Shown here one piece after another: positions 1-64,000 of a stretch of DNA of 64,000 bases (within the stretch, counting starts at the first letter, position 1; each line of letters starts with the position of its first letter). Below the pieces are notes generated by a model. It was not told the DNA's origin and did not search any database. It worked only from the letters and a program-made list of their open reading frames with translations. Position numbers and translations under genes: made by a program. Source of the stretch: Shinella zoogloeoides (lineage in GTDB: Bacteria > Pseudomonadota > Alphaproteobacteria > Rhizobiales > Rhizobiaceae); contig NZ_QNUJ01000002.1 in the NCBI RefSeq assembly GCF_003574625.1, positions 372,001 through 436,000 on the forward strand. Reading direction: 5' to 3'.

Positions 1-385
1 GCGGCTCCTGGATCGCGGGGTTCACCTGTCGCACCACGTAGCAACCCGCGAAGATCTCTTCCTTGCCGTCCGCGCGATGGGCGCGGATGGCGAGGGGAAC
101 CTGAAAATAGACGCTGCCGGCAGCGCCCTCCTCGCTGACAGCGCCGAGCGCCACGCCGACGGCCTCGGTGCCGGCATAGCCTTCAGCAAAGGCCGCAAAG
201 TCCGCCGCCGGCTTGCGGTCGCCGAAATAGTCCCAGGCCCGGGCATATTCCTTCCGGTCGATGGCGTTGTAGAGCGACCTGACGAGCGAAGCCGCATCGG
301 AGCGGTCGTCACGGTAGGCGGGGTCGGCGGCTGCGGCATGGGCAGCGGCAAGAACGACGGCGGCAACCGAAAGATATCTGATCAT
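1..385 (-). CDS. Secreted protein of unknown function, 3' end outside the window
   Basis: The reading frame starts at an ATG at 385 behind a GGAGGATCGCC ribosome-binding site and runs off the window edge after 128 codons, so the C-terminus is missing. The first 20 or so residues (MIRYLSVAAVVLAAAHAAAA) are a clear signal peptide. The visible mature part has an aromatic helix-rich stretch (LYNAIDRKEYARAWDYFG) followed by alternating beta-like segments, which resembles the NTF2-like fold of small periplasmic proteins, but that is only an impression. It is followed on its 5' side by the penicillin-binding-protein gene on the same strand, 50 bases away, so the two may be cotranscribed. Other frames in this stretch are arginine/serine-rich shadows. 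Confidence 0.75.
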   Translation of the reverse strand, partial: MIRYLSVAAVVLAAAHAAAADPAYRDDRSDAASLVRSLYNAIDRKEYARAWDYFGDRKPAADFAAFAEGYAGTEAVGVALGAVSEEGAAGSVYFQVPLAIRAHRADGKEEIFAGCYVVRQVNPAIQEP

Positions 386-435
386 GGCGATCCTCCTCTT
401 TCGCGACCGGGCATGGCGGGCCGGCGAACCGGGCC

Positions 436-1488
436 CTAAGACGGACGCCGGGCGGGAACCGGCACATCCTTGAGATTGTCGTTGGCCCAGGTCCTGATCG
501 CACGGACCTCGCCGGGAATCTCGTCCTTCAGATAGCTCTCGTGGCCCGGCAGGCCCATGGGGTAAAGCGCATCCCGGCTTGCCTCATAGGCCGCGCTCTT
601 GTCGGTGCACAGGCGGATGCGCATGTCCTCCGGCTGCAGATCGCCCCGGTTCTTCAGGTCCTCAAGGCGCCCCGCGCCGCTCGCAAGGCGCCCGTCGAAG
701 GCCTGCGTCAGATATTGCGCCGAACGTTCGTTGCGCTCGCGCTCGGTCGTCGCCCCCATCATGACGACCATGACGCGCTTTCCGTTGCGCGTGGCGAGCC
801 CGACATAATTCCGGCCGGAGGCACAGAGAAAGCCGGTCTTCATGCCGATCGTGCCGCTGAAACGCGTCAGCAGCAGGTTGTTCGACTTGATCTCCTTGCC
901 GTCGATCGTCACCGCGGCCGCCTGGAAGAAGCGGCTATATTCGGGAAAGGCCCGGTCCACTTCCAGTCCCAGCAGCGCGAGGTCGCGCGCGGTCGTATAG
1001 TTGGTCTTGTCGAAAAGCCCGTTCGGATTGGAAAAATGCGTGCCGGTCATGCCGAGGCGCGCGGCCGCATCGTTCATCCGCTGGACGAAGGCCTTCTCGT
1101 CGGGCACCACCGCTTCGGCAAGCGCCACGGCGACGTCGTTGGCCGAGGCGGTCAGCATGGCGAAGAGCGCGTCTTCCAGCGTCATGGTCCGCCCGAGGGT
1201 GAGGCCGGATTCCAGGAACGCCTGCTTCGTCGCATTGCGGGTCATGGTGACGGGGGTGGCAAGATTCACCTCGCCGGCCCGGATGGCCTCGAACACCACG
1301 AAGGCGGTCATGAGCTTGGTCGTCGAGGCGGGATACCAGGGCGCGCCCGCCTCTTCCTGATAGAGCACCTGATGGTTCCCGGCATCCACCACGAGCACGG
1401 GCGTGGCATGCGCCGGGGCTGCGAGCAGAAGGGATGCGATGAACGCCAGTCGTGTCCATGGCCGTCCGGCCGTCGGGGTCTTGATCAT
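436..1488 (-). CDS. D-alanyl-D-alanine carboxypeptidase (low-molecular-weight penicillin-binding protein, peptidase S11)
   Basis: This periplasmic serine enzyme trims the terminal D-alanine of peptidoglycan pentapeptides. All three S11 active-site motifs are present in order: SxxK as STTK at residues 55-58, SxN as SAN at 115-117, and KTG at 217-219. Residues 1-28 form a signal peptide ending AHA. At 350 residues it is close to the short alphaproteobacterial members. I see no obvious second membrane anchor or SPOR repeat in the C-terminal 100 residues, so how it attaches to the membrane is unclear. It lies 50 bases upstream of the partial secreted gene on the same strand and is divergent from the PAP2 gene at 1682. 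Family assignment is firm; which paralogue (DacC, DacF and so on) is not. Confidence 0.93.
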   Translation of the reverse strand: MIKTPTAGRPWTRLAFIASLLLAAPAHATPVLVVDAGNHQVLYQEEAGAPWYPASTTKLMTAFVVFEAIRAGEVNLATPVTMTRNATKQAFLESGLTLGRTMTLEDALFAMLTASANDVAVALAEAVVPDEKAFVQRMNDAAARLGMTGTHFSNPNGLFDKTNYTTARDLALLGLEVDRAFPEYSRFFQAAAVTIDGKEIKSNNLLLTRFSGTIGMKTGFLCASGRNYVGLATRNGKRVMVVMMGATTERERNERSAQYLTQAFDGRLASGAGRLEDLKNRGDLQPEDMRIRLCTDKSAAYEASRDALYPMGLPGHESYLKDEIPGEVRAIRTWANDNLKDVPVPARRPS

Positions 1489-1681
1489 GCGCCAGTCTCC
1501 GGAGGAAGGCCCCTAATGCCATGAGGCGCGGCCGGAAGACAAGCATTTAGGTCGGTAAAGATGTCGCGGCTACCCGCTCACGTTCGCCTCTGCATTCTCC
1601 ACAGCCTTTTCCTCCGGGCGGCATGATGCCGCCACGATCCGGGCCCAAGGCGCGGAGTGACATGCATCTGACAGGCCCTTC

Positions 1682-2269
1682 ATGCTCGATTTCGATACCG
1701 ATCTGTTTCTGCTCCTGAATGCCGGCACAACGCCGAATACGGTTGTCGCGTGGCTCGCGATCTTCATCGCGAAGTTCGTCATTCTGGTCATTCCGCTTTA
1801 TCTCGCCTGGCTGTGGATCGCGGGCGGCCGGCGCAACCGGCTGACGGCCGTCGCCCTCGTTCTCGCCTTCCTGCTGGCAATCTTGCTGAGCTATCTCATC
1901 GGGCTCGTCGCCTTCCGGCCGCGTCCCTTCATGGCCGGCGTCGGGCATGCGCTGGTCGAGCACCGGCCGAACGGCTCCTTCCCGAGCAATCACGGCCTTG
2001 CCTTCGCGGTCTCCGCGGCGCTGCTGTTCATGATACGGCGGCGCAGCGCGGCCTGGTGGGCGGCGGGGCTCGGCCTCCTGGTGGCGTGGTCGCGCATCTA
2101 TATCGGGGTGCACTATCCGCTCGACATGCTCGGCGCGGCGATCCTAGCCGTTCCCCTCGCCATGGCCTCGCTCTGGATCATGGACCGGCACGGCAAGGCG
2201 ATCCTTTCCGTGCTGGAGCACCTGCAGGCGCTTGCGCTCCGCCCCCTTGCCAGAAGGATGCGGCCCTGA
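1682..2269 (+). CDS. PAP2-family membrane phosphatase, probable undecaprenyl-diphosphatase (BcrC type)
   Basis: This small polytopic membrane protein of 195 residues carries the PAP2 phosphatase signature: an RPRPF motif near residue 79-83 (end of the first phosphatase motif), PSNH at 101-104 and SR-x5-H-x3-D at 137-148, with the catalytic histidines at 104 and 144. Five or six hydrophobic segments surround them. The size and motif spacing fit BcrC-like enzymes that recycle undecaprenyl diphosphate for peptidoglycan and polysaccharide synthesis, which fits the neighbouring carboxypeptidase gene. A lipid A or phosphatidate phosphatase role cannot be excluded from sequence alone. The ATG at 1682 is chosen because the hydrophobic N-terminus and family length begin there. 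Confidence 0.85.
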   Translation: MLDFDTDLFLLLNAGTTPNTVVAWLAIFIAKFVILVIPLYLAWLWIAGGRRNRLTAVALVLAFLLAILLSYLIGLVAFRPRPFMAGVGHALVEHRPNGSFPSNHGLAFAVSAALLFMIRRRSAAWWAAGLGLLVAWSRIYIGVHYPLDMLGAAILAVPLAMASLWIMDRHGKAILSVLEHLQALALRPLARRMRP

Positions 2270-2355
2270 GGCCGGCACTCTTCGCGGAACAAATCCGCCC
2301 GTGTGGAATTTCGCGATAGTCCGGTTCGCTCGGTCGCCGTGCAAGGGAGGAAAGA

Positions 2356-2730
2356 ATGAAGTGGATTGTCGGTGCTGCTCTCGTCTTCGCCTCGCCAGCC
2401 TATGCCCAGAGCCCGGAGCTTCAGGCGACATGCACCGACATCGCCAAGAACTTCTTCATGACGGACACGCTCAATATCGGCGTGGTGCAGTCCTTCCCTG
2501 AACTGAAGCCGCCCGGCGTGCGCTTCACCTATTCCCAGCGGGCCGACCAGCAGAAATCGGAAATGACCGACGAGTTCGAATGCGAATTCGACAAGGCGGA
2601 ACACCCCTATACGTTGCGCCGCTTCTGCGTCTCGCGGACCTGCTACTCCGCTCAGGAGGACGACGGCGACCGCAAGCGGCGCTTCGATGAATTGCAGATC
2701 CTCCTGAAACGCGCGCAAAAATCACCGTGA
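2356..2730 (+). CDS. Small secreted cysteine-containing protein of unknown function
   Basis: This 124-residue protein has an excellent AGGGAGGAAAGA ribosome-binding site and a signal peptide (residues 1-18, ending AYAQ). The mature part contains four cysteines (two in FECEF and RRFCVSRTC contexts, one near residue 26), consistent with disulfide bonds in the periplasm, and a charged C-terminal helix. I do not recognise the family. It stands 86 bases downstream of the PAP2 phosphatase on the same strand and may be cotranscribed with it. The candidate small RNA promoter starts about 50 bases after its stop codon. Confidence 0.75.
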   Translation: MKWIVGAALVFASPAYAQSPELQATCTDIAKNFFMTDTLNIGVVQSFPELKPPGVRFTYSQRADQQKSEMTDEFECEFDKAEHPYTLRRFCVSRTCYSAQEDDGDRKRRFDELQILLKRAQKSP

Positions 2731-2781
2731 ACCCGGCCCGTTGCATTGCAATCCTTGCATAGGTGAAATGCACAACCAATG

Positions 2782-2811
2782 CTTGTCATGTCACCGGAAT
2801 TCAAACATATT
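2782..2811 (+). promoter_or_regulatory. Candidate sigma-70 promoter of the small RNA
   Basis: The -35 element CTTGTC is at 2782-2787 and the -10 element CATATT at 2806-2811, separated by 18 bases, which places transcription start near 2818. The CTTG-type -35 is usual for rhizobial housekeeping promoters. No start codon with a good ribosome-binding site follows, which supports a noncoding product. Confidence 0.4.
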
Positions 2812-2817
2812 CGGGAC

Positions 2818-2933
2818 AGCTGATGCATATGGCGGCCTTTTCTCCTCCCAGTACCGCCGCAGCAGCTGTTCCCCTCTGGAGGTTCAGATCTCCACATCTC
2901 ATGGGCCGCGGTTTCCGACGGCCCATTTTTTTG
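2818..2933 (+). ncRNA. Candidate trans-acting small RNA, alpha-r14 (NfeR1)-like
   Basis: A 116-nt stretch between two coding regions can fold into three consecutive hairpins. The first pairs GGCGG (2831-2835) with CCGCC (2854-2858) and displays the anti-Shine-Dalgarno sequence CTCCTCCC (2842-2849) in its loop. The second pairs TGGAG (2877-2881) with CTCCA (2890-2894). The third is an intrinsic terminator, ATGGGCC (2901-2907) with GGCCCAT (2920-2926), followed by seven T. A sigma-70-like promoter lies just upstream. Exposed CU-rich anti-Shine-Dalgarno loops plus a GC-rich terminator are the hallmark of rhizobial alpha-r14 RNAs such as NfeR1, which repress ABC transporter mRNAs. The family match is from memory of the architecture, not an alignment. 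Confidence 0.5.
2901..2933 (+). terminator. Intrinsic terminator of the candidate small RNA
   Basis: A 7-bp perfect stem (ATGGGCC at 2901-2907 with GGCCCAT at 2920-2926), a 12-base loop whose end bases can also pair, and a run of seven T from 2926. This is the clearest rho-independent terminator in the first 20 kb and it faces away from the preceding gene, with no coding region directly ahead of it. Confidence 0.8.
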
Positions 2934-3072
2934 CGCCGTCGCCCGAACCCACGAGACATATCCTCCGCCTGTCCTATCGATCAGCTGGAACCGCACGCAT
3001 TTTTCTGAAATATAGCGCGCGCATGCCTGCCGCGGCTCCACGGCCGTCGGGCGCGGAAGGAAACAAACGATC

Positions 3073-3741
3073 GTGAATGCCATGAAATCCACGCTCCCGC
3101 TATGCGCCGCCCTTGCCATCCTGTGCCAGATGGCGGGGCAAGTACCCGCCTACGCCGAGGAGGCGCAGCCGGATACCGCCGCATTCGAGCTGACGCCCGA
3201 GACATTGTCGGCCCTTGCCGAATGCAGGGCGCCGCGCGAGGCGCTGGGCGAAACCGGAATGGTGCTCTTCATGAGCGGGAACCTGCCGGCATGGCTGAAG
3301 CCGGTCGCCGACAACGGCCATGAGGGAATGCTGGGTCTGGAAACCTTCGAGCTCGCCGAGCCCGTCACGGTGTTCGGCAAGCCCGTCACCCGCATCTCTT
3401 TCCTGCAGGAATGGGTGGTGATCGAGGACACCTATGACGCGGCGCGGACGCTGATCGAGGCAAAGGGCATGAAGCGCGCGCCGATAAAAATGACCGAGCA
3501 ATATTACCGCTTCGCCGACCCCGAAAGCGGCCCGATGCTCGGCGCCTTCGCCCCGACGGACAACGCGCTCGCCATGATGCTGGGGGCACCCGCGGAAACG
3601 GGGACCCCGAAGACGATGTTCGTCGGCTGCAACTATACGGTCGCCTCGCAGCAGGAATTCCTCGATGCCGCCGGCAAGGCCGACGCGACGGCGGCCGGCG
3701 CCGGGGCGGACATCATGGAGATGCTGGAAGGCGAGCCTTGA
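3073..3741 (+). CDS. Secreted protein of unknown function
   Basis: This is a 222-residue protein if the GTG at 3073 is used, or 219 residues from the ATG at 3082. The GGAAGGAAAC ribosome-binding site ends about 10 bases before the GTG, so either start is possible. The N-terminus is a signal peptide (MKSTLPLCAALAILCQMAG, cleavage after AYA). The mature protein is acidic, has two cysteines (about residues 51 and 196) that could form a disulfide, and ends in an alanine-rich acidic helix. I do not recognise the family. The next gene, on the other strand, ends 10 bases away, so the two transcripts converge. Confidence 0.75.
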   Translation: MNAMKSTLPLCAALAILCQMAGQVPAYAEEAQPDTAAFELTPETLSALAECRAPREALGETGMVLFMSGNLPAWLKPVADNGHEGMLGLETFELAEPVTVFGKPVTRISFLQEWVVIEDTYDAARTLIEAKGMKRAPIKMTEQYYRFADPESGPMLGAFAPTDNALAMMLGAPAETGTPKTMFVGCNYTVASQQEFLDAAGKADATAAGAGADIMEMLEGEP

Positions 3742-3750
3742 ACGTACAGG

Positions 3751-5316
3751 CTAGCGCAGGGCATCGATCACGTCGGCCGACCGGGTGACAGCCGATACGT
3801 TCTGGAGGGCATAGTTGATCGCGGCGTTGTGCCAGTCGGCATTCATCGTCGAGCAGCAATCCTCCGGCACGATCATGATATAGCCCTTATCCGCACCGGT
3901 GCGGGCGGTGTGCTCGATGGACATGTTCGTCCATGCCCCGGTGACGATGACCATGTCGCGCTGCTGCGCCTTCAGGATCGTCTCGAGGCGCGTGCCCTCC
4001 CAGGCGCTCATCCGCATCTTCTCCACGACATGATCGCCCGGTTTCGCCTCGAGCCCGTCGACCGGCGCCACGCCCCAGCTGCCGCGCACCAGCGCATTGC
4101 TCTCCACGACCCCTTCGAAGAGCGGCGCATTGAGCGTCAGGCCCGCCGCCCCCGGTTCCACGACGAACCAGACATGGATGACCGGCACGCCGAGCGCGCG
4201 GCAATGGTCCGCCAGCCGCGCGATGTTGCCGATGGCGTTCTGCTCGCGGCAATGCTGCGGCGCGCCGGAACCTGCAAAGGCCCCACCCTCGATCACCACG
4301 TCGTTCTGCATATCCTGGATGATCAGCGCGCAGCGCGCCGGATCGAGCACCGCGCCGGAAGAGGCCGCTCCTGATCCCGCATCGGTGCGCATGCTTGTTG
4401 CTGTTGCGGCCATGAACGGCTCCCTGCGCGGCCCGACCCGCGTTTCAATCGTGTAGACGGAGGTGGTGGCGCAGACATGGAGCGTGCGCCAGTCCGGCCC
4501 GCCCCAGTGCATGTTGGCGGCCTCCTCCGGGATCGCGACCTTGCCGACAAGCCTGCCGCCCGGGTTATAGACCCAGAGCCCGCCGGGCGCCGTCACCCAG
4601 ACATTCCCCTCGGCATCGCACTTCATCCCATCCGGGAGACCCGGCCTGCCGGGATCGCGAATGCCGGTCGCGAACATCCGCCCTTCCGAAAGCGAGCCGT
4701 CCGGCCGCACGTCGAAGACACGGATATTCGCCTGCTCGGTGTCGTTGATATAGAGAAGGCACTCATCCGGCGAGAAGCAGAGGCCGTTGGGCTGGGAGAA
4801 AAGATAGCGGCTGGTGACGAGCTGCGGCTCGCGGCCTGTCGAGCCCGGCGGAATGCGGAACACGCCCTGCCAGCCGAGCTCGCGCGGGCGCTCGACGCCG
4901 AAGCCTGCCATGCGGCCGTACCACGGATCGGTGAAGTAGATCGAACCGTCCGAGCGGATGCAGAGATCGTTGGGCGAATTCAGCTCCCGCCCCTCGAAAT
5001 GCGAGGCCAGCACCTCCCGACGCCCGTCCGGGCCGATCCGCGCGACGCTGGAGGTCGCGTGTTCGCAGACGACGAGATTGAGTGCGGCATCGTAGGTCAT
5101 GCCGTTGCCCTTGTTGGAGGGCCGCGCCACCTCGCGCACGCCGGAGCGGTCGAGCCGACGCCGGACGTCGCCGGGCATGTCGGAAAAGAGCAGGTAATGA
5201 TCCAGCGGATGCCAGACCGGACCTTCGGTGAAGATGAAGCCGGTACCGGCGCGCGTGACCGCCGCCTGCGGATCGATCAGCCGCTCGAAGGCGGGGTCGA
5301 GTGCTTCATGAACCAT
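3751..5316 (-). CDS. Fusion of an SMP-30/gluconolactonase-like domain and an isochorismatase-like hydrolase domain
   Basis: Residues about 20-295 form an SMP-30/gluconolactonase beta propeller with the expected metal ligands: E31, N116 (SPND), N177 (QPNG) and D229 (LPDG). An Ala/Ser-rich linker follows (about 303-325). Residues about 328-521 form an isochorismatase-like alpha/beta domain with D335 (IIQDMQND) and K433 (VVEKM). The third residue of the usual amidase triad, a cysteine in TNxC, is S466 here (TNMSIE), so a Cys-dependent amide hydrolase mechanism is unlikely. The gene is the last in the long minus-strand catabolic operon and starts 23 bases after the amidohydrolase stop, behind a GGGGAGG site. 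The likely role is opening a lactone and then hydrolysing the product, but the substrate is unknown. Confidence 0.88.
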   Translation of the reverse strand: MVHEALDPAFERLIDPQAAVTRAGTGFIFTEGPVWHPLDHYLLFSDMPGDVRRRLDRSGVREVARPSNKGNGMTYDAALNLVVCEHATSSVARIGPDGRREVLASHFEGRELNSPNDLCIRSDGSIYFTDPWYGRMAGFGVERPRELGWQGVFRIPPGSTGREPQLVTSRYLFSQPNGLCFSPDECLLYINDTEQANIRVFDVRPDGSLSEGRMFATGIRDPGRPGLPDGMKCDAEGNVWVTAPGGLWVYNPGGRLVGKVAIPEEAANMHWGGPDWRTLHVCATTSVYTIETRVGPRREPFMAATATSMRTDAGSGAASSGAVLDPARCALIIQDMQNDVVIEGGAFAGSGAPQHCREQNAIGNIARLADHCRALGVPVIHVWFVVEPGAAGLTLNAPLFEGVVESNALVRGSWGVAPVDGLEAKPGDHVVEKMRMSAWEGTRLETILKAQQRDMVIVTGAWTNMSIEHTARTGADKGYIMIVPEDCCSTMNADWHNAAINYALQNVSAVTRSADVIDALR

Positions 5317-5339
5317 CGCGCGCCCTCCCCGAGGCTCGA

Positions 5340-6224
5340 TCAGAGTTTGTAGACACGGCTTGCCGTGTCGTGGAAAACCGCCTGCCGCGCGGTCTCGTCG
5401 AGGCTAGATGCCGCGATCTGGAAAGCGCCGAGCAGCGCACCGTAATCCGTCCAGAGCTTCTCGACGGGGAAGTTGGAGCCGAAGAGGCAGCGACTGGCGC
5501 CGAAAATGCCGACCGTGTCGGCGAGGATGCGGGCGATGTGCCCCGTGTCGTTGCGGTGGATGAACGTGCCATAGGCGGAAAGCTTGCTGACGACGTTCTG
5601 CTCGCGGGCAAGCGCCTGCAATTCGGCTTTCCAGGCGGCATAGCCTTCCGCGCTCATATCCTCCGGCATGCCGGAATGCTGCAGCACGAAGGTTACGTTC
5701 GGGCAGGCGCGGGCAAGCTCCGCCGCTCCCTTCATCTGCGGGGCGAAGACCTGCAGGTCGAAACTCCAGCCGTAATCGGCAAGCCGCGCGACATTGCGCC
5801 GGACATTGGCATCGCGGCAGAGATCCGGGCCGGAAGCGAAGCGGTAGAGCGGATTGCGATGCCAGTGGAACTGCTGGCGGATGCCGCGCATGCGGGAATA
5901 TTTCGCCAGCCGGTCGAGCGCGGGGCGGGCGTCCTCCACCGTCATGTCGCAATAGCCGACGATGGCGTGCGGCCAGCCGGTGCGCTCCCCCTCGCCCTGC
6001 ACCCAGGCGACTTCGTCCTCGAAGCGGTCCCTCGCCCAGTTGGCCTGCACATAGACGGATTTCACGATGCCCCGGCCCTCGATATCGGCGAGGAATTCCT
6101 CGATGGGATAGTCGCGCCGGATCGCCTCGTAGGGCCCGAAAATGCGCGGCTGCATCGGACCCATCAGCCAGGGCAGGTCGCGCTGGCGCCAGATATGGTG
6201 ATGTGCGTCGACGATCTTCATCAT
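5340..6224 (-). CDS. Amidohydrolase family 2 protein (lactonase-like TIM barrel, COG3618 type)
   Basis: This 294-residue TIM-barrel hydrolase starts with the family signature DAHHHIW at residues 6-12, which supplies two metal-binding histidines. It has QHSGMPED in the middle and the terminal strand FGSNFPVEKLW, where usual members have FGSDWP. The relatives include L-fuconolactonase, 4-sulfomuconolactonase and 2-pyrone-4,6-dicarboxylate lactonase, enzymes that open lactone rings. The first ATG of an ATGATG pair overlaps the stop of the upstream VWA gene (ATGATG contains TGA), so translation is coupled. The asparagine in place of the usual aspartate in FGSN/DxP is a small oddity. A lactone or cyclic imide substrate made by the hydroxylase encoded upstream is plausible but inferred. 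Confidence 0.88.
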   Translation of the reverse strand: MMKIVDAHHHIWRQRDLPWLMGPMQPRIFGPYEAIRRDYPIEEFLADIEGRGIVKSVYVQANWARDRFEDEVAWVQGEGERTGWPHAIVGYCDMTVEDARPALDRLAKYSRMRGIRQQFHWHRNPLYRFASGPDLCRDANVRRNVARLADYGWSFDLQVFAPQMKGAAELARACPNVTFVLQHSGMPEDMSAEGYAAWKAELQALAREQNVVSKLSAYGTFIHRNDTGHIARILADTVGIFGASRCLFGSNFPVEKLWTDYGALLGAFQIAASSLDETARQAVFHDTASRVYKL

Positions 6225-7330
6225 GCTGCCCTCGCTATCGTCAGGATTTCCTCGCAGATCGCGGCGGTACCGGAGCCGTTACCCAGCCGGTCGAGGGTCG
6301 GCGCGATGGCCGAGATCGCGGCGGTCTGCGGAACATATCCGCTGTCGCCGGCAAGCGGCGTCAGCCATGCGAGCTTCCAGGCACGGCGGGAAAGCGCCCG
6401 TACCGCCTCCACCAGCCGCTCCGGATCGCCGCGCTCGAGCCCGTCGGAAAGAACGATGACCAGCGCGCCGCGCGAAAAGCCCGCAAAGCGCGGCACCGAA
6501 AGAAAGGCGGCGAGCGCATCGCCGAGCCGCGTGCCGCCGTCCCAGTCGGCAACGAGCGTCGCAGCGCTCGCGAGCGCCTGCTCCTGCCGCCTGAGCCTCA
6601 GCGCACGGGTCACGCGGGTGAGCCGCGTGCCGAGGGTGAAGATTTCCACATGATCCGAGACGGCGGCGAGCGCATGGGCGAAGCGCATGTGGGTTTCCGT
6701 CTGCTGCTTCATCGAGCCGGAAACGTCGATGAGGAGCAGGATGCGGCGCTGGCGCGTCTTGCGCGCCATCTGTGGAAGGCGCATCACCTCGCCGTCGCGC
6801 TTGACGGCGTCGCGCATGAGCTTGCGCATGTTCCAGCGATCGCCCGATCTTGCCGGCGCGCGGCGCTGCGTCAGGCGCCGCGGCAGGCGGCTTGCCGCCT
6901 GCTTGCGAAAGCGCCGCAACGCTTCGTTCTCCGCAAGGTCGGCGAACTGCCGGAGCGTCAGCACCTCGCTGCCCGTCGCCTGCTCGCCGGCCTCGTTGAT
7001 CTCGTCGGCCTCCGGCGGCTCCATCTCGCCCTCGCGCTCGTCGAAGGCCTGCAGCTCCTCGTCGTCCTCCGCCTTCTCGCCGGCCGCGATCGACTGGCCG
7101 AGGAAATGCAGACGGAAGAGCGCGTCGAAATCCTCCCGTCGCTCCGGTGGCGGGGCGAGCGTGGCAAGCCCCGCCTTGTGGATGTCGCCCATCTGCCGGG
7201 GGCCGAGCAGGCCGACGGCGGCGATGAACATTTCCGTCTGCTCCGGCGCCACCATGAAGGCATTCTCGCGCAGGAGCGTCGAGAACTCGACGAAGGGACG
7301 CGCGGCGCGCGGCAGGTCCCCGCCGCTCAT
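6221..7330 (-). CDS. VWA-domain protein, CoxE-like partner of a MoxR ATPase
   Basis: The ATG at 7330 is chosen because it overlaps the MoxR stop (ATGA) and because upstream in-frame sequence is arginine-rich and shadow-like. The product has 369 residues: a helical N-terminal part, an acidic stretch (about 87-120), a basic stretch (about 138-196), and a C-terminal von Willebrand factor A domain with an intact MIDAS motif DVSGS at 202-206, later TRLGD and VIVLSDG. This is the architecture of CoxE-like proteins. In the carboxydotrophic cox operon CoxD (MoxR ATPase) and CoxE act together in maturing the molybdenum/copper site of CO dehydrogenase. Here the pair follows directly after the molybdenum hydroxylase genes, so a maturation or sulfuration role for that enzyme is the natural inference. 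Confidence 0.9.
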   Translation of the reverse strand: MSGGDLPRAARPFVEFSTLLRENAFMVAPEQTEMFIAAVGLLGPRQMGDIHKAGLATLAPPPERREDFDALFRLHFLGQSIAAGEKAEDDEELQAFDEREGEMEPPEADEINEAGEQATGSEVLTLRQFADLAENEALRRFRKQAASRLPRRLTQRRAPARSGDRWNMRKLMRDAVKRDGEVMRLPQMARKTRQRRILLLIDVSGSMKQQTETHMRFAHALAAVSDHVEIFTLGTRLTRVTRALRLRRQEQALASAATLVADWDGGTRLGDALAAFLSVPRFAGFSRGALVIVLSDGLERGDPERLVEAVRALSRRAWKLAWLTPLAGDSGYVPQTAAISAIAPTLDRLGNGSGTAAICEEILTIARAA

Positions 7331-8208
7331 GCCGCCGCTCCCGAAATCAGCGTGTCGAGCCGCGGCGCGGTGAAGGCGAGATCGTCCTGGTCCTTGAGGG
7401 CGACGCCGATCGCCCGCCTGAAGGCGGCGGGCCAGGGCGCGCCCTGCGAATGGAGCAGCGTAGCGGCTTCCGCCCATTCCACGGTCTCGGCGACGCCCGG
7501 AGGCTTGGCGAGTGGCTCCTGCCGCAGCCGCCCGACCGCGGCGACGACCGCCTCGGCCGTGCTGCGCGCGACGGCGCTGGCCCGCATCATCACGATCTCC
7601 GCCTCGCGGACCGCATCCGGATAGCCGATCCAGTGATAGACGCAGCGGCGGCGCAGCGCTTCGTGCAAGTCCCGCGTGCGGTTGGAGGTAAGGATGACGA
7701 CCGGACGGTGTTCGGCGCGCACCGTGCCGCGCTCGGGAATGGAGATGGAGAAATCGGAGAGAAATTCCAGCAGGAAAGCCTCGAATTCATGGTCCGAGCG
7801 GTCGATTTCATCGATGAGCAGCACGGCGTCGCGCGGGCTCGTCAGCGCCTCCAGCATGGGCCGGTTGATGAGGAACTCATCCGAATAGATGTTGACATAG
7901 GTGTCGCCGGCCTGACGGATCGCCAGCATCTGGCGGGGATAGTTCCATTCGTAGAGCGCCGCGGCGGAATCGATGCCCTCGTAGCATTGCAGGCGAATCA
8001 GGTTGCGGCCGAGCACCGAGGCGATGGCCTTGGCCGCCTCCGTCTTGCCGACGCCGGGCGCACCTTCGAGCAGCAGGGGCTTGCCGAGCGCCAGCGCCAG
8101 ATACCCCGCCGTCGAAAGACCGTCGTCGGCTAGATACTGCGCCGCCGTCAGGGCGGAGGCGAGCTTTTCCGGGCTGTCGATGCCGACGATGGAGCGGGTG
8201 ACGGGCAC
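7327..8208 (-). CDS. MoxR-family AAA+ ATPase, CoxD-like
   Basis: This 293-residue protein has a Walker A motif GAPGVGKT at residues 49-56, a Walker B motif LLIDEID at 130-136, a sensor-1 region VILTSNRTRDL and a helical lid domain. MoxR ATPases act as chaperones together with VWA proteins, usually on metalloenzyme complexes, and CoxD is the version linked to molybdenum hydroxylases. A GTG at 8208 preceded by GTGAGGT is the best start, 8 bases after the stop of the hydroxylase gene. The stop overlaps the ATG of the VWA gene by four bases. The cytoplasmic location follows from the lack of any signal or membrane segment. Confidence 0.92.
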   Translation of the reverse strand: MPVTRSIVGIDSPEKLASALTAAQYLADDGLSTAGYLALALGKPLLLEGAPGVGKTEAAKAIASVLGRNLIRLQCYEGIDSAAALYEWNYPRQMLAIRQAGDTYVNIYSDEFLINRPMLEALTSPRDAVLLIDEIDRSDHEFEAFLLEFLSDFSISIPERGTVRAEHRPVVILTSNRTRDLHEALRRRCVYHWIGYPDAVREAEIVMMRASAVARSTAEAVVAAVGRLRQEPLAKPPGVAETVEWAEAATLLHSQGAPWPAAFRRAIGVALKDQDDLAFTAPRLDTLISGAAA

Positions 8209-8216
8209 GGCCTACC

Positions 8217-9239
8217 TCACCATTTCGGCTGCGGGCGCGCGCCGCCCTGCGCGGCGAGCGCCCGCAGGATCTTTTCCGGCGTGATCGGAAGATCGTCGAT
8301 GCGCACGCCGACGGCGTTGAAGACGGCGTTGGTGACGGCCGGAAGCACGGGATTGGCGCACATTTCCCCCGGCCCCTTGCCGCCGAACGGGCCATCGGGC
8401 GCCGGCCGCTCCAGCACGGATATGTGGTGCGGCGCGATATCGCCGGGGCCGGGCATGACATAGTCGTTGAAGTCCACCGGGCCATGGCTGCGGTCGGGAT
8501 AATAGGGCTCCGTGGTCTCCCAGAGCGTGTGGCTCATGCCCATCCAGGCGCCACCGACGAGCTGCTGCTCCACCAGCCGTGGATTGAGCGCCCGGCCGAC
8601 CTCGTAGCAACTGTTCATCTCGACGACATTCACCTCGCCCGTCTCGTCGTCGACATCGATATCGACGATCATCGCGGCATGGGCAAAGCAGGTGACCGGC
8701 GTCATCTCGCCGGTTTCCGGATCGACATCCGACAGCGGCACAAGGAAGATGCCGCGGCCGGACACGGTCTTGCCCTGCTTGAACTGGGCAGCATTGCAGG
8801 CGGCCGCCGTGGTGATCGACTTCGACGGGGCACCCTTCACATGAATGTTCCCCTTGCCGTCGGTCACGAGATCCTCGGCATTGACCTCCAGCTCCTCGGC
8901 CGCCGCCTCCATCATCACGGCGCGCGCCTCGGTGGCCGCAGCGATCACCGCATTGCCGACGCGGTGCGTGCCGCGCGAGGCGAAAGATCCCATGCAGTGC
9001 GGGCCGGTATCGGAATCGGCCGTATCGACATAGACGTCCTCCACGGGAATACCGAGCGTTTCGGCGGCGATCTGGCGCGTCACCGACTTCATGCCCTGCC
9101 CGAGATCGATGGAGGAGAGCGCGACCATGAATTTTCCGTCCGGGTTGGAATGGACGAGCGCCTGCGACGGGTCGCCGCCGAGATTCATGCCGATCGGGTA
9201 ATTGATGGCGGCAAAGCCGCGTCCGCGATGGATCGTCAT
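8217..9239 (-). CDS. Molybdenum hydroxylase (xanthine dehydrogenase family) large subunit, C-terminal half
   Basis: This 340-residue protein corresponds to the second half of a normal XDH/CoxL-type molybdopterin subunit. It contains IDLGQGMKSV (usual GQG loop, 44-53), the GSFASRGTHRVGNAV stretch, and near the end GGKGPGEMCANP, whose E292 is the conserved base that activates the water ligand of molybdenum. The ATG at 9239 lies one base after the stop of the gene encoding the first half, and MTIHRGRGF is in the same place as the domain break of intact subunits. With that partner it would form one catalytic subunit. The two-gene arrangement recalls nicotinate dehydrogenase of Eubacterium barkeri. 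Frame and length leave no sign of a simple sequencing error. Confidence 0.9.
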   Translation of the reverse strand: MTIHRGRGFAAINYPIGMNLGGDPSQALVHSNPDGKFMVALSSIDLGQGMKSVTRQIAAETLGIPVEDVYVDTADSDTGPHCMGSFASRGTHRVGNAVIAAATEARAVMMEAAAEELEVNAEDLVTDGKGNIHVKGAPSKSITTAAACNAAQFKQGKTVSGRGIFLVPLSDVDPETGEMTPVTCFAHAAMIVDIDVDDETGEVNVVEMNSCYEVGRALNPRLVEQQLVGGAWMGMSHTLWETTEPYYPDRSHGPVDFNDYVMPGPGDIAPHHISVLERPAPDGPFGGKGPGEMCANPVLPAVTNAVFNAVGVRIDDLPITPEKILRALAAQGGARPQPKW

Positions 9240-9240
9240 G

Positions 9241-10878
9241 TCAGCGCCTCCTGAGGCCGGAAATGGACGAGAAGCGGTTGCCGGCCGGCCGGGGCGTCGT
9301 TGGCGACGGAGCAGCCGGCGGCGGGGCGGCCTGTGCCGGCTCGTAGGGCCGGACGGGCTGCGGCTCCGGGCTGTAGGACGGCGGCGTATAGGCTGGCGTG
9401 GGTGTGTAGCCCGGTGCCGGCGGCGGCTGGTAGCTGCCGAGGCCGGAGGCCGGCCTGGCAAGGCCGCGATTGTCGATGATCGTGTGCGGGATCGCTGCCC
9501 GCTCGCCGCCACCGCCCTTCAGCGAGGACATGGCGCGATATTCCGGGCCGATCGACCATTTCGCCTTTTCCGCCACGACCTGGCAGCATTCGACGAGGGC
9601 GGTGTTCTTGGCGAGCCGCCGGTGGGCCTTCATGTCCCCGTCGAGATAGGCGTTCTTCAGTCGCAGCTCGATCGGGTTCATCTTCACCCGGTGGGCGACT
9701 TTGTCCATGTGGGTCTCGATGGCGAAATCCACGCCCGTGATGCCGAAGCCGCGCATGGCGGTGGCCGGCGTGCGGTTGGTGAAGACGCAGTAGACATCCG
9801 CCGAGACATTCGGGATCGTATAGGGCCCCGGCAGGTGGCCGACGCTCTTGATGATCGCGTAGCTCGAAAGGCGCGTATAGGCGCCGCTGTCGAAATAGCC
9901 GGTGAACTTGCGGGCGACGATGCGGCCGTCGTTCATCACCCCGTCGGTGATGTACCAGCGCTCCGCCCCGCGCGGGGCACCGACCTGCATCTCCTCCTCG
10001 CGATTCCAGATGAACTTGACCGGCCGCCCCGTCAGCATGCAGCCGAGGATGGCCATCGGCTCATGGATGGAATCCACCTTGCCGCCGAAACCGCCGCCCA
10101 CGGTGCCGCCGATGAAATGCATGCGGTTTGACGAGAGCTTCAGGATCTTCGCCGCCGTGCCGAGCGAGAAGAACAGCGCCTGCGTCGAGGTATAGACGAC
10201 ATAGCGGTTGTTGGTCTCGGGCGCGGCGATGGCGCCGCAGGTCTCCGTCGGCGCCTGCTCGATGGGCGACATCTGGTAGCGGCCTTCGACGACATGGTCC
10301 GCCTGCCGGAGCGCGGCCTCCACGTCGCCGAAGCGCAGCTTCTGGTGATCGTATTTCTCGTGATAGGTGAAAGTATTGGTGGGATAGGTCGGATTGACCG
10401 AGGGGGCACCGGGTTTCAGCGCCTCCTCGACATCGAGCACATGGGGCAGCACGTCGTAGTCGACGCGGATTTTCGCGATGGCGTCATAGGCCTGCCGCTC
10501 GCTTTCCGCCACCACGGCGACGACCGGCTCGCCGACATAGGCGACCTTCTTGTCAGCCAGCATCGGCTCGTCGTCGAGGCCGAAGCCCATGAGGCTAAGC
10601 AGGGTGTTGAGGTTGTGCGGCACGTCCCGGGCGCGGATAATGCGCCTGACGCCCGGCATGCGTTCGGCCTCGGACGTGTCGACCGAGCGGATGCGCGCAT
10701 GATGGTGCGGCGAGCGCAGGCATTTCAGGTGCAGCAGCCCGTCGAACAGGTGATCGTCGAAGAACGGGGAGCGGCCGGTCACGTGGCCGAGCATGTCCTG
10801 GCGCTGCGTCGGCTTGCCGATCTCGTTGAGCGTATCGTCGCGCTCGTCGGCGAAATATTCCTTGCGAAATTCGATCAT
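9241..10878 (-). CDS. Molybdenum hydroxylase large subunit, N-terminal half with a proline-rich tail
   Basis: This 545-residue protein matches the first half of XDH-family molybdopterin subunits: an N-terminal a/b hammerhead (residues about 18-130, IGKPTQRQDMLGHVTG onward) and molybdopterin-binding domain 1 with GGTVGGGFGGK near 258-268 and the AMRGFG loop (FTNRTPATAMRGFG). It then departs from the family: residues 482-545 are a low-complexity tail rich in Pro, Tyr, Ala and Thr ending SGLRRR. The partner gene with the second half starts one base after the stop. It starts 10 bases after the 2Fe-2S gene. Substrate cannot be read from the sequence; aldehyde, nicotinate, purine and aromatic N-heterocycle oxidases all share this fold. 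Confidence 0.9.
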   Translation of the reverse strand: MIEFRKEYFADERDDTLNEIGKPTQRQDMLGHVTGRSPFFDDHLFDGLLHLKCLRSPHHHARIRSVDTSEAERMPGVRRIIRARDVPHNLNTLLSLMGFGLDDEPMLADKKVAYVGEPVVAVVAESERQAYDAIAKIRVDYDVLPHVLDVEEALKPGAPSVNPTYPTNTFTYHEKYDHQKLRFGDVEAALRQADHVVEGRYQMSPIEQAPTETCGAIAAPETNNRYVVYTSTQALFFSLGTAAKILKLSSNRMHFIGGTVGGGFGGKVDSIHEPMAILGCMLTGRPVKFIWNREEEMQVGAPRGAERWYITDGVMNDGRIVARKFTGYFDSGAYTRLSSYAIIKSVGHLPGPYTIPNVSADVYCVFTNRTPATAMRGFGITGVDFAIETHMDKVAHRVKMNPIELRLKNAYLDGDMKAHRRLAKNTALVECCQVVAEKAKWSIGPEYRAMSSLKGGGGERAAIPHTIIDNRGLARPASGLGSYQPPPAPGYTPTPAYTPPSYSPEPQPVRPYEPAQAAPPPAAPSPTTPRPAGNRFSSISGLRRR

Positions 10879-10888
10879 GGCCGGCCCC

Positions 10889-11374
10889 TCACGCGTAGCG
10901 CCGCCCGCCGCCGGATGCGGCGGCGGCCAGGATGGCCGCGATGATCGGCTCGTAGCCGGTGCAGCGGCAGATGTTTCCCGAGATAGCCTCGACGACCTCC
11001 TCCCGCGTGGGAGACGGATTGCGGTCGAGCAGCGCCTTGGCGGCCATCAGCATGCCGGGCGTGCAATAGCCGCACTGGGCGGCGAAGCCATCCATGAAGG
11101 CCTGTTGCAGCGGATGAAGCTGCGGCCCCATGGCAAGCCCCGCGGTCGTCTCGATCGCGCGGTTCTCGACGGTTTCGGCGAGCGTCAGACAGGAAAGGTG
11201 CGGCTCGCCGTCGATGAGCACCGTGCAGGTGCCGCAGGTGCCCTGCCCGCAGCCATATTTCGGCGACAGGTCGCCGACGCCGCGCCGCAGCGCCTCGAGC
11301 AGGTTCTGGCCCTCCTCGACGAAGATCGCCTTGCCGGAACCGTTGAGCTGGAACTGGAGGGGTTTCCTGGTCAT
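10889..11374 (-). CDS. Molybdenum hydroxylase 2Fe-2S subunit (CoxS-like)
   Basis: This 161-residue protein has all eight cysteines of the family. The plant-ferredoxin-type cluster is held by C42, C47, C50 and C62 (GCGQGTCGTC and SC), and the second, helical-domain cluster by C101, C104, C136 and C138 (CGYC and CRC). It passes electrons from the molybdenum centre to the FAD subunit. The ATG at 11374 sits 3 bases after the stop of the FAD gene and is preceded by an AGAGGAGGTAAG site. No TAT signal is present, so the enzyme is cytoplasmic. Confidence 0.96.
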   Translation of the reverse strand: MTRKPLQFQLNGSGKAIFVEEGQNLLEALRRGVGDLSPKYGCGQGTCGTCTVLIDGEPHLSCLTLAETVENRAIETTAGLAMGPQLHPLQQAFMDGFAAQCGYCTPGMLMAAKALLDRNPSPTREEVVEAISGNICRCTGYEPIIAAILAAAASGGGRRYA

Positions 11375-11377
11375 GAC

Positions 11378-12190
11378 TTACCTCCTCTGGTCGAGCAGAA
11401 GCCGCTTCAGATGAACCGGCGTCACCTGGCGGCGGTACCATTCCGAGGCGAGCGCATCGGTCTGCGGATTGATGCCGTCGGTGGCGGCGGAAAGGGCAGG
11501 CGCGATGCCCTGCTCGTCGAGCGTACGGCCTTCGAGCGCCTGCTCGACGGCCAGCGCCCGCACCGGGTGGCCGCCCATGGCGCCATAGGCGACGCGCGCG
11601 CCGGAAACCCGCCCGCCATTCGTCGGAAGCAGCGCGGCGATGGACAGGACCGCGACACCCTTCGGCTTCACGCGGCTCACCTTGACGAAGCGGAAAGCGC
11701 GCGAATCGCGCGGGCGCGGCACGATCACCGAGAGGACGAGGCGGCGCGGCTCGCGGTCGCGCGCATCGAGGAAATCGCCCATCGGCACGGGCGTGCCGCC
11801 CACCGGCACCACCTTGGCGTCGAGCGCCAGCAGCGCGGCGGCGAAGTCACCATAGGGGGAGGCGGCAAAGAGATTGCCGCCGACCGTCGCGACGGTACGA
11901 ATGGCCGGCCCGCCAATGACCTTCGCGACGGGCGCGAGGAAGGCCGCGTCGCGGCTGGCGATGATCTGGCTCATCGTCACGCCGGCGCCGATCACCACGC
12001 TGTCGCCCTGCAGCTGGATCTGCCTGAGGCGCGGATCGGTGGCGCGCACGATCGTATCGAAGGCCTGGTCGCCGGCATTGACCGCCCGCATGACGAGCGT
12101 GCCGCCGCCGAAATAGCGCGCCGTCCGGCTGGCGGCGAGCGCGCGCTCGGCCTCCTCGGCGCCCTGGAATGTCCTCACACTGACCGGCAT
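11378..12190 (-). CDS. Molybdenum hydroxylase FAD-binding subunit (CoxM-like)
   Basis: This protein of 270 residues has the FAD-binding motifs of the family: FGGGTLVMRAV near the N-terminus (usual AGGTDL loop), the central TVGGNLFAASPYGDF motif and the C-terminal CO_deh_flav domain. It accepts electrons from the 2Fe-2S subunit and passes them to NAD or another acceptor. The ATG at 12190 follows GGGAGGAGCGGACAG, which is a better start than the in-frame ATG farther upstream inside the preceding gene. The order FAD, 2Fe-2S, large subunit is the same as in coxMSL. It starts 16 bases after the SRPBCC gene. Confidence 0.93.
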   Translation of the reverse strand: MPVSVRTFQGAEEAERALAASRTARYFGGGTLVMRAVNAGDQAFDTIVRATDPRLRQIQLQGDSVVIGAGVTMSQIIASRDAAFLAPVAKVIGGPAIRTVATVGGNLFAASPYGDFAAALLALDAKVVPVGGTPVPMGDFLDARDREPRRLVLSVIVPRPRDSRAFRFVKVSRVKPKGVAVLSIAALLPTNGGRVSGARVAYGAMGGHPVRALAVEQALEGRTLDEQGIAPALSAATDGINPQTDALASEWYRRQVTPVHLKRLLLDQRR

Positions 12191-12206
12191 CTGTCCGCTC
12201 CTCCCG

Positions 12207-12665
12207 TCATGCATCCGCCGCGCGGGCGGCGAGGCCCATGTGCCGGCGCACCGCTGCGAAACCCGTTTCGTAAATGCCTTCGCCGACCATCGCGGCAAGC
12301 GCTGCCTCCTCGCCCACCGGCGTGTCGAAGCGCGATTGCCATTCCCAGAAGGTCAGGTCGCCATCCGTCACCGGCGTCAGCCGCACATGGGCGACGTAGT
12401 TGAGCAGCGGCACCGGCGTATCCAGCAGGCAATAGCTGAAGGCCATGTCCATGTCGGAGAGCGTCAGGAGCTGTTCACGCAGCTCGGAACCGTCCGCCAG
12501 ATGGAAGCGGCGGACGCAGCCGACACGGTCGAACGGCTGCCCACGCTCGATCTGGCTGTCGGCGACGGCCGGGTGCCAGCGGTCATGGCCGTTGAAATCG
12601 CGCAGGATCTCCCAGACCGCCTCGACGGGCGCCTCCAGAACGGTGCTCTTGACGATCTTCACCAT
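12207..12665 (-). CDS. SRPBCC-superfamily protein (polyketide cyclase/START-like), copy 2
   Basis: The 152-residue protein has the SRPBCC pattern: an N-terminal strand (VKSTVLEAPVEAVWEILRDF), the RWHPAV loop, a long curved sheet and a C-terminal helix. It is paralogous to the neighbouring gene product (shared features: FNG-x2-RWHP, DRVGCVR/DRIGCVR, LTPVTDGD/ERTF). SRPBCC proteins bind hydrophobic small molecules. In the cox operon a member of this superfamily, CoxG, anchors CO dehydrogenase to the membrane, which makes a carrier or anchor role near this hydroxylase attractive. The gene is 3 bases after its paralogue and upstream of the FAD subunit. No catalytic residues can be named. Confidence 0.85.
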   Translation of the reverse strand: MVKIVKSTVLEAPVEAVWEILRDFNGHDRWHPAVADSQIERGQPFDRVGCVRRFHLADGSELREQLLTLSDMDMAFSYCLLDTPVPLLNYVAHVRLTPVTDGDLTFWEWQSRFDTPVGEEAALAAMVGEGIYETGFAAVRRHMGLAARAADA

Positions 12666-12668
12666 CGC

Positions 12669-13109
12669 TCAGCGGCTCCCGAAATGACGCTTCAGCGCAT
12701 CGAAGCCGCCCTGAAAGACATTGGTGCCGATGCCGTTGACGAGGTCTTCCGCCACCTCCGGCTCACAGTCGAATTCGGCGGTCCATTCGGCGAATGTCCG
12801 CTCGCCGTCCGTCACCGGCGTCAGCCGGAGATTGGCGACATAGTTCGTCAGCGGCATCGGGCTTTCGAGGATCGCGTAGGTGCAGAACATGTCGTAGTCG
12901 GAAAGCCCGAGCAGCTTCTCGCGGATGCGGTCGCCGTTCTGCAGATGAAAGTCGCGCACGCAGCCGATCCTGTCGGAAGGCTCACCGTTCTCGATGCGGC
13001 TGTCGCGGATGCGCGGGTGCCAGCGCGGCAGGCCGTTGAAGTCGCGCACACGCTCCCAGACCTTGGCGGCCGGGGCGTCGATGACGCTGGAAACGAACAC
13101 TCTTGCCAT
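12669..13109 (-). CDS. SRPBCC-superfamily protein (polyketide cyclase/START-like), copy 1
   Basis: This 146-residue protein is the paralogue of the next gene in the operon and shows the same domain from end to end. The pair probably arose by tandem duplication and then diverged to clearly under full identity, which suggests two ligands or a heterodimer. It follows the flotillin gene after 12 bases, so it is part of the same transcript. There is no signal peptide. A hydrophobic-ligand-binding or enzyme-anchoring function is inferred from the superfamily and the location only. Confidence 0.85.
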   Translation of the reverse strand: MARVFVSSVIDAPAAKVWERVRDFNGLPRWHPRIRDSRIENGEPSDRIGCVRDFHLQNGDRIREKLLGLSDYDMFCTYAILESPMPLTNYVANLRLTPVTDGERTFAEWTAEFDCEPEVAEDLVNGIGTNVFQGGFDALKRHFGSR

Positions 13110-13121
13110 GTCGGGCGCCCC

Positions 13122-15752
13122 TTACTTCTTGCCGTCGGAGGCCGGGCCGGCCGGCTTGCCGCCGCCCGCCTTGGGCGCCGTATCCTTGGCGATGCGCTGC
13201 ATATCGGAGGCCTCGCGGATGAGCCCGCCCATCTTGGCGAGCGAGCCGCCCTCGATGCCGATGTCGGAGAGGAGATTGTCGATCAGCGGTGCCTGCACGC
13301 GGTAGCGCAGCGCCGACTCGATCACCTCGTCGGTGGGGCTGCGCAGCGTGCCGGCATCGCCGTTCGCCCCGCCCATGCCGCCGAGCGACATGATGCGGAT
13401 GTCGTTGATCTTCTCCAGCGGCTTGACGGAGGCCGCCACGATGCCCTCGGCATGTTCCAGCAGCTTCTGCCGGAAGATCGAGTAGCGGGCCTCGTCGGAG
13501 AGCACGTTCTCCGCCTCGTTGAGCAGCTTCTGCGCTTCGGCCTCGACGGCGCGGCGCACCTTTTCGGCCTCGGCGGCGATGCGCTTCTCCTGCGCCAGCT
13601 TCTCGGCCATGACGAGGTCGACATTCTTGCGGCGCTTGGCCTCTTCGGTCTCGCGGGTGGTGCGGATCTGCTCCTCCGCCTCAGCGGCGCGGGCACGGGC
13701 AAGGTCTGCTTCCGCGCGGGCGGCGGATTCGTCGAGCGACTTCTTGTAGATCGCGATGGCCTTTTCCATCAGGGCGTTCTCGATCTCGCGCTCGCGCTCG
13801 ACCTCCAGCTTGCGGCGATCGCGCTCCTGGCCGATGCGGGCCTCGTCGAGGCCGCGCTCGGAGGCGATGCGGCTGCGCTCGACCTCTTCGCGCGACGCGA
13901 TCTCCGCCTCCTGCAGGGCCTGCGTGCGGGCGATTTCCAGCTGTTCTATGGCACGGCGGCGCTCGAGACGGGCCGCTTCGACGGCCCGGTCGCGGGCGAT
14001 CTCGGCGGTCTCGACCTCCAGCTTGGCGCTGATCTCGGCCTGACGGACCCTGGCGTCGGCATCGGCGCGCTCGGACTTGCGCACGGCGAGCTTAATGACA
14101 CGGGTCTCCTCCGCCTCCTCGATCTCGCGCTTGCGCACGATATCGGAGACTTCGCGGGCGGCGGCCGAAGCGATGCGCTCCTTCTCCAGCGCCAGTTCCG
14201 TCACGATCCGCTCGCGCTCGATGGCCTCGCGGCGCTTGATCTCGGCCTCTTCCAGCGCCTTGTCGCGCTCGATCTGGCGGTTGCGCACGTCCTGGTCGGA
14301 CGCGATGCGCCCGGCCTCCAGCCGCGCCTGCTGCTCGATGCGGGCCTTCTCGACCTCTTCGTTCGCGACGATCTCGGCGGCAGACACCGTCCTGGTGCGC
14401 AGGATTTCCCGCTGGCGGACATCCTCGTCGGAGGCGATGCGCTCGCTGGCGATCTGCTTTTCCTGTGCGATACGGGCGGCTTCCGTCGCCTGGGCGGCGG
14501 CGATCTCCGCCTCCTCGATGGCGCGCTGGCTGGAAATCTCCTGCGCCTTGGTCTCCTCGTCCTTGCGGATGCGGGCCTCGGCGACCTTGCGCTCCTGCTC
14601 GATGCGGGCTCGCTCGGTCGCTTCGCGCGCGGCGATCTCGGCGCGCTGGATGGCGGCCTGCCGCTCGATTTCCCGCGCCTGCGTGTCGCCCTCGTTGGCG
14701 ATGCGCGCCTCGGCGACGGAGCGCTCCTGAAGGATACGCGCCTTCTCGATTTCCTCGCGCAGCACGATCTCCGCCGTCTCGACACTGCGCTGGCGCTCGA
14801 TCTCGCGCTGGCGGATTTCGCGCTCGGCGGCGATGCGCGCCTCGGCGATGGAATGCTCATTGGCGATGCGGTTCTTCTCGATGGCCTCGCGGGCCTGAAT
14901 CTGGGCGCTCTCGGCCTCCGTCTCACGCTCGGCGCGCTCGCGGGTGAGCTGCGCGCGCTGCTGGGCGCGGCGGAACTCGACGTCGCGCTCCTGCTCCAGC
15001 CGGGCCTCCTCGCTCGCCCGTTCGATCTCCAGCGACTGCTTCTCGGCTTCCAGGTTGCGGGCCCGAATCTGGATGATCGAATCCTGCTCGATATCGTTGC
15101 GCAGCTTGCGACGCGTCTCGATGACCTGGATGAGCGAGGTGAGACCCTCTGCATCGAAGCGGTTGGACGGGTTGAAATATTGCAGCTCCGTCTGGTCAAT
15201 ATCCTTGATGGCGACGGATTCGAGCTCGAGGCCGTTCTTGGAAAGCCCCTCCTGCGCCAGCTCGTTCACGCGGCGCACGAATTCGGCGCGCTGCTCGTGG
15301 ATCTCGTCCATCGCCATCTCGGCCGAGACGGCGCGAAGGGCGGATTCGAACTTGCCCGAGAGGAGCGAATGCAGGTTCTCCGCTTCCAGCGTGCGGCGGC
15401 CGAGCGTCGAGGCCGCGATCGACACGGCGTCCCTGGAGGGCCGGACGCGGACATAGAATTCCGCCTCCACATCGACCCGCATCCGATCCTTGGTGATCAG
15501 CGCGCTGTCCCTGTTGCGGGCGATCTCCAGCGGCAGCGTGTTCATGTTGACCGGCGTGATGTCGTGGATGATCGGCCAGACGAAAGCGCCGCCGTCGATC
15601 ACCACCTTCTCGCCGAGAAAACCCGTCCTGACGAAGGCGATTTCCTTGGTGGAGCGGCGGTAGAGCCAGTTCATCACCACATAGACGATGGCGATGACGA
15701 TGACCGCCAGAATGAGCCAAAGGATGAGCTGGCCGATCATTTGCCCAGTCAT
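13122..15752 (-). CDS. Flotillin/SPFH-family membrane protein with a very long hendecad coiled coil (YqiK type)
   Basis: The protein has 876 residues, against roughly 450-700 for usual flotillins. Residues 7-30 are one hydrophobic transmembrane segment. A band-7/SPFH domain covers about 32-215. From about 283 to 700 follows an alanine/arginine/glutamate-rich helix whose hydrophobic positions repeat every 11 residues. Inside it, residues 317-492 are four tandem 44-residue units, each four hendecads, starting with E-I and rich in AEARIA. A glycine-rich C-terminal tail ends in KPAGPASDGKK. Flotillins form oligomeric scaffolds in membrane microdomains. Embedded between transporter genes and hydroxylase genes, it could organise the two at the membrane, which is inference. 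ATG at 15752 is preceded by GGGAGGACAGTC. Confidence 0.92.
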   Translation of the reverse strand: MTGQMIGQLILWLILAVIVIAIVYVVMNWLYRRSTKEIAFVRTGFLGEKVVIDGGAFVWPIIHDITPVNMNTLPLEIARNRDSALITKDRMRVDVEAEFYVRVRPSRDAVSIAASTLGRRTLEAENLHSLLSGKFESALRAVSAEMAMDEIHEQRAEFVRRVNELAQEGLSKNGLELESVAIKDIDQTELQYFNPSNRFDAEGLTSLIQVIETRRKLRNDIEQDSIIQIRARNLEAEKQSLEIERASEEARLEQERDVEFRRAQQRAQLTRERAERETEAESAQIQAREAIEKNRIANEHSIAEARIAAEREIRQREIERQRSVETAEIVLREEIEKARILQERSVAEARIANEGDTQAREIERQAAIQRAEIAAREATERARIEQERKVAEARIRKDEETKAQEISSQRAIEEAEIAAAQATEAARIAQEKQIASERIASDEDVRQREILRTRTVSAAEIVANEEVEKARIEQQARLEAGRIASDQDVRNRQIERDKALEEAEIKRREAIERERIVTELALEKERIASAAAREVSDIVRKREIEEAEETRVIKLAVRKSERADADARVRQAEISAKLEVETAEIARDRAVEAARLERRRAIEQLEIARTQALQEAEIASREEVERSRIASERGLDEARIGQERDRRKLEVEREREIENALMEKAIAIYKKSLDESAARAEADLARARAAEAEEQIRTTRETEEAKRRKNVDLVMAEKLAQEKRIAAEAEKVRRAVEAEAQKLLNEAENVLSDEARYSIFRQKLLEHAEGIVAASVKPLEKINDIRIMSLGGMGGANGDAGTLRSPTDEVIESALRYRVQAPLIDNLLSDIGIEGGSLAKMGGLIREASDMQRIAKDTAPKAGGGKPAGPASDGKK
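13901..14804 (-). repeat. Tandem 44-residue (four-hendecad) repeats within the flotillin gene
   Basis: In the protein, units starting at residues 317, 361, 405 and 449 are aligned without gaps. Each unit reads as four 11-residue blocks with Ile/Val at position 2 or 8 and Ala at position 11, for example EIERQRSVETA, EIVLREEIEKA, RILQERSVAEA. A fifth, decayed unit follows from residue 493, after which single hendecads continue. In DNA this corresponds to a 132-bp period from about 14804 downward. Hendecad packing predicts a right-handed rather than left-handed coiled coil. Confidence 0.75.
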
Positions 15753-15789
15753 GACTGTCCTCCCATGAAACGCAGCGCCGAAACCATGC

Positions 15790-16626
15790 TCAGCATCCCC
15801 TTATCTTCTTGAATGCGCGGGTCTGTTCGGTAAGCGCCACCTCGACCGGCAGCCGCTCCATGGAGGAGGCGCCGTAGAAGCCGTGGCAATTGTCCGTGTT
15901 CTTCAGGATGAATTCGGCGTCCTCGGGCGTTGCCACCGGCCCGCCATGGACGAGGATCATCACGTCGCTGTTGACCTTCAATGCCGCCTCGGCCCAGCGG
16001 TTGACCAGGGCCGGACATTCGGAAAGCCTGAGCGCCGTCTCCGCGCCGATGGAGCCGCCCGTCGTCAGCCCCATATGGCAGACGACGATGTCGGCCCCCG
16101 CCGCCGCCATGGCTGCCGCCTCGTCCTCGTTGAAGACATAGGGCGTCGTCAGCATGTCGAGCCCGCGGGCCTTGGCGATCATGTCGACCTCCAGCCCGTA
16201 GGACATGCCCGTTTCTTCCAGATTGGCGCGGAAGGTACCGTCGATCAGCCCGACCGTCGGAAAGTTCTGCACGCCGGAAAAGCCGATGCGTTTCAGCTCC
16301 GGCAGGAAGACGTCCATCAGTCGGAACGGATCCGTGCCATTGACGCCGGCAAGGACGGGCGTGTGGCTCACCACCGGCAGGACTTCGGAGGCCATGTCCA
16401 TAACGATGCCGTTGGCGTCGCCATAGGCGAGAAGCCCGGCGAGCGAACCGCGGCCGGCCATGCGGTAGCGGCCGGAATTGTAGATGACGATGAGGTCGAT
16501 GCCGCCGGCCTCCTCGCATTTCGCCGAAAGGCCGGTGCCCGCGCCGCCGCCGATGATCGGCTCGCCCCGGTCGATCATGCCGCGGAACTTCTCAAGGATG
16601 GCGCTGCGCGCGATGGCCATGGTCAT
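15790..16626 (-). CDS. TIM-barrel protein of the phosphoenolpyruvate-hydrolase family (Tm-1 C-terminal-like)
   Basis: The 278-residue protein belongs to the TIM-barrel family known in Pfam as TIM-br_sig_trns and annotated as phosphoenolpyruvate hydrolase family. Recognisable parts are [19 protein letters not shown] (residues about 26-44), [18 protein letters not shown], the [12 protein letters not shown] segment, CHMGLTTGG and [11 protein letters not shown]. The same domain is the C-terminal part of the plant Tm-1 antiviral protein. The start overlaps the stop of the upstream LivF-UPF0261 gene by four bases (ATGA), and UPF0261 is the N-terminal part of plant Tm-1. The reaction in bacteria is not established. 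The flotillin gene follows after 37 bases. Confidence 0.88.
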
Positions 16627-18812
16627 CTCCTCGTCTTGCTGGCACGCGGGCGGCTCGTGCCGTGAAGGGCGCGGAAGGCGCGCACGATCTCGTCGGCGAA
16701 GGCCGCGTCGTTGATGTTGTGGGGCATGCGGATGAGCTGGCGGTTCGCCGTCTGCCGCACCGTCTCCTCCAGCGTGCGGAACAGCGCCTCGTCCGCCGCC
16801 TTGTCGTGGAAGGGCTGGCCCAGCCTGTCGAGCGCGGAAACGCCGCCCTCCGGCAGGTAGAAGCGCACCGGCGCTTCCATCTCGTTGAGCCGCGCACCGA
16901 TGAAGCGCGCCATCTCGACATTCTCGGCGACGCTGGTGCGCATGAGCGTGACCTGCGGATTGTGCTTGTAGAAAAGCCGCCCGCGGTACTTTTCCGGCAC
17001 CGTCTCGGGCGGGCCGAAATTGACCATGTCGAGCGCGCCGACCGAGCCGATATAGGGCATGCGCCTGTGGATCATCGCGCCGAAGCGGTCCGGGCCCGCC
17101 GGGAAGATGCCGCCGGCGACCATGTCGCAGATCTCCGTCGTCGTGATGTCGAGGACGCCGGCGATCAGCCCGCTGTCGACGAGGCTTTCCATCGATTGCC
17201 CGCCGATGCCCGTGGCATGGAAGACGAGGCAGTCGTAGTCGTCCTTCAACTGCGCCGTGATCTGCTGGACGGCGGGCGTGGTGACGCCGAACATGGTGAG
17301 CCCGATCGCGGGCAGTACATCGGCCGGCGCCGGCTTGCGGGTCGCGGCAAGACGCGGCTTCACCATTCCGGCCAGCGCATGGGCGCCGTTGGCGAGGATC
17401 ATCCGCGTGATCGAGTTCAGGCCCTGCACATCCGCCACCGAATGCATCATGACGATATCGGATGCGCCGACATATTTGCGCACGTCGCTCGAGGCGACCG
17501 TCGAGATCATCACCTTGGGAATGCCGACCGGCAGCGCGCGCATGGCGGGCGTCGCCATCGCCGTTCCGCCGGAGCCGGCGGCGCTGATGACGCCGACGAT
17601 CTCGCCCCGGCTCTTCACCCAGCGCTCGAAGGCGAGCGTCATGCCGGCGACGGAGGTACCGCGATCCTCGGTGAAGACGCCGCTGGCGCCGCGCGGATGG
17701 AAGGCCGCGATCTGGTGGGCGGGAATATCCGCGCCGGAATGACGGCCGGAGGTGGAAAGATCGGCAAGGCGCACCGCCAGCCCCTCGGCCTTCAGGAGAT
17801 CGCGGATGAAACGCAGCTCCTCGCCCTTGGTATCGAGCGTGCCGGCCACCAGCACCACCGGCTCACCGGCCGGGCTCAGCGGCCGCAGTTCCGCCGCGTC
17901 CGCCGGCGCGAGCGGCCCGTCGCTGACGAGCCGGGCGGACTGTTCGAGAACCCGCACCGGCACCGGCTGCGACCAGCGCGTCGGCGTCACCGGATTGGAC
18001 ATGTAGAGCTTGCGCTGCTTCGCGGGCGCGCGCGGCGCCGCTTCCTCCGACACCGCGCCCTTCTGGTCGGGCTCGGCCTCATGGCCGTGGCGGCCGACGC
18101 CGAGCAGGCGCTGCTGGAGATCCCGGTCGCCGGCAAGCTGCGCCGCATCCGCCACGCGGTTGATGCGGCCGTTGACCATGATCGCCACCTTTTCCGCGAC
18201 GCGGGTGGCAACGCCGATATTCTGCTCGATGACGAGCACGTCGATGTCGCCCTCCTCGCCGAGGCGCACCAGCATTTCGGCGACCTGCGCGACGATCACC
18301 GGCGCAAGGCCCTCCGTCGGCTCGTCCATGACGAGCAGCTTCGGATTGAGAAGCAGGGCGCGGGCGATGGCGAGCATCTGCTGCTCGCCGCCGGAAAGCT
18401 GGCCGCCACCATTGCCCTTGCGTTCGGCAAGGCGCGGGAAGGTCGAATAGATGCGCTCGACGGTCCAGGCGCCCTTGTTCGAGCCGACCAGCTTCAGGTG
18501 CTCGTCGACCGTCAGCGAGCGCCAGAGCCGCCGGCCCTGCGGCACGTAGCCGATCCCGAGGCGGGCGATGTCGGCGGGGTTGCGGCCGCGCAGCTCCTGT
18601 CCGTTGAAGCGGATGGACCCGCCGGAGGACGGCACGAGGCCCATGATCGCCTTGCAGAGCGTCGTCTTGCCCATGCCGTTGCGGCCGACGACCGAGAGCA
18701 CGCCGCCCGGCAGCGTCAGGTCGACGCCCTGCAGGGCGTGGGAAGAACCGTAATAGACGTTGAGCCCCCGGATATCGAGCGTCGGGGCGGCGGTGCGGTT
18801 GCGGTCAGCCAT
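16623..18812 (-). CDS. Fusion of a LivF-type ABC ATPase and a UPF0261 (Tm-1-like ATP-binding) domain
   Basis: Residues about 12-240 are a branched-chain amino-acid-type ABC ATPase with Walker A GRNGMGKT (43-50), the signature LSGGEQQ (139-145) and Walker B LLVMDEP (159-165). A charged linker follows. From about residue 317 to the end ([18 protein letters not shown] onward) is a complete UPF0261 domain of about 400 residues, with the [14 protein letters not shown] and [14 protein letters not shown] stretches. The frame is open without interruption; an in-frame ATG at residue 271 without a clear ribosome-binding site could give a free UPF0261 protein. The gene starts inside the last 8 bases of livG. 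The fusion physically ties a cytosolic Tm-1-like enzyme to the importer, suggesting that it acts on the imported compound. Confidence 0.9.
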
Positions 18813-19596
18813 GGCCGAGGCCCCCGCCGAGATAGAGGGCCTGCACTTCCGGATCGCTCTCGATCTCGCTCGGCCGCCCCTCCTTGAAGATGCGGCCGTT
18901 GTGCATCATCGTCACGCTCTCGCTGACGCGGAGCGCCACGTCCATGTCGTGCTCGATGACAATATAGCCGATATGGGACGGCAGGCCGGTCAGGATCTCG
19001 ACCAGCTCCTGCCGCTCGGTCGGCGAGAGGCCGGCGGCCGGCTCGTCGAAGAGGATGAAGCGCGGCGCGCCGGCAAGCGCCAGTGCGATTTCAAGCTGGC
19101 GCTGCTGGCCGTAGGAGAGCTCGGCGACCTTCGTTTCCCGGACGTCGAAGAGGTGGACGGCGGCGGCGAGCTGCTCGGCCGATTGCACCAGCGCATCGCT
19201 GCGGCGCGGGCGGACCATCGAGAAGCGGCCGCGCGAGACGCCGGCACAGGCGAGATAGATGTTGTCGATCACGCTGAGGCCGGTGAAGAGCAGAGAGATC
19301 TGGTAGGTGCGGCGTAGGCCCCGGCGGATACGCTCATAGGCGGGAAAGCCCGTCACGTCCTCGCCGAAGAGCCGGATCGTGCCGGACGTCGGCAGGAAAT
19401 CGCCGGTGATGCAGTTGAAGAGCGTCGTCTTGCCCGCGCCGTTGGAGCCGAGCACGGCGCGCCGCTCGCCCGGCCGCACCGTCAGGGATATGTCGGTGAG
19501 CGCGGCAAGCGCGCCGAACATGCGGGTGACGCCGCGCAGTTCCAGCGCATTGGCCGTACCGGCCGCGGAGAGACGTTCTGCGACGCTGGCGGCCAT
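18805..19596 (-). CDS. livG: Branched-chain-type ABC transporter ATP-binding protein LivG
   Basis: This 263-residue ATPase has Walker A GSNGAGKTT, signature LSYGQQRQLE, Walker B FILFDEPAAGLSP and the H-loop VIEHDMD. The long Walker-B-proximal sequence AGLSPTE and the C-terminal extension EIESDPEVQALYLG are typical of LivG rather than LivF. The ATG at 19596 is shared with the stop of livM in a TGATG overlap. Together with LivH, LivM and the LivF-UPF0261 protein it makes a complete HAAT-family importer. Sequence upstream of 19596 in this frame lies in livM and is not coding. Confidence 0.94.
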   Translation of the reverse strand: MAASVAERLSAAGTANALELRGVTRMFGALAALTDISLTVRPGERRAVLGSNGAGKTTLFNCITGDFLPTSGTIRLFGEDVTGFPAYERIRRGLRRTYQISLLFTGLSVIDNIYLACAGVSRGRFSMVRPRRSDALVQSAEQLAAAVHLFDVRETKVAELSYGQQRQLEIALALAGAPRFILFDEPAAGLSPTERQELVEILTGLPSHIGYIVIEHDMDVALRVSESVTMMHNGRIFKEGRPSEIESDPEVQALYLGGGLGHG

Positions 19597-20681
19597 CAGG
19601 GCTTGCCTCCCCTGTCGCCCGTCAGCGATGACGCCGAGGTCAGCCATTGGCGGAAGCGCGGCCAGAGGCCGAGAATACCATCCGGCGACCAGAAGACGAT
19701 GGCGAGGAAAGTCAGCCCGACGAGGAGCTGGAAGCGCTCGCCGGGAATGCCCAGGGAAACGAGGATGTCCAGCGCGAAGGTGCGGATCGTCACGAAGATG
19801 AGCGCGCCGATGAACGGCCCGACCGGATGGCGCATGCCGCCGATGACCGCGATGACGAGGATATCGATCGCCGGGCCGATCGCCACCGTTCCGGGCGAGA
19901 CCTGGGCGTTCAGCCAGACGAGCAGGATGCCGGCGACGGCGGCGATGAAGCTGGCGAAGGCATAGGCCGCGATGCGGTGGGCGGTGACATTGTAGCCGAG
20001 GGCCGCCATGCGGCGCGGATTGTCCCGCACGCCCTGCAGGGCAAGGCCGAACGGCGCGCGCGACACATAGACGACGAGGAAATAGGCAAGTGTCGCAAAG
20101 CCGAGCGTCAGGTAGTAGATCGGCACCGGCTGGCGCCAGTCGACGCCGAAGAGCTTCGGCGGCAGAACCTGGTTGAAGCCGTTGAAGCCGTTGAAGATCG
20201 TGTAGTTCTGGCGGACGAAGTAGAAGAAGGCGGTGGCGATCGCCAGCGTGATCATGATCGTGTAGATGCCCTCCGTCCGCACGGCGAGCGCACCGACGAT
20301 ACTGCCGAAGGCGACGGCGATCACGAGGGCGGCAGGCACGGCCAGCCACCAGGGCCAGCCGAGGCTCACCTGCGGCACGCCCGACGTGCCGAACACGGCC
20401 ACCATATAGGCGGCGAGCCCCGCGACGGCCATCTGCGACAGGCTGACCATGCCGCCATAGCCGCCGAGGAACATCAGTGACAGCCCGACCATGCCGAGGA
20501 TGAAGGCCCAGCCGAAGATCTGGAACAGCACGAAGCTGTTGGCGACGACCGGCATCAGGACGAGGATGAAGCCGACGCACCAGTAGCGCCAGGGAATGTT
20601 GGCGGGCCCCGACAAAGCCGGCTGCCGGTGGGGGCGGCCTGCCGCATCGGTGCGGCTGACGAACTGGTCGATGGGCGCCAT
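19596..20681 (-). CDS. livM: Branched-chain-type ABC transporter permease LivM
   Basis: This 361-residue permease has about ten hydrophobic segments, the LGGYGGMVSLSQMAVAGLAAY region and the conserved cytoplasmic loop ALQGVRDNPRRMAALGYN that contacts the ATPase. Start and stop both use TGATG overlaps with livH and livG, so the three are translationally coupled. Substrates of this family include amino acids, amides, urea and aromatic acids, so the name does not fix the substrate. Confidence 0.94.
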   Translation of the reverse strand: MAPIDQFVSRTDAAGRPHRQPALSGPANIPWRYWCVGFILVLMPVVANSFVLFQIFGWAFILGMVGLSLMFLGGYGGMVSLSQMAVAGLAAYMVAVFGTSGVPQVSLGWPWWLAVPAALVIAVAFGSIVGALAVRTEGIYTIMITLAIATAFFYFVRQNYTIFNGFNGFNQVLPPKLFGVDWRQPVPIYYLTLGFATLAYFLVVYVSRAPFGLALQGVRDNPRRMAALGYNVTAHRIAAYAFASFIAAVAGILLVWLNAQVSPGTVAIGPAIDILVIAVIGGMRHPVGPFIGALIFVTIRTFALDILVSLGIPGERFQLLVGLTFLAIVFWSPDGILGLWPRFRQWLTSASSLTGDRGGKP

Positions 20682-21694
20682 CAGCGGGTCCTCCCGAAAA
20701 GGCCTTGCGGCCGGAAGGCCAGCACGACGACCATGATCAGGAAGGTCAGCACCACCGAATAGGTGGGGAAGTAGACGGAGCCGACCTGCTCGGCGAGGCC
20801 GATGATCAGCGCACCGAGCGCAGCGCCCGGAATGGAGCCCATGCCGCCGACGATGACGACCACGAGGGACGCGAGCAGAAAGCGCGTATCCTCCCCCGGC
20901 GCGACCGACTGGAACGTGCCGCCGACGACGCCCGCCATGCCCGCAAGGCCCGCGCCGAAGGCGAAGACCAGCACGAAGACGCGCTGGATGCGCACCCCGG
21001 TCGCCGACAGCATGTCGCGGTCGTCGACGCCGGCGCGCACCAGCATGCCGATGCGCGTGCGGTTGAGCGCCAGCCACATCAGCACGCCGATCACCACCGA
21101 AGCGAGGAAGATGACGAGGCGCACGATGGGATAGGTCATGTAGACCGGCTCGCCCGAGCTCTTGACGGCGGTGACCAGCGGCAGGCGCACCGGCCCGCCC
21201 AGCCATTCCGGCGCTAGGATCTGGAAGGTGTTGCCGCCCATGATCCACAGCATGAGGTCGGCAAGGACGATGGAGATGCCGATCGTCACCAGCGTCTGGC
21301 GCAGGTCCTCGCCCTCCATGCGGCGGAAGACGGCGTATTGCAGGACGATGCCGACGAGCGCGACGACGACGAAGGCGACGACGAAGGACAGGAGCCAGAA
21401 GCCAGTAGCAAGCGCGACGCCGTAGCCGATATAGCCGCCCAGCATGTAAAGCGAGCCATGGGCGAGATTGACGTTCTTCATCAGCCCGAAGATCAGCGTG
21501 AAGCCGCTGGCGACGAGGAAGTAGAGCCCGCCCAGCGTTATGCCGTTGAAGATGGCGTTGAGGAAGACCTTCTTTTTGCCGAGTACAGCCTCCAGCCCCG
21601 GCGGCCAGGCGGCGAAGATAGCCCAGACGAAGAAGGCGGCGACGAGGAAGACGACGAGCGACCAGACCGGATGGCGATTGTAATAGGCGATCAT
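20681..21694 (-). CDS. livH: Branched-chain-type ABC transporter permease LivH
   Basis: This permease is 337 residues from the ATG at 21694, which follows GGGGGGCGGAG. The longer in-frame extension is rejected because it is rich in Cys, Arg and His and lacks membrane character. The family motifs GITLGGLYFLVASGFTLIFGLM and the NLAHGSLYMLGGY loop are present, as is IVGGMGSIPGAALGALIIG near the C-terminus. It is the first gene of a gap-free block of transporter and enzyme genes. The 194 bases between it and the AraC gene may hold a promoter, but I see no convincing -35/-10 pair. Confidence 0.93.
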   Translation of the reverse strand: MIAYYNRHPVWSLVVFLVAAFFVWAIFAAWPPGLEAVLGKKKVFLNAIFNGITLGGLYFLVASGFTLIFGLMKNVNLAHGSLYMLGGYIGYGVALATGFWLLSFVVAFVVVALVGIVLQYAVFRRMEGEDLRQTLVTIGISIVLADLMLWIMGGNTFQILAPEWLGGPVRLPLVTAVKSSGEPVYMTYPIVRLVIFLASVVIGVLMWLALNRTRIGMLVRAGVDDRDMLSATGVRIQRVFVLVFAFGAGLAGMAGVVGGTFQSVAPGEDTRFLLASLVVVIVGGMGSIPGAALGALIIGLAEQVGSVYFPTYSVVLTFLIMVVVLAFRPQGLFGRTR

Positions 21695-21888
21695 CTCCGC
21701 CCCCCGGCAGGGGGCGCGGCGAACGGCCATCGCTGAATGCAGCCAAACCGAGCAGTCAAGCGGCATCCTCCCATGCTTCATGACGTCGTTGATGTCACGA
21801 GACTAGCCGGAGCGTGCGCGAAACCACGTACCTTTGAGTATGCTCCCATCGCGGATGATCGGCTAAAACGCGCCGCGCCGCGCGATCT

Positions 21889-22743
21889 TCACTGACCGAC
21901 GAAGGCGGCGCGCCGGTAGTCCGTCGGAGGGATGCCGACATTGGCGGTGAAGAAGCGGGTGAAACTCGCCTGCGAGGCGAAGCCGAGGTCGAGGCCGATG
22001 GTGGTGATCGGCTTCTGGGTGAGTGTCAGGCTGTCGATCGCCGTCTCCATCTTCAGCGTGTTGAGATAGACATTGGGCGTGATGCCGGCATTCTCGCGGA
22101 AGAGCTTGTAGAAATGCGGACGGGAAAGCCCGGCATCGCGGGCGATCGTATCGAGCACGACCTCGTCGCTCAGCCGTTCGCTCATCAGCCGCATGGAGTT
22201 GCGCACCCGGAAATCGCGGATGCCGGACCATTGCTGCTGGACGGGCACGACGGTCTCGCCTTCCAGCGGCGAGACGTCCGGCGACCATTGCCAGGTCTGG
22301 TCGTAGCAAAGGCGCGTCAGCTCATAGAGGTAGCCGTCGAAGAGATCGGAATGGATATCCTCGAGCAGCAGGGCCGAGACCAGCTTCACCAGCCGGTGGA
22401 TCTGCGGCGTGATGGCGATGCGGTCGCGCCCGAAGCGCAGCGCACCTTGCGCCGTGCGGCCGACCTCGAGAAACCAGAGCGGCTTGATATAGAGCACGAG
22501 GAACAGCGTGCCGTGTTCCGGATCGCCCGGATTGAAGCTGTGCGGCTGCCAGGGATTGACCGTTCCGCCGGTGCCCGCATCGATGCGACATTCGAGGCCG
22601 GACGCCGTCACGACGGACGGCGTGCCCTGGACATGAAACGTGAGATGGCCTTCCCGATGCGCATGCGTCGCCATGGGGCGATTGATATTATACAGCGCCG
22701 CACGGCCGAACGGGCCGTGATAGACGGCTAGAGCAGTACTCAT
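21889..22743 (-). CDS. AraC-family transcriptional regulator of the molybdenum hydroxylase locus
   Basis: This 284-residue regulator has an N-terminal cupin-like sensing domain (HAHREGHLTFHVQG, then WQPHSFNPGD) and a C-terminal double helix-turn-helix (about 185-284) with SDEVVLDTIARDAGLSRPHFYKLFRENAG and IGLDLGFASQASFTRFF. ATG at 22743 lies directly behind GGGGGGAGGAG; the in-frame region upstream is arginine-rich and probably noncoding. It lies between the iron alcohol dehydrogenase and livH on the same strand and probably activates one or both flanking transcripts when the imported compound or its product is bound. Confidence 0.92.
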   Translation of the reverse strand: MSTALAVYHGPFGRAALYNINRPMATHAHREGHLTFHVQGTPSVVTASGLECRIDAGTGGTVNPWQPHSFNPGDPEHGTLFLVLYIKPLWFLEVGRTAQGALRFGRDRIAITPQIHRLVKLVSALLLEDIHSDLFDGYLYELTRLCYDQTWQWSPDVSPLEGETVVPVQQQWSGIRDFRVRNSMRLMSERLSDEVVLDTIARDAGLSRPHFYKLFRENAGITPNVYLNTLKMETAIDSLTLTQKPITTIGLDLGFASQASFTRFFTANVGIPPTDYRRAAFVGQ

Positions 22744-22929
22744 CTCCTCCCCCCGCAGTTGTTTTCTGCGAGAGCCGGGGCTTCCAAGAGCTGTGTGGCC
22801 GGCAGTTTTCCGCCTGGCCGAATGCGATGAGCAGACAGTCGGCCATCGCGTCTGCGGCGATGTTCCGGATGAACGCCCGATGCAGTCTCCTCCCGGAACA
22901 AGTCGTCGGACGCGACCGGCTCGGAAGCG

Positions 22930-22959
22930 ATTAAACCTGCGAGAATGCCGGTTTTGCAA
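22930..22959 (-). promoter_or_regulatory. Candidate sigma-70 promoter for the AraC gene
   Basis: Read on the minus strand, TTGCAA (22959-22954) and TTTAAT (22935-22930) are separated by 18 bases, about 190 bases ahead of the AraC start. The region from 22744 to 23032 holds no supported gene, so a separate promoter for the regulator is reasonable. Confidence 0.35.
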
Positions 22960-23032
22960 GCCGCACAAGCCGGAAAATGAGACTAAAAGGTATGGAATCG
23001 GGCCTTTCGGCGGCTCTTCGGGACCGGCCGCG

Positions 23033-24166
23033 CTAGAGAGCGTCCGTCAGCATCGCCAGATAGTCCCGCGAGGTCGCCCGCCGGGGGTTCGTTCCGTTGG
23101 TGTGATCCCGCTCCGCAAGCGCTGCGGCAAGCTCCAGAGCGCTGCGGTCGAGGCCCATCTCGCCGAGCCGCGAGGGCAGGCCGAGGCCGACGCTGATCCT
23201 TGAAAAGGCCGCCGCGAGATCACGTCCGGCCGGAATGCCGATCGCCTCGCGGAGCGCCGGATAGCGATGCCCGGCCGCCGGCGCATTGAAGGCGAGCACG
23301 TGGGGCAGCAGCACGGCGTTGAGCGTGCCGTGGTGCAGGTTCGGCTGTTTCAGCCCGCCGAGGGCATGGCTCATCGCGTGGACGCCGCCGAGCCCCTTCT
23401 GGAAGGCGAGCGCGCCGTTGAGCGCCGCGGCCATCATCTCCCTGCGGGAGTCAAGGTCCCGCCCCTCCTCGACTGCCCGCTCGATATTGGCCGCCGCGCG
23501 CCGCAGCCCGTCGAGCGCGATGCCGTCGGCCGGCGGATTATAGGCAGTGGCGATATAGGTCTCCACGCAATGGGTGATGGCATCCATGCCCGTCGCCGCC
23601 GTCAGGTCCGGCGGAAGCGTCAGCGTCAGCGTTGGATCGCAGATCGCCACCTTCGGGATGAGGTAGGGACTGATGAGGCCGAGCTTTCGGCCGTCGTCGA
23701 AGACGATGAGGGCGCCGCGGCCGACTTCCGATCCGGTCCCGGCGGTGGTCGGAATGGCTATGACCGGCGGCAGGATGTTCTGGATGCGCGAGACGCCGCC
23801 CTCCACCGCCGCATAGCTGATGAGCGGCCCGTCATGGCTGACGGCCAGGGCAACCGCCTTGGCAAGGTCGATGGAGGAGCCGCCGCCGAAGCCGATCAGG
23901 CTGTCGCAATCATGGTTTCGATAGGCCGCGGCCGCAGCCCGGCATGCGGCCTCCGTCGGGTTCGCCGGCGTTTCGGCGAAGATCGCCGGTGCGGTTTCCG
24001 TGTCGAAGGCGTCGAGCAGCCGGTCGAGATGGCCGCTGGCGGCAAGGCCGCGATCGGTGACGATCAGGGGGCGGCGGATCGCAAGGGAGCGGGCTTCGAC
24101 GGCAAGCGCTTCCTCAAGAATGTCGTCGGCGAAATGTACCCGGTTGAGGTAAGTGATCAGCGACAA
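23033..24166 (-). CDS. Iron-containing alcohol dehydrogenase
   Basis: This 377-residue protein is a group III (iron-type) alcohol dehydrogenase. It has the NAD-binding GGGSSID motif at 94-100, the PTTAGTGSEV stretch at 139-148 and the metal ligands D195, H199, H263 and H279 (DAITHCVE, GVHAMSHALGG, LHHGTLNA). Relatives include 4-hydroxybutyrate, lactaldehyde and maleylacetate reductases. The start is a TTG at 24166 behind AAGGGGAGG. It lies between the binding-protein gene and the AraC regulator on the same strand, behind a strong hairpin. It probably reduces or oxidises an aldehyde intermediate of the pathway, but the substrate is unknown. Confidence 0.9.
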   Translation of the reverse strand: MSLITYLNRVHFADDILEEALAVEARSLAIRRPLIVTDRGLAASGHLDRLLDAFDTETAPAIFAETPANPTEAACRAAAAAYRNHDCDSLIGFGGGSSIDLAKAVALAVSHDGPLISYAAVEGGVSRIQNILPPVIAIPTTAGTGSEVGRGALIVFDDGRKLGLISPYLIPKVAICDPTLTLTLPPDLTAATGMDAITHCVETYIATAYNPPADGIALDGLRRAAANIERAVEEGRDLDSRREMMAAALNGALAFQKGLGGVHAMSHALGGLKQPNLHHGTLNAVLLPHVLAFNAPAAGHRYPALREAIGIPAGRDLAAAFSRISVGLGLPSRLGEMGLDRSALELAAALAERDHTNGTNPRRATSRDYLAMLTDAL

Positions 24167-24201
24167 GCCAGCCTCCCCTTCCGCTTCGAGGCGCCGATTG
24201 C

Positions 24202-24232
24202 GGAAAGGCCGGGCGCGAACCCGGCCTTCCGT
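24202..24232. terminator. Intercistronic hairpin after the binding-protein gene
   Basis: CGGAAAGGCCGGG (24202-24214) pairs with CCCGGCCTTCCG (24221-24232) with one bulged base and a 6-base loop. There is no long T-run, so it may be a partial terminator or an mRNA stabiliser that keeps the binding protein in excess over the dehydrogenase downstream. Confidence 0.6.
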
Positions 24233-24239
24233 AAAGCGA

Positions 24240-25487
24240 TCAGTAGGACGTCTTGCACTCCGGCGCGTCGCGCGAAGGCAGGCCGATCTTCTTGAAGGAT
24301 TCTTCCGAAAGCCCGAGCGTCTGGTTCACGTCCGGCACGGTCATGACCAGCTTGTTCATCAGGTTGCCGTCCGGCCCTTCCGTGACCTCGCTGATGAAGT
24401 TCGTACCGATCGCCTGGCGGTTGGCGTCGAGCTTGAAGTGGCCGTTCGGCGCATCCAGCTCCATCTTGGCGAGCGCATCGCGGAAGGCCGCCTGGTCGCC
24501 GGAAATGTCGCCCTTGACCTGATCGAGCGCCTTCAGCGTCGCGATGGTGGAATTGTAGTAGCCCGTCGCGAACAGCGAGGGCGACGGGAAGCGCTTGTCG
24601 GCCGGGAAGGCATCCTGATAGGCCTTCACGAACTTCGTCCAGTTCGGATCGGTGGAATCGTCCGCCTGCGGACCGCCGGAAGGCGTACCGATCAGCGCCT
24701 TCTTCGCATCGCCCTTGGCATTGAGCACGGTGCCGTCCACCATGATCGTGCCGCCGATGAGGTGGGCGCTGCCGCCGGCCTGCTGGTACTGGTTCAGGAA
24801 GTTGACGGCGTCGGCGCCGCCGAGGCCGACATAGATGGCATCGACGTCATCGGGCAGCGCCGCGATGATCGAGGAGAAATCCTTGGTGCCGAGCGGCACC
24901 CACTGGCGCTCCGAAATCTGGCCGCCAGCCTGGCAGAAGCCGAGGGCAAAGCCCATGAAGTTGGTGTAGCCGAAGGAATAGTCTTCCGCGACCGAGGCGA
25001 CATTCTTCCAGCCCTTGGTCTCGAAGACATATTTGCCGAGACCCGCGCCCCACTGGGCGCCGTCCATGTTGAAGCGGTAGAAATTCGCGGCCGGATCGAC
25101 CATCGTGGCTTCCTGCGCGCCAGAAAGGCCGTTGACGACCGTGACGTTCGGGTTCTGCTTGGCAAAGTCGCGCAGCGCGATGCCTTCGGATCCGGAAAGC
25201 GGGCCGACGATGACGGTCACGCCGTCCTGGTCCACCAGCTTGCGGGCCGCGCGCACGGCGCTTTCCGGCGTCGTGTCGGTCGAGGCGACGACGGTCTTCA
25301 CCGTCTTGCCGCCGACGGTCGGCATTTCCTTGAGCGCCACCTCGACGCCGCGCATGGCATCCTCGCCGAGGACGGTATAGGTTCCTTCCAGAGTCGCGAG
25401 AACCCCGATCTTCAAGTCCTCGGCGACGGCCGAGCCTGCAAAGAGCAAGGCGCCGAGCGCCACGCTCGTCAGCAAGTACGTTTTCAT
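24240..25487 (-). CDS. Periplasmic binding protein of a branched-chain-type ABC transporter (Peripla_BP_6)
   Basis: This 415-residue protein has a signal peptide (MKTYLLTSVALGALLFAGSA, cleavage after AVA) and begins its mature part with DLKIGVLATLEGTYTVLGED, the typical opening of LivJ/AmiC-like binding proteins. Two alpha/beta lobes follow. The ATG at 25487 is preceded by GGGAGGAG. It is the only binding protein of this class in the window and lies upstream of livHMG on the same strand, so it is the natural partner of that importer even though the dehydrogenase and AraC genes stand between. It has three cysteines, two near the C-terminus. The long in-frame upstream extension is noncoding. 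Confidence 0.92.
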   Translation of the reverse strand: MKTYLLTSVALGALLFAGSAVAEDLKIGVLATLEGTYTVLGEDAMRGVEVALKEMPTVGGKTVKTVVASTDTTPESAVRAARKLVDQDGVTVIVGPLSGSEGIALRDFAKQNPNVTVVNGLSGAQEATMVDPAANFYRFNMDGAQWGAGLGKYVFETKGWKNVASVAEDYSFGYTNFMGFALGFCQAGGQISERQWVPLGTKDFSSIIAALPDDVDAIYVGLGGADAVNFLNQYQQAGGSAHLIGGTIMVDGTVLNAKGDAKKALIGTPSGGPQADDSTDPNWTKFVKAYQDAFPADKRFPSPSLFATGYYNSTIATLKALDQVKGDISGDQAAFRDALAKMELDAPNGHFKLDANRQAIGTNFISEVTEGPDGNLMNKLVMTVPDVNQTLGLSEESFKKIGLPSRDAPECKTSY

Positions 25488-25632
25488 TGGCCACTCCTCC
25501 CTGTCCCGTCCTCCTCGACGGGGTTGATAGCCCTGGCAGACTAGGGGAGACGGCGGAAAGCCTGATTTCCTTGAGTGCGTCCGTATATCTTTCAGTCTGA
25601 TATTCGGCCCGCGGCCCGGCTTGCGGACATGG

Positions 25633-25665
25633 AAAAGCCGCAAGGCGCGCGCGGCGCCCTGCGGC
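25633..25665 (-). terminator. Intrinsic terminator of the rbs-type sugar transporter operon
   Basis: Read on the minus strand, GCCGCAGGGCGC and GCGCCTTGCGGC form a 12-position stem with one mismatch (25637-25665) and are followed by TTTT. It sits 20 bases beyond the stop of the sugar-binding protein, the last gene of that operon. Confidence 0.75.
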
Positions 25666-25685
25666 TCGTGAAAGCTCTTCAGCCG

Positions 25686-26624
25686 TCAGAAGGCCGGCTG
25701 GACGGTCTCGACATTGGCCTTGGTGACGACCGTCAGCGGGATCGGCAGGCGGGCCTTGACCTCCTTGCCGTCGAGGATCTCCGCCATGGTCTCGATGGCG
25801 AGCTTGCCGTCTTCGACCGGCGACTGGACGATGGTCGAGTACATCTCGCCCGAGCGGATGGAATCGAAGGCGTCGCGCTGGCCGTTGATGCCGACGATCG
25901 GCGGCGTCGGCTTGCCGGAATTGGCTTCCTTCCAGGCGTCGATGAAGCCGCGCGCCATGGTGTCGTCGTTTGCGTAGACGCCGGTGATCTTGTCGCCGAA
26001 GCGGGTGATCAGGTCGCGGCTGGCGACGAGCGCCTTCTGCTGGTCGAAGTCGGCATTGACGGTCTCCAGCACCTCGATCTTGCTGCCGATCTCCTTGAGG
26101 CGGTCGACGAAGCCGCCGACGCGGCCGATGGTCGTGCCGTTGCCGGCCTGGCCGGCGATGACGACGACGGCGCCCTCGCCCTTCATCGCCTCGCTCAGCG
26201 AATCGGCGGCAAGCTTGCCCTCCTCGTAGACGTCCGGGCCGGTGAAGGACTTGATGAAGTCGTTCGCCTGCTCGGCCATCGGCGAGTTGATGAGGATCGC
26301 CGGGATGTTCGCCTGCTTGGCGCGGGCGAGCGCGGGGATATAGGCCTGCGGATCGAGCGGCCAGAGGATGATGCCGTCGGCCTTGCGGGCGATGCAGGTG
26401 CTGACCTGCTCCGTGCCGGTCTGCACGTCGAAGTTCTGGCTGAGGCTCAGGATCTCGATACCGAGCTCCTTGGCGCGGTCGTTGAGCGCGACATTGGCCG
26501 GCGTCGCATAGGCGTGGGAATCGGCGGCCGTGACGTAACAGACCGTCTTGGCGCTGGCGAAGGCCGTCGAGGCGAGCAGTATGGCCGCCACGGCGGCGGG
26601 CAAGCGTGCAGTCTTACCAATCAT
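25686..26624 (-). CDS. Periplasmic sugar-binding protein (RbsB/Peripla_BP_4 type)
   Basis: This 312-residue binding protein starts at the ATG at 26624 behind AAGGAGGAAAAC. The signal peptide ends near FASA-KT. The mature sequence has the type I fold of ribose-binding proteins, with ILWPLDPQAYIPALARAKQANIP and the hinge-region GVYANDDTMARG segment. It is the last gene of the minus-strand operon ATPase, permease, permease, binding protein, which lies beside L-fucose/L-rhamnose-type catabolic genes. The sugar is therefore probably a 6-deoxyhexose or related L-sugar, by context. Confidence 0.92.
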   Translation of the reverse strand: MIGKTARLPAAVAAILLASTAFASAKTVCYVTAADSHAYATPANVALNDRAKELGIEILSLSQNFDVQTGTEQVSTCIARKADGIILWPLDPQAYIPALARAKQANIPAILINSPMAEQANDFIKSFTGPDVYEEGKLAADSLSEAMKGEGAVVVIAGQAGNGTTIGRVGGFVDRLKEIGSKIEVLETVNADFDQQKALVASRDLITRFGDKITGVYANDDTMARGFIDAWKEANSGKPTPPIVGINGQRDAFDSIRSGEMYSTIVQSPVEDGKLAIETMAEILDGKEVKARLPIPLTVVTKANVETVQPAF

Positions 26625-26653
26625 GTTTTCCTCCTTCATCGATTGGAAAATTC

Positions 26654-27619
26654 TCAGGCATGGGCGGGGGCCGCGGCAGGCTTGCGCCGGCCGGTGCGAA
26701 CGGTTCGGTCGAGGACGACGAGCAGGATGAGGATCAGCCCGGAGGCGACCTGCTGCATGTAGGCGGGGACCGACTGGAACTCCATCGCCGTCGTCAGCGC
26801 GGCGATGGTGAGGACGCCGCCGAGCGTGCCGAGCGCCGAGCCGCGCCCGCCCTCCAGCCGCGTTCCGCCGACGACGACGGCGGCGATGACCGCGACGGTG
26901 AGCTCGGAGCCGTAGACCGGCGAGCCCGTATTGGTGGCAAGGCTCTGCAGGACGCCCGCGACGCCGGCAAGCGTGCTCGCGAAGACGAAGGACAGGAACA
27001 TGATGCGCCCCGCCGAGATGCCGCTCGCTTCCGCCGAAAGCGCGTTGGAGCCGACGGCGAAGAGGTTGCGGCCGGCGACGGTGCGCGTCAGCCAGACATG
27101 GAGGGCAAGGATCGAGACCAGGAACAGGCCGCTGCGGACGGTGAAGACTTCAAGGTAGATCTCGCTGAGCGTGATCGAGAACATGATGTCGTTGCCGGGG
27201 ATCGGCTGGCTCGCCGTCATCCAGTGCGCGACCGAGCGGAAGACCAGCATGGTGGCGAGCGTCGCCACCAGCGAATTGATGCGCAGCGCCACGACGAGGA
27301 AGCCGTTGACCACGCCGGCGGCGGTGCCCGCCAGAACGCCGGCGAGCGCCGCCCATCCCATGCCGAGCGCCGGCTGGAGCATGATCCCGACGATGCCGGA
27401 AACGGCGAAGACCGAGCCGACGGAAAGGTCGATCTGGCCGGCGATGAGGAGCACCGTCAGGCCGATGGCGATGAGGCCGATGGTCGAGCCGCGGTCGAGG
27501 CCGAGGCTGAGCGTGGTAAGGCTGGCAAAGCCCGGAACGATGAGTGTGGCGGCGGCGAGCGTCAGACAGAGGATGACGGCGACGCGGTAACGCAGGAGCG
27601 TGGAAACGAAGGCGGGCAT
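26654..27619 (-). CDS. RbsC-type sugar ABC permease, second copy
   Basis: This 321-residue BPD_transp_2 permease has the family core GLIAIGLTVLLIAGQIDLSVG, the cytoplasmic NALSAEASGI coupling loop (usual NxxAARLSGI) and the VVGGTRLEGGRGS loop. The start codon at 27619 overlaps the stop of the first permease in TGATG. It forms a heterodimeric channel with the first permease. Confidence 0.92.
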   Translation of the reverse strand: MPAFVSTLLRYRVAVILCLTLAAATLIVPGFASLTTLSLGLDRGSTIGLIAIGLTVLLIAGQIDLSVGSVFAVSGIVGIMLQPALGMGWAALAGVLAGTAAGVVNGFLVVALRINSLVATLATMLVFRSVAHWMTASQPIPGNDIMFSITLSEIYLEVFTVRSGLFLVSILALHVWLTRTVAGRNLFAVGSNALSAEASGISAGRIMFLSFVFASTLAGVAGVLQSLATNTGSPVYGSELTVAVIAAVVVGGTRLEGGRGSALGTLGGVLTIAALTTAMEFQSVPAYMQQVASGLILILLVVLDRTVRTGRRKPAAAPAHA

Positions 27620-28617
27620 CAGGCGACACCCCGCTTGCGCAGCGCGATGTCGAGCGCGACGGCACCGGCGATCAGGAGGCCGAGGACGAAGCCCTGGATC
27701 GGCGTGCGCACGCCCTGAAGCACCATGACATTGGTCAGAAGCTGCACGAAGACGAGGCCCGCCATGGCGCGCGGGATGGAACCGAAGCCGCCCATGATCG
27801 ACACCCCGCCGACGACGACCGCCGTGATGGCGCTGAACTCGTAGCCCTGGCCGACGAGCGGGCGGGCGCTCTGCAGCGTCAGGCCGAGCAGGCCGCCGCT
27901 GAAGCCCGCGGCAAAGGCGGTGATGACGAAGGCGCCGGCCCTGACGGCCCGCACCGGCACGGCGCTCGCTTGCGCGGCGCTGTAATTGCCGCCCGTCGCG
28001 ATAGTCCAGCGGCCCCAGAAGGTGCGCGACAGCACGAAATTGCCGAGGATTGCGATGGCGATGAAGATAACGGCGATCATCGGCACGCCGAGAATGCGGC
28101 TCTTGACGAAATCCGCCGAGCTCGGATCCGTCCCGTAGACGATGACGCCGCCGACGGCGGCCTGCACGATGCCGAGCACGATGGTGCCCATGCCGAGCGT
28201 GGCGATGATGGGATTGATGCCGACATAGCCGACGAGCACGCCGTTGACGAGGCCGGTGAGCCCCGCCAGCAGCACCGCGACGGCAAAGGCCGGAACCGGG
28301 CCGATATAGGGTTGGAGCGCGAGCGACAGGATCGCGCCGCAGGCGATGGTCGCCGGCACCGAAAGGTCCGCCATACCGCCGACGACCAGCACGAAGGTCA
28401 TGCCGACGACGACGATACCGACGATGGACATGGACATCAGCACGTTCACGAAATTGCCGGCCGTGAAGAAGACCGGATTGGCGAGCGAGCCGTAGAGGAT
28501 GACGGCGAGGATGGCGAGCGTGAGGCCCGCGCGCGAAAGCATGCCGACCATGCGGCTGCCCTGGCTGAAGCGTGCGGCGTCCTTCGTTGTCTGTCCCATG
28601 GCGGCAATGTCCGTCAT
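27619..28617 (-). CDS. RbsC-type sugar ABC permease, first copy
   Basis: This 332-residue permease has the IVVVGMTFVLVVGGMADLSV core and VVVGGVSIMGGFGSIPRA, the counterpart of the GG-x4-GG-x-GS loop. The ATG at 28617 overlaps the stop of the ATPase (ATGA), and upstream in-frame residues are Arg/Gly-rich shadow. Two different permeases in one operon point to a heterodimer rather than the RbsC homodimer of enteric bacteria. Confidence 0.92.
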   Translation of the reverse strand: MTDIAAMGQTTKDAARFSQGSRMVGMLSRAGLTLAILAVILYGSLANPVFFTAGNFVNVLMSMSIVGIVVVGMTFVLVVGGMADLSVPATIACGAILSLALQPYIGPVPAFAVAVLLAGLTGLVNGVLVGYVGINPIIATLGMGTIVLGIVQAAVGGVIVYGTDPSSADFVKSRILGVPMIAVIFIAIAILGNFVLSRTFWGRWTIATGGNYSAAQASAVPVRAVRAGAFVITAFAAGFSGGLLGLTLQSARPLVGQGYEFSAITAVVVGGVSIMGGFGSIPRAMAGLVFVQLLTNVMVLQGVRTPIQGFVLGLLIAGAVALDIALRKRGVA

Positions 28618-30131
28618 GCGGCCTCCCCTTCTGCACTTTCCTCGCCCGTGGCGAGCGCCATGATGCGCTCCTCCGTCAGGCCCTCGCGGGCAAGCGGCAC
28701 CGAGGCGCGCCCGTCGCGCATGACGACCACGCGGTCGCAAACGCCCATGATTTCCGGCAGCTCGGAGGAGATCATCACCACGGCCATGCCGTTGGCGACG
28801 AGCTGGCCGATGATGCCGTGGATTTCCGCCTTGGCGCCGACATCGACGCCGCGCGTCGGCTCGTCGAGGATCAGCACCTTCGGGTCGGTGGCGAGCCAGC
28901 GGCTGATCACCGCCTTCTGCTGGTTGCCGCCGGAGAGCAGGCCGATGCGCCGCTCGCCATCCGGCGGCACGATGGAGAACTTGCGCACATAGGTGCCGGC
29001 AAGCTCGCGCTCGGCACCGCGCCGCACGCGGCCGAAACGGTTGGCAAGCCGGCGCAGCACCGGCAGGCTGATATTCTCGCGCACCGTCATAGCGGGCATG
29101 ATGCCGTCGCCCTTGCGGTCCTCGGGCACATAGGCGATGCCGGCGCGGGCGGCCGCCGCAGGCGAGCCGATCGTCACCGGCGCGCCGTCGATCTCGACCG
29201 TGCCAGATGTCAGCGGCGCAAGGCCGAAGATGGCGCGGGCGACCTCCGTACGGCCGGCGCCGACGAGGCCGGTGAGGCCGAGAATCTCGCCGGCGCGCAC
29301 GTCGAAGCTGATGGCGTGGAAGCGCTCGCCGTCCCCGATGCCGCGCACCCGGAGCACTTCCCTGCCGATGGTGGACGGGGTCTTCGGGAAGACGTTGCTC
29401 ACCTCGCGGCCGACCATGAGGCGGATCATCTCGGCGGCGGTGATGCCGCTGGCGGCCCGGGTCTCGATCATCGCGCCGTCGCGCAGCACCGTCACCTCGT
29501 CGGCAATGTCCAGCACTTCCTTGAGGCGATGGCTGATATAGATGATGGCGATGCCGGCATCGCGCATCTTGCGCAGGATGCGGAAGAGCGCCGCCGTCTC
29601 GTGCTCGCTAAGGCTGGAGGTCGGCTCGTCGAGCACGATGATGCGCGGTTCGGCGGCATAGGCTTTCGCGATCTCCACGAGCTGCTGCTGGCTGATCGAC
29701 AGGTCGCCAAGGCGCTGCTGCGGATCGATGGCGGCGCCGAGCTCCGCGAGGATGGCGGCGGCGCGGCGCACCATGCCGCCGCGGTCGAAGAAGCCGAGCC
29801 GCTTCGGCATGCGGCCGAGGAAGATGTTCTCGGCGACCGTGAGGTCGGGAACGAGGTTCAGTTCCTGGTGCACCATGCGGATGCCGAGCTTCTGGGCGTC
29901 GGCCGGGCGCTTCATGCGCACCTCCGTGCCGGCGACCTCGATGGTGCCGGTGGTCGGGGCGTAGGCGCCGCTGAGAATCTTCATCAGGGTCGACTTGCCG
30001 GCGCCGTTCTCGCCGACGATGGCATGCACCGTGCCGAAGCGGACGGCGAGGTCCACGCCGGACAGGGCCTTCACACCGGGAAAGACCTTGCCGATCCCCC
30101 TCATGTGCAGTGCGCTCGCGGCCGAAGACAT
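28614..30131 (-). CDS. RbsA-type sugar ABC transporter ATPase (two ABC domains)
   Basis: This 505-residue double ATPase has Walker A GENGAGKST in the first half and the usual degenerate GLVGAGRTE in the second, signatures LSISQQQLVEIAKA and LLSGGNQQKAVISRWLA, and Walker B IIVLDEPTSSLS and VLILDEPTRGVD. All are as expected for the CUT2 family. It is the first gene of the operon; a copy of the 18-bp locus operator lies 63-80 bases upstream of its ATG. Confidence 0.94.
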   Translation of the reverse strand: MSSAASALHMRGIGKVFPGVKALSGVDLAVRFGTVHAIVGENGAGKSTLMKILSGAYAPTTGTIEVAGTEVRMKRPADAQKLGIRMVHQELNLVPDLTVAENIFLGRMPKRLGFFDRGGMVRRAAAILAELGAAIDPQQRLGDLSISQQQLVEIAKAYAAEPRIIVLDEPTSSLSEHETAALFRILRKMRDAGIAIIYISHRLKEVLDIADEVTVLRDGAMIETRAASGITAAEMIRLMVGREVSNVFPKTPSTIGREVLRVRGIGDGERFHAISFDVRAGEILGLTGLVGAGRTEVARAIFGLAPLTSGTVEIDGAPVTIGSPAAAARAGIAYVPEDRKGDGIMPAMTVRENISLPVLRRLANRFGRVRRGAERELAGTYVRKFSIVPPDGERRIGLLSGGNQQKAVISRWLATDPKVLILDEPTRGVDVGAKAEIHGIIGQLVANGMAVVMISSELPEIMGVCDRVVVMRDGRASVPLAREGLTEERIMALATGEESAEGEAA

Positions 30132-30193
30132 TCCTCTCTCCCCTTGCCGGCGCGCATCGCTGTCGATGTCTCTCCTCTTACCGGCGTTGTCCT

Positions 30194-30211
30194 ATTACAC
30201 TAATATAACAG
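30194..30211. promoter_or_regulatory. Operator-like 18-bp motif ahead of the sugar transporter operon
   Basis: The sequence ATTACACTAATATAACAG is the best copy of a motif found four times in this locus. Its outer halves (ATTA and TAACA) give imperfect dyad symmetry, as expected for a dimeric GntR-family repressor. The most likely binder is the GntR protein encoded at 31343. Confidence 0.7.
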
Positions 30212-30285
30212 GCCTCGCAAGCGTCGTTCCGCATATCCATGGAGCCATGGTTCGGGTCGAGCGCGGCGGCAACCGCCAGGGCGGC

Positions 30286-31116
30286 TCAGAGGCGGTAGAA
30301 GCTCACGGCATTGCCGCCGAACACTTGGGCCATGCCATCCGCGTCGAGCAGGGGATCGAGAATGCCGCGGGCGGCGTTCAGGACTTCCGCATAGGAGGCG
30401 GCGAGCAGACAGACCGGCCAGTCGCTGCCGAACATCAGCCTGTCGGCGCCGAAGACATCGAAGACATGCCGGACATAGAGCGTCAGATCGCCCGGCGCCC
30501 AGCCTTCATGATCGGCCTCGGTAACGAGCCCGGAAACCTTGCAATGAAGGCCCGGATGGGCGGCGATCCGGGCCATGTCCTCCGCCCAACCCTCCAGCCT
30601 GCCGCTCGCCACCGGCGGCTTCGACAGATGGTCGACGACTGCCCGCACGTCCGGCACGGCATCGAGCATGCGCAGGATGATGGGCAGATGGCGCGGAAAG
30701 GTGAGGATGTCGAAGGCGGCGCCCGCCGCGGCGAGATGGCGGATATTGTCGAGCACGGCCGGGCGCAGGACGTAGCTGTCGTCCGCATGGTCTTGCAGCA
30801 TCGGTCGCAGCCCGACGAATTTCGGCCGGCGCATCAGCGCTTCGAGCTTGGCGGGAAAGGCGGCATCCTCGAAATCCAGCCAGCCGACGACACCGGCGAT
30901 GAAATCCGTTTCCGCCGCGAGCGAAAGCAGGAAATCGGTCTCCGCCTCCGTCTGCGCCGCCTGGACGACGACGGTACGGTCGACGCCGGCCCTCCGGAGA
31001 ACGGGACGCAGGTCATCGGCAAGATAGTCGCGCGCCAGCACCGGCATGTCCGGCGACATCCAGTGATAATCCCCGCGGCCGACCCGCCACAGGTGGTGAT
31101 GCGCATCGACGATCAT
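30286..31116 (-). CDS. Amidohydrolase family 2 protein, probable L-fucono-/L-rhamnono-lactonase
   Basis: This 276-residue TIM-barrel hydrolase has the N-terminal DAHHHLW motif, the KVSGL strand with the metal-binding context, VDHLSKPP and the C-terminal FGSDWPVCLLAA, all as in L-fuconolactonases. The ATG at 31116 behind GAGAGGAAG is preferred over the upstream in-frame start. In the oxidative L-fucose or L-rhamnose pathway this enzyme opens the lactone made by the sugar dehydrogenase. It lies between the transporter operon and the GntR gene with an operator copy 53 bases upstream. It shares the family, but not close identity, with the amidohydrolase at 5340. Confidence 0.88.
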   Translation of the reverse strand: MIVDAHHHLWRVGRGDYHWMSPDMPVLARDYLADDLRPVLRRAGVDRTVVVQAAQTEAETDFLLSLAAETDFIAGVVGWLDFEDAAFPAKLEALMRRPKFVGLRPMLQDHADDSYVLRPAVLDNIRHLAAAGAAFDILTFPRHLPIILRMLDAVPDVRAVVDHLSKPPVASGRLEGWAEDMARIAAHPGLHCKVSGLVTEADHEGWAPGDLTLYVRHVFDVFGADRLMFGSDWPVCLLAASYAEVLNAARGILDPLLDADGMAQVFGGNAVSFYRL

Positions 31117-31168
31117 CCGGCTTCCTCTCATACCCGGTTGCTTCGGGTATCAATATTGGCTTTTATGC

Positions 31169-31186
31169 GTAACACTAGTATTATAC
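31169..31186. promoter_or_regulatory. Operator-like 18-bp motif between the lactonase and GntR genes
   Basis: GTAACACTAGTATTATAC matches the locus motif at 12 of 18 positions of the 30194 copy and keeps the ACTA core. It lies between divergent genes and could control the lactonase and autoregulate the GntR gene. Confidence 0.6.
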
Positions 31187-31342
31187 GGTCGGCATCCGCA
31201 ATGCGGATTCTCGCGCAGGCACGACCGGGACAGGAATAAATCAGACCGCAGGGTACGTCCACCGGACGCTGACACCCCTTCATTGACATCCTGTTATTCC
31301 AGGTGCTTTGGTTCAACAGGCTTTTATAAATTAACGGCGGCC

Positions 31343-32023
31343 ATGGACATCGACGCATCCAACCTCAACCGATCCCTTCCGTTGCGCGACCAGATCTATC
31401 ACAAGGTTCGCAGCCTGATCGTCAGCGGCCAGATGAAGCCGGGCGAGGCGATCAACGAGATGGCCATCGCCCAGACACTCGGCGTTTCCCGCACGCCGGT
31501 GCGCGAGGCCGTCAAACGCATCAGCGACGAGGGCCTCGTCAACGTCTTCGCCCAGACGGGCACCTTCGTCGCGCGCATCAGCATCCGCGACATCGAGGAA
31601 GCCTATGTCATCCGCAACGCGCTGGAAATGGAAAGCGCGCGGCGGGCCGCCGAAAAGCTGACGCAGGCGCAGGCCGAGACGCTGGAAGACAATATCGCGG
31701 CGCATCGCACGGCGATCGCCCGCGGCCGCTACAGCGACGCCATCCAGCTCGATGACGCCTTCCACCGCACCATCGCCGAGGTGAACGGCTTCCACATGCT
31801 CTGGCGGGCGGTCGACATATCCAAGGCGCAGATGGACCGCGGCCGCTATCTCGCCATTCCCAAGCCGGGCTATGGCGAGCAGACGATCCAGCAGCACCAG
31901 GCGATCCTCAAGGCGCTGCAGCGCCACGACAGCGAGGCGGCGGCCAATGCCATGCGCGAGCACCTCAACACCTCGCTCCGCAACACGCTGGAAGTCGCCG
32001 TCGCCAACAATGCCTTCGGCTGA
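31343..32023 (+). CDS. GntR-family regulator (FadR/FCD subfamily) of the deoxysugar locus
   Basis: This 226-residue protein has an N-terminal winged helix (residues about 13-75, LRDQIYHKVRSLIVSGQMKPGE, then TLGVSRTPVREAVKRISDEGL) and an all-helical FCD effector domain (about 85-215) with metal-binding-type positions (LDDAFHRTIAE and HQAILKAL, then MREHL). ATG at 31343 begins the recognisable domain; its ribosome-binding site is weak. It stands in the middle of the locus and is the only regulator there, so it probably binds the four 18-bp motifs and releases them on binding a pathway sugar acid. Confidence 0.92.
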   Translation: MDIDASNLNRSLPLRDQIYHKVRSLIVSGQMKPGEAINEMAIAQTLGVSRTPVREAVKRISDEGLVNVFAQTGTFVARISIRDIEEAYVIRNALEMESARRAAEKLTQAQAETLEDNIAAHRTAIARGRYSDAIQLDDAFHRTIAEVNGFHMLWRAVDISKAQMDRGRYLAIPKPGYGEQTIQQHQAILKALQRHDSEAAANAMREHLNTSLRNTLEVAVANNAFG

Positions 32024-32052
32024 GCGACCACCCCCATCCCACGGAGACTGAC

Positions 32053-32382
32053 ATGCAGCGAATGGGCCTTTGCATCGGGCTGAAACCCGAGGTGATCGAC
32101 GAATACAAGGCGCTGCACGCGGCCGTCTGGCCGGATGTACTCGCGGTCATCAGCGCGGCCAATATCCGCAATTATTCGATCTTCCTGCGCGAGCCGGAAA
32201 ACCTGCTCTTCGCCTATTGGGAATATCACGGCAGCGATTTTACGGCCGACGCCGCCGAAATGGCCCGCTCGCCCGCCATGCAGAAATGGTGGGAGATCTG
32301 CGATCCGCTGCAGCAGCCGCTCGCCACCCGCAAGGACGGCGAATGGTGGGCGCAGATGGTGGAAGTCTTCCATCACGATTGA
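32053..32382 (+). CDS. rhaM: L-rhamnose mutarotase-family protein
   Basis: This 109-residue protein matches the RhaM/RhaU family over its full length. Tyr18 and His22 (DEYKALHAAVWP) occupy the positions of the catalytic pair in the enteric enzyme, and the WWEICDPLQQPL and conserved Trp residues follow. Mutarotases interconvert anomers of the free sugar so that transport and dehydrogenase can use either. It starts 29 bases after the GntR stop behind GGAGACTGAC and is probably cotranscribed with the regulator. L-rhamnose, L-fucose or a related sugar are all possible substrates. Confidence 0.9.
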   Translation: MQRMGLCIGLKPEVIDEYKALHAAVWPDVLAVISAANIRNYSIFLREPENLLFAYWEYHGSDFTADAAEMARSPAMQKWWEICDPLQQPLATRKDGEWWAQMVEVFHHD

Positions 32383-32483
32383 CCGGTACGCCTGACCAGC
32401 GGCCACGCCGGCAGCCCTTCCGAAACGCATGGCAATCCATGCCCGCACCATGACGGGCGCGGGCGCGCTTGACCGCGCACCTA

Positions 32484-32501
32484 CTGTTATATTAGTATTC
32501 A
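32484..32501. promoter_or_regulatory. Operator-like 18-bp motif ahead of the UxaA-family gene
   Basis: CTGTTATATTAGTATTCA is the locus motif in reverse orientation (complement TGAATACTAATATAACAG). A TTGACC at 32469-32474 just upstream could be a -35 element, in which case the motif covers the -10 region and a bound repressor would block transcription. Confidence 0.65.
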
Positions 32502-32553
32502 AATATCACAACCTTCCGCGGAACGCCCCAGCGCGAACCCGCCCGAGCATGCC

Positions 32554-34065
32554 ATGGCCCGTTTCATCCAGCTTTCCGCCGCCGACAACATCGTCCTCGT
32601 GACCGATCCCTTCAATCCGGGCGACCTTGCGGGCGCGATCGCCGCGACCGCGCGCATCCCGCGCGGTCACAAGATGGCGATGACGGCGATCGGCAAGGAC
32701 CAGCCGATCGTCAAGTACGGCCAGGTCATCGGCTTTGCCCGCGAGCCCATCGCGCCAGGCGACTGGGTGCACGAGCACAATGTCTACATCCACACCTTCG
32801 AGCGGAACTACATGTTCGGCGAGGGACTGAAGGAGACCAACGTGTTGCCGGCGGCGGAGCGCGCGACGTTCCTCGGCTATCGCCGCGCCGATGGAAAGGT
32901 CGGCACGCGCAATTACGTCGCCGTGTTGACATCGGTAAACTGTTCGGCGAGCGCCGCCCGCTTCATCGCGGAGGAGATCAACAAGTCCGGCATCCTCAAG
33001 GACTATCCGAATGTCGACGGGGTCATCTCGCTGGTGCACGGCACGGGATGCGGCCTCGACGTCAACGGCGAGGCGCATGACCTGCTCAAGAAGACGCAAT
33101 GGGGCTTTGCCACCAATCCCAATGTCGGCGGCGTGCTGATGGTCGGCCTCGGCTGCGAGGTCTTCCAGATTCCCCGCTGGATGAAGACCTATGGCGTCGA
33201 GGAGAATATCACCTTCCGCACCCTGACCATCCAGGAGACGGGCGGCACGCGCAAGACGGTGGAAGCCGGCGTCCGGGCGATCCAGGAGATGCTGCCGGTG
33301 GTGAATGCCCACAAACGCACGCCGGCGCCTGCCTCCGAGCTGATGCTCGCCCTCCAGTGTGGCGGTTCCGACGGCTATTCGGGCATCACCGCCAATCCGG
33401 CGCTCGGCGCGGCCGTCGACCTTCTCGTCGAGCAGGGCGGCACGGCCATCCTGTCGGAGACGCCGGAAATCTACGGCGCCGAGCATCTCCTCACCCGCCG
33501 CGCCGAAAGTCGCGCCGTCGGCGAGAAGCTCGTCGAGCGGATCCGCTGGTGGGAGGACTACACCGCCCGCCACAACATGGAGATGAACAACAACCCCTCC
33601 CCCGGCAACAAGCTCGGCGGCCTCACGACGATCCTGGAAAAATCGCTCGGCGCAGCCGCGAAGGGCGGCTCGACGAACCTGCGCGCCGTCTTCGAATATG
33701 CCGACACGGTCGACGCGAAGGGCCTCGTCTTCATGGATACGCCCGGCTACGATCCGGTGTCGGCGACCGGGCAGGTCGCGGGCGGCGCCAATATCCTCTG
33801 TTTCACCACCGGCCGGGGCTCCGCCTTCGGCTGCAAGCCGACGCCCTCCATCAAGCTCGCCTCCAATTCCTACATCTACGAGCAGATGCGGGAAGACATG
33901 GACATCGACTGCGGCGACGTCCTGAACGGCGTTTCGCTGGAGGAAAAGGGACGGCAGATCTTCGACCTCATCCTCCGGACCGCCTCCGGCGAACGCACGC
34001 GATCCGAGGAACTCGGCTATGGCGACCTCGAATTCGTGCCATGGAACATCGGCGCGACGATGTAG
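32554..34065 (+). CDS. UxaA-family sugar-acid dehydratase (altronate/galactarate dehydratase type)
   Basis: This 503-residue protein has an N-terminal SAF domain (about 1-85, with GHKMAMTAIGKDQPIVKYGQ) and a UxaA/GarD domain (about 105-500) with GYRRADGKVGTRNY, the cysteine-containing GLGCE and LQCGGSDGYSG segments and MDTPGYDP. The family removes water from altronate, galactarate or related sugar acids with an iron centre. In this locus it would convert the L-fuconate- or L-rhamnonate-type acid to its 2-keto-3-deoxy form. The better-known enzymes for that step belong to the enolase superfamily, none of which is present here. The start lacks a strong ribosome-binding site. Confidence 0.87.
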   Translation: MARFIQLSAADNIVLVTDPFNPGDLAGAIAATARIPRGHKMAMTAIGKDQPIVKYGQVIGFAREPIAPGDWVHEHNVYIHTFERNYMFGEGLKETNVLPAAERATFLGYRRADGKVGTRNYVAVLTSVNCSASAARFIAEEINKSGILKDYPNVDGVISLVHGTGCGLDVNGEAHDLLKKTQWGFATNPNVGGVLMVGLGCEVFQIPRWMKTYGVEENITFRTLTIQETGGTRKTVEAGVRAIQEMLPVVNAHKRTPAPASELMLALQCGGSDGYSGITANPALGAAVDLLVEQGGTAILSETPEIYGAEHLLTRRAESRAVGEKLVERIRWWEDYTARHNMEMNNNPSPGNKLGGLTTILEKSLGAAAKGGSTNLRAVFEYADTVDAKGLVFMDTPGYDPVSATGQVAGGANILCFTTGRGSAFGCKPTPSIKLASNSYIYEQMREDMDIDCGDVLNGVSLEEKGRQIFDLILRTASGERTRSEELGYGDLEFVPWNIGATM

Positions 34066-34072
34066 GATCGGC

Positions 34073-34093
34073 GCGGCCCCGCGACGGGGCCGC
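34073..34093. terminator. Hairpin between convergent genes
   Basis: A perfect 9-bp stem, GCGGCCCCG (34073-34081) with CGGGGCCGC (34085-34093), lies in the 33-base gap between two convergent stop codons. It has no T-run; its position suggests bidirectional termination. Confidence 0.5.
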
Positions 34094-34098
34094 GGCCT

Positions 34099-35127
34099 TC
34101 AGGCGACAAGCCCTTCCCGCTCCAGCGTCTGCCAGAGCTCCGGCGGCACATCCTGCTCGAACCATTCAACATTCTGCCGGACCTGCCCGGCATCGCGCGG
34201 GCCGATCAGCACCGCGGTCACGGCGGGATGGCGCAGCGGATACTGGATGGCAGCGGCCGAAAGCGGCACGCCGAAGCGCGCGCAGGCCGCCGTCAGCGCG
34301 TCCACCCGCCGTGCGACCGCCTCGGGCACGTCCTGATAATTGAACCTGCGGTGGCCACCGGGGCCGGCGGCGAGGATGCCGGAATTGAACACGCCGCCGA
34401 TCATGATGCCCATGCCCGCCTGCCGGGCCTTCTCCAGAAGGTCGAGCGCATTCTGCTCCAGAAGCGTATGGCGGCCGGCGAGCAGCGTGCAGTCGAGGGC
34501 GGTTTCGTTCATCGCATCGAGCACGATGGCCGCCTCGTTCACCCCGAGGCCGAAGCCGCCGATAAGTCCCGCCGCCTTCAACTCCTCCAGCGCGCGGAAA
34601 CCACCGCCCGTCGTCAGCGCCGCCCAGTGGCCCGCCTGCGCATCCCCATGGGTGACGCTGCCGATGTCGTGCACGAAAAGAAGGTCGAGCCGTTCGAGGC
34701 CGGTGCGCTGGCCGCTGTCGTCGAAGCTGCGCATGATGGCATCATAGGAATAGTCGAAGACCTCGTGGAACGGCAGGCCGTTGTGCCAGCCAGAATCGAG
34801 CGCGTTCTTCGGCGGTGCCGGCGGCAGGTCGCGTCCCGGCCGCTCGCGCGCCATCAGCCGGCCGACCTTCGTGCTGACCGTGAAGGAAACATCAGGACCC
34901 GCCTTCTCGCGCAGGAAATGGCCGAGCAGATGCTCCGACCGGCCGAGGCCATACATCGGGGCGCTGTCGAAATAGCGGATGCCCGCCTGCCAGGCCGCTT
35001 CGAGAGCCTCCAGCGACGCCTCCGCAGAAACCGGCGCGTAAAGCCCGCCCATCGCCGCCGTGCCCATGCCGAGGGCCGTCACCCTCAGTTCCGTGCGCCC
35101 GACCGTCCTCGTCTCGCTTGCCCGCAT
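34099..35127 (-). CDS. Aldo/keto reductase, probable L-fucose-type 1-dehydrogenase
   Basis: This 342-residue TIM-barrel oxidoreductase starts at the ATG at 35127 behind GGAGGAGATTTGC; the frame stays open upstream but is Ser/Ala-rich shadow sequence. The AKR tetrad is visible as YFDSAPMYG (Asp, Tyr), VSTKVGR (Lys) and LLFVHDIG (His). The closest family by eye is the D-threo-aldose/L-fucose/L-galactose 1-dehydrogenase branch (SWxNGLPFHEVFDYSYDAI-like region). It would oxidise the free sugar to the lactone that the amidohydrolase opens. It is divergent from the SDR gene with an operator between. Confidence 0.88.
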   Translation of the reverse strand: MRASETRTVGRTELRVTALGMGTAAMGGLYAPVSAEASLEALEAAWQAGIRYFDSAPMYGLGRSEHLLGHFLREKAGPDVSFTVSTKVGRLMARERPGRDLPPAPPKNALDSGWHNGLPFHEVFDYSYDAIMRSFDDSGQRTGLERLDLLFVHDIGSVTHGDAQAGHWAALTTGGGFRALEELKAAGLIGGFGLGVNEAAIVLDAMNETALDCTLLAGRHTLLEQNALDLLEKARQAGMGIMIGGVFNSGILAAGPGGHRRFNYQDVPEAVARRVDALTAACARFGVPLSAAAIQYPLRHPAVTAVLIGPRDAGQVRQNVEWFEQDVPPELWQTLEREGLVA

Positions 35128-35179
35128 GCAAATCTCCTCCTGCGGCGGCGCGAAAATCGCCGCCACCCTTGTTGCGATT

Positions 35180-35197
35180 GTTACACTAATATAATAG
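35180..35197. promoter_or_regulatory. Operator-like 18-bp motif between divergent dehydrogenase genes
   Basis: GTTACACTAATATAATAG is a near-perfect copy of the 30194 motif. It lies about 53 bases ahead of the aldo/keto reductase start and 52 bases ahead of the SDR start, so one site can serve both promoters. Confidence 0.7.
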
Positions 35198-35248
35198 ATC
35201 AGATCAAGCGGCGCACCGCGCCGGAGGAGAACGCAACCGGAGGAAGCC

Positions 35249-35995
35249 ATGAACCAGATCGATCTTTCAGGCCAGCACGCAGTGGTGACGGGCGGGGCGC
35301 AGGGGCTCGGCTTCGCCATGGCCAAGCGCATCGTCGCCTCCGGCGCCACCGTCACGCTCTGGGATATCGACGAAAGCCTGCTGGCCTCGGCGCGCGAGAC
35401 GCTCGGCGGCGCGGCAACGACCACCGTCGTCGACATTTCCGATTGGGAACAGGTCGACGCGGCCCGGCGGCGGACCGAAGAGATTGCCGCTCCCGCCTCG
35501 CTGCTCGTCAATTCGGCGGGGATCGCCGGCGCTGCCGCGCCGCTCGACACCTACGACATCGCCATGTGGAAGAAGATCATCGACATCAACGTCAACGGCA
35601 CCTTCTACGTCAACCGTGCCCTCGTGCCCGGCATGAAGGAGCGCAACTACGGCCGCATCGTCAACATCGCCTCCGTCGCCGGCAAGGAGGGCAATCCGAA
35701 CGCGGCCGCCTATTCGGCGTCCAAGGCCGCGGTCATGGGGCTCACCAAGTCGCTCGGCAAGGAACTTGCCGGCTACGACATCGCCGTCAACTGCATCACC
35801 CCGGCGACCGCGCAGACGCGCATCCTCGAGCAGCTCACCCCGGAATTCATCGAATATATGCGCTCGCGCATCCCGCGCGGCCGCTTCCTCGAGGTCGACG
35901 AGGCTGCCTCCATGGTCGCCTGGCTGCTTTCCAAGGAAAACAGCTTCACCACCGCTGCGACCTTCGACCTTTCCGGCGGGCGAACCACCTACTGA
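35249..35995 (+). CDS. Short-chain dehydrogenase, probable 2-keto-3-deoxy-sugar-acid dehydrogenase
   Basis: This 248-residue classical SDR has TGGAQGLG (14-21), NSAG (88-91), Ser142, Tyr155 and Lys159 (YSASK) and the C-terminal FDLSGGRTTY, which replaces the usual DGG. The Asp at 39 after the second strand (LWDID) favours NAD. In oxidative L-fucose and L-rhamnose pathways such an SDR oxidises the 2-keto-3-deoxy acid to a diketo acid. The final aldolase or hydrolase of that pathway is not in the window. Start ATG behind GGAGGAAGCC. Confidence 0.9.
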   Translation: MNQIDLSGQHAVVTGGAQGLGFAMAKRIVASGATVTLWDIDESLLASARETLGGAATTTVVDISDWEQVDAARRRTEEIAAPASLLVNSAGIAGAAAPLDTYDIAMWKKIIDINVNGTFYVNRALVPGMKERNYGRIVNIASVAGKEGNPNAAAYSASKAAVMGLTKSLGKELAGYDIAVNCITPATAQTRILEQLTPEFIEYMRSRIPRGRFLEVDEAASMVAWLLSKENSFTTAATFDLSGGRTTY

Positions 35996-36024
35996 CCGCC
36001 CGCTCCGGGCATGAAATCGCAGGC

Positions 36025-36052
36025 TCCGGCGACGCACGCTCGCGTCGCCGGA
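36025..36052 (+). terminator. Hairpin after the SDR gene
   Basis: A perfect 11-bp stem, TCCGGCGACGC (36025-36035) with GCGTCGCCGGA (36042-36052), with a 6-base loop, 30 bases after the SDR stop. The T-rich stretch comes about 17 bases later (CTCTTCTTTTGC), so termination efficiency is uncertain. Confidence 0.55.
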
Positions 36053-36151
36053 AGGCGGTACACACTCTTCTTTTGCGTTCCGCAAAATATGTCCGATATT
36101 TGCCACATCTGCGGATAACATGCGCCCGTTGCTGCAGCGCGGGTCGCATTC

Positions 36152-38749
36152 ATGTCAGACGAAAATAGCGTGATCACCGAGGATCGGGCATCCTGGCTCG
36201 TCCGGTCGTTTCTGACATACAGGCTCTACATTCTCGGCCTGGCGAGCCTTCTGGTCTTCGTGCTGGTGGCGGTCGGGGTCTACCGGCTGACGGCCGAGGT
36301 GCGTTACGATGAGGTTCTGGCGGCGCTTTCCGCGACGTCGTGGAGCGCCATCGCGCTTGCGGCGCTCTTCACCGGGCTCAGCTTCCTCGCGCTGATCTTC
36401 TACGATTCCAACGCGCTGGACTATATCGGCCGCAGGAAGCCGTTTCCGGCCATCGCCGTAACGGCCTTCATGGCCTATGCCGTCGGCAACACGGTGGGCT
36501 TCGGGCCGCTCAGCGGCGGCGCGATCCGCTTCCGCGCCTATTCCCGCCTCGGCCTCCTGCCGGGCGACATCGCACGCATCATCGCCTTCGTCACGCTGTC
36601 CTTCGGCCTCGGCCTTCTTTCAGTCAGCGCGCTTGCGACCCTTGCCGTCGCCCCGCGCGTCGCCGGTATCCTCGGCATCGACGCACTCTGGCTGCGCGCC
36701 ATTTCCGTCGTCATCCTCGTTGCGCTCGTCACGGTGTTCTATATCGGCCGCAACGGCCACGTCCTTTCCTTCAAGGGCCTGACCCTGCGCCTGCCGGACA
36801 GCCGCACGACGTCGCGGCAGTTCCTCGTTTCGGCGCTCGACATCGCCGCCGCCGCATCCGTCCTTTATGTCCTCCTGCCGGATACCCATGTCGGCTGGCC
36901 GACCTTCCTTGCGGTCTATGCGGTGGCCATCGGCTTCGGCGTGCTCAGCCATGTCCCGGCCGGCCTCGGCGTTTTCGAGGCCGTCATCATGGCAGGCCTT
37001 TCCAACGCGATCGGCATCGACCAGCTCCTCGGCAGCCTCGTGCTCTACCGGCTGATCTACTATATCCTGCCGCTGCTGCTCGCCACCGTCCTGCTGCTGG
37101 TCACCGAGACGCGGCATTTCGTGCTGAGGCCGGGCGTCGCGGAAGCGGCACAGCTCGCAGGCAAGCTCGCCCCCACGCTGATCGCCACCCTGTCGCTGGT
37201 GCTCGGCACCATGCTGATCTTCTCGAGCGTCGTTCCGACGCCCGATTCCAACCTCGATTTCCTCTCCAACTACCTGCCGCTTCCGATCGTCGAAGGGGCG
37301 CATTTCCTGTCGAGCCTGCTCGGCCTGCTGCTGATCGTCGCCGCCCGCGGCCTCGGCCAGCGGCTGGACGGGGCGTGGCTGGTGGCGCTCGGCGGCGCAT
37401 GCGTCGCCTTCGCCTTCGCCTTCCTCAAGGGCATCGCCGTCGTAGAGGCGGGGCTGCTTGCGCTTTTCATCGTCGCGCTCATCGCCAATGCCCGCGCCTT
37501 CGACCGGCACAGCTCGCTGCTGCGCCAGGCCCTCGGCCCGTCCTGGCTGGCCGCGATCGGCGTCATCCTCGCCACCGCCTTCGTCATCCTGCTCTTCGTC
37601 TACCGCGATACGGAATATGCGCACGAGCTCTGGTGGCAGTTCGAATTTTCGGAAGAAGCGCCGCGCGGCCTGCGCGCCCTCCTCGCCCTTGCCATCGCCG
37701 CCTCGGCGCTGGCCCTGTTCAGCCTGCTGCGGCCGGCGCATTTCCGCACGGAAGGTGCCACCGCCGCCGAGCTGGAACAGGCGGTCGCGATCACGATGGC
37801 GCAGGACATGGCCGACGCCAACCTCGTGCGCACCGGCGACAAGCGGCTGCTGTTTTCCGCGTCCGGCCGGTCCTTCATCATGTACGGCATCCATGGCCGC
37901 TCGTGGATCGCGTTCGCGGACCCCGTCGGGGTCGAGGACGAATTCGCCGAACTGGTCTGGCAGTTCGTCGGCGCGGCGCGGGCCGGCGGCGGGCGGGCGG
38001 CCTTCTACCAGATCTCCCCGGCGCTGCTTGCGGCCTGCGCCGATGTGGGGCTCAGGGCCTTCAAGCTCGGCGAGCTTGCGATCATCGATCTTGCCAGTTT
38101 CGAGATGAAGGGAAGCCGTTTCGCCAACCTGCGACAGTCCTACAGCCGCGGCGCGCGCGACGGGCTCGCCTTCTCCGTCGCCCGGCCCGACGAGGTCGCC
38201 GCCATCCTGCCGGAGCTGCGGGCGGTCTCCGACAGCTGGCTCGCCCACCACAATGCCAAGGAGAAAACCTTCTCCCTCGGCGCCTTCGAGGAAGGCTACG
38301 TGCTTTCCCAGCCGGTCGCCGTCGTGCGGATCGAGGATCGCATCGTCGCCTTCGCCACGCTGATGGTGACGGACACCAGGGCGGAAGCGACCGTCGACCT
38401 CATGCGCTTTGCGCCCGACGCGCCCAAGGGCACGATGGATTTCCTTTTCGCCAGCATCCTCGACTATCTGCGCGGCGAAGGCTACCGGCAATTCAACCTC
38501 GGCATGGCGCCGCTTTCCGGCATGGCGCGGCGCGAGGCCGCTCCCGTCTGGGACCGGGTCGGCGGCACGCTCTTCGAACACGGCGAGCGGTTCTACAATT
38601 TCAAGGGCCTGCGCGCCTTCAAATCCAAGTTCCATCCCCGCTGGGAACCGCGCTATCTTGCGGTGACGAACGGCACGGGGGCGGCCTTGGCGCTGATGGA
38701 CGTGACCTTCCTCATCGGCGGCGGCGTCAAAGGAGTGATTGCCAAATGA
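36152..38749 (+). CDS. mprF: Phosphatidylglycerol lysyltransferase/flippase MprF (LpiA)
   Basis: The 865-residue membrane protein has the MprF layout: a polytopic N-terminal flippase part (segments from about residue 17 to 340, with the GFGPLSGGAIRFRAYSRLGL and SHVPAGLGVFEAVIMAGL motifs), further membrane helices to about 525, and a cytosolic DUF2156 aminoacyltransferase domain (about 560-850) with GSRFANLRQSYSRGARDGL, LGMAPLSGM and FYNFKGLRAFKSKFHPRWEPRYLA. It makes and translocates lysyl-phosphatidylglycerol, lowering surface charge. In rhizobia the gene is called lpiA and is induced at low pH. Its stop overlaps the acvB start (ATGA). Confidence 0.96.
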   Translation: MSDENSVITEDRASWLVRSFLTYRLYILGLASLLVFVLVAVGVYRLTAEVRYDEVLAALSATSWSAIALAALFTGLSFLALIFYDSNALDYIGRRKPFPAIAVTAFMAYAVGNTVGFGPLSGGAIRFRAYSRLGLLPGDIARIIAFVTLSFGLGLLSVSALATLAVAPRVAGILGIDALWLRAISVVILVALVTVFYIGRNGHVLSFKGLTLRLPDSRTTSRQFLVSALDIAAAASVLYVLLPDTHVGWPTFLAVYAVAIGFGVLSHVPAGLGVFEAVIMAGLSNAIGIDQLLGSLVLYRLIYYILPLLLATVLLLVTETRHFVLRPGVAEAAQLAGKLAPTLIATLSLVLGTMLIFSSVVPTPDSNLDFLSNYLPLPIVEGAHFLSSLLGLLLIVAARGLGQRLDGAWLVALGGACVAFAFAFLKGIAVVEAGLLALFIVALIANARAFDRHSSLLRQALGPSWLAAIGVILATAFVILLFVYRDTEYAHELWWQFEFSEEAPRGLRALLALAIAASALALFSLLRPAHFRTEGATAAELEQAVAITMAQDMADANLVRTGDKRLLFSASGRSFIMYGIHGRSWIAFADPVGVEDEFAELVWQFVGAARAGGGRAAFYQISPALLAACADVGLRAFKLGELAIIDLASFEMKGSRFANLRQSYSRGARDGLAFSVARPDEVAAILPELRAVSDSWLAHHNAKEKTFSLGAFEEGYVLSQPVAVVRIEDRIVAFATLMVTDTRAEATVDLMRFAPDAPKGTMDFLFASILDYLRGEGYRQFNLGMAPLSGMARREAAPVWDRVGGTLFEHGERFYNFKGLRAFKSKFHPRWEPRYLAVTNGTGAALALMDVTFLIGGGVKGVIAK

Positions 38750-40113
38750 GCCTACTTCATTCTCTTGCAGCGGCCGGCCTCATCGCCGGCCTCCTGCCGC
38801 TGGCTGCTGCGGTGCAGGATGCACCCCGCACGTTCACGACCGGCATGATCCCGCCCGGCCACATCATCATGCCGGATGGCGCACCGGACGCGAGCGTCTT
38901 CCTGATTTCCGGCGCCGCTGGGTGGGGCGACGACGAAGAGAAGCAGGCGGCCGCCCTCGTGGAGAAGGGCGCGGCCGTCGTCGGCATCGATTTCCCCGCC
39001 TATATGAAGACCCTCGCGGCCGACGATGGTGACTGTGTCTACATGATCTCCGACGTCGAATCGCTCGCCCACCAGGTGCAGCGCGCCGGTGGGGCCACGA
39101 GTTACAACCCGCCTGTTCTTGCGGGCATCGGCGAGGGCGGCGCGCTGGCGCTCGCCATGATCGCGCAGAGCCCCGCGGCCACCATCGACGAGGCCGTGGT
39201 GGTCGATCCCGTAGCCGGCATCCCGCTCGACAAGGTTCTCTGCACGCCCGCCTCCAAGACCAAGGCGAACGGCCGCACGATCTACGGCCTGACCGACGGG
39301 CCGCTTCCCGCCGCCGTCACCGTGCTTCTCACCGACAAGGCGCCGAAGGACGGCCGCGACCATGTCGCGGCGCTCAAGGCCGCCCATGACGATATCGACA
39401 TACGCGATGCGGACGGCGCGCCGGCGGATGCGCTGGCGCAGGCGCTCGCCGACCGGATGGATGCGGCCGGCGACACGGATTCCCCGCTCGGCCTGCCGCT
39501 CGATATCCTCAAGGCCAAGCCCGCCTATGACACGATGGCCGTGGTCTATTCCGGCGACGGCGGCTGGCGCGATATCGACAAGCAGGTGGCGGGCGCGCTG
39601 CAGCAGCGCGGTATTCCGGTCGTCGGGGTGGATTCGCTGCGCTACTTCTGGTCCGAGCGCAAGCCGCAGGAAACGGCGGACGACCTGGCGCGCATCATCG
39701 AGGCCTTCCGCAACGAATGGAACGTGGAGCATGTCGTGCTCATCGGCTATTCCTTCGGCGCCGACATCCTGCCCGCCACCTACAACCTGCTTTCGCCGGA
39801 AGACAAGGCGCGCGTGCCGCAGCTCACGCTCATGGCGCTGTCGCATCAGGTGGATTACGAGATTTCCGTGTCCGGCTGGCTCGGCGTTGCGGGCGAAGGA
39901 GCGGGCGGGGATCCGGTCAAGGACATCGCAAAGATCGATCCCAATCGCGTACAGTGCATCTACGGCGCGGACGAGGACGACGATCCCTGCCCGACGCTGA
40001 AGGCCTCCGGCGTGGAATCGATCAGCATCGACGGCGGCCACCATTTCGACGGAGACTATGACGCGCTGGCCGAACGCATCATCGCCGGCCTCAAGCAGCG
40101 TCTCGCGAAATAG
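38746..40113 (+). CDS. acvB: AcvB/AtvA (VirJ-family) periplasmic lysyl-phosphatidylglycerol hydrolase
   Basis: This 455-residue exported protein begins with a signal peptide (MSLLHSLAAAGLIAGLLPLA). It has an N-terminal domain and a C-terminal VirJ domain with the alpha/beta hydrolase motif GYSFGADILP (nucleophile Ser near residue 335), preceded by YSGDGGWRDID and followed by a late DGGHHFDGDYD with the catalytic His. Agrobacterium AcvB was shown to hydrolyse lysyl-phosphatidylglycerol made by LpiA, and acvB/atvA matters for virulence and acid tolerance. Translational coupling to mprF by a four-base overlap fits that functional pair. The start at 38746 leaves out the longer upstream frame, which runs through mprF. 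Confidence 0.95.
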   Translation: MSLLHSLAAAGLIAGLLPLAAAVQDAPRTFTTGMIPPGHIIMPDGAPDASVFLISGAAGWGDDEEKQAAALVEKGAAVVGIDFPAYMKTLAADDGDCVYMISDVESLAHQVQRAGGATSYNPPVLAGIGEGGALALAMIAQSPAATIDEAVVVDPVAGIPLDKVLCTPASKTKANGRTIYGLTDGPLPAAVTVLLTDKAPKDGRDHVAALKAAHDDIDIRDADGAPADALAQALADRMDAAGDTDSPLGLPLDILKAKPAYDTMAVVYSGDGGWRDIDKQVAGALQQRGIPVVGVDSLRYFWSERKPQETADDLARIIEAFRNEWNVEHVVLIGYSFGADILPATYNLLSPEDKARVPQLTLMALSHQVDYEISVSGWLGVAGEGAGGDPVKDIAKIDPNRVQCIYGADEDDDPCPTLKASGVESISIDGGHHFDGDYDALAERIIAGLKQRLAK

Positions 40114-40150
40114 GTGGCGTTGCCGCGAAAATTACAGCCCTGTCATGTTC

Positions 40151-40188
40151 GGCGGGATCGCGCGGCGCTGCGCGATCCCGCCGATTTC
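40151..40188 (+). terminator. Terminator-like hairpin after acvB
   Basis: A perfect 13-bp stem, GGCGGGATCGCGC (40151-40163) with GCGCGATCCCGCC (40170-40182), with a 6-base loop and the weak T-tract ATTTCTTTC. The remaining sequence up to 40435 is AT-richer than its surroundings and holds no supported gene; it probably contains the promoter of the small secreted protein downstream. Confidence 0.75.
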
Positions 40189-40435
40189 TTTCAAGCTACT
40201 GATTTATTAAAATAAAAATCACCTGACACTCAAGGCGATCTCGCCGATCCGGGCAATAATTTGGCAAATCGGCCCATCGGAACTTTATTTAATTGTAACA
40301 TGACCCTGGCGGTCCGGCGGGCCTATAGATGATGTCAGGCTGGATGCCGCCGGTGGGAGATGGAACCCACGACGCGACGACATCGGACAGCCGGCGGGAA
40401 GGACATGTCTTTCCCCACCATTCAGGAGACGCATC

Positions 40436-40837
40436 ATGCGCTCGACACTCAAAACCATCACAGTCGCAACCTTCGTTCTTTCGCTCGCCGCCGGCGGCGC
40501 CCTTGCCGCAAACCCTTCGCCCCACCAAGAGGGTCATCATCCCGGAACGCCGAGCATGAACGACACCCGGCCCGGCATGCCCCTCATGGTTCGCCATGTC
40601 CGCCTCGACCGGGTGCTGGGCGAACTCGGCTCCGCGCAGCAGTCCATCCGCCAGGATGAAGCCATGCACAGGCTTTCGGCCAGCGCCTATCGCCGGCTGG
40701 AAGGCGAGGTCGGTGCCATTCGCAGCCGCGCGATGACGGTTGCCGACATGCACGGCGGCGGCCTCCCGCGGGCGAGCTACCAGCACCTGCAGCAGGATAT
40801 CCACAAACTCGATCGCGATATCGTCCGGATGAGCTGA
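40436..40837 (+). CDS. Small secreted protein of unknown function
   Basis: The 133-residue protein starts behind CAGGAGACGCATC and has a signal peptide (residues 1-24, ending GALA-A). The mature part has a His/Pro-rich stretch (NPSPHQEGHHPGTPSM, about 26-41) and a helical C-terminal half with regularly spaced charged residues and no cysteine. I do not recognise the family. The His-rich segment might bind metal. It precedes degP by 215 bases on the same strand. Confidence 0.7.
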   Translation: MRSTLKTITVATFVLSLAAGGALAANPSPHQEGHHPGTPSMNDTRPGMPLMVRHVRLDRVLGELGSAQQSIRQDEAMHRLSASAYRRLEGEVGAIRSRAMTVADMHGGGLPRASYQHLQQDIHKLDRDIVRMS

Positions 40838-41052
40838 CCCTTCTGCCGGCGGGCGACATTCGGCCCGCCGGATAGCCGGCCGCCGCCCCTCTCGGCCGCG
40901 GCCAAGGAGCGGGCCGGGCGTCACGCTGGCGCTCCGCCCCTCTGAAAATCCCGAACCCATGAACACGCAACCGGCCGCCCTCGCTGCCGTCGGTTTCGCG
41001 CGCCAGATGCCGGCACCACGGGCATTGCGGCGCTGACAAAAGGAAGACGACC

Positions 41053-42573
41053 ATGACCAGGATTCTTGAAAAGCATCGTGTCGCAGCGCTTCTCGGCGTT
41101 GCCCTGCTGGTGGTGCCGGTGGCGGCCTCCAGCCTTGCTGGCGCCAGGCCCGCCCATGCAGCAGCGCCGCCGGAAACTTTCAATGCCACCCTCACCCAAG
41201 GCTCCTTCGCGCCGATCGTGGCGGCCGACAAGCCGGCCGTCGTCACCATCATGACGACGCTGAAGGTGGAGAACACGTCCTCGCAGGACGGCGCCTCGCC
41301 GTTCGGCGGCGATTCACCCTTCGACCAGCAGTTCCGCGACTTCTTCGGCGAACGCCAGATCCCCTTGCCGCAGCAGCGCCCGGCCGAACGGGCCGCAGCG
41401 CTCGGCTCCGGCTTCGTGCTGACCAGCGACGGCTATATCGTCACCAACAACCACGTCATCGACAAGGCGACCACGATCAAGGTGACGCTCGACGACGGCA
41501 CGGAGCTGCCGGCCAAGCTCGTCGGCACGGATTCGAAGTCCGACCTTGCTGTAATCAAGATCGACAGCGGCAAGCCGCTCGCCACCATCGGCTGGGGCGA
41601 TTCCGACAAGCTGCGGGCGGGCGACCCGATCCTCGCCATCGGCAACCCCTTCGGCATCGGTACGACGGTGACGGCCGGCATCGTCTCGGCCCGCGGTCGC
41701 GACCTGCACAGCGGGCCCTATGACGACTTCATCCAGATCGACGCGCCGATCAATCACGGCAATTCCGGCGGCCCGCTCGTCGGCCTCGACGGCAAGGTGG
41801 TCGGCATCAACACCGCGATCTATTCGCCGAACGGCGGCAGCGTCGGCGTCGGCTTCGCCATTCCTTCCGACCAGGCTCAGGGCATCGTGGCCAAGCTGAT
41901 GAAGGACGGCTCCATCGCGCATGGCTTCATCGGCGTGCAGATTCAGCCCGTGACCTCCGACATCGCCGATGCCATCGGTCTTGCCAAGCCGGTCGGCGCC
42001 CTTGTGGCCCGGGTCGATGACGGCACCCCCGCCGCCAAGGCCGGCATAAAGTCGGGCGACGTCATTACGGCGCTGGCCGGCAAGGCGGTGAACTCGCCGC
42101 ACGAACTGTCGCGCATGGTGGCCGATCTTTCGCCCGGCGCGAAGGAAAGCCTGACGGTCTGGCGCGACGGCGGCAACAAGGACCTGTCGATCACGGTCGG
42201 CAATAATGACGATACGGACAAGCAGGCAAGCGCCGATACCGGCAGCCAGCCCGGCCTTCCCGACGCCCAGGGCGTGCCGACCCTCGGCGTCCAGCTCGGC
42301 GACCTGACGCCGGACGTGCGCGATTCGCTCGGCCTGCCGGAAAGCGAAACGGGCGCGATCGTCGAAGGCGTCAACCCGGACAAGCCGGCCGCCGATGCCG
42401 GCCTCCAGCCGGGCGACGTCATTCTCTCGGTCAACCAGAAGTCCGTCCATTCCGCCCGGGAAGCGAAGGCCGCCGTCGCGCAGGCCGGCAAGGCCGGCCG
42501 CAAGGCCGTGCTGCTGCTCGTCCAGCGCCAGGATGCACAGACCTTCGTCACCGTGCCCTTCGCCGCCGGCTGA
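41053..42573 (+). CDS. degP: Periplasmic serine protease DegP/HtrA
   Basis: The 506-residue protein has a signal sequence (ending AHA-A near 37), a trypsin-like domain with the triad H134 (NNHVID), D164 (SKSDLAV) and S238 (GNSGGP), and two PDZ domains (about 270-370 and 400-495, each with the DGTPAAKAG/PDKPAADAG peptide-binding region). This is the full DegP/DegQ layout. It degrades or refolds damaged envelope proteins. ATG at 41053 follows AAGGAAGACGACC. Confidence 0.95.
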   Translation: MTRILEKHRVAALLGVALLVVPVAASSLAGARPAHAAAPPETFNATLTQGSFAPIVAADKPAVVTIMTTLKVENTSSQDGASPFGGDSPFDQQFRDFFGERQIPLPQQRPAERAAALGSGFVLTSDGYIVTNNHVIDKATTIKVTLDDGTELPAKLVGTDSKSDLAVIKIDSGKPLATIGWGDSDKLRAGDPILAIGNPFGIGTTVTAGIVSARGRDLHSGPYDDFIQIDAPINHGNSGGPLVGLDGKVVGINTAIYSPNGGSVGVGFAIPSDQAQGIVAKLMKDGSIAHGFIGVQIQPVTSDIADAIGLAKPVGALVARVDDGTPAAKAGIKSGDVITALAGKAVNSPHELSRMVADLSPGAKESLTVWRDGGNKDLSITVGNNDDTDKQASADTGSQPGLPDAQGVPTLGVQLGDLTPDVRDSLGLPESETGAIVEGVNPDKPAADAGLQPGDVILSVNQKSVHSAREAKAAVAQAGKAGRKAVLLLVQRQDAQTFVTVPFAAG

Positions 42574-42596
42574 CGGACGCTTCTCTCCACATACGG

Positions 42597-42622
42597 TGCC
42601 GCCCGGTGATCATCGGGCGGCA
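42597..42622 (+). terminator. Hairpin after degP
   Basis: TGCCGCCCG (42597-42605) pairs with CGGGCGGCA (42614-42622) across an 8-base loop, 24 bases after the degP stop. It is followed by a short T stretch (CGTTTTGG). Confidence 0.55.
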
Positions 42623-42699
42623 TCGGCGTTTTGGCGGAGGCCGTATCCGCCCGTCGCATCACCGGCGTTGCCGCAAATGAGAGACAGGCCGGCCGCGGG

Positions 42700-42728
42700 T
42701 TGACTTGCCGGACTATTTACGTTGATAT
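42700..42728 (+). promoter_or_regulatory. Candidate sigma-70 promoter of the VOC gene
   Basis: TTGACT (42700-42705) and TGATAT (42723-42728) are separated by 17 bases and lie 66 bases ahead of the start codon. Confidence 0.4.
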
Positions 42729-42793
42729 CAATTCATTGGCGAACCCGCCCCATGCAGCAGCATGCGGGCAACGAGGAGAAGGAGGAGCCGACC

Positions 42794-43240
42794 ATGAAGA
42801 TCGTGACCAGCCTGAGTTTTCAGGGACAGTGCCGGGAGGCATTCGAGTTCTATGCCAAGGTCCTCGGCGGCAGGATCACCGCCGCCTTTCCCTATGGCGA
42901 GGGACCGCCCGGCATGCCGATCAGCGATCCGAAATACAAGGACTGGCTGATGCATTGTTGGCTGGAAGTCGGCGATCAGGCGCTGATGGGCGCGGACATG
43001 GATGCCGCCTGGGCGCCGAATATCGAAAAGCCCAAGAACGGCTTCGACGTCACGCTGCACACCACAGACAAGACGGAGGCGAAGCGCTGGTACGATCAGC
43101 TCTGCGAGGGCGGCCGGCCCGCCATGCCCTTCGGCGAGACATTCTGGTCACCCGGCTTCGGTTCGCTGGTCGACCGGTTCGGCGTGCCCTGGATGATCAA
43201 CACCATCCCCTCCGCCGACTGGCGGCCGCCGCAAGGCTGA
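42794..43240 (+). CDS. VOC-superfamily protein (PhnB/glyoxalase-like)
   Basis: The 148-residue protein is a PhnB-like member of the vicinal oxygen chelate fold: SLSFQGQCREAFEFYAKVLGG at the start, the FPYGEG loop, GADMDAAWAP and the closing FGSLVDRFGVPWMIN. The start at 42794 follows a double AGGAG sequence. Members of this branch are often annotated as glyoxalase or bleomycin-resistance proteins, but most have no known reaction. It stands alone between degP and a convergent VanZ-like gene. Confidence 0.88.
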   Translation: MKIVTSLSFQGQCREAFEFYAKVLGGRITAAFPYGEGPPGMPISDPKYKDWLMHCWLEVGDQALMGADMDAAWAPNIEKPKNGFDVTLHTTDKTEAKRWYDQLCEGGRPAMPFGETFWSPGFGSLVDRFGVPWMINTIPSADWRPPQG

Positions 43241-43259
43241 GGGAAACCGGGAGCGCCGG

Positions 43260-43658
43260 TCAGGAGACGGAGCGGCGCTCCTCTGCAGGAGCCATCGGCT
43301 TTTTGCTTGCACCGGAAAACAATTGCGCCATGCCGGAATGCAGCAGGCTGCCCGCGAACAATCCGCCGATGCCGCCCGCGGCCTTCACCGCCGCGTCGGC
43401 AAGGTGCGGGTGCCGTGTCGGTGAGACGAACTGGAACAGCTCCGCCCCGACCGCCACCAGCACCACCAGCGCGGCGACTGCAAGGCGGTGGCGCGGATAG
43501 GCGAAGACGAACAGTCCCGACAGGACCGCATAGGCGGCCGCCCGGTCGAAATCGGTGGAAACCACGTCATGCGGCCGATAGCCGATCGGCGAGACCGTCA
43601 CGAAGAGGATGGCGGCAAGGCCAAGCCAGGCGCCGATACGAATAAGGCGGGTCAACAT
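43260..43658 (-). CDS. VanZ-like small membrane protein
   Basis: The 132-residue protein has four hydrophobic helices, the first starting at MLTRLIRIGAWLGLAAILFV, and the VanZ-like pattern (VSPIGYRPHDVVSTDFDRAAAYAVLSGLF, later GAELFQFVSPTRHPHLAD). The ATG at 43658 is preferred because upstream in-frame residues are shadow-like. Function of such VanZ-like proteins outside vancomycin resistance clusters is unknown. It ends 20 bases from the stop of the convergent VOC gene. The following 376 bases up to 44034 contain no supported gene. Confidence 0.82.
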   Translation of the reverse strand: MLTRLIRIGAWLGLAAILFVTVSPIGYRPHDVVSTDFDRAAAYAVLSGLFVFAYPRHRLAVAALVVLVAVGAELFQFVSPTRHPHLADAAVKAAGGIGGLFAGSLLHSGMAQLFSGASKKPMAPAEERRSVS

Positions 43659-44034
43659 CGCTCGTGTTCTAAAGCATTCGGGTGAGAGTAACAGCCTTTT
43701 GTGCGGGGAATCGCGCCAAAACAAGGCGCAAGCGGCGGCATGCCGCATGGTTCCCCGTTTCCCGGACGGCAATCGGATATGAAGAAAGCCGTTGCCCCAA
43801 TTCAAGGGAGGAACGGCAGCGTCGAACTCCATATGCGATAGCCCTGCGGCTCCCCGGACATTAGAACAGTCTTTACGATAAACAGCTTTCGAGCGCCCGC
43901 AACGCCTCGGAACCCGCCCTTGCCGGGCCGGCACCGTCGTTCCTTGACCTTTTCTTCATCCGTCTCCCGTAAGCAGGCTCGTGGCGTCTGCCGTCTGCGG
44001 GGAACCGGACGGGACGACCTCCGGGTGGATTGCA

Positions 44035-45144
44035 ATGTCGAGCGTACGATCATTTGAGGCGGGGGACATCGGGACGGTCGCGGACCTTTTCCAGCGCCTG
44101 CTGCGCAAGACCGACGCCCCGGCAAGCGCCGACCTGAAATCCTATCTCGGCACGCTTTTCCTCAATGACGAAAGCCTCCGCACCGGCCTGACCTCACGCG
44201 TGCATGTCCGCGACGATGGCACGGTCGCGGCTTTCCTCGGCGTCCTGCCGGTGGAAATGGAATTCGAAGGGCGCCGCCTGCTGGCGGCCAATTGCGGCTC
44301 CTTCGTCAGCGACGACAGGGACCCCGATCCCTTTGCCGGCGCACGCCTGCTGCGCGAGGTTCTCTCCGGACCGCAGGACCTTTCCTTCAGCGAAACCGCG
44401 AACGAGATATCGACGGAGATGTGGCGCGGCGCGCGGGCGAGCGTTCTCGGTCCCTACAGCCTGGAATGGCTGCGGATCCTGAAACCCTCCGCATTCGCGC
44501 TGGAGGCGGTGGCGGGACGTCTGCCCTTCGCGCGGGCGGCAAGGCCGCTTGCCCGGCTTGCCGATGCCGTCCTCTGCCGACGCCGCGAGAAGCCTGTCTG
44601 GTTTCACTACAGACCGCTTCCCGGCAAGGCGGACAGCTTCGTCGCTGTCCCGGCGAGCGACGACGCGTTCATCGCGGCCTTCCTGAAATTCGCCCAGGCC
44701 TTCGCCCTGCGCCCGCGCTGGGAGCCGCCGGTGCTGGAAGCCATGCTGCGCCATGCCAAGCGCAAGGCGTTCCATGGCGAACGCGTCCAGCACCTGGTCA
44801 AGGCCCGCTCGGGAGCCGTGGTCGGCGCCTATCTCTATTACGGCAATGCCGGCGGCGTCGGCCGCACGGTGCAGCTTCTCGCGGCGCCCGGGCAGGAATC
44901 CGTGGTGATCGACTGCCTCATCCGCAACGCCTATGAGCGGGGCCTCGTTGCCATCCGCGGCCGCACCCTGCCGCCCCTTCTGCCGGCGATGGTCGGCAAG
45001 AAATGCGCCTTCGTCCATGGCGCCGCAACGATCGTCCACACCCGCGACCCCGCGCTCCTCGAAGCCATGACGGCCGGAAAGGCCTTCATCAACGGCCTTG
45101 TCGGAGAAGGCTGGACGCGCCTCATCGGCGACCGTTTCGAGTAG
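44035..45144 (+). CDS. GNAT-like (acyl-CoA N-acyltransferase fold) protein of a biosynthetic cluster
   Basis: The 369-residue protein looks like a GNAT/FemAB-type acyltransferase: an N-terminal segment VRSFEAGDIGTVADLFQRLLRK, a beta strand with VRDDGTVAAFLGVLPVEMEFEGRRLLAANCGSF typical of a GNAT core, and a second half with LVKARSGAVVGAYLYYGNAGG that repeats the pattern. It begins a five-gene operon with an asparagine synthetase 6 bases later. Similar proteins accompany amidotransferases and acyl-AMP ligases in exosortase- and polysaccharide-linked clusters. The acyl donor could be the carrier protein encoded downstream, which is inference. The ribosome-binding site is poor. Confidence 0.75.
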   Translation: MSSVRSFEAGDIGTVADLFQRLLRKTDAPASADLKSYLGTLFLNDESLRTGLTSRVHVRDDGTVAAFLGVLPVEMEFEGRRLLAANCGSFVSDDRDPDPFAGARLLREVLSGPQDLSFSETANEISTEMWRGARASVLGPYSLEWLRILKPSAFALEAVAGRLPFARAARPLARLADAVLCRRREKPVWFHYRPLPGKADSFVAVPASDDAFIAAFLKFAQAFALRPRWEPPVLEAMLRHAKRKAFHGERVQHLVKARSGAVVGAYLYYGNAGGVGRTVQLLAAPGQESVVIDCLIRNAYERGLVAIRGRTLPPLLPAMVGKKCAFVHGAATIVHTRDPALLEAMTAGKAFINGLVGEGWTRLIGDRFE

Positions 45145-45149
45145 CGGCG

Positions 45150-47099
45150 ATGTGTGGGATAGCGGGATATCACGGCAATGCCATCGCCCCGGACCGGGCG
45201 GCAGAATGCCTCGGCCGCATGGTGACGGCGCTCAGGCACCGCGGGCCGGACGCCGAGGGAACGCTCCTGCGCGGCGAGACGGGCCTTGCCCATACCCGCC
45301 TTTCCATCGTCGGCCTTCAGGACGGCGCACAGCCGATGACCAGCGAGGACGGCAGGCTCGCCGTCTCCTTCAACGGCGAGATCTTCAACTATGTGGAGCT
45401 GCGCGAGGACCTGAAGGCGCACAGCCATCGTTTCCGTACTGCCTCGGATACGGAGGTGCTGCTCGCCGCCTATGCGCAGAAGGGCCTCGAATGCCTTGCG
45501 GATTTCAACGGCGACTTCGCCTTCGCGCTGCACGATGCCGCGACCCGCACGCTGGTTCTCGCCCGCGACCGCATGGGCGTGCGGCCGCTGTTCCATACCG
45601 AACATGAGGGCACGCTCTTCTTCGCCTCCGAGCCGGGCGCGCTCCTCGCCCTGCCGGGTATGACGGCCGAGATCGACCCGGTAGCGCTCGACCAGATCTT
45701 CACGCTCTGGTGCCCCATTCCGCCGCGCACGGCCTATCGCGGCATATCGGAACTCCCGCCCGGCCACATGATGATCGTGAAGGACGGCGAGCGCACGATC
45801 CGGCCCTGGTGGCAGCTTTCCTATCCCGACCGAAACGACACGCCCCCGCCGCGCCGGATGGAGGAGCAGGCGGAGGAGCTGCGCGCGCTGCTGGAGGATG
45901 CCACGCGCATCCGCCTGCGCGCCGACGTGCCCGTGGGCGCCTATCTCTCCGGCGGCCTCGACTCATCCCTCGTTGCCGCGCTCGCGGCGCGGACGGTGAC
46001 GCACGGCCTCAGGACCTTCTCGCTGACCTTCCGCAGCGCCGAACATGACGAGCGCGACTGGCAGCGGGAGATGGCCGCGACGCTGGATGCGGAGGCGGAC
46101 AGCGTCGAATGCTCTTCCGCCGAGATCGCCGCGCGCATGCCCGATGCCATGCGGCATATCGGCTGCCCCATCCTGCGCACGGCGCCCGTCCCGCTCCACC
46201 TGCTCTCGGCGCGGGTGCGCGAGCGTGGCATGAAGGTCGTGCTGACCGGCGAAGGCGCGGACGAGATCTTCGCCGGATACGACATTTTCCGGGAAGCCCG
46301 CGTCCGGCGCTTTTGCGGCCGCATGCCGCAATCCGCCCGGCGCGCGCGCCTCTTCCAGCGGCTCTATCCCTACCTGCCGGGCCTGAAGCAGCAGACGCCG
46401 GACTATCTCGCACGCTTCTTCGCCTTCGGCTCCGAGGCGCTCGACGATCCGCTTTATTCCCACCGGCCGCGCTTCCGCTCCACCGCCGCGGCGAAGCTGT
46501 TCTTTTCCGCCGCCCTCAAGGAGGCCATCGGCGACTACGATGCGGCGGCGGACCTTGCCGCGCAGCTGCCGCCCGACTTTTCCCGCTGGCATGTGCTGCA
46601 TCAGGCGCAATATCTGGAAACCGCCTTCTTCCTTCCCGGCTATCTTCTCTCCAGCCAGGGCGACCGCGTGATGATGGCGAATGCCGTCGAAGGGCGCTTC
46701 CCGTTCCTCGATCCGCGGGTCGTGTCCTTCGCCGCCAGTCTCGCACCCGACGCGAAGCTGCGCGGGCTTCGCGAAAAGCACATCCTCAAGGAGGCCGCCC
46801 GCGGCCTCGTGCCGGCCCGGATCATCGACCGCGCCAAGCAGCCCTACCGCGCACCCGATGCAGAAGCCTTTGCCGGCGCGGCGAAGGCCCTCGACACCGT
46901 GCTCGCGCCGGAACGGCTCACTGAAGCCGGGCTGTTCAATGGGCAGGCGGTCGGCAAGCTGAAGGAAAAGGTCCTCAAGGGCGAGGCCACGGGCTTTCGC
47001 GACAACGCCGCCTTCATCGGCGTCCTGTCGACCCAACTCCTGCGCGATGGCACGGCCGCGCAATCGTCACAACCCCTATCGAGCATCGGAAGAAGCTGA
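45150..47099 (+). CDS. asnB: Asparagine synthetase B-type glutamine amidotransferase
   Basis: The 649-residue protein starts MCGIAGYHG, leaving Cys2 as the N-terminal nucleophile of the class II glutaminase domain (about 2-210, with RHRGPD and SFNGEIFNY). The synthetase domain (about 245-600) has the ATP-PPi loop YLSGGLDSSLVAAL, LTGEGADEIFAGYD and the late EKHILKEAARGLVP. It transfers glutamine-derived ammonia to an adenylated carboxylate. Because it sits in an operon with a carrier protein and an acyl-AMP ligase, its substrate is more likely a pathway intermediate than aspartate. The start at 45150 is chosen because the catalytic cysteine must be residue 2. Confidence 0.93.
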   Translation: MCGIAGYHGNAIAPDRAAECLGRMVTALRHRGPDAEGTLLRGETGLAHTRLSIVGLQDGAQPMTSEDGRLAVSFNGEIFNYVELREDLKAHSHRFRTASDTEVLLAAYAQKGLECLADFNGDFAFALHDAATRTLVLARDRMGVRPLFHTEHEGTLFFASEPGALLALPGMTAEIDPVALDQIFTLWCPIPPRTAYRGISELPPGHMMIVKDGERTIRPWWQLSYPDRNDTPPPRRMEEQAEELRALLEDATRIRLRADVPVGAYLSGGLDSSLVAALAARTVTHGLRTFSLTFRSAEHDERDWQREMAATLDAEADSVECSSAEIAARMPDAMRHIGCPILRTAPVPLHLLSARVRERGMKVVLTGEGADEIFAGYDIFREARVRRFCGRMPQSARRARLFQRLYPYLPGLKQQTPDYLARFFAFGSEALDDPLYSHRPRFRSTAAAKLFFSAALKEAIGDYDAAADLAAQLPPDFSRWHVLHQAQYLETAFFLPGYLLSSQGDRVMMANAVEGRFPFLDPRVVSFAASLAPDAKLRGLREKHILKEAARGLVPARIIDRAKQPYRAPDAEAFAGAAKALDTVLAPERLTEAGLFNGQAVGKLKEKVLKGEATGFRDNAAFIGVLSTQLLRDGTAAQSSQPLSSIGRS

Positions 47100-47101
47100 G
47101 A

Positions 47102-47356
47102 ATGACCGCAGAAACCCAAGCCACGATCCGCGCCTTCATCGTCGAGAACTTCCTGTTCGGCGACGAGAGCCACCCGCTGCCGGCCGATCTGTCGCTGATC
47201 GACAACGACCTGATCGATTCCACCGGCATCCTCGAACTGGTCGGCTTCCTTGAGGAGCGCTTCGCCATCAAGGTCGCAGACGCGGACATCGTGCCGGCCA
47301 ATCTCGACACGATCGGGCGGATCGCCGGCTTCATCGCGCGCAAGCAGACGGCCTGA
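47102..47356 (+). CDS. Acyl carrier protein
   Basis: This 84-residue protein is a free-standing carrier with the phosphopantetheine attachment site Ser40 in DLIDSTGILELVGFLE, the DS-x4-EL variant of the DSL motif. The start lies 2 bases after the asnB stop. It differs from the housekeeping AcpP motif GADSLD and is likely dedicated to the product of the adjacent acyl-AMP ligase. Confidence 0.92.
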   Translation: MTAETQATIRAFIVENFLFGDESHPLPADLSLIDNDLIDSTGILELVGFLEERFAIKVADADIVPANLDTIGRIAGFIARKQTA

Positions 47357-47372
47357 CGGACGGAAACCGGCC

Positions 47373-48893
47373 ATGCGGATCGAGCAATATCTCCGGCAGA
47401 GCGCAGCACGGGACGGGGCGAAGACCGCCATCGTCGCGGGCGACCTGCGGCTGAGCTACGACCGCTTCCTCGACCTCTCCGCCCGCATGGCAACGACACT
47501 CCGGGCCGGCGGTGTCGCTCGCGGCGATCGTGTCCTCATCCTGCTCGACAATGGCTGGCAGGCCGCCGTCGCCGTCCTCGCCACCTGGCTGGCAGGCGCC
47601 GTCATCTGCCCGGTCAATCCGTCGACGAAGGCCCCCCGCCTTTCGCAGATCGCCGCCGACTGCACGCCCGCCCTCGTGATAACCGAGGCGCGGCTCGAAC
47701 GGCTCGTCGCGGGCGTCGCGGAGCTTGCCGATACGCCGCGCCTCGCGACGGGAGAGGCGGGCAGCTTCGAGGCCGGCCTGAACGCCGCGCCATTGCCCGC
47801 GGAAGACCTACCGGACAGCGACCTTGCCACATTGATCTATACGTCGGGCTCGACCGGCGTGCCGAAGGGCGTGATGCTCGCCCATGACAACATGGATGCC
47901 GCGGCCCGCTCCATCGCCTTCTATCTCGAAAACACCGCCGCCGACACGCTCCTCGTCGTCCTGCCGATGTCCTTCGGCTACGGGCTCAACCAGCTCGTGA
48001 CCGCGATGCTGACGGGCGCGACGCTGGTGATCGAGAAATCCTTCGCCTTTCCGCAGGCGGTCTTCGAGAGGATCCGCGACGAGCGCGTCACCGGGTTCGC
48101 CCTGGTGCCGGCCATGGCCGCGATGATGATGCAGGCGCGGGACCTCGATCCCGCGCTCTTTACGAGCCTTCGCTACATCACCAGCGCCGCCGCGCCGCTG
48201 CCGCCGGCCCATCTCGACTGGCTGCGCGCCTTCCTGCCGCATGTCCGCGTCTTCTGCATGTACGGCCAGACCGAGTGCACCCGCATCGCCTATCTGCCGC
48301 CCGGGGAGATCGACGCCCGTCGGAGCTCGGTCGGCATCGCCATTCCCGGCGTGCGGACCGAGGTCGTGGACGAGGCAGGCGTTGCCGTTCCCCCCGGCAC
48401 CGTCGGCGAGCTGGTCGTCACCGGCGCGAACGTGATGCGCGGCTACTGGCGAAACGAGGCGGCGACCCGCAAGACGCTGCGGCCGGATCCACGGACCGGC
48501 GCGATGCGCCTCCATACCGGCGACCTCTTCACCGCGGATGCGGACGGCTACCTCACCTTCGTCTCGCGCACGGACGACATCATCAAGTCCCGCGGCGAGA
48601 AGGTTGCGCCCAAGGCGGTGGAAGACGTGCTGCACCGCATGCCCGGCATTGCCGAAGCCCTCGTCGTCGGCGTTCCCCACGACGTTCTCGGGCAGGCCGT
48701 CAAGGCGCTCGTCGTCGCCTCGGATACGGCCCTCACCGAACGGGACGTCATGCGCTTCTGCGCGCAGAACCTCGAGGACCACATGGTCCCGAAGATCATC
48801 GAATTCCGGCAGTCCCTGCCAAGAACCGATTCCGGCAAGGCAAGCCGCAGGCTTGCCGCCGAACCCGCCCCCGTCACAGGATCGAACGCATGA
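47373..48893 (+). CDS. Acyl-AMP ligase/acyl-CoA synthetase-like adenylating enzyme
   Basis: The 506-residue ANL-family enzyme has the P-loop-like YTSGSTGVPKGV (156-167), YGQTECTR (A5 motif), the LHTGDLF and SRTDDIIKSRGEKVAPK hinge (A7-A8) and a C-terminal catalytic lysine in RTDSGKASRRL (A10). It activates a carboxylic acid and most likely loads it on the carrier protein encoded just upstream. It resembles the AMP-forming ligases of exosortase-A-associated clusters, but no exosortase gene is visible. The start follows the carrier gene by 16 bases and the stop overlaps the NadE-like gene (ATGA). Confidence 0.92.
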   Translation: MRIEQYLRQSAARDGAKTAIVAGDLRLSYDRFLDLSARMATTLRAGGVARGDRVLILLDNGWQAAVAVLATWLAGAVICPVNPSTKAPRLSQIAADCTPALVITEARLERLVAGVAELADTPRLATGEAGSFEAGLNAAPLPAEDLPDSDLATLIYTSGSTGVPKGVMLAHDNMDAAARSIAFYLENTAADTLLVVLPMSFGYGLNQLVTAMLTGATLVIEKSFAFPQAVFERIRDERVTGFALVPAMAAMMMQARDLDPALFTSLRYITSAAAPLPPAHLDWLRAFLPHVRVFCMYGQTECTRIAYLPPGEIDARRSSVGIAIPGVRTEVVDEAGVAVPPGTVGELVVTGANVMRGYWRNEAATRKTLRPDPRTGAMRLHTGDLFTADADGYLTFVSRTDDIIKSRGEKVAPKAVEDVLHRMPGIAEALVVGVPHDVLGQAVKALVVASDTALTERDVMRFCAQNLEDHMVPKIIEFRQSLPRTDSGKASRRLAAEPAPVTGSNA

Positions 48894-49870
48894 CCGCACA
48901 GACATCCCACAGGCCCGCCTTCGCCCCGCTGGTGCTCGACCCCGAAGCGGAGGTGGAGCGCATTACGGGATGGATGCGCGAACGGCTGCGCCTCGACCTG
49001 CGCAAGCGCGGCCTCGTGCTCGGCCTTTCGGGCGGCATCGATTCCTCTGTCTCGGCGGCGCTTGCCGTGCGGGCGCTCGGCGCGAAGAACGTCTTCGCGC
49101 TCTTCATGCCGGAAAACGATTCCGATCCGGAGAGCCTGCGGCTCGGGCGGAGCGTGGCGGAAACCTTCGGCATCGACAGCGTCGTTGAGGATATCGGGCC
49201 GGCGCTCGCGGCGATGGGGTGCTACGAGCGGCGCGATGCCTTCATTCGCGAGGCGGTGCCGGAATATGGAACCGGCTGGGCCTCCAAGATCGTCTTCGAC
49301 AATCCGATGACGACGGGCGGCTACAACATCTCCTCGCTGGTCGTCCGCTCGCCGCAGGGCGAGACCCGCAAGGTGCGCCTCGGCGCCGGCGCGTATCTCG
49401 GCATCGTCGCAGCGACGAACATGAAGCAGCGCACCCGCAAGCAGCTTGAATACTACCATGCCGACCGGCTGAACTTCGCTGTGCTCGGCACGCCGAACCG
49501 GCTGGAATACGACCAAGGCTTCTTCGTCAAGAACGGCGACGGAGCGGCCGACATCAAGCCGATCGCCCATCTCTACAAGTCGCAGGTCTACCAGCTCGCC
49601 GCCCATCTCGGCGTGCCGGCCGAAATCCTCTCCCGTCCACCGACCACCGATACCTATTCGCTGCCGCAGACGCAGGAGGAATTCTACTTCGCCCTGCCCT
49701 ACGACAAGATGGACATTTGCCTCTACGGCCTCGAAAATGCCGTGCCCGCCGATGCGGTCGCAGAGGCGACGGGGCTCAAGGCGAGCGACGTCGAACTGGT
49801 CTGGGCCGACATCGCGGCCAAGCGCAAGGTCGCGCGCTACCTGCACAGCCAGCCATTGACCATTTCCTGA
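48890..49870 (+). CDS. nadE: NAD synthase-like amidase (NadE family), ammonia-dependent type
   Basis: The 326-residue protein has the ATP-PPi motif SGGIDSS (47-53) and matches NadE through FALFMPENDSDPES, TNMKQRTRKQLEYYHAD and LGTPNRLEYDQGFFVKNGDGAADIKPIAHLYKSQVYQLA. It has no N-terminal glutaminase domain. The region that usually reads like PSADLxPGQ-x-DE is PPTTDTYSLPQTQEEF here, so it is an unusual paralogue. Encoded last in a carrier-protein operon, it may amidate an adenylated intermediate rather than nicotinate adenine dinucleotide. A plain NAD synthase role is the alternative. Confidence 0.85.
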   Translation: MTAQTSHRPAFAPLVLDPEAEVERITGWMRERLRLDLRKRGLVLGLSGGIDSSVSAALAVRALGAKNVFALFMPENDSDPESLRLGRSVAETFGIDSVVEDIGPALAAMGCYERRDAFIREAVPEYGTGWASKIVFDNPMTTGGYNISSLVVRSPQGETRKVRLGAGAYLGIVAATNMKQRTRKQLEYYHADRLNFAVLGTPNRLEYDQGFFVKNGDGAADIKPIAHLYKSQVYQLAAHLGVPAEILSRPPTTDTYSLPQTQEEFYFALPYDKMDICLYGLENAVPADAVAEATGLKASDVELVWADIAAKRKVARYLHSQPLTIS

Positions 49871-49872
49871 CG

Positions 49873-49910
49873 AAAAAGGCCGGGACCGCCTCACGCGTCC
49901 CGGCCTTCTT
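49873..49910. terminator. Bidirectional intrinsic terminator
   Basis: AAGGCCGGGAC (49876-49886) pairs perfectly with GTCCCGGCCTT (49897-49907) across a 10-base loop. It has T-rich sequence on the plus side (CTTCTT) and an A-run on the other (AAAAA at 49873-49877) that becomes a T-run for minus-strand transcription. It separates the convergent nadE-like and RidA genes. Confidence 0.85.
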
Positions 49911-49929
49911 GCATCAGTCGTGAACCGGC

Positions 49930-50268
49930 TCAGACGAGCGCGGTCACCTGGATCTCGACCAGCAGTTCCGGCGCGGCGAGGCGGGCTTCCACCGTGGCGC
50001 GGACCGGCAGGTTGTCCTTGTCGACCCATTCGTCCCAGACCGTGTTCATCTGGCCGAAATGGGCGATGTCACGGAGCCAGATGCTGGCGCTGATCAGCTT
50101 GGCCTTGGAGGTGCCGGCCTCGGCGAGCAGGGCATCGATCTGGGCCAGGATATCGCGGGTCTGCGCGACGGTGTCGGCGCCCGCGCCGGTCACGCCGGCC
50201 GTGGTGACGACGCCGTTGACGACGACGGCGCCGCAGAAGCGCTGGCCGGGCTTGATACGCTTGATCAT
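49930..50268 (-). CDS. RidA-family protein, copy 2
   Basis: This 112-residue RidA/YjgF-like protein contains the arginine in LPVRATVEARLAAPELLVEIQVTALV (the RidA active-site Arg lies in such an R-x-T/C-x-V context). RidA enzymes hydrolyse reactive enamine/imine intermediates released by PLP dehydratases. The final position usually occupied by Glu is present in VEIQV. The gene follows the PLP aldolase gene in the amino-acid operon. The ribosome-binding site GGGAGAATTTCC precedes the ATG. Members of this branch without the full set of residues may have other functions. Confidence 0.88.
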   Translation of the reverse strand: MIKRIKPGQRFCGAVVVNGVVTTAGVTGAGADTVAQTRDILAQIDALLAEAGTSKAKLISASIWLRDIAHFGQMNTVWDEWVDKDNLPVRATVEARLAAPELLVEIQVTALV

Positions 50269-50401
50269 GGAAATTCTCCCTGTTGGTCAAAGAACGGTTT
50301 TGCCGAGGACCGGCGGATGAAACGATGCGTTCTCGTCCGCCATCCGGGGCAGCGCGGCATCAATGCCCGAAACCCCGGCGGAGCGCAACGTGCCGCGCCG
50401 G

Positions 50402-51694
50402 TCAGAAATAGGTCTTGTAGGCCGTCCTCACATCGTGGTTCCCGTCGACACCGTAGAGCACGTCCCATTTGTCGAAGGTCGTGCAGGGATGGGAAATGTC
50501 GAGGAACACCATGTCGCCCACCCGCAGCGGAGTGTCGTCCGGCACCCGCATGAAGGCATGCTGGTCCGCCAGGGTGAAAATCTCGTGCCCCGCGCCGAGC
50601 CCGACCGGCACCTGATGCTCGCCGGGCCGGAACCAAAGGCTGGGCGCCGGCAGGTGCACGTCGAAGGACAGATCGCGCTTGCCGCCCGTCAGGAACGCCA
50701 GCCCCTTTTCCGGCATGGACTGTACCCGGGTGACGACCTGGAGCGAGGGGCGCAGCTCGCCGGGGACGGCGCGCACGCGCTCCGAGCGCGCCTGCAGCGA
50801 AGCGAAATGCTCGCGGTACATCAGAGCGTCGTGCGTGATATAGCATCCGGAACGGGTCACGACCCGGGTCGGCCGTGAAAGCTTCAGCGCGCCAAGGTGC
50901 TCCACCACGATGTCATAATAGGCCGATCCACCGGCCGACAGGACGATTTCTTCTCCTGTGAATGCGCCGCGGGCATCGAGGTCGCGCGCGGCGGCCGTGG
51001 TCAATTCCATCAGGGCGCGGACCTTTCCGAGATTATCGTCCGGCCGCCCGCCGAAGATTCCTTCGAAGGATTCGATGCCGCGCAGTTCCAGCTCCCTGTC
51101 GTAGCTTCCGATGACGTCCGCTATGGCGCGTATGCGCGCCGGATCGCGCGCGCCCGTGCGGCCGCCCATCGCGCCGATCTCGATCAGGACGCCCAGCCGG
51201 CGCCGGGACCCGAGGGTCCGGATGTGACGGCCGGCGAAATGGGCGCCCTCCTCGGAATCGATCAGGCAGAGAAAATCGAAGCCCGGATCGCCATCCAGCT
51301 CCCGCATGACGAAATCGAGGAAGCGGGGATCGACGATCTGGTTGGCGACGAGGATGCGATTGACGCCGAAATCGCGGGCAACCTGCGCCTGGTGGGCGGT
51401 CGAAAGGGTTATCGCCCATGCGCCGCCGTCGAGCTGGCGGCGGAAAAGCTGCGGGCACATCGTCGTCTTGCCGTGCGGCGCGAGCGAGACATTCGCCTTC
51501 TCGCAGAATTCGCGCATCCATCGCTCGTTGTTGGCGATGGCCGGCTCATGCAGGATGGCGAGCGGCAAGGGCAGGTCGCCGCGCAGGACGTTCCAGTTCT
51601 TATCCGCGATGGATTCCAGCGGAAAGGGCTCGGTCCCTCCCGGAATGCCCTTCGTGCGATGATCGAGAAGGGGATGGGCGTGATTGCGGTTCAT
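50402..51694 (-). CDS. D-threonine aldolase/D-serine dehydratase-like PLP enzyme (fold type III)
   Basis: The 430-residue protein has the alanine-racemase-like N-terminal barrel with the PLP lysine K76 (LAPHGKTTMCPQ) and, near the C-terminus, the metal-binding His and Cys of the family (DISHPCTTFDKW). Relatives are D-threonine aldolase, D-3-hydroxyaspartate aldolase/dehydratase and eukaryotic-type D-serine dehydratase. The ATG at 51694 follows GGAGGTCTCGCC. It lies between two RidA genes and downstream of an amino-acid importer, which suggests catabolism of a D- or beta-hydroxy amino acid. Aldolase and dehydratase activities cannot be separated by eye. Confidence 0.85.
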   Translation of the reverse strand: MNRNHAHPLLDHRTKGIPGGTEPFPLESIADKNWNVLRGDLPLPLAILHEPAIANNERWMREFCEKANVSLAPHGKTTMCPQLFRRQLDGGAWAITLSTAHQAQVARDFGVNRILVANQIVDPRFLDFVMRELDGDPGFDFLCLIDSEEGAHFAGRHIRTLGSRRRLGVLIEIGAMGGRTGARDPARIRAIADVIGSYDRELELRGIESFEGIFGGRPDDNLGKVRALMELTTAAARDLDARGAFTGEEIVLSAGGSAYYDIVVEHLGALKLSRPTRVVTRSGCYITHDALMYREHFASLQARSERVRAVPGELRPSLQVVTRVQSMPEKGLAFLTGGKRDLSFDVHLPAPSLWFRPGEHQVPVGLGAGHEIFTLADQHAFMRVPDDTPLRVGDMVFLDISHPCTTFDKWDVLYGVDGNHDVRTAYKTYF

Positions 51695-51717
51695 GGCGAG
51701 ACCTCCAATGCGTGCAT

Positions 51718-52182
51718 TCAATCGAGAAGGCGGAAGATCGCCTCGATCTCGACCGTCATGTTGTGCGGCAGCGAGCCCATACCGACGGCCGAGCGGGCAT
51801 GTTCGCCGCGCTCGCCCAGCCGTTCGACGAGATAGTCGGAGCAGCCGTTGATGACCGCCGGGTGCTCCTCGAAACGGGGGGCGGCATTCACCATGCCGAA
51901 AACCTTGACGACCTCGATACGCTCGAGATCGAAGCCGGCATCCTCCATCGTCGCGAGCATCTGGCGGGCCACCAGCCGCGCGTGCTGGTAGGCTTCCGGG
52001 ATATCGATATCGGTTCCGACCTTGCCGGCGTGGAACGTTCCGTCGCTCTTCATGGGCCCCTGCCCCGAGAGATAGACCGTCCCGCCCGCGCGGCGGACGG
52101 TCCTGTATGTGCCGCCCGGGCTGACGGGAACCAGGGCCGCCTCGTCCGCCCCGGAAGACTGGTGTGCATTTTTCAAAGACAT
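51718..52182 (-). CDS. RidA-family protein, copy 1
   Basis: The 154-residue protein is a longer RidA-like protein with VSPGGTYRTVRRAGGTVYLSGQGP and the closing MTVEIEAIFRLLD. The usual active-site arginine context reads HARSAVGMGSLPHNMTVEIE. The start at 52182 is chosen by family alignment, with AGGA just ahead; the gene starts 14 bases after the ATPase stop. It is clearly a different branch from copy 2, so the two probably act on different intermediates. Confidence 0.85.
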   Translation of the reverse strand: MSLKNAHQSSGADEAALVPVSPGGTYRTVRRAGGTVYLSGQGPMKSDGTFHAGKVGTDIDIPEAYQHARLVARQMLATMEDAGFDLERIEVVKVFGMVNAAPRFEEHPAVINGCSDYLVERLGERGEHARSAVGMGSLPHNMTVEIEAIFRLLD

Positions 52183-52196
52183 CGTCCTGCTTTCAT

Positions 52197-52952
52197 TCAG
52201 ACCGGCTGCGCCGCGTGATCCGGCCGTTCGTGATTTCCGATACGGCGAAGGAACTGGATCAGCCGCTCGTCTTTTGGTTTGTCGAGAATAAGGGCGGGCG
52301 GCCCGTCGGCGGCGATCCGGCCGGCATCCATGAAGAGGACGCGGTCGGCCACGTTGCGCGCGAAACCCATCTCGTGGGTGACGACGAGCATGGTCATGCC
52401 GTCGGCCGCCAGCGAACGCATGACGTCCAGCACCTCGCCGACAAGTTCCGGATCGAGCGCGGAGGTCGCCTCGTCGAAGAGCATGACCTTCGGCTCCATC
52501 GCCAGCGCCCGCGCGATCGCCACCCGCTGCTGCTGTCCACCGGAAAGCTGGCTCGGATAGGAGGCCCATTTTTCCTGGAGGCCGACGCGTGCGAGAAGGC
52601 GGCGTGCCCGCTCCTCGGCGGCGGCCTTGCTCTCCTTCAGGACCAGCCGCTGCGCGATGGTCACGTTGCGGCCCACCGTCAGATGCGGGAAGAGGTTGAA
52701 CTGCTGGAACACCATGCCGACCTCCTTGCGCACCTGATGCAGCTCGCGCGGCAGGGAAAGGTCGTGCCCGTCGATCTTGATCGAGCCTCCGCTGAAGCTC
52801 TCGAGGCCATTGAGCATGCGCAGAAACGTGCTCTTGCCCGAGCCGCTGGGGCCGACGATCGCCACGACCTGCCCCGCCTCGACCTGCAACGAGATGTCCT
52901 TCAGGACCTCGAGCCTGCCGTAGGACTTGGATACACCATTCACTTCGATCAT
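52197..52952 (-). CDS. Polar amino-acid ABC transporter ATPase (GlnQ/HisP type)
   Basis: The 251-residue ATPase has Walker [10 protein letters not shown], the signature [15 protein letters not shown] and Walker [15 protein letters not shown]; the [12 protein letters not shown] loop is typical of the polar amino-acid (PAAT) family. It energises the two permeases encoded upstream. Confidence 0.95.
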
Positions 52953-52974
52953 CGGACAGATCCTTTCCTGCGGC

Positions 52975-53628
52975 TCACCGGGCGCTCGGCGTCAGCTTGC
53001 GTTCGAGCCGCTCGCTGAGCTTCGAGATCGGGTAGCAGATCGCGAAATAGAGCAGGGCCACGGTAATGAAGAATTCGAGGGGATGGCCGAAGCGCAGCAT
53101 CAGCTCCATCGCCCGGCGCGTCAGTTCGTTGTAGCCCACCACCGTCGCAAGCGAGGTGTCCTTGATCACCGAGACATAGACCCCGATCAGCGGCGGCAGC
53201 GATACCCGCAAGGCCTGAGGCGCGATGATCCAGAAGAACCGGTGGAAGAAGCCCATGCCGAGCGCCGTCGCCGCTTCCGACTGTCCGCGCGGGATGGCCT
53301 CGATGCCGGAGCGGAACACCTCGGCGACATAGGCGCTGGTAAAGCACGTCAAGGCGATGAAGGCCGCCCAGAAGCGGTCGACCGAGACGTTGACCAGCGG
53401 CAGGCCGAAATAGATGAAGAAGAGCTGCATCAGCAGCGGCGTTCCGCGGAACAGCTCGACATAGGCGCGCAGCAGAAGGTTCAGCGGGCGCAGACCGAAT
53501 TGCCGCAGCAGCGCGACGATCATCCCGACAACCGTCCCCCCGACCACCGCGGAGGCGGACAGGTAGAGCGTGACGAGGAAACTGTCGAGGATGAGCCAGC
53601 GTGCTTCCCAGACCAGAGAGAAATTCAT
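52975..53628 (-). CDS. Polar amino-acid ABC permease, second copy
   Basis: The 217-residue permease has five hydrophobic helices, [24 protein letters not shown] and the EAA loop ([24 protein letters not shown]). The ATG at 53628 lies 4 bases from the stop of the first permease. The two permeases differ, which indicates a heterodimeric channel. Confidence 0.93.
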
Positions 53629-53632
53629 CGCA

Positions 53633-54295
53633 TCACCTCGATTGCGGCGGGAACAGCAGCCTGCCGGCAAGGGCGAGCAGCAGCGACACGCCGACATTGA
53701 GCGCGACATAGAAGAGGGCAGCCACGCTGTAGACCTCGAATGTCAGGAACGTCTTGGTGCTGATGTCGTTCGTAATGCCGGTCAGCTCATAGACCGAGAT
53801 GGCCGACAGAAGCGACGATGCGAGCAGGATGGAAATGAAGAGATTGCAGAAGGCCGGCCAGGCCGCGCGCATGGCCAGCGGTGCGGTGATGTAGACGAGG
53901 GTCTGCAGCCTGTTGAAGGCGAGCGCCACGGCCGCCTCGCGGCTTCCCGGCGGCACGCCGGCAAGGCCCGCGCGGAAGATCTCGGCAAGATAGGCGCCGG
54001 CATTGAGGCCGAGCGCTATGCTGCCGGCGGTGGTGGCGGACATGCGCAGGCCGAGGCTCGGCATGCCGAAGAACAGGATGAATATCTGCAGGAGCGCCGG
54101 CGTATTGCGGACGAATTCCACATAGAGCCCGGCCAGCATCCGCAGAAGCCGGAACCGGCTGACGCGGCCGGCCGCCATAGCCACGCCGATCACGATGCCG
54201 ATGAGCATGGCGACCAGGGTAATGAGCAAGGTGAGCTGAGCACCCGCCAGCAATTGGGGAATGAAGCGGGGGATGGCCGCCCAATGGAACGCCAT
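53633..54295 (-). CDS. Polar amino-acid ABC permease, first copy
   Basis: The 220-residue permease has YVEFVRNTPALLQIFILFFGMP and the EAA loop (SREAAVALAFNRLQTLVYITAPLAMR). It follows the binding-protein gene across a 58-base gap that holds a perfect 12-bp hairpin, and precedes the second permease by 4 bases. Confidence 0.93.
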   Translation of the reverse strand: MAFHWAAIPRFIPQLLAGAQLTLLITLVAMLIGIVIGVAMAAGRVSRFRLLRMLAGLYVEFVRNTPALLQIFILFFGMPSLGLRMSATTAGSIALGLNAGAYLAEIFRAGLAGVPPGSREAAVALAFNRLQTLVYITAPLAMRAAWPAFCNLFISILLASSLLSAISVYELTGITNDISTKTFLTFEVYSVAALFYVALNVGVSLLLALAGRLLFPPQSR

Positions 54296-54315
54296 GGCAA
54301 TCCTCTCGATCGATC

Positions 54316-54345
54316 GCCGCTGCCCGCGATATGGCGGGCAGCGGC
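54316..54345 (-). terminator. Intercistronic hairpin after the amino-acid-binding protein gene
   Basis: GCCGCTGCCCGC (54316-54327) and GCGGGCAGCGGC (54334-54345) form a perfect 12-bp stem with a 6-base loop. Without a T-run it more likely limits or stabilises than fully stops transcription, giving more binding protein than permease. Confidence 0.65.
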
Positions 54346-54353
54346 CTCAAATG

Positions 54354-55175
54354 TCAGTAGCGGGGATTGAGCGGCGCCGGCATGTCGGCGTTGAACCACT
54401 TCCTGTAGAGCTCGTAGCTCTTGCCGGTCGCATTGAGATCGAAGACGAACATGTTGACCCAGTTCAGCCATTCCTGGTCGCCGCGCGGCACGCCGAGGCG
54501 CTGGTATTCGACCAGCTTGCTGAACTTGTCGTCGACGATGACCTTCATGCTCTTGTCGATGGTCGCCTGGTAGTTCAGCACGTTGCCGTCGCAGATGAAC
54601 GCATCGACCTGGCCCTGCGCCAGCGCGAAGAGGGCGGCGGCCTCGGTATCGAACCGCATGATTTCGGCATCGGGGAATTCCGGCGCGACCATCAGGTCCT
54701 GCGTGGTGCCCTTGGTCACGGCGATGCGCTTGGAGCCGAGATCGGCGGCCGATTCGATCCCGCTGTCAGCCTTCACGGCAAAGGCGGCCAGCAAGGCGGT
54801 GACGTAGGGATCGCTGAAGGAGACCACCTTGGCCCGCTCGGGCGTGCCGGTGAACGTTCCGACGATGAGATCCACCTTGCCCGAACGAAGGTTCGGGATG
54901 CGGTCCACCGACGTCGTGTCGACGATCTCGAGCTCGACGCCCAGCTTCTCGGCGACGAGCTTTGCGACATCGACGTCGAAACCTTCAGGCTCGCCGCTGA
55001 TCGACTTCATGCCGAAAGGCGGGACGTTCAGCATGACGCCGACCTTGATCTTGTTGTCGGCCACCACGCGGTCGAGGATCGACTCCGCGCTCGCCGGCGC
55101 GGCAAGCCCTGCCACCACTCCCAATGAAAGAACTGCGCAGCCAGCCAAGCGGCGAAGCTGAGAGAAAATGCCCAT
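54354..55175 (-). CDS. Periplasmic amino-acid-binding protein (SBP_bac_3)
   Basis: This 273-residue binding protein has a signal peptide (cleavage near PASA-E) and the type II binding fold: IKVGVMLNVPPFGM, GFDVDVAKLVAEKLGVELEIV, DLIVGTFTGTPERAKVVSFSDPY. The conserved Arg in the TPER position (usual ITxER) binds the substrate carboxylate. The ATG at 55175 behind GGGAGGTCGTG is chosen over a GTG one codon earlier. It heads the operon and is preceded by a 20-bp palindrome. Confidence 0.94.
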   Translation of the reverse strand: MGIFSQLRRLAGCAVLSLGVVAGLAAPASAESILDRVVADNKIKVGVMLNVPPFGMKSISGEPEGFDVDVAKLVAEKLGVELEIVDTTSVDRIPNLRSGKVDLIVGTFTGTPERAKVVSFSDPYVTALLAAFAVKADSGIESAADLGSKRIAVTKGTTQDLMVAPEFPDAEIMRFDTEAAALFALAQGQVDAFICDGNVLNYQATIDKSMKVIVDDKFSKLVEYQRLGVPRGDQEWLNWVNMFVFDLNATGKSYELYRKWFNADMPAPLNPRY

Positions 55176-55196
55176 CACGACCTCCCTTGTGATAGA

Positions 55197-55216
55197 GTGT
55201 CCGATATTTCAGACAC
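55197..55216. promoter_or_regulatory. Palindromic operator, probable IclR-family binding site
   Basis: GTGTCCGATATTTCAGACAC is symmetric at 16 of 20 positions. It lies 22 bases ahead of the binding-protein start, and about 20 bases downstream of a possible -35/-10 pair (TTGTCA at 55263-55258 and TAACGA at 55240-55235, read on the minus strand, 17-base spacing). A protein bound here would block transcription. The IclR gene is divergent and 115 bases away. Confidence 0.6.
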
Positions 55217-55330
55217 ATGTTGCGTATACCGTTATCGTTATTGCAATTGCAGACAACTGACAAGCCCTTTACGCTCCCGCCGAACCATGTTTAAAGAAAC
55301 CCAAATCGGCCAGTAGAAGAGGAAGACGAC

Positions 55331-56119
55331 TTGGCAAAGGCCGCGCAAAGCTCCGGTTCGCGGATGCGTGGAATCGACCGTGTGGTCGAGATTCTGGAAG
55401 TCCTGCGGGAAATCGGCGTGCCGACGCAGGTCGGCCAGATCGCCGCGCGGCTCAACGCGCCGCGCTCGTCGATCTATGAGGTGATCGGGTCCCTCGCCGG
55501 CGCCGGGATACTCGAAGTCAACCCCGGCACCGGCGAGGTCTTCTTCGGGTTGGCCTCCTATTTCTACGGCGCCGCCTATGCCCGGCAGAATCCGATCATC
55601 GGCCTCGGTGCGGAAGAGGTGAACCGGCTCGGCCGCGCCACGGGCGAGACGGCCGAACTCTGCACGCTCATCAAGAACCGCTATGCCATCGTCCATTCCA
55701 TGCCGGGCAACAGCCTGCTGCGCATGGAGACGAAGCCCGGCTTCACCCTGCCCGTGCCGTGGACGGCATCCGGCAGGCTGCTTGTCGCGCATATGTCGCG
55801 CGAGGAAGTCGGCGCGCTGGTTCCGCCCGAGGACTTCGATCTGCCGAACGGCGTCAAGCTTTCGCTCGACGTGTTCTATGACGAGGTGCGCTCGGCCGAC
55901 GCGCAGGGCCTCTGCGTGACGTCGGGCATCCTCGATACGTTCACGAAATGCATCGCCGTGCCGATCCGCTCGACCTTCGGGCAGAATATCGCGACCCTCT
56001 GCTTCGTCGTGCCGGTCGCCATCGACGCGGCGCGTGAGGAGACACTGGTCGCGGCGCTCCGCGAAAGTCAGCGCCGCCTCAGCCAGTATCCCGCTTCCAT
56101 TCTCGCAACGAGCGCGTGA
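55331..56119 (+). CDS. IclR-family regulator of the amino-acid locus
   Basis: The 262-residue protein has an N-terminal winged helix (about 12-75, RGIDRVVEILEVLREIGVPTQVGQIAARLNAPRSSIYEVIGSL) and a C-terminal IclR effector domain (about 85-255, with TGETAELCTLIKNRYAIVHS and PWTASGRLLVAHM). The start is a TTG at 55331 with GAGGAAG five bases before; no better ATG is near. It is divergent from the transporter operon and followed 56 bases later by the dehydratase gene, so both sides are likely under its control. Confidence 0.92.
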   Translation: MAKAAQSSGSRMRGIDRVVEILEVLREIGVPTQVGQIAARLNAPRSSIYEVIGSLAGAGILEVNPGTGEVFFGLASYFYGAAYARQNPIIGLGAEEVNRLGRATGETAELCTLIKNRYAIVHSMPGNSLLRMETKPGFTLPVPWTASGRLLVAHMSREEVGALVPPEDFDLPNGVKLSLDVFYDEVRSADAQGLCVTSGILDTFTKCIAVPIRSTFGQNIATLCFVVPVAIDAAREETLVAALRESQRRLSQYPASILATSA

Positions 56120-56175
56120 GGCGTGCGGCCGGTTCCGGCCGCCCGTCCCCGCTCCCATGATTTCCGGAGACAGCC

Positions 56176-57120
56176 ATGATCGGACTAGACGATATCTACG
56201 CCGCCAGGGACCGTATCGCGGACGGTATTCGCCGGACGCCCGTCATCCGCGCGGACCAGTTGAAGACCGCGCTTCCCGGCGGTGTCGAACCCGTGCTCAA
56301 GCTGGAACTTCTCCAGGTGACGGGTTCGTTCAAGGCGCGCGGGGCGACCAACCGGCTGCGGACCACGCCGCGCGAGCAGCTGGCGGGCGGCATCGTGGCC
56401 GCGTCCGGGGGCAACCACGGCCTTGCTACCGCGCGTGCCGGCCATCTGGCCGGCGTCAAGACCACGATCTTCCTGCCGGAAAACGCAACGCCCGCCAAGA
56501 TCGCCAAGCTGCGCGAATGGGGCGCGGACACCGTGATCGTCGGCACCGCATGGCAGGAAGCCAACGAGGCGGCGCTCGCCTTCTGCGAGCGGACCGGCGC
56601 GGCCTATTTCCACCCCTTCGCCGATCCCCTCGTCGTCGCCGGACAGGGCACCGTGGGGCTGGAAATCCTGGAGCAGATCGCCGATGTCGACACCGTTCTC
56701 GTCGCGATCGGCGGCGGCGGACTGATCAGCGGCGTGTCGACCGCCATCAAGAGCATCGCCCCGCATGTCCGCGTCATCGGCATCGCCGCCGCCGGCTCGC
56801 CGACCCTGCTGCGCTCGCTGGAGGCCGGACGCAACATCGATATCGGCCGCGCGACCACCTCGGTCGCGACCATGTCGTGCTCGCATACGGATCCCCGCAT
56901 CTTCGACATCGTCCGCAAGAATGTCGACGGGATCGTGCTCGTGGAGGACGCGGAGATGGCCGCCGCCGCGAAATGGCTCTGGTTCGAAATGGGCCTTGCC
57001 GCCGACCTCAGCGGTGCCGCCGCCATCGCGGCCCTGCAGCAGGGGCGTGTCGCCGTGAAGCCCGGCGAGAAGATTTGCGCGATCGTCTGCGGCGCCGGCC
57101 CGGACGCGCTGACATCCTGA
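56176..57120 (+). CDS. Serine/threonine (or 3-hydroxyaspartate) dehydratase-like PLP enzyme
   Basis: The 314-residue fold type II PLP enzyme has the Schiff-base lysine K53 (TGSFKARGA), the substrate-carboxylate loop SGGNHG (84-89), and a phosphate-binding loop IGGGGLISG. The size, without a regulatory ACT domain, fits catabolic threonine dehydratase, serine racemase or L-threo-3-hydroxyaspartate dehydratase. Dehydration releases enamines, the substrates of RidA proteins, two of which are encoded in the divergent operon. ATG follows GGAGACAGCC. Confidence 0.88.
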   Translation: MIGLDDIYAARDRIADGIRRTPVIRADQLKTALPGGVEPVLKLELLQVTGSFKARGATNRLRTTPREQLAGGIVAASGGNHGLATARAGHLAGVKTTIFLPENATPAKIAKLREWGADTVIVGTAWQEANEAALAFCERTGAAYFHPFADPLVVAGQGTVGLEILEQIADVDTVLVAIGGGGLISGVSTAIKSIAPHVRVIGIAAAGSPTLLRSLEAGRNIDIGRATTSVATMSCSHTDPRIFDIVRKNVDGIVLVEDAEMAAAAKWLWFEMGLAADLSGAAAIAALQQGRVAVKPGEKICAIVCGAGPDALTS

Positions 57121-57219
57121 CATCCGCGCAACGCAGGAATGGAAACACGGGCACCACCCCCGCTTGCGGGGCTGGTGCATCGCGAGGCGGTATCAGAACG
57201 CGCCTCGGGTCAGGTCCGA

Positions 57220-57244
57220 CGAGAGGGCGAGGTTCGCCCTCTCG
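57220..57244. terminator. Hairpin between convergent genes
   Basis: CGAGAGGGCGA (57220-57230) and TCGCCCTCTCG (57234-57244) form a perfect 11-bp stem with a 3-base loop in the 136-base gap between the dehydratase and the sugar-binding protein. There is no T-run; function as bidirectional stop is inferred from place. Confidence 0.5.
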
Positions 57245-57256
57245 TCCATGCCTTGA

Positions 57257-58387
57257 CTACTTCTTGCCGCCCCAGCGTTCCGGGTAGCCCGGCAGTTCCT
57301 GGCAGCCGCAGAGGCTGTAGTGCAGCGGCGGCATGCGCTCGTCGACATAGTTCGCCAGAACGTCCTCGGTGATCGCCGGCTGCGGCAGCACCCATTCGGG
57401 GCCGGGAACCTGCTTGCCGTCCAGCACGTCGAGGGCCGCGATGACGGCCGTGCGCCACTGGTAGGTCGGATAGGAAGGACCGATCGCCGTCAGCTTCTCT
57501 GACTGCCACTTGCGCAGGAAGTCCTGCTGGTCCTCGCCGCTGATGACCGGATAGGGAAGGCCCGCATCCTCGAAAGCTTCGAGCGCCGCCGTCGCCGTGT
57601 CGCCGGCATCCATCCAGACCGCGTCGATCTTCTCGCCGCGGTTGATGTAGTCCTCGACGACGGACTTGGTCTTGGCGCGGTCGCTGCCGGTGAATTCCGA
57701 GCCGATCACGTTGATGCCGGCCTCGTCGAAGATGTTCTTGGCGGCCGAATAGCGGGTTTCCAGCACGTCGACGCCCGGCATGATGCGCAGCGCCAGCACG
57801 TTGTCGCCCTTCTTCAGCTTGCTGGCGATGAACTCGCCCGAGGTGATGCCGAAGCCGTAGCCGCCGACCGGATGGATATAGGTCACTGGGCAGCTCGTAT
57901 TGACGCCGCGGTCGAAGACGACGACCGGGAGCTTGCCGCAGGCCGCTTCCACCGCCGGGGTGAGCGCCGCCGTCGTGTTCGGCGAGACGATCAGCGCATC
58001 GCACTTGCCGCCGCTGACAAGGGCCTCGATATCGGATATCTGCTTGTCGTCCTTGCCCTCGGCATCGACGACGATCAGTTCCTTGAGGCGGTCCTTGTGC
58101 AGTTCGGCCTCGGCATCGAGGTTGTTGAGGCCGACGACGCGCCAGGGGTTGAAGACACCGGCATTGGAGAAGCACAGCGTGACCTGGCCGTCCTTCTTGT
58201 ATTTCGCCGTGTCGACCATGCCGTCGCCGAGATGCTGCGCCCAGGGCTGGCCTTCCGGGCCCTGCGGCGTCATCGAAAGCTGCTCGCGCTGCTTCTTAAA
58301 CTCGGCCGGGTCGTTGAAGTCCTGCGCCAGCGCCTGCCCGGCGAATGTGAGCGCGACGGTCGTCGCCAGAAGTGTCCTCAGTGTCAT
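57257..58387 (-). CDS. Periplasmic sugar-binding protein (Peripla_BP_4 type), second sugar locus
   Basis: The 376-residue binding protein has a signal peptide (MTLRTLLATTVALTFAGQALA) and, after an unusual charged N-terminal extension (about 22-65, FNDPAEFKKQREQLSMTPQG), the type I fold VTLCFSNAGVFNPWRVVGLNN, IVSPNTTAALTPAVEAACGKLP and VWMDAGDTATAALEAFED. Its C-terminus has two close cysteines (LCGCQE). It is longer than ribose-binding protein (about 290). It is the last gene of the minus-strand sugar operon behind two permeases. Sugar unknown. Confidence 0.9.
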   Translation of the reverse strand: MTLRTLLATTVALTFAGQALAQDFNDPAEFKKQREQLSMTPQGPEGQPWAQHLGDGMVDTAKYKKDGQVTLCFSNAGVFNPWRVVGLNNLDAEAELHKDRLKELIVVDAEGKDDKQISDIEALVSGGKCDALIVSPNTTAALTPAVEAACGKLPVVVFDRGVNTSCPVTYIHPVGGYGFGITSGEFIASKLKKGDNVLALRIMPGVDVLETRYSAAKNIFDEAGINVIGSEFTGSDRAKTKSVVEDYINRGEKIDAVWMDAGDTATAALEAFEDAGLPYPVISGEDQQDFLRKWQSEKLTAIGPSYPTYQWRTAVIAALDVLDGKQVPGPEWVLPQPAITEDVLANYVDERMPPLHYSLCGCQELPGYPERWGGKK

Positions 58388-58438
58388 GTCTTCCTCCTCC
58401 AGAATGCCGGCCGTGCCGGCGGTTGATGCTATTTCGGG

Positions 58439-59422
58439 TCAGATCCGCCGCCGGCCACGCCACACGCTGGCGCCCACCGCGGCGATCAGGATCAGGCCCT
58501 GGATGCTGTCACGCAGCGCCTGCGGCAGGCCGATGAGATTGAGCAGGGTGAAGAGCGCGAAGAGGCTGAGCGCCCCGAACACCGCACTCCAGATGGAGCC
58601 GCGCCCACCGAGAAGCTGCGCGCCGCCGATGACGCAGGCGGCGATCGCCTGCAGTTCCAGCCCCTCGCCGGCATTGACGGAGACGCCGGAAAAACCGCCG
58701 ATCAGGATGCCGGCCGTCACCGCCGAGACCGCGGAAACCACGAAGGCGAGGATGCGCGTTGCGGCGACCGGCGTTCCGGCCAGCTCCGCCGCCCGCGGAT
58801 TGTCACCGACGGCGAGCGCCCGCTTGCCGTAGACGGTACCATTGAGACCCCACCAGGCGAGCGCCACGAAACCGGCAAGGACGATGGCCGCGAGCGGCAA
58901 CGAGCCTACGAGGGGAACGTCGCGCCAGACCAGACGGCCGAGATTGCGGAAATTGGCCGGCAGGTCGCCGCGCGCCGCCCCGCCTGACCAGGCGAGCGCC
59001 AGTCCGTTGACGGAGAGCATCGCGCCGAGCGTCGCGATGATCGAGGGCACCTTGAGGAAGGCGACGACGAGGCCGTTCACGAGGCCGACGGCGATGCCCA
59101 TGACATAGAGCGCGCCGATGACCGCCCAGGTCGTCTCCGGATCGCCGTTGATCAGGATCGAGGCGGCGAGCACGACCAGCGTCGCGACCGCTCCCATGGA
59201 GAGATCGAAGCCGCCCGTCAGGATGACGTAGAGCTGGCCGCAGGCGAGGATGACGAGCGGCGCGGCGCGCCGCAGGAAATTCATGAAGAGGCCAGGCTCC
59301 AGATAGTTCGGCTGGAGGAAGGCGATGCCCGCATAGAGCGCGAGGAAGATCACGAGGCCGGCATTGACCGCGATGCGTGCCGGGCGGCGAAGGGAGGAAG
59401 GGGTCTGCGGGACGGGGCTCAT
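58439..59422 (-). CDS. RbsC-type sugar ABC permease, second copy (second sugar locus)
   Basis: The 327-residue permease has the LVILACGQLYVILTGGFDLSMGAV core, the VGDNPRAAELAGTPV coupling loop and VIGGAQLLGGRGS. The ATG at 59422 overlaps the stop of the preceding permease (ATGA). Pairs with the first permease. Confidence 0.92.
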   Translation of the reverse strand: MSPVPQTPSSLRRPARIAVNAGLVIFLALYAGIAFLQPNYLEPGLFMNFLRRAAPLVILACGQLYVILTGGFDLSMGAVATLVVLAASILINGDPETTWAVIGALYVMGIAVGLVNGLVVAFLKVPSIIATLGAMLSVNGLALAWSGGAARGDLPANFRNLGRLVWRDVPLVGSLPLAAIVLAGFVALAWWGLNGTVYGKRALAVGDNPRAAELAGTPVAATRILAFVVSAVSAVTAGILIGGFSGVSVNAGEGLELQAIAACVIGGAQLLGGRGSIWSAVFGALSLFALFTLLNLIGLPQALRDSIQGLILIAAVGASVWRGRRRI

Positions 59423-60396
59423 GCGACGTGCCCCTTCGAGCGGACGGCGTGGATGGCGACGGCGGCAACGACGATGGCCCCGCGCAGCACCTGCTTGAGG
59501 AAGGCGTCGATGCCGAGCATGTTGAAGCCCGCATCGAGGCTGGCGAAGAGCAGGACGCCCGCCAGCGTGCCGGCGACGCCGCCCTTGCCGCCGGCAAGGA
59601 TCGTGCCGCCGATGACCGTCACGGCGATGGATTCGAGATCGTAGATGCCGTCGCGGCCGATCCAGGGCGTGCCGGATTGCAGCCGGGCGGCAAGGTAGAG
59701 CCCCGATGCACCAGCAAAGAGGCTGGCGACCACATGGGCGGACAGCGTGACGCGCTCCGTGCGGATGCCGGCGAGCCGCGCCCCGTCCGGATTGCCGCCG
59801 ACGGCATAGATGCGCGCGCCGAACAGCGTGCGGTCGAGCACGAAGGCGGCGGCGAGCGAAAGGGCGGCGAGCAGCAGGATGGAGTAGGGCACGCCCAGCA
59901 CGCCGCCATAGGCGACGACCTGGAATTCCCGCGCCACCGCGCCCTGCAGCATGCCGAACGAGGCGGCGAGCACGCCCTGGATGACGAGCCCCGTGCCGAG
60001 CGTCGCGATCAGCGGATTGATGCCGCCATAGGCGACGAGCGCTCCGTTGACGAGGCCGACCGCAAGGCAGAGCCCGAGGCAGATCACGATGGCCGGCAGG
60101 ATCATCGCCGGATCGCCCTGCATGATATGCGAAGCGAGGACGGCGACGGCGCTGATGAGCGCGGCGACCGAAAGATCGATCGACCCGACGAGGATCACGA
60201 AGGTCTGGCCGACCGCGACCAGCCCGAGGGCCACCATGCGCTGGAGGAGGCCGACGATGCCCTGCCCGCCGAGTTGCGCGATCTCGCCGGTCGCAAGCGC
60301 GACCACCACGAAGAAGCCGATGGAGAGCCCGGCCAGCAATAACGCGATGGAAAGGCCCGCGGCGGCCGGCTTCGGTTTCACGATATCCCTCGTCAT
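59419..60396 (-). CDS. RbsC-type sugar ABC permease, first copy (second sugar locus)
   Basis: The 325-residue permease has MVALGLVAVGQTFVILVGSIDLSVA, the VGGNPDGARLAGI coupling loop and VIGGTILAGGKGG. Start overlaps the ATPase stop by four bases (ATGA). Confidence 0.92.
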   Translation of the reverse strand: MTRDIVKPKPAAAGLSIALLLAGLSIGFFVVVALATGEIAQLGGQGIVGLLQRMVALGLVAVGQTFVILVGSIDLSVAALISAVAVLASHIMQGDPAMILPAIVICLGLCLAVGLVNGALVAYGGINPLIATLGTGLVIQGVLAASFGMLQGAVAREFQVVAYGGVLGVPYSILLLAALSLAAAFVLDRTLFGARIYAVGGNPDGARLAGIRTERVTLSAHVVASLFAGASGLYLAARLQSGTPWIGRDGIYDLESIAVTVIGGTILAGGKGGVAGTLAGVLLFASLDAGFNMLGIDAFLKQVLRGAIVVAAVAIHAVRSKGHVA

Positions 60397-61910
60397 GCGC
60401 GTGCCTCCGCTTTCGGCGCATCCGCAAGGCCGAGGGCGAGATGCATGACGTCCTCTTCGCTCGCGCCCCTCGGCAGTTCGCCGGACAAGCGGCCCTGGTG
60501 CATGACGAGGATGCGGTCGGCGATGCCGATCAGCTCGGGCATGTCGGAGGAGACCACGACGATGCCGCGGCCGGAATCGGCGAAGCCGCGCATCGTCTCG
60601 TAGATCGCCGCCTTGGCCGCGATGTCGATACCGCGGGTCGGCTCGACGAAGACGAGGATATCGGATGCCTGCGCCAGCCAGCGCACGATGATCGCCTTCT
60701 GCTGGTTGCCGCCGGAGAGCGTGCCGACCTCCTGGCCGAAATCCCCGGCCCGCACGTCCATGCCGCGCAACCGTTCGTCGATGGCGGAAGGCGCGAAGGC
60801 GCCGCGCTCGGGCCGCGTGAAGAGGCCGGCCATGGAGCGCAGGGTCAGGAGCGCATTGTCGCGCACGGACTGGCGCAGCGCGAGCCCCTCGCGCTTGCGG
60901 TCGCCCGGCAGGTAGCCGATGCCGGCGGCCGTCGCCTGCCGGGGCGTGCGAAGGGCGACCGGCCTGCCGCGCAGCGCGACCGCGCCGCCGGAGAACGGCG
61001 CGTCGCCGACCAGCGCCTGCGCCAGCGCGCCCTTGCCGGAATCTTCGAGGCCCGCGACGCCGACGATCTCGCCGGCCCGCACGCTGAGGGCGATGTCGCG
61101 CAGCGCCGCATTCGCCCCGCCCTCGACGGCAAGGAGGACGGCGCCCGGCGCGGAGACCGGCGGCGCGGGATAGAAATCCTTGAGGTCGCGGCCGACCATC
61201 GCCCGCACGATCTCGCCGATCGGGGCGGCCTCGCGCGGCCGCGTCCAGACCTTCCTGCCGTCCTTGAGGACGGTGATGCGGTCGGCGATCGCCGTGACCT
61301 CCGGCATGCGGTGGGAGATATAGACGATCGAGACGCCCTCGCCCTTGAGGGTTTGCACCAGCGCGAGCAGCGTGCGGCTGTCGCGCTCGTCCAGCGCCGC
61401 CGTCGGCTCGTCCATGACGAGGATGCGCGCATCGAGGAGAAGCGCCTTGGCGATTTCCACGAGCTGCTGCGTGGCGATGGAGAGCGAGGAAACAGGCACC
61501 TGCGGATCGACCTTCGCGCCGATGCGGCGAAGGAGTGCCGCGGCCTTATCCCGCATCGCCGCCTTGTCGAGGATGCCGCGCCGGGCAATCTCGCGGCCCA
61601 TGAAGATGTTTTCCGCCACCGTGCGGTGCGGCAGCAGACTGAGCTCCTGATGGATGATCGAGATGCCCGCTTCCGCCGCCTGCCGGGGATGGGTGAACTG
61701 CACGGCCCTGCCGTCGAGGCGGATCTCGCCGGCATCCGGCCGGTAGCTGCCGCCGAGGATCTTCATCAGCGTCGACTTGCCGGCGCCATTCTCGCCGCAG
61801 ATCGCATGGACCTCGCCGGGCAGGCAGTCGAAATCGACGCCGTCGAGCGCGCGCACGCCCGGAAAGACCTTGCCGATGCCGGACATGCCGAGGGCGGGGA
61901 CAGCCGTCAT
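60393..61910 (-). CDS. RbsA-type sugar ABC ATPase with degenerate second domain
   Basis: The 505-residue double ATPase has a normal first half (GENGAGKST, LSIATQQLVEIAKA, ILVMDEPTAALDE). In the second half the P-loop region reads GLEDSGKGALA instead of the family GLxGAGRTE, and Walker B reads ILVFVEPTRGID, with Val in place of the Asp found in the other RbsA of this window (VLILDEPTRGVD). The signature LSGGNQQKAIIVRWLA is intact. This half may bind but not hydrolyse ATP. The ATG at 61910 overlaps the upstream isomerase stop (ATGA). Confidence 0.92.
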   Translation of the reverse strand: MTAVPALGMSGIGKVFPGVRALDGVDFDCLPGEVHAICGENGAGKSTLMKILGGSYRPDAGEIRLDGRAVQFTHPRQAAEAGISIIHQELSLLPHRTVAENIFMGREIARRGILDKAAMRDKAAALLRRIGAKVDPQVPVSSLSIATQQLVEIAKALLLDARILVMDEPTAALDERDSRTLLALVQTLKGEGVSIVYISHRMPEVTAIADRITVLKDGRKVWTRPREAAPIGEIVRAMVGRDLKDFYPAPPVSAPGAVLLAVEGGANAALRDIALSVRAGEIVGVAGLEDSGKGALAQALVGDAPFSGGAVALRGRPVALRTPRQATAAGIGYLPGDRKREGLALRQSVRDNALLTLRSMAGLFTRPERGAFAPSAIDERLRGMDVRAGDFGQEVGTLSGGNQQKAIIVRWLAQASDILVFVEPTRGIDIAAKAAIYETMRGFADSGRGIVVVSSDMPELIGIADRILVMHQGRLSGELPRGASEEDVMHLALGLADAPKAEARA

Positions 61911-62767
61911 GCCAGTCGCTCTCCGGCCGCCGCCCATTCGCGGCGGATGAAGGCGACGCTCTCGGCGAAAAGGCCGTCGAGATCGTCGAAGAGATCGCGC
62001 CAGACGCGCGTCGCGCCGGCAAGCTCCGGCAGGGCGCGGCCGAAGGATTCGACGGTCAGCCAGCCGTCGTAGTTGCAGCGGCGCAGCGCGTCGAAATGCG
62101 CGGCGAAGGGCACATGGCCGGAGCCGGGAACGCCGCGGTCGTTTTCCGAGACATGGAAATGGTTGATCTCGCCGTGATAGCGCTCAAAGGTCGCCGGCGG
62201 GTCCTTTTCCTCGATATTGGCGTGGAACGTGTCGAACATGTAGCCGTAATTGGGATGGTTGACGGCGCGGTAGATGGCCGATGCCTGAGCGATGGTCGAC
62301 ATCATGTAGCATTCGAAACGGTTGACCGCTTCCGCCGAAATGCGCACGCCCGCTGGCGCTGCATATTCCGCCATCGCGCGCATTGCCTCCACGCAGCGGC
62401 CCGTTTCCTCCGGCGTCGGCCCGAAGCCGGTGAAGACGCCGACGGGCGAATGAAGGGGCCCCGCGACGATCTCGCCGCCCATCGCCGCCGTACAATCGAC
62501 GATCCAGCGATGGTGGTCGCACGCTTTCGCGCGCACCGCCGGATCGGGGCTGACGGGATTGGCCTCGGGCGTCGCGACGGCGGCCGCGCCCGCCGTCAGG
62601 CCGATATCGGCAAGCAGCCGGCCGAGCGCCGCATAGTGCTCGACCTTGCCGGAGAAGACAGGAACCTCCACCGCGTCGTAGCCGAGCGCCTTCAGCCGTT
62701 CGAGCTGGCGCGCATGCTGCATGCCGATATCCGCGCCGATGACGAGCAGGTTGAATGCGACCTTCAC
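61907..62767 (-). CDS. Sugar epimerase/isomerase of the xylose isomerase-like TIM-barrel family (3-epimerase type)
   Basis: The 286-residue protein has the layout of D-tagatose/D-psicose 3-epimerases: LERLKALGYDAVEVPVFSG at the start, the metal-ligand segments SAEAVNRFE (Glu), YMFDTFHANIEE (Asp), INHFHVSENDRG (His) and LTVESFG (Glu). It starts with GTG at 62767 behind GGGGAGGAC; no ATG fits as well. It is the first gene of the operon, ahead of the ATPase, so the imported sugar is probably a ketose that is epimerised at C3. Confidence 0.87.
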   Translation of the reverse strand: MKVAFNLLVIGADIGMQHARQLERLKALGYDAVEVPVFSGKVEHYAALGRLLADIGLTAGAAAVATPEANPVSPDPAVRAKACDHHRWIVDCTAAMGGEIVAGPLHSPVGVFTGFGPTPEETGRCVEAMRAMAEYAAPAGVRISAEAVNRFECYMMSTIAQASAIYRAVNHPNYGYMFDTFHANIEEKDPPATFERYHGEINHFHVSENDRGVPGSGHVPFAAHFDALRRCNYDGWLTVESFGRALPELAGATRVWRDLFDDLDGLFAESVAFIRREWAAAGERLA

Positions 62768-62906
62768 TGATGTCCTCCCCTTCGCCGCGCCGGCCTCTCC
62801 CATCGGCCTGCGCGACACGGGCCACAATGGCAGGCTTGACTCGGCAATTCTTGCGGACGACAACAGTGGTAAATTTCTTAAGTCATTTTGTGTTGGGAGG
62901 CGCAAC

Positions 62907-63923
62907 GTGAACAGACATGCAGTGATTTCGCCGGCCGATTGCCGGCCCTCGATCTTCCGCCAGCCGGACTCCGTCATGTATGCAGACAACTGCAAGGAAT
63001 TGCAGGCCGCCGCCCGGCGCGGCGAGGTCGAGCTTCATGCCTGGACGCGCGGCAGCTATCCCGGCACCTCGCTCGGCGAGCGCCTGCCGGGCATCCGCAC
63101 CGTCGGCTTCTGGGATGCGCGCCACGGCCAGTCCTGGGGGCTCGGCCGGCATTGCAACGAAGGCTTCAAGATCGCCTATCTCGCCCGCGGCAGCCTCGAC
63201 CTCGTCGTGGACGAGCGGACCTATGCGCTCAAGCAGGGCCAGTTCATCGTCATCCGCCCCTGGCAGCTCCACTCCATCGGCAATCCGAATGTCGGGCCGA
63301 GCCGGCTCTTGTGGATCATCCTCGATGCGGGCCTGCGCCGGCCGAGCGAAACGCCCGACTGGCCGGACTGGCTCGTCTTCTCCAGGGACGAGGCGGCTCG
63401 GCTCGGCGATATCCTGACGCAGAACAACCAGCCGGTCTGGGACGGCGGCGCCGAGCTCTGCCGCGCCTTCGAGGCCATTCCCTCCATCCTGCTCGACCGC
63501 AGCCCGGAGGATGGCGAGACGCGCCTGAAGGTGGCGATCAACGCCATGATGCTGAGCCTGATCGACCGGATGGGCGAGCAGGCGCCGACGCTCGATCCCG
63601 ATCTTTCCACATCGCAGCACACCGTCGCGATCTTTCTGCGGCGGCTCGCCCATGCGTTGGAGGAGGATTGGTCGCTGGAAGGCATGGCCGAGGAATGCGG
63701 GCTCTCGCGCACCCGCTTTTCCGACTATTGCAAGAAGCTCACCAACATGGCGCCGCGCCAGTATCTCCAGCACCTGCGGCTGGAGCACGCCTCGCGCCTG
63801 CTGCAGGAGCCGCACAACACCAGCGTCACCGAGATCGCGCTGAGCTGCGGCTTCAATTCGAGCCAGTATTTCTCGAATGCCTTCAAGAAGCGCTACGGCC
63901 ACTCCCCAAGCAGCTACAGATAG
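62907..63923 (+). CDS. AraC-family regulator of the second sugar locus
   Basis: The 338-residue regulator has a cupin sensing domain (about 30-165, GLGRHCNEGFKIAYLARGSLDLVVDER and IVIRPWQLHSIGNP) and a C-terminal double helix-turn-helix (about 235-338, WSLEGMAEECGLSRTRFSDYCKKLTN and VTEIALSCGFNSSQYFSNAFKKRYG). The GTG at 62907 follows GGGAGG by six bases and is preferred; the frame stays open upstream without coding character. It is divergent from the epimerase-led operon, which it likely controls. Confidence 0.92.
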   Translation: MNRHAVISPADCRPSIFRQPDSVMYADNCKELQAAARRGEVELHAWTRGSYPGTSLGERLPGIRTVGFWDARHGQSWGLGRHCNEGFKIAYLARGSLDLVVDERTYALKQGQFIVIRPWQLHSIGNPNVGPSRLLWIILDAGLRRPSETPDWPDWLVFSRDEAARLGDILTQNNQPVWDGGAELCRAFEAIPSILLDRSPEDGETRLKVAINAMMLSLIDRMGEQAPTLDPDLSTSQHTVAIFLRRLAHALEEDWSLEGMAEECGLSRTRFSDYCKKLTNMAPRQYLQHLRLEHASRLLQEPHNTSVTEIALSCGFNSSQYFSNAFKKRYGHSPSSYR

Positions 63924-63932
63924 GAAAGCCGC

Positions 63933-64000
63933 TCACTTGCCCGTGTCGAAAGGCGGATTGGCGAAGCGGATGAGCTCGCGCGCCTGCTCGGGAAACCAGC
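63933..64000 (-). CDS. 3' end of a minus-strand gene, rest outside the window
   Basis: Read from the right edge, the minus strand encodes WFPEQARELIRFANPPFD and a few more residues, then a TGA at 63935-63933. The composition fits real coding sequence, and it converges with the AraC gene 10 bases away. With about 21 residues visible the product cannot be named. Confidence 0.45.
   Translation of the reverse strand, partial: WFPEQARELIRFANPPFDTGK

What the first reader, a model, noticed from the sequence alone, without database searches (positions are those of the whole stretch)
3751..25487. A 21 kb one-strand locus coupling a Liv-type importer, Tm-1-like enzymes, a giant flotillin and a Cox-like molybdenum hydroxylase
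Seen: from livH (21694) down to 3751 every gap is short or an overlap, and the order is transporter, LivF-UPF0261, TIM barrel, flotillin, two SRPBCC, FAD/FeS/large-subunit halves, MoxR, VWA, amidohydrolase, SMP-30/isochorismatase-like fusion. Known: MoxR/VWA (CoxD/CoxE) mature the Mo site of CO dehydrogenase and CoxG, an SRPBCC protein, anchors it to the membrane. Inferred: a compound is imported, handled by the UPF0261/TIM-barrel pair, hydroxylated by a membrane-scaffolded Mo enzyme and then hydrolysed as a lactone or cyclic amide. I know of no described pathway with this gene set, and the substrate is unknown.
Basis: partly seen in the sequence, partly recalled or inferred. Interest (0 to 1): 0.85.

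Follow-up and report, generated by a model that had tools for sequence, protein, structure and literature searches.

The report
Flotillin-linked molybdenum hydroxylase catabolic locus
A 16-gene block that looks like one operon for importing and breaking down an unknown small molecule is kept in the same order in many alphaproteobacteria, and its molybdenum enzyme carries a conserved tail seen only in the lineage that has a giant flotillin next to it.

Summary
LivH (21694) to the SMP-30/isochorismatase fusion (3751) is 16 same-strand genes with no gap over 37 nt. The order holds in 60 of 60 related stretches (57 genomes or records, some cut short); TIM, amidohydrolase and an MBL-fold gene are each missing from 2-3. 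No described pathway was found in the one library searched.

The locus looks like a merger of two operons. The front half (Liv importer with LivF-UPF0261 fusion, Tm-1-type TIM barrel, flotillin, two SRPBCC) occurs without the hydroxylase. The back half (split Mo hydroxylase, mostly with MoxR, VWA, COG3618 hydrolase) occurs without the front half, also in actinobacteria.

New: the hydroxylase's N-half has an 87-192 residue tail ending in an RFSSxxGxRRR-like peptide in 53 of 53 intact copies of this lineage; flotillin is beside every copy whose stretch reaches its place. Sister enzymes have 0-23 residues and no flotillin nearby (28 of 28). I infer docking on a flotillin scaffold; this is not shown and rests on one evolutionary origin.

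The enzyme is nicotinate-dehydrogenase-like rather than CO-dehydrogenase-like. The substrate is unknown; an anionic heteroaromatic or lactone-forming compound is my guess.

The parts
24240..25487 (-). Liv-type substrate-binding protein (415 aa)
   Evidence: PF13458 4.8e-51; start
23033..24166 (-). iron-containing alcohol dehydrogenase (377 aa); not found in some relatives (for example G113, G171, G194, G143)
   Evidence: PF00465
21889..22743 (-). AraC-family regulator
   Evidence: PF12833
20681..21694 (-). LivH permease
   Evidence: PF02653
19596..20681 (-). LivM permease
   Evidence: PF02653; 51 of 51
18805..19596 (-). LivG ATPase
   Evidence: PF00005; 51 of 51
16623..18812 (-). LivF ATPase fused to UPF0261 (N-half of plant Tm-1), 729 aa
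   Evidence: PF00005, PF06792, PF23189; Tm-1 3wry 330 bits
15790..16626 (-). PF09370 TIM barrel (C-half of plant Tm-1)
   Evidence: 433 bits; 2p10; 50 of 52
13122..15752 (-). giant flotillin, 876 aa: SPFH domain, 44-residue coiled-coil repeat, Flot domain
   Evidence: PF01145, PF15975; repeat; 54 of 54
12669..13109 (-). SRPBCC protein 1
   Evidence: PF10604 2.3e-27
12207..12665 (-). SRPBCC protein 2
   Evidence: PF10604 1.5e-22
11378..12190 (-). FAD subunit of Mo hydroxylase
   Evidence: PF00941, PF03450
10889..11374 (-). 2x[2Fe-2S] subunit
   Evidence: PF01799, PF00111
9241..10878 (-). Mo large subunit, N-half, with C-terminal tail (about residues 442-545)
   Evidence: PF01315, PF02738; tail
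9241..9276 (-). codons of the conserved C-terminal peptide RFSSISGLRRR and the stop codon
   Evidence: conserved
8217..9239 (-). Mo large subunit, C-half
   Evidence: PF20256 2.2e-55
7327..8208 (-). MoxR-type AAA ATPase
   Evidence: PF00004/PF07728; NCBIfam MadB 266 bits, below its 475 cut-off
6221..7330 (-). CoxE-type VWA protein
   Evidence: PF05762 9.7e-43
5340..6224 (-). COG3618-type amidohydrolase (lactonase fold)
   Evidence: PF04909; AlphaFold model pLDDT 94.5, top fold match 4dlf; 43 of 46
3751..5316 (-). SMP-30/gluconolactonase domain fused to isochorismatase-like domain (Ser at the usual nucleophile Cys)
   Evidence: PF08450, PF00857; motif

Best explanation
It is an alphaproteobacterial catabolic locus made by joining two older operons. 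One brings a small molecule in (Liv importer, with its LivF ATPase fused to UPF0261) and carries the split Tm-1 pair, a flotillin and two SRPBCC proteins. The other is a stand-alone unit that hydroxylates a substrate with a MoxR/VWA-matured, nicotinate-dehydrogenase-like Mo enzyme and then opens the product with a COG3618 hydrolase. With the join, the Mo enzyme's N-half gained a long flexible tail with a conserved C-terminal peptide that, I infer, docks the enzyme on a membrane-bound flotillin assembly, keeping it near the importer, the SRPBCC carriers and the respiratory chain; further lactonase-like enzymes (MBL fold, SMP-30/isochorismatase) finish ring opening. Shown: gene order, the two halves existing apart, the tail and its co-occurrence with flotillin. 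Inferred: docking, membrane metabolon, electron path, ring opening, substrate class (anionic heteroaromatic or lactone-forming).
For: Same order in 60 of 60 stretches. Front half without hydroxylase (types B, C) and back half without front half (type E) found separately; 18 of 28 type-E stretches carry MoxR, VWA and amidohydrolase, and none of 28 has flotillin, TIM or UPF0261 on the enzyme's strand. UPF0261 tree: all 32 type-A rows form one clade (97/94), next to 5 of 6 type-B rows (89/86). SRPBCC2 of type A groups with the SRPBCC domain that type B has fused to a zinc-type dehydrogenase (100/99; 12 type-A loci used). N-half tree: type A is one clade (100/100) nested among tail-less type-E enzymes. 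Tail: 53 of 53 intact type-A copies (24 of 26, 24 of 26, 4 of 4, the window; 4 run off contigs) end in RRR after 87-192 residues; 28 of 28 type-E copies have 0-23 (7, 18, 3). Flotillin is in 54 of 54 type-A stretches that span its place. The 64%-identity clade G328/G511, fetched after the rule was noticed, fitted: flotillin, tail and RFSSVFGSRRR. In G100 the locus is split between TIM and flotillin, and flotillin stays with the enzyme. The peptide is on no other of 797 called proteins (15 of 15 hits are this subunit). Flotillins form membrane-attached cages (PMC11260169, abstract and introduction). Nearest solved enzyme: nicotinate dehydrogenase, 303 bits against 222 for the next.
Against: Tail and flotillin association arose once, so the match is one event, not many. 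No binding was tested. TIM is missing from 2 of 52 stretches, amidohydrolase and MBL gene from 3 each, so not every enzyme is needed. In the TIM tree type A needs 4 changes and three type-D rows fall among it, which a simple single merger does not predict. The sixth type-B locus (Variovorax) falls elsewhere in the UPF0261 tree. 10 of 28 type-E stretches lack one or more of MoxR, VWA, amidohydrolase; some are short, but G120, G484 and Salinigranum are 20-29 kb, so the back half is not always the full unit. The amidohydrolase has an invariant Asn where I place LigI's catalytic Asp248 (by motif), and the isochorismatase domain lacks the Cys, so lactone or amide hydrolysis is uncertain. No regulator or neighbour names the substrate.
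Confidence: 0.5

Rival explanations
1. CoxG-like reading: the SRPBCC proteins are subunits, anchors or quinone carriers of the hydroxylase, as CoxG is for CO dehydrogenase; the flotillin is only a general membrane microdomain and the tail binds something else.
For: SRPBCC lies directly before the FAD gene in type A and in the AraC-type E loci. CoxG is proposed to recruit CO dehydrogenase to the membrane (PMC4240915, passages), and CoxG-like proteins bring archaeal G3PDH to the membrane (PMC11962113, passages). A CoxG homologue is proposed for 3-hydroxypyridine dehydrogenase (cited in PMC11962113).
Against: SRPBCC proteins accompany UPF0261/TIM with no hydroxylase in 11 of 20 loci; in type B one is fused to a zinc-type dehydrogenase (Pfam run on the G092 protein); Pfam names Polyketide_cyc2, not CoxG; 8 type-E loci have an EthD-like gene between C-half and MoxR.
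Confidence: 0.25
2. Two pathways side by side: UPF0261/TIM/Liv and the hydroxylase act on unrelated compounds and share only expression.
For: Both halves exist alone; G100 keeps them 178 kb apart; TIM lost in 2 of 52.
Against: Order kept in 60 of 60 stretches; overlapping or near-touching genes throughout; the LivF-UPF0261 fusion and two SRPBCC genes stay with the enzyme in all covered stretches.
Confidence: 0.15
3. Purine-type pathway: the enzyme is a xanthine dehydrogenase with downstream ring opening.
For: Xanthine dehydrogenase models are the best-scoring NCBIfam models for the N-half.
Against: The halves score 276.7 and 123.7 on pucD against a 783.65 cut-off; the Glu after GGGFGGK of bovine xanthine oxidase is Val here and Leu in nicotinate dehydrogenase.
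Confidence: 0.05

Closest known systems
Nicotinate dehydrogenase (PDB 3hrd, split Mo subunit)
   Same: separate N-half Mo subunit matched over its whole length; best solved match by a wide margin
   Different: no such tail in the aligned chain; flotillin, Liv and UPF0261 context not known to me for it; substrate of the window enzyme untested
3-Hydroxypyridine dehydrogenase HpdA, Ensifer adhaerens HP1 (AEM 2020; paper not held, seen only as a reference and a paraphrase)
   Same: title says four-component; a CoxG homologue is proposed as anchor; clusters said to be common in alpha-, beta-, gammaproteobacteria and actinobacterial lineages
CO dehydrogenase cox cluster (Oligotropha)
   Same: MoxR-type ATPase and VWA protein next to a Mo hydroxylase with FAD and FeS subunits
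   Different: no CoxL Cys loop, no CoxG by Pfam, large subunit split
Tm-1-like UPF0261 + TIM-barrel pair
   Same: both domains, adjacent, strong matches; reported as co-evolving in prokaryotes and fungi (PMC5028733, passages)
   Different: here UPF0261 is fused to LivF and the pair sits in an import/hydroxylase locus
Flotillin / SPFH cages
   Same: Band_7 and Flot domains
   Different: 871-1137 aa as called, 44-residue repeats, inside a catabolic-type operon

Membership tests
Molybdenum hydroxylase (xanthine oxidase family) | FAD, 2x[2Fe-2S] and Moco domains with catalytic GxGE Glu | tested here: met
   GPGE in the C-half read (motif recalled)
CO dehydrogenase form I | CoxL active-site Cys loop | tested here: not met
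   ATAMRGFG at the site (CoxL motif recalled)
CO dehydrogenase form I | CoxL model score | tested here: inconclusive
   TIGR02416: halves 166.8 and 108.3 against 991.15; the cut-off is for one unsplit chain
CoxG | match to a CoxG family model | tested here: not met
   only Polyketide_cyc2/Polyketide_cyc at E<=1e-3
Nicotinate dehydrogenase | split Mo subunit, NDH-like sequence | tested here: met
   3hrd_A 303 bits over profile positions 15-437
Nicotinate dehydrogenase | acts on nicotinate | not testable with these tools
   needs enzyme assay
Flotillin | SPFH domain plus Flot domain | tested here: met
   PF01145, PF15975
Flotillin | membrane cage assembly | not testable with these tools
   needs cryo-EM
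Tm-1 family | UPF0261 and PF09370 domains | tested here: met
Cys-dependent isochorismatase-like amidases | nucleophile Cys | tested here: not met
   GAWTNMS[IV]EHTAR in 16 of 16 called fusions (2 of them fragments), Ser at the usual Cys (Cys position recalled)
COG3618 lactonases | fold | tested here: met
   4dlf TM 0.84; LigI chains 0.66-0.68
COG3618 lactonases | catalytic Asp (LigI Asp248) | tested here: inconclusive
   N251 (GSNFP) invariant in 21 of 21; equated with Asp248 by motif, not by a residue-level superposition
HpdA 3-hydroxypyridine dehydrogenase | orthology to HpdA subunits | not testable with these tools
   paper not held

The most novel reading that the evidence does not exclude
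A giant, repeat-built bacterial flotillin forms a membrane cage that houses or docks a catabolic molybdenum hydroxylase through a dedicated C-terminal peptide, giving a membrane-bound metabolic compartment, and the split Tm-1 proteins work in the same pathway, offering a first handle on the enzymology of the Tm-1 family.
Probability: 0.3. Interest if true: 0.85.

Novelty: new variant of a known kind. Interest (0 to 1): 0.62.

Why it matters
It is a widespread, tightly conserved locus for which I found no described pathway, so a common environmental compound may await its enzymes. The tail peptide makes a bacterial flotillin-client interaction directly testable. The link to UPF0261/TIM gives a route to the biochemical role of the Tm-1 family, whose tomato member is a virus-resistance protein.

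Tried and rejected
Substrate from neighbours: type-E neighbourhoods share AraC + SRPBCC or GntR + EthD-like genes and no further enzyme common to them that I could see; some stand beside ribose-type ABC genes, not informative. Substrate from active-site residues: Lys stands at the bovine Arg880 place (numbering recalled), but Arg also occurs there in an aldehyde oxidoreductase, so not diagnostic. Solved homologues of the binding protein are remote (137 bits at best). MadB/MadC names in NCBIfam led to no paper. Promoter and terminator scans gave no more than shuffles. Literature: ten searches of one open-access library; subscription papers are mostly absent, so 'no described pathway' is limited to it.

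Counts and dropped rows: of 24 non-own genomes with TIM and hydroxylase close together on one contig, I fetched 20 (not G035, G019, G184, G078). Twenty further TIM loci without a type-A hydroxylase in the genome were fetched; G105 has a type-E enzyme elsewhere. One search used same-strand hits of 45% identity or more and counted a gene as covered only between detected genes, so the end genes (LivH, fusion) cannot score as missing; its 60 stretches come from 57 genomes or records (G024, G103, G100 give two each). Named and unnamed sets may hold the same species, so 53 and 60 are not independent samples. More distant split enzymes (L180, L181 at 42-43%, and L186, L188-L190 at 36-38%) have ends of 32-63 residues without RRR and are in neither tail count; a type-E copy in Sinorhizobium BG8 is interrupted and left out. 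My gene caller missed genes in some loci (for example G040, G080, G115, G043, G148), so the 797 proteins are not all genes there. The type-E stretches often end within 10 kb, so 'no flotillin' means none in the stretch held.


Full report
Observation. The block is real. Gene starts and stops place SBP at 24240-25487, LivH at 20681-21694 and the last gene at 3751-5316; between LivH and the last gene 16 genes follow with spacings of -8 to +37 nt. The genome is close to Shinella: a S. zoogloeoides plasmid carries the N-half at 99.1% identity.

Conservation. In 199 genomes of the order, PF09370 occurs in 63 and an N-half hydroxylase relative at E<=1e-60 in 49; 31 of these (own genome included) are at 70% identity or more, 5 at 53-59%, the other 13 at 40% or less. 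In 337 genomes of the class drawn separately, 7 (own included) match at E<=1e-120. I fetched 20 loci with both genes; all 20 keep the order from LivH to the contig end or the fusion gene. With further unnamed and named loci (Bradyrhizobium, Sedimentitalea, a Paracoccaceae MAG, a Methylocystis MAG, a Roseomonas MAG, a Yoonia plasmid) 60 of 60 stretches are in canonical order. Where covered, all queried genes are present except TIM (50 of 52; missing in G157 and L140), the amidohydrolase (43 of 46) and the MBL-fold gene (40 of 43; missing from the window, L140 and G356). The own assembly has no MBL match.

Modules. Twenty TIM loci without the hydroxylase were read. Eight have the Liv importer, five a flotillin, eleven an SRPBCC protein. 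Type B (G050, G085, G087, G092, G131 and Variovorax CP063167) has Liv, LivF-UPF0261, TIM, a shorter flotillin (562-744 aa), SRPBCC1 and a 490-511 aa SRPBCC2 protein, which in G092 is an SRPBCC domain fused to a zinc-type dehydrogenase. In G045, G146 and G173 (type C) there is no flotillin hit, and LivF and UPF0261 are separate genes. Type D is UPF0261-TIM alone or with sugar-type ABC, cupin and Gfo/Idh genes. Conversely type E carries the split Mo enzyme without Liv, UPF0261, TIM or flotillin of this kind next to it; 18 of 28 stretches also have MoxR, VWA and the amidohydrolase, with AraC + SRPBCC or GntR + EthD-like genes in front or between. Full type-E units were seen in Mesorhizobium, Pseudaminobacter, Nonomuraea, Streptosporangium and Virgisporangium; a Chloroflexi MAG lacks the amidohydrolase, and the haloarchaeon Salinigranum has the Mo enzyme with an SRPBCC protein only.

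Trees. Type-A UPF0261 is one clade (97/94) next to five of six type-B rows (89/86), the Variovorax row lying elsewhere; the TIM tree is less clean (4 changes for A, three D rows among it). SRPBCC2 of A joins SRPBCC2 of B (100/99); SRPBCC1 of A, B and most E rows fall in one weaker group (82/82) that also holds some C and D rows (12 type-A loci used). In the N-half tree type A is one clade (100/100) nested among type-E rows, with G328/G511 as its first branch. The simplest account is a merger of a type-B-like and a type-E-like operon.

The tail. Type-A N-halves run 87-192 residues past the conserved domain and end in RFSSISGLRRR, RFSSVFGTRRR, SRFISGTRRR and the like; the linker is often Pro-rich but is charged in G511, while the end is kept. 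All 53 intact copies end in RRR (24 of 26, 24 of 26, 4 of 4, plus the window; 4 run off contigs). The 28 type-E copies have 0-23 residues there (7, 18, 3). Flotillin is present in 54 of 54 type-A stretches that span its place; four of the 53 tailed copies (L146, L152, L179, G103a) lie on stretches that do not reach it. None of the 28 type-E stretches shows it. The 64%-identity clade G328/G511, fetched after the rule was noticed, obeyed it. In G100 the locus is split between TIM and flotillin and the tail stays on the flotillin side. Since type A is one clade, all this may reflect one event; the argument for function is that the end peptide is kept while the linker drifts in length and make-up. 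Docking on flotillin is an inference.

The flotillin. Each of the 20 type-A flotillins tested has its strongest self-similarity at lag 44 (four 11-residue turns); type B has 113 on top in 4 of 4 tested, and the short G062 protein 33. Called lengths of 871-1137 aa are consistent with different repeat numbers. Human flotillins form a truncated-cone cage on membranes (PMC11260169, abstract and introduction read), so a longer coiled coil could give a taller cage; this is speculation.

The enzyme. The profile of 13 N-halves matches nicotinate dehydrogenase best (303 bits; next 222), over the full length of its separate N-half subunit. It is not a CO dehydrogenase by motif (motif recalled); the model scores are low but the cut-offs are for unsplit chains. 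The Glu that follows GGGFGGK in bovine xanthine oxidase is Val here and Leu in nicotinate dehydrogenase. The isochorismatase domain has Ser at the Cys place in 16 of 16. The amidohydrolase model (pLDDT 94.5) matches COG3618 and LigI structures but has Asn where I place the Asp, in 21 of 21. MBL relatives in the PDB are AHL lactonases and 4-pyridoxolactonase. Three lactonase-like folds in one operon point to ring opening; none was assayed.

Known systems. CoxG is proposed to recruit CO dehydrogenase to the membrane (PMC4240915, passages), and CoxG-like proteins anchor an archaeal G3PDH (PMC11962113, passages). A four-component 3-hydroxypyridine dehydrogenase with a proposed CoxG-type anchor is cited there and in PMC10117386 (passages); the paper itself is not held, so I could not test whether type E or A is that enzyme. 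If it is, the back half would be known and the front half plus tail would remain new. UPF0261 and the TIM domain are reported to co-evolve (PMC5028733, passages), with no enzymatic function named in the passages I saw.

Noticed in passing
window 25686-31131 (-): Directly upstream of the binding protein: a ribose-type ABC set (binding protein, permease, double ATPase) and a second Amidohydro_2 gene (30286-31131); I did not notice it beside the other type-A loci.
   Followed up: partly
own genome G000:C1:458310-462809: A second, divergent UPF0261/TIM locus with two TIM domains (33-39% identity).
   Followed up: no
L140 and L121 (G157): TIM gene missing between UPF0261 and flotillin.
   Followed up: partly
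window 3751-5316 and relatives: Isochorismatase-like domain without the usual Cys, conserved Ser, fused to SMP-30.
   Followed up: partly
L109: The Yoonia copy lies on a plasmid near tyrosine recombinases, with an aldehyde dehydrogenase, two SDRs and an FAH-family gene added. SBP, LivG, TIM and FeS each match in two pieces and TIM, LivG and FeS are not in the gene table: broken genes or sequencing errors.
   Followed up: no
type-A LivF-UPF0261 C-termini: Short basic tails (such as RPRASKTRR) in many type-A proteins that the type C and D UPF0261 proteins shown lack.
   Followed up: no
L134, L138, L139: UPF0261/TIM pairs on Vibrio, Gluconobacter and Ewingella plasmids with other neighbours, for example a putative quinol monooxygenase.
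   Followed up: no
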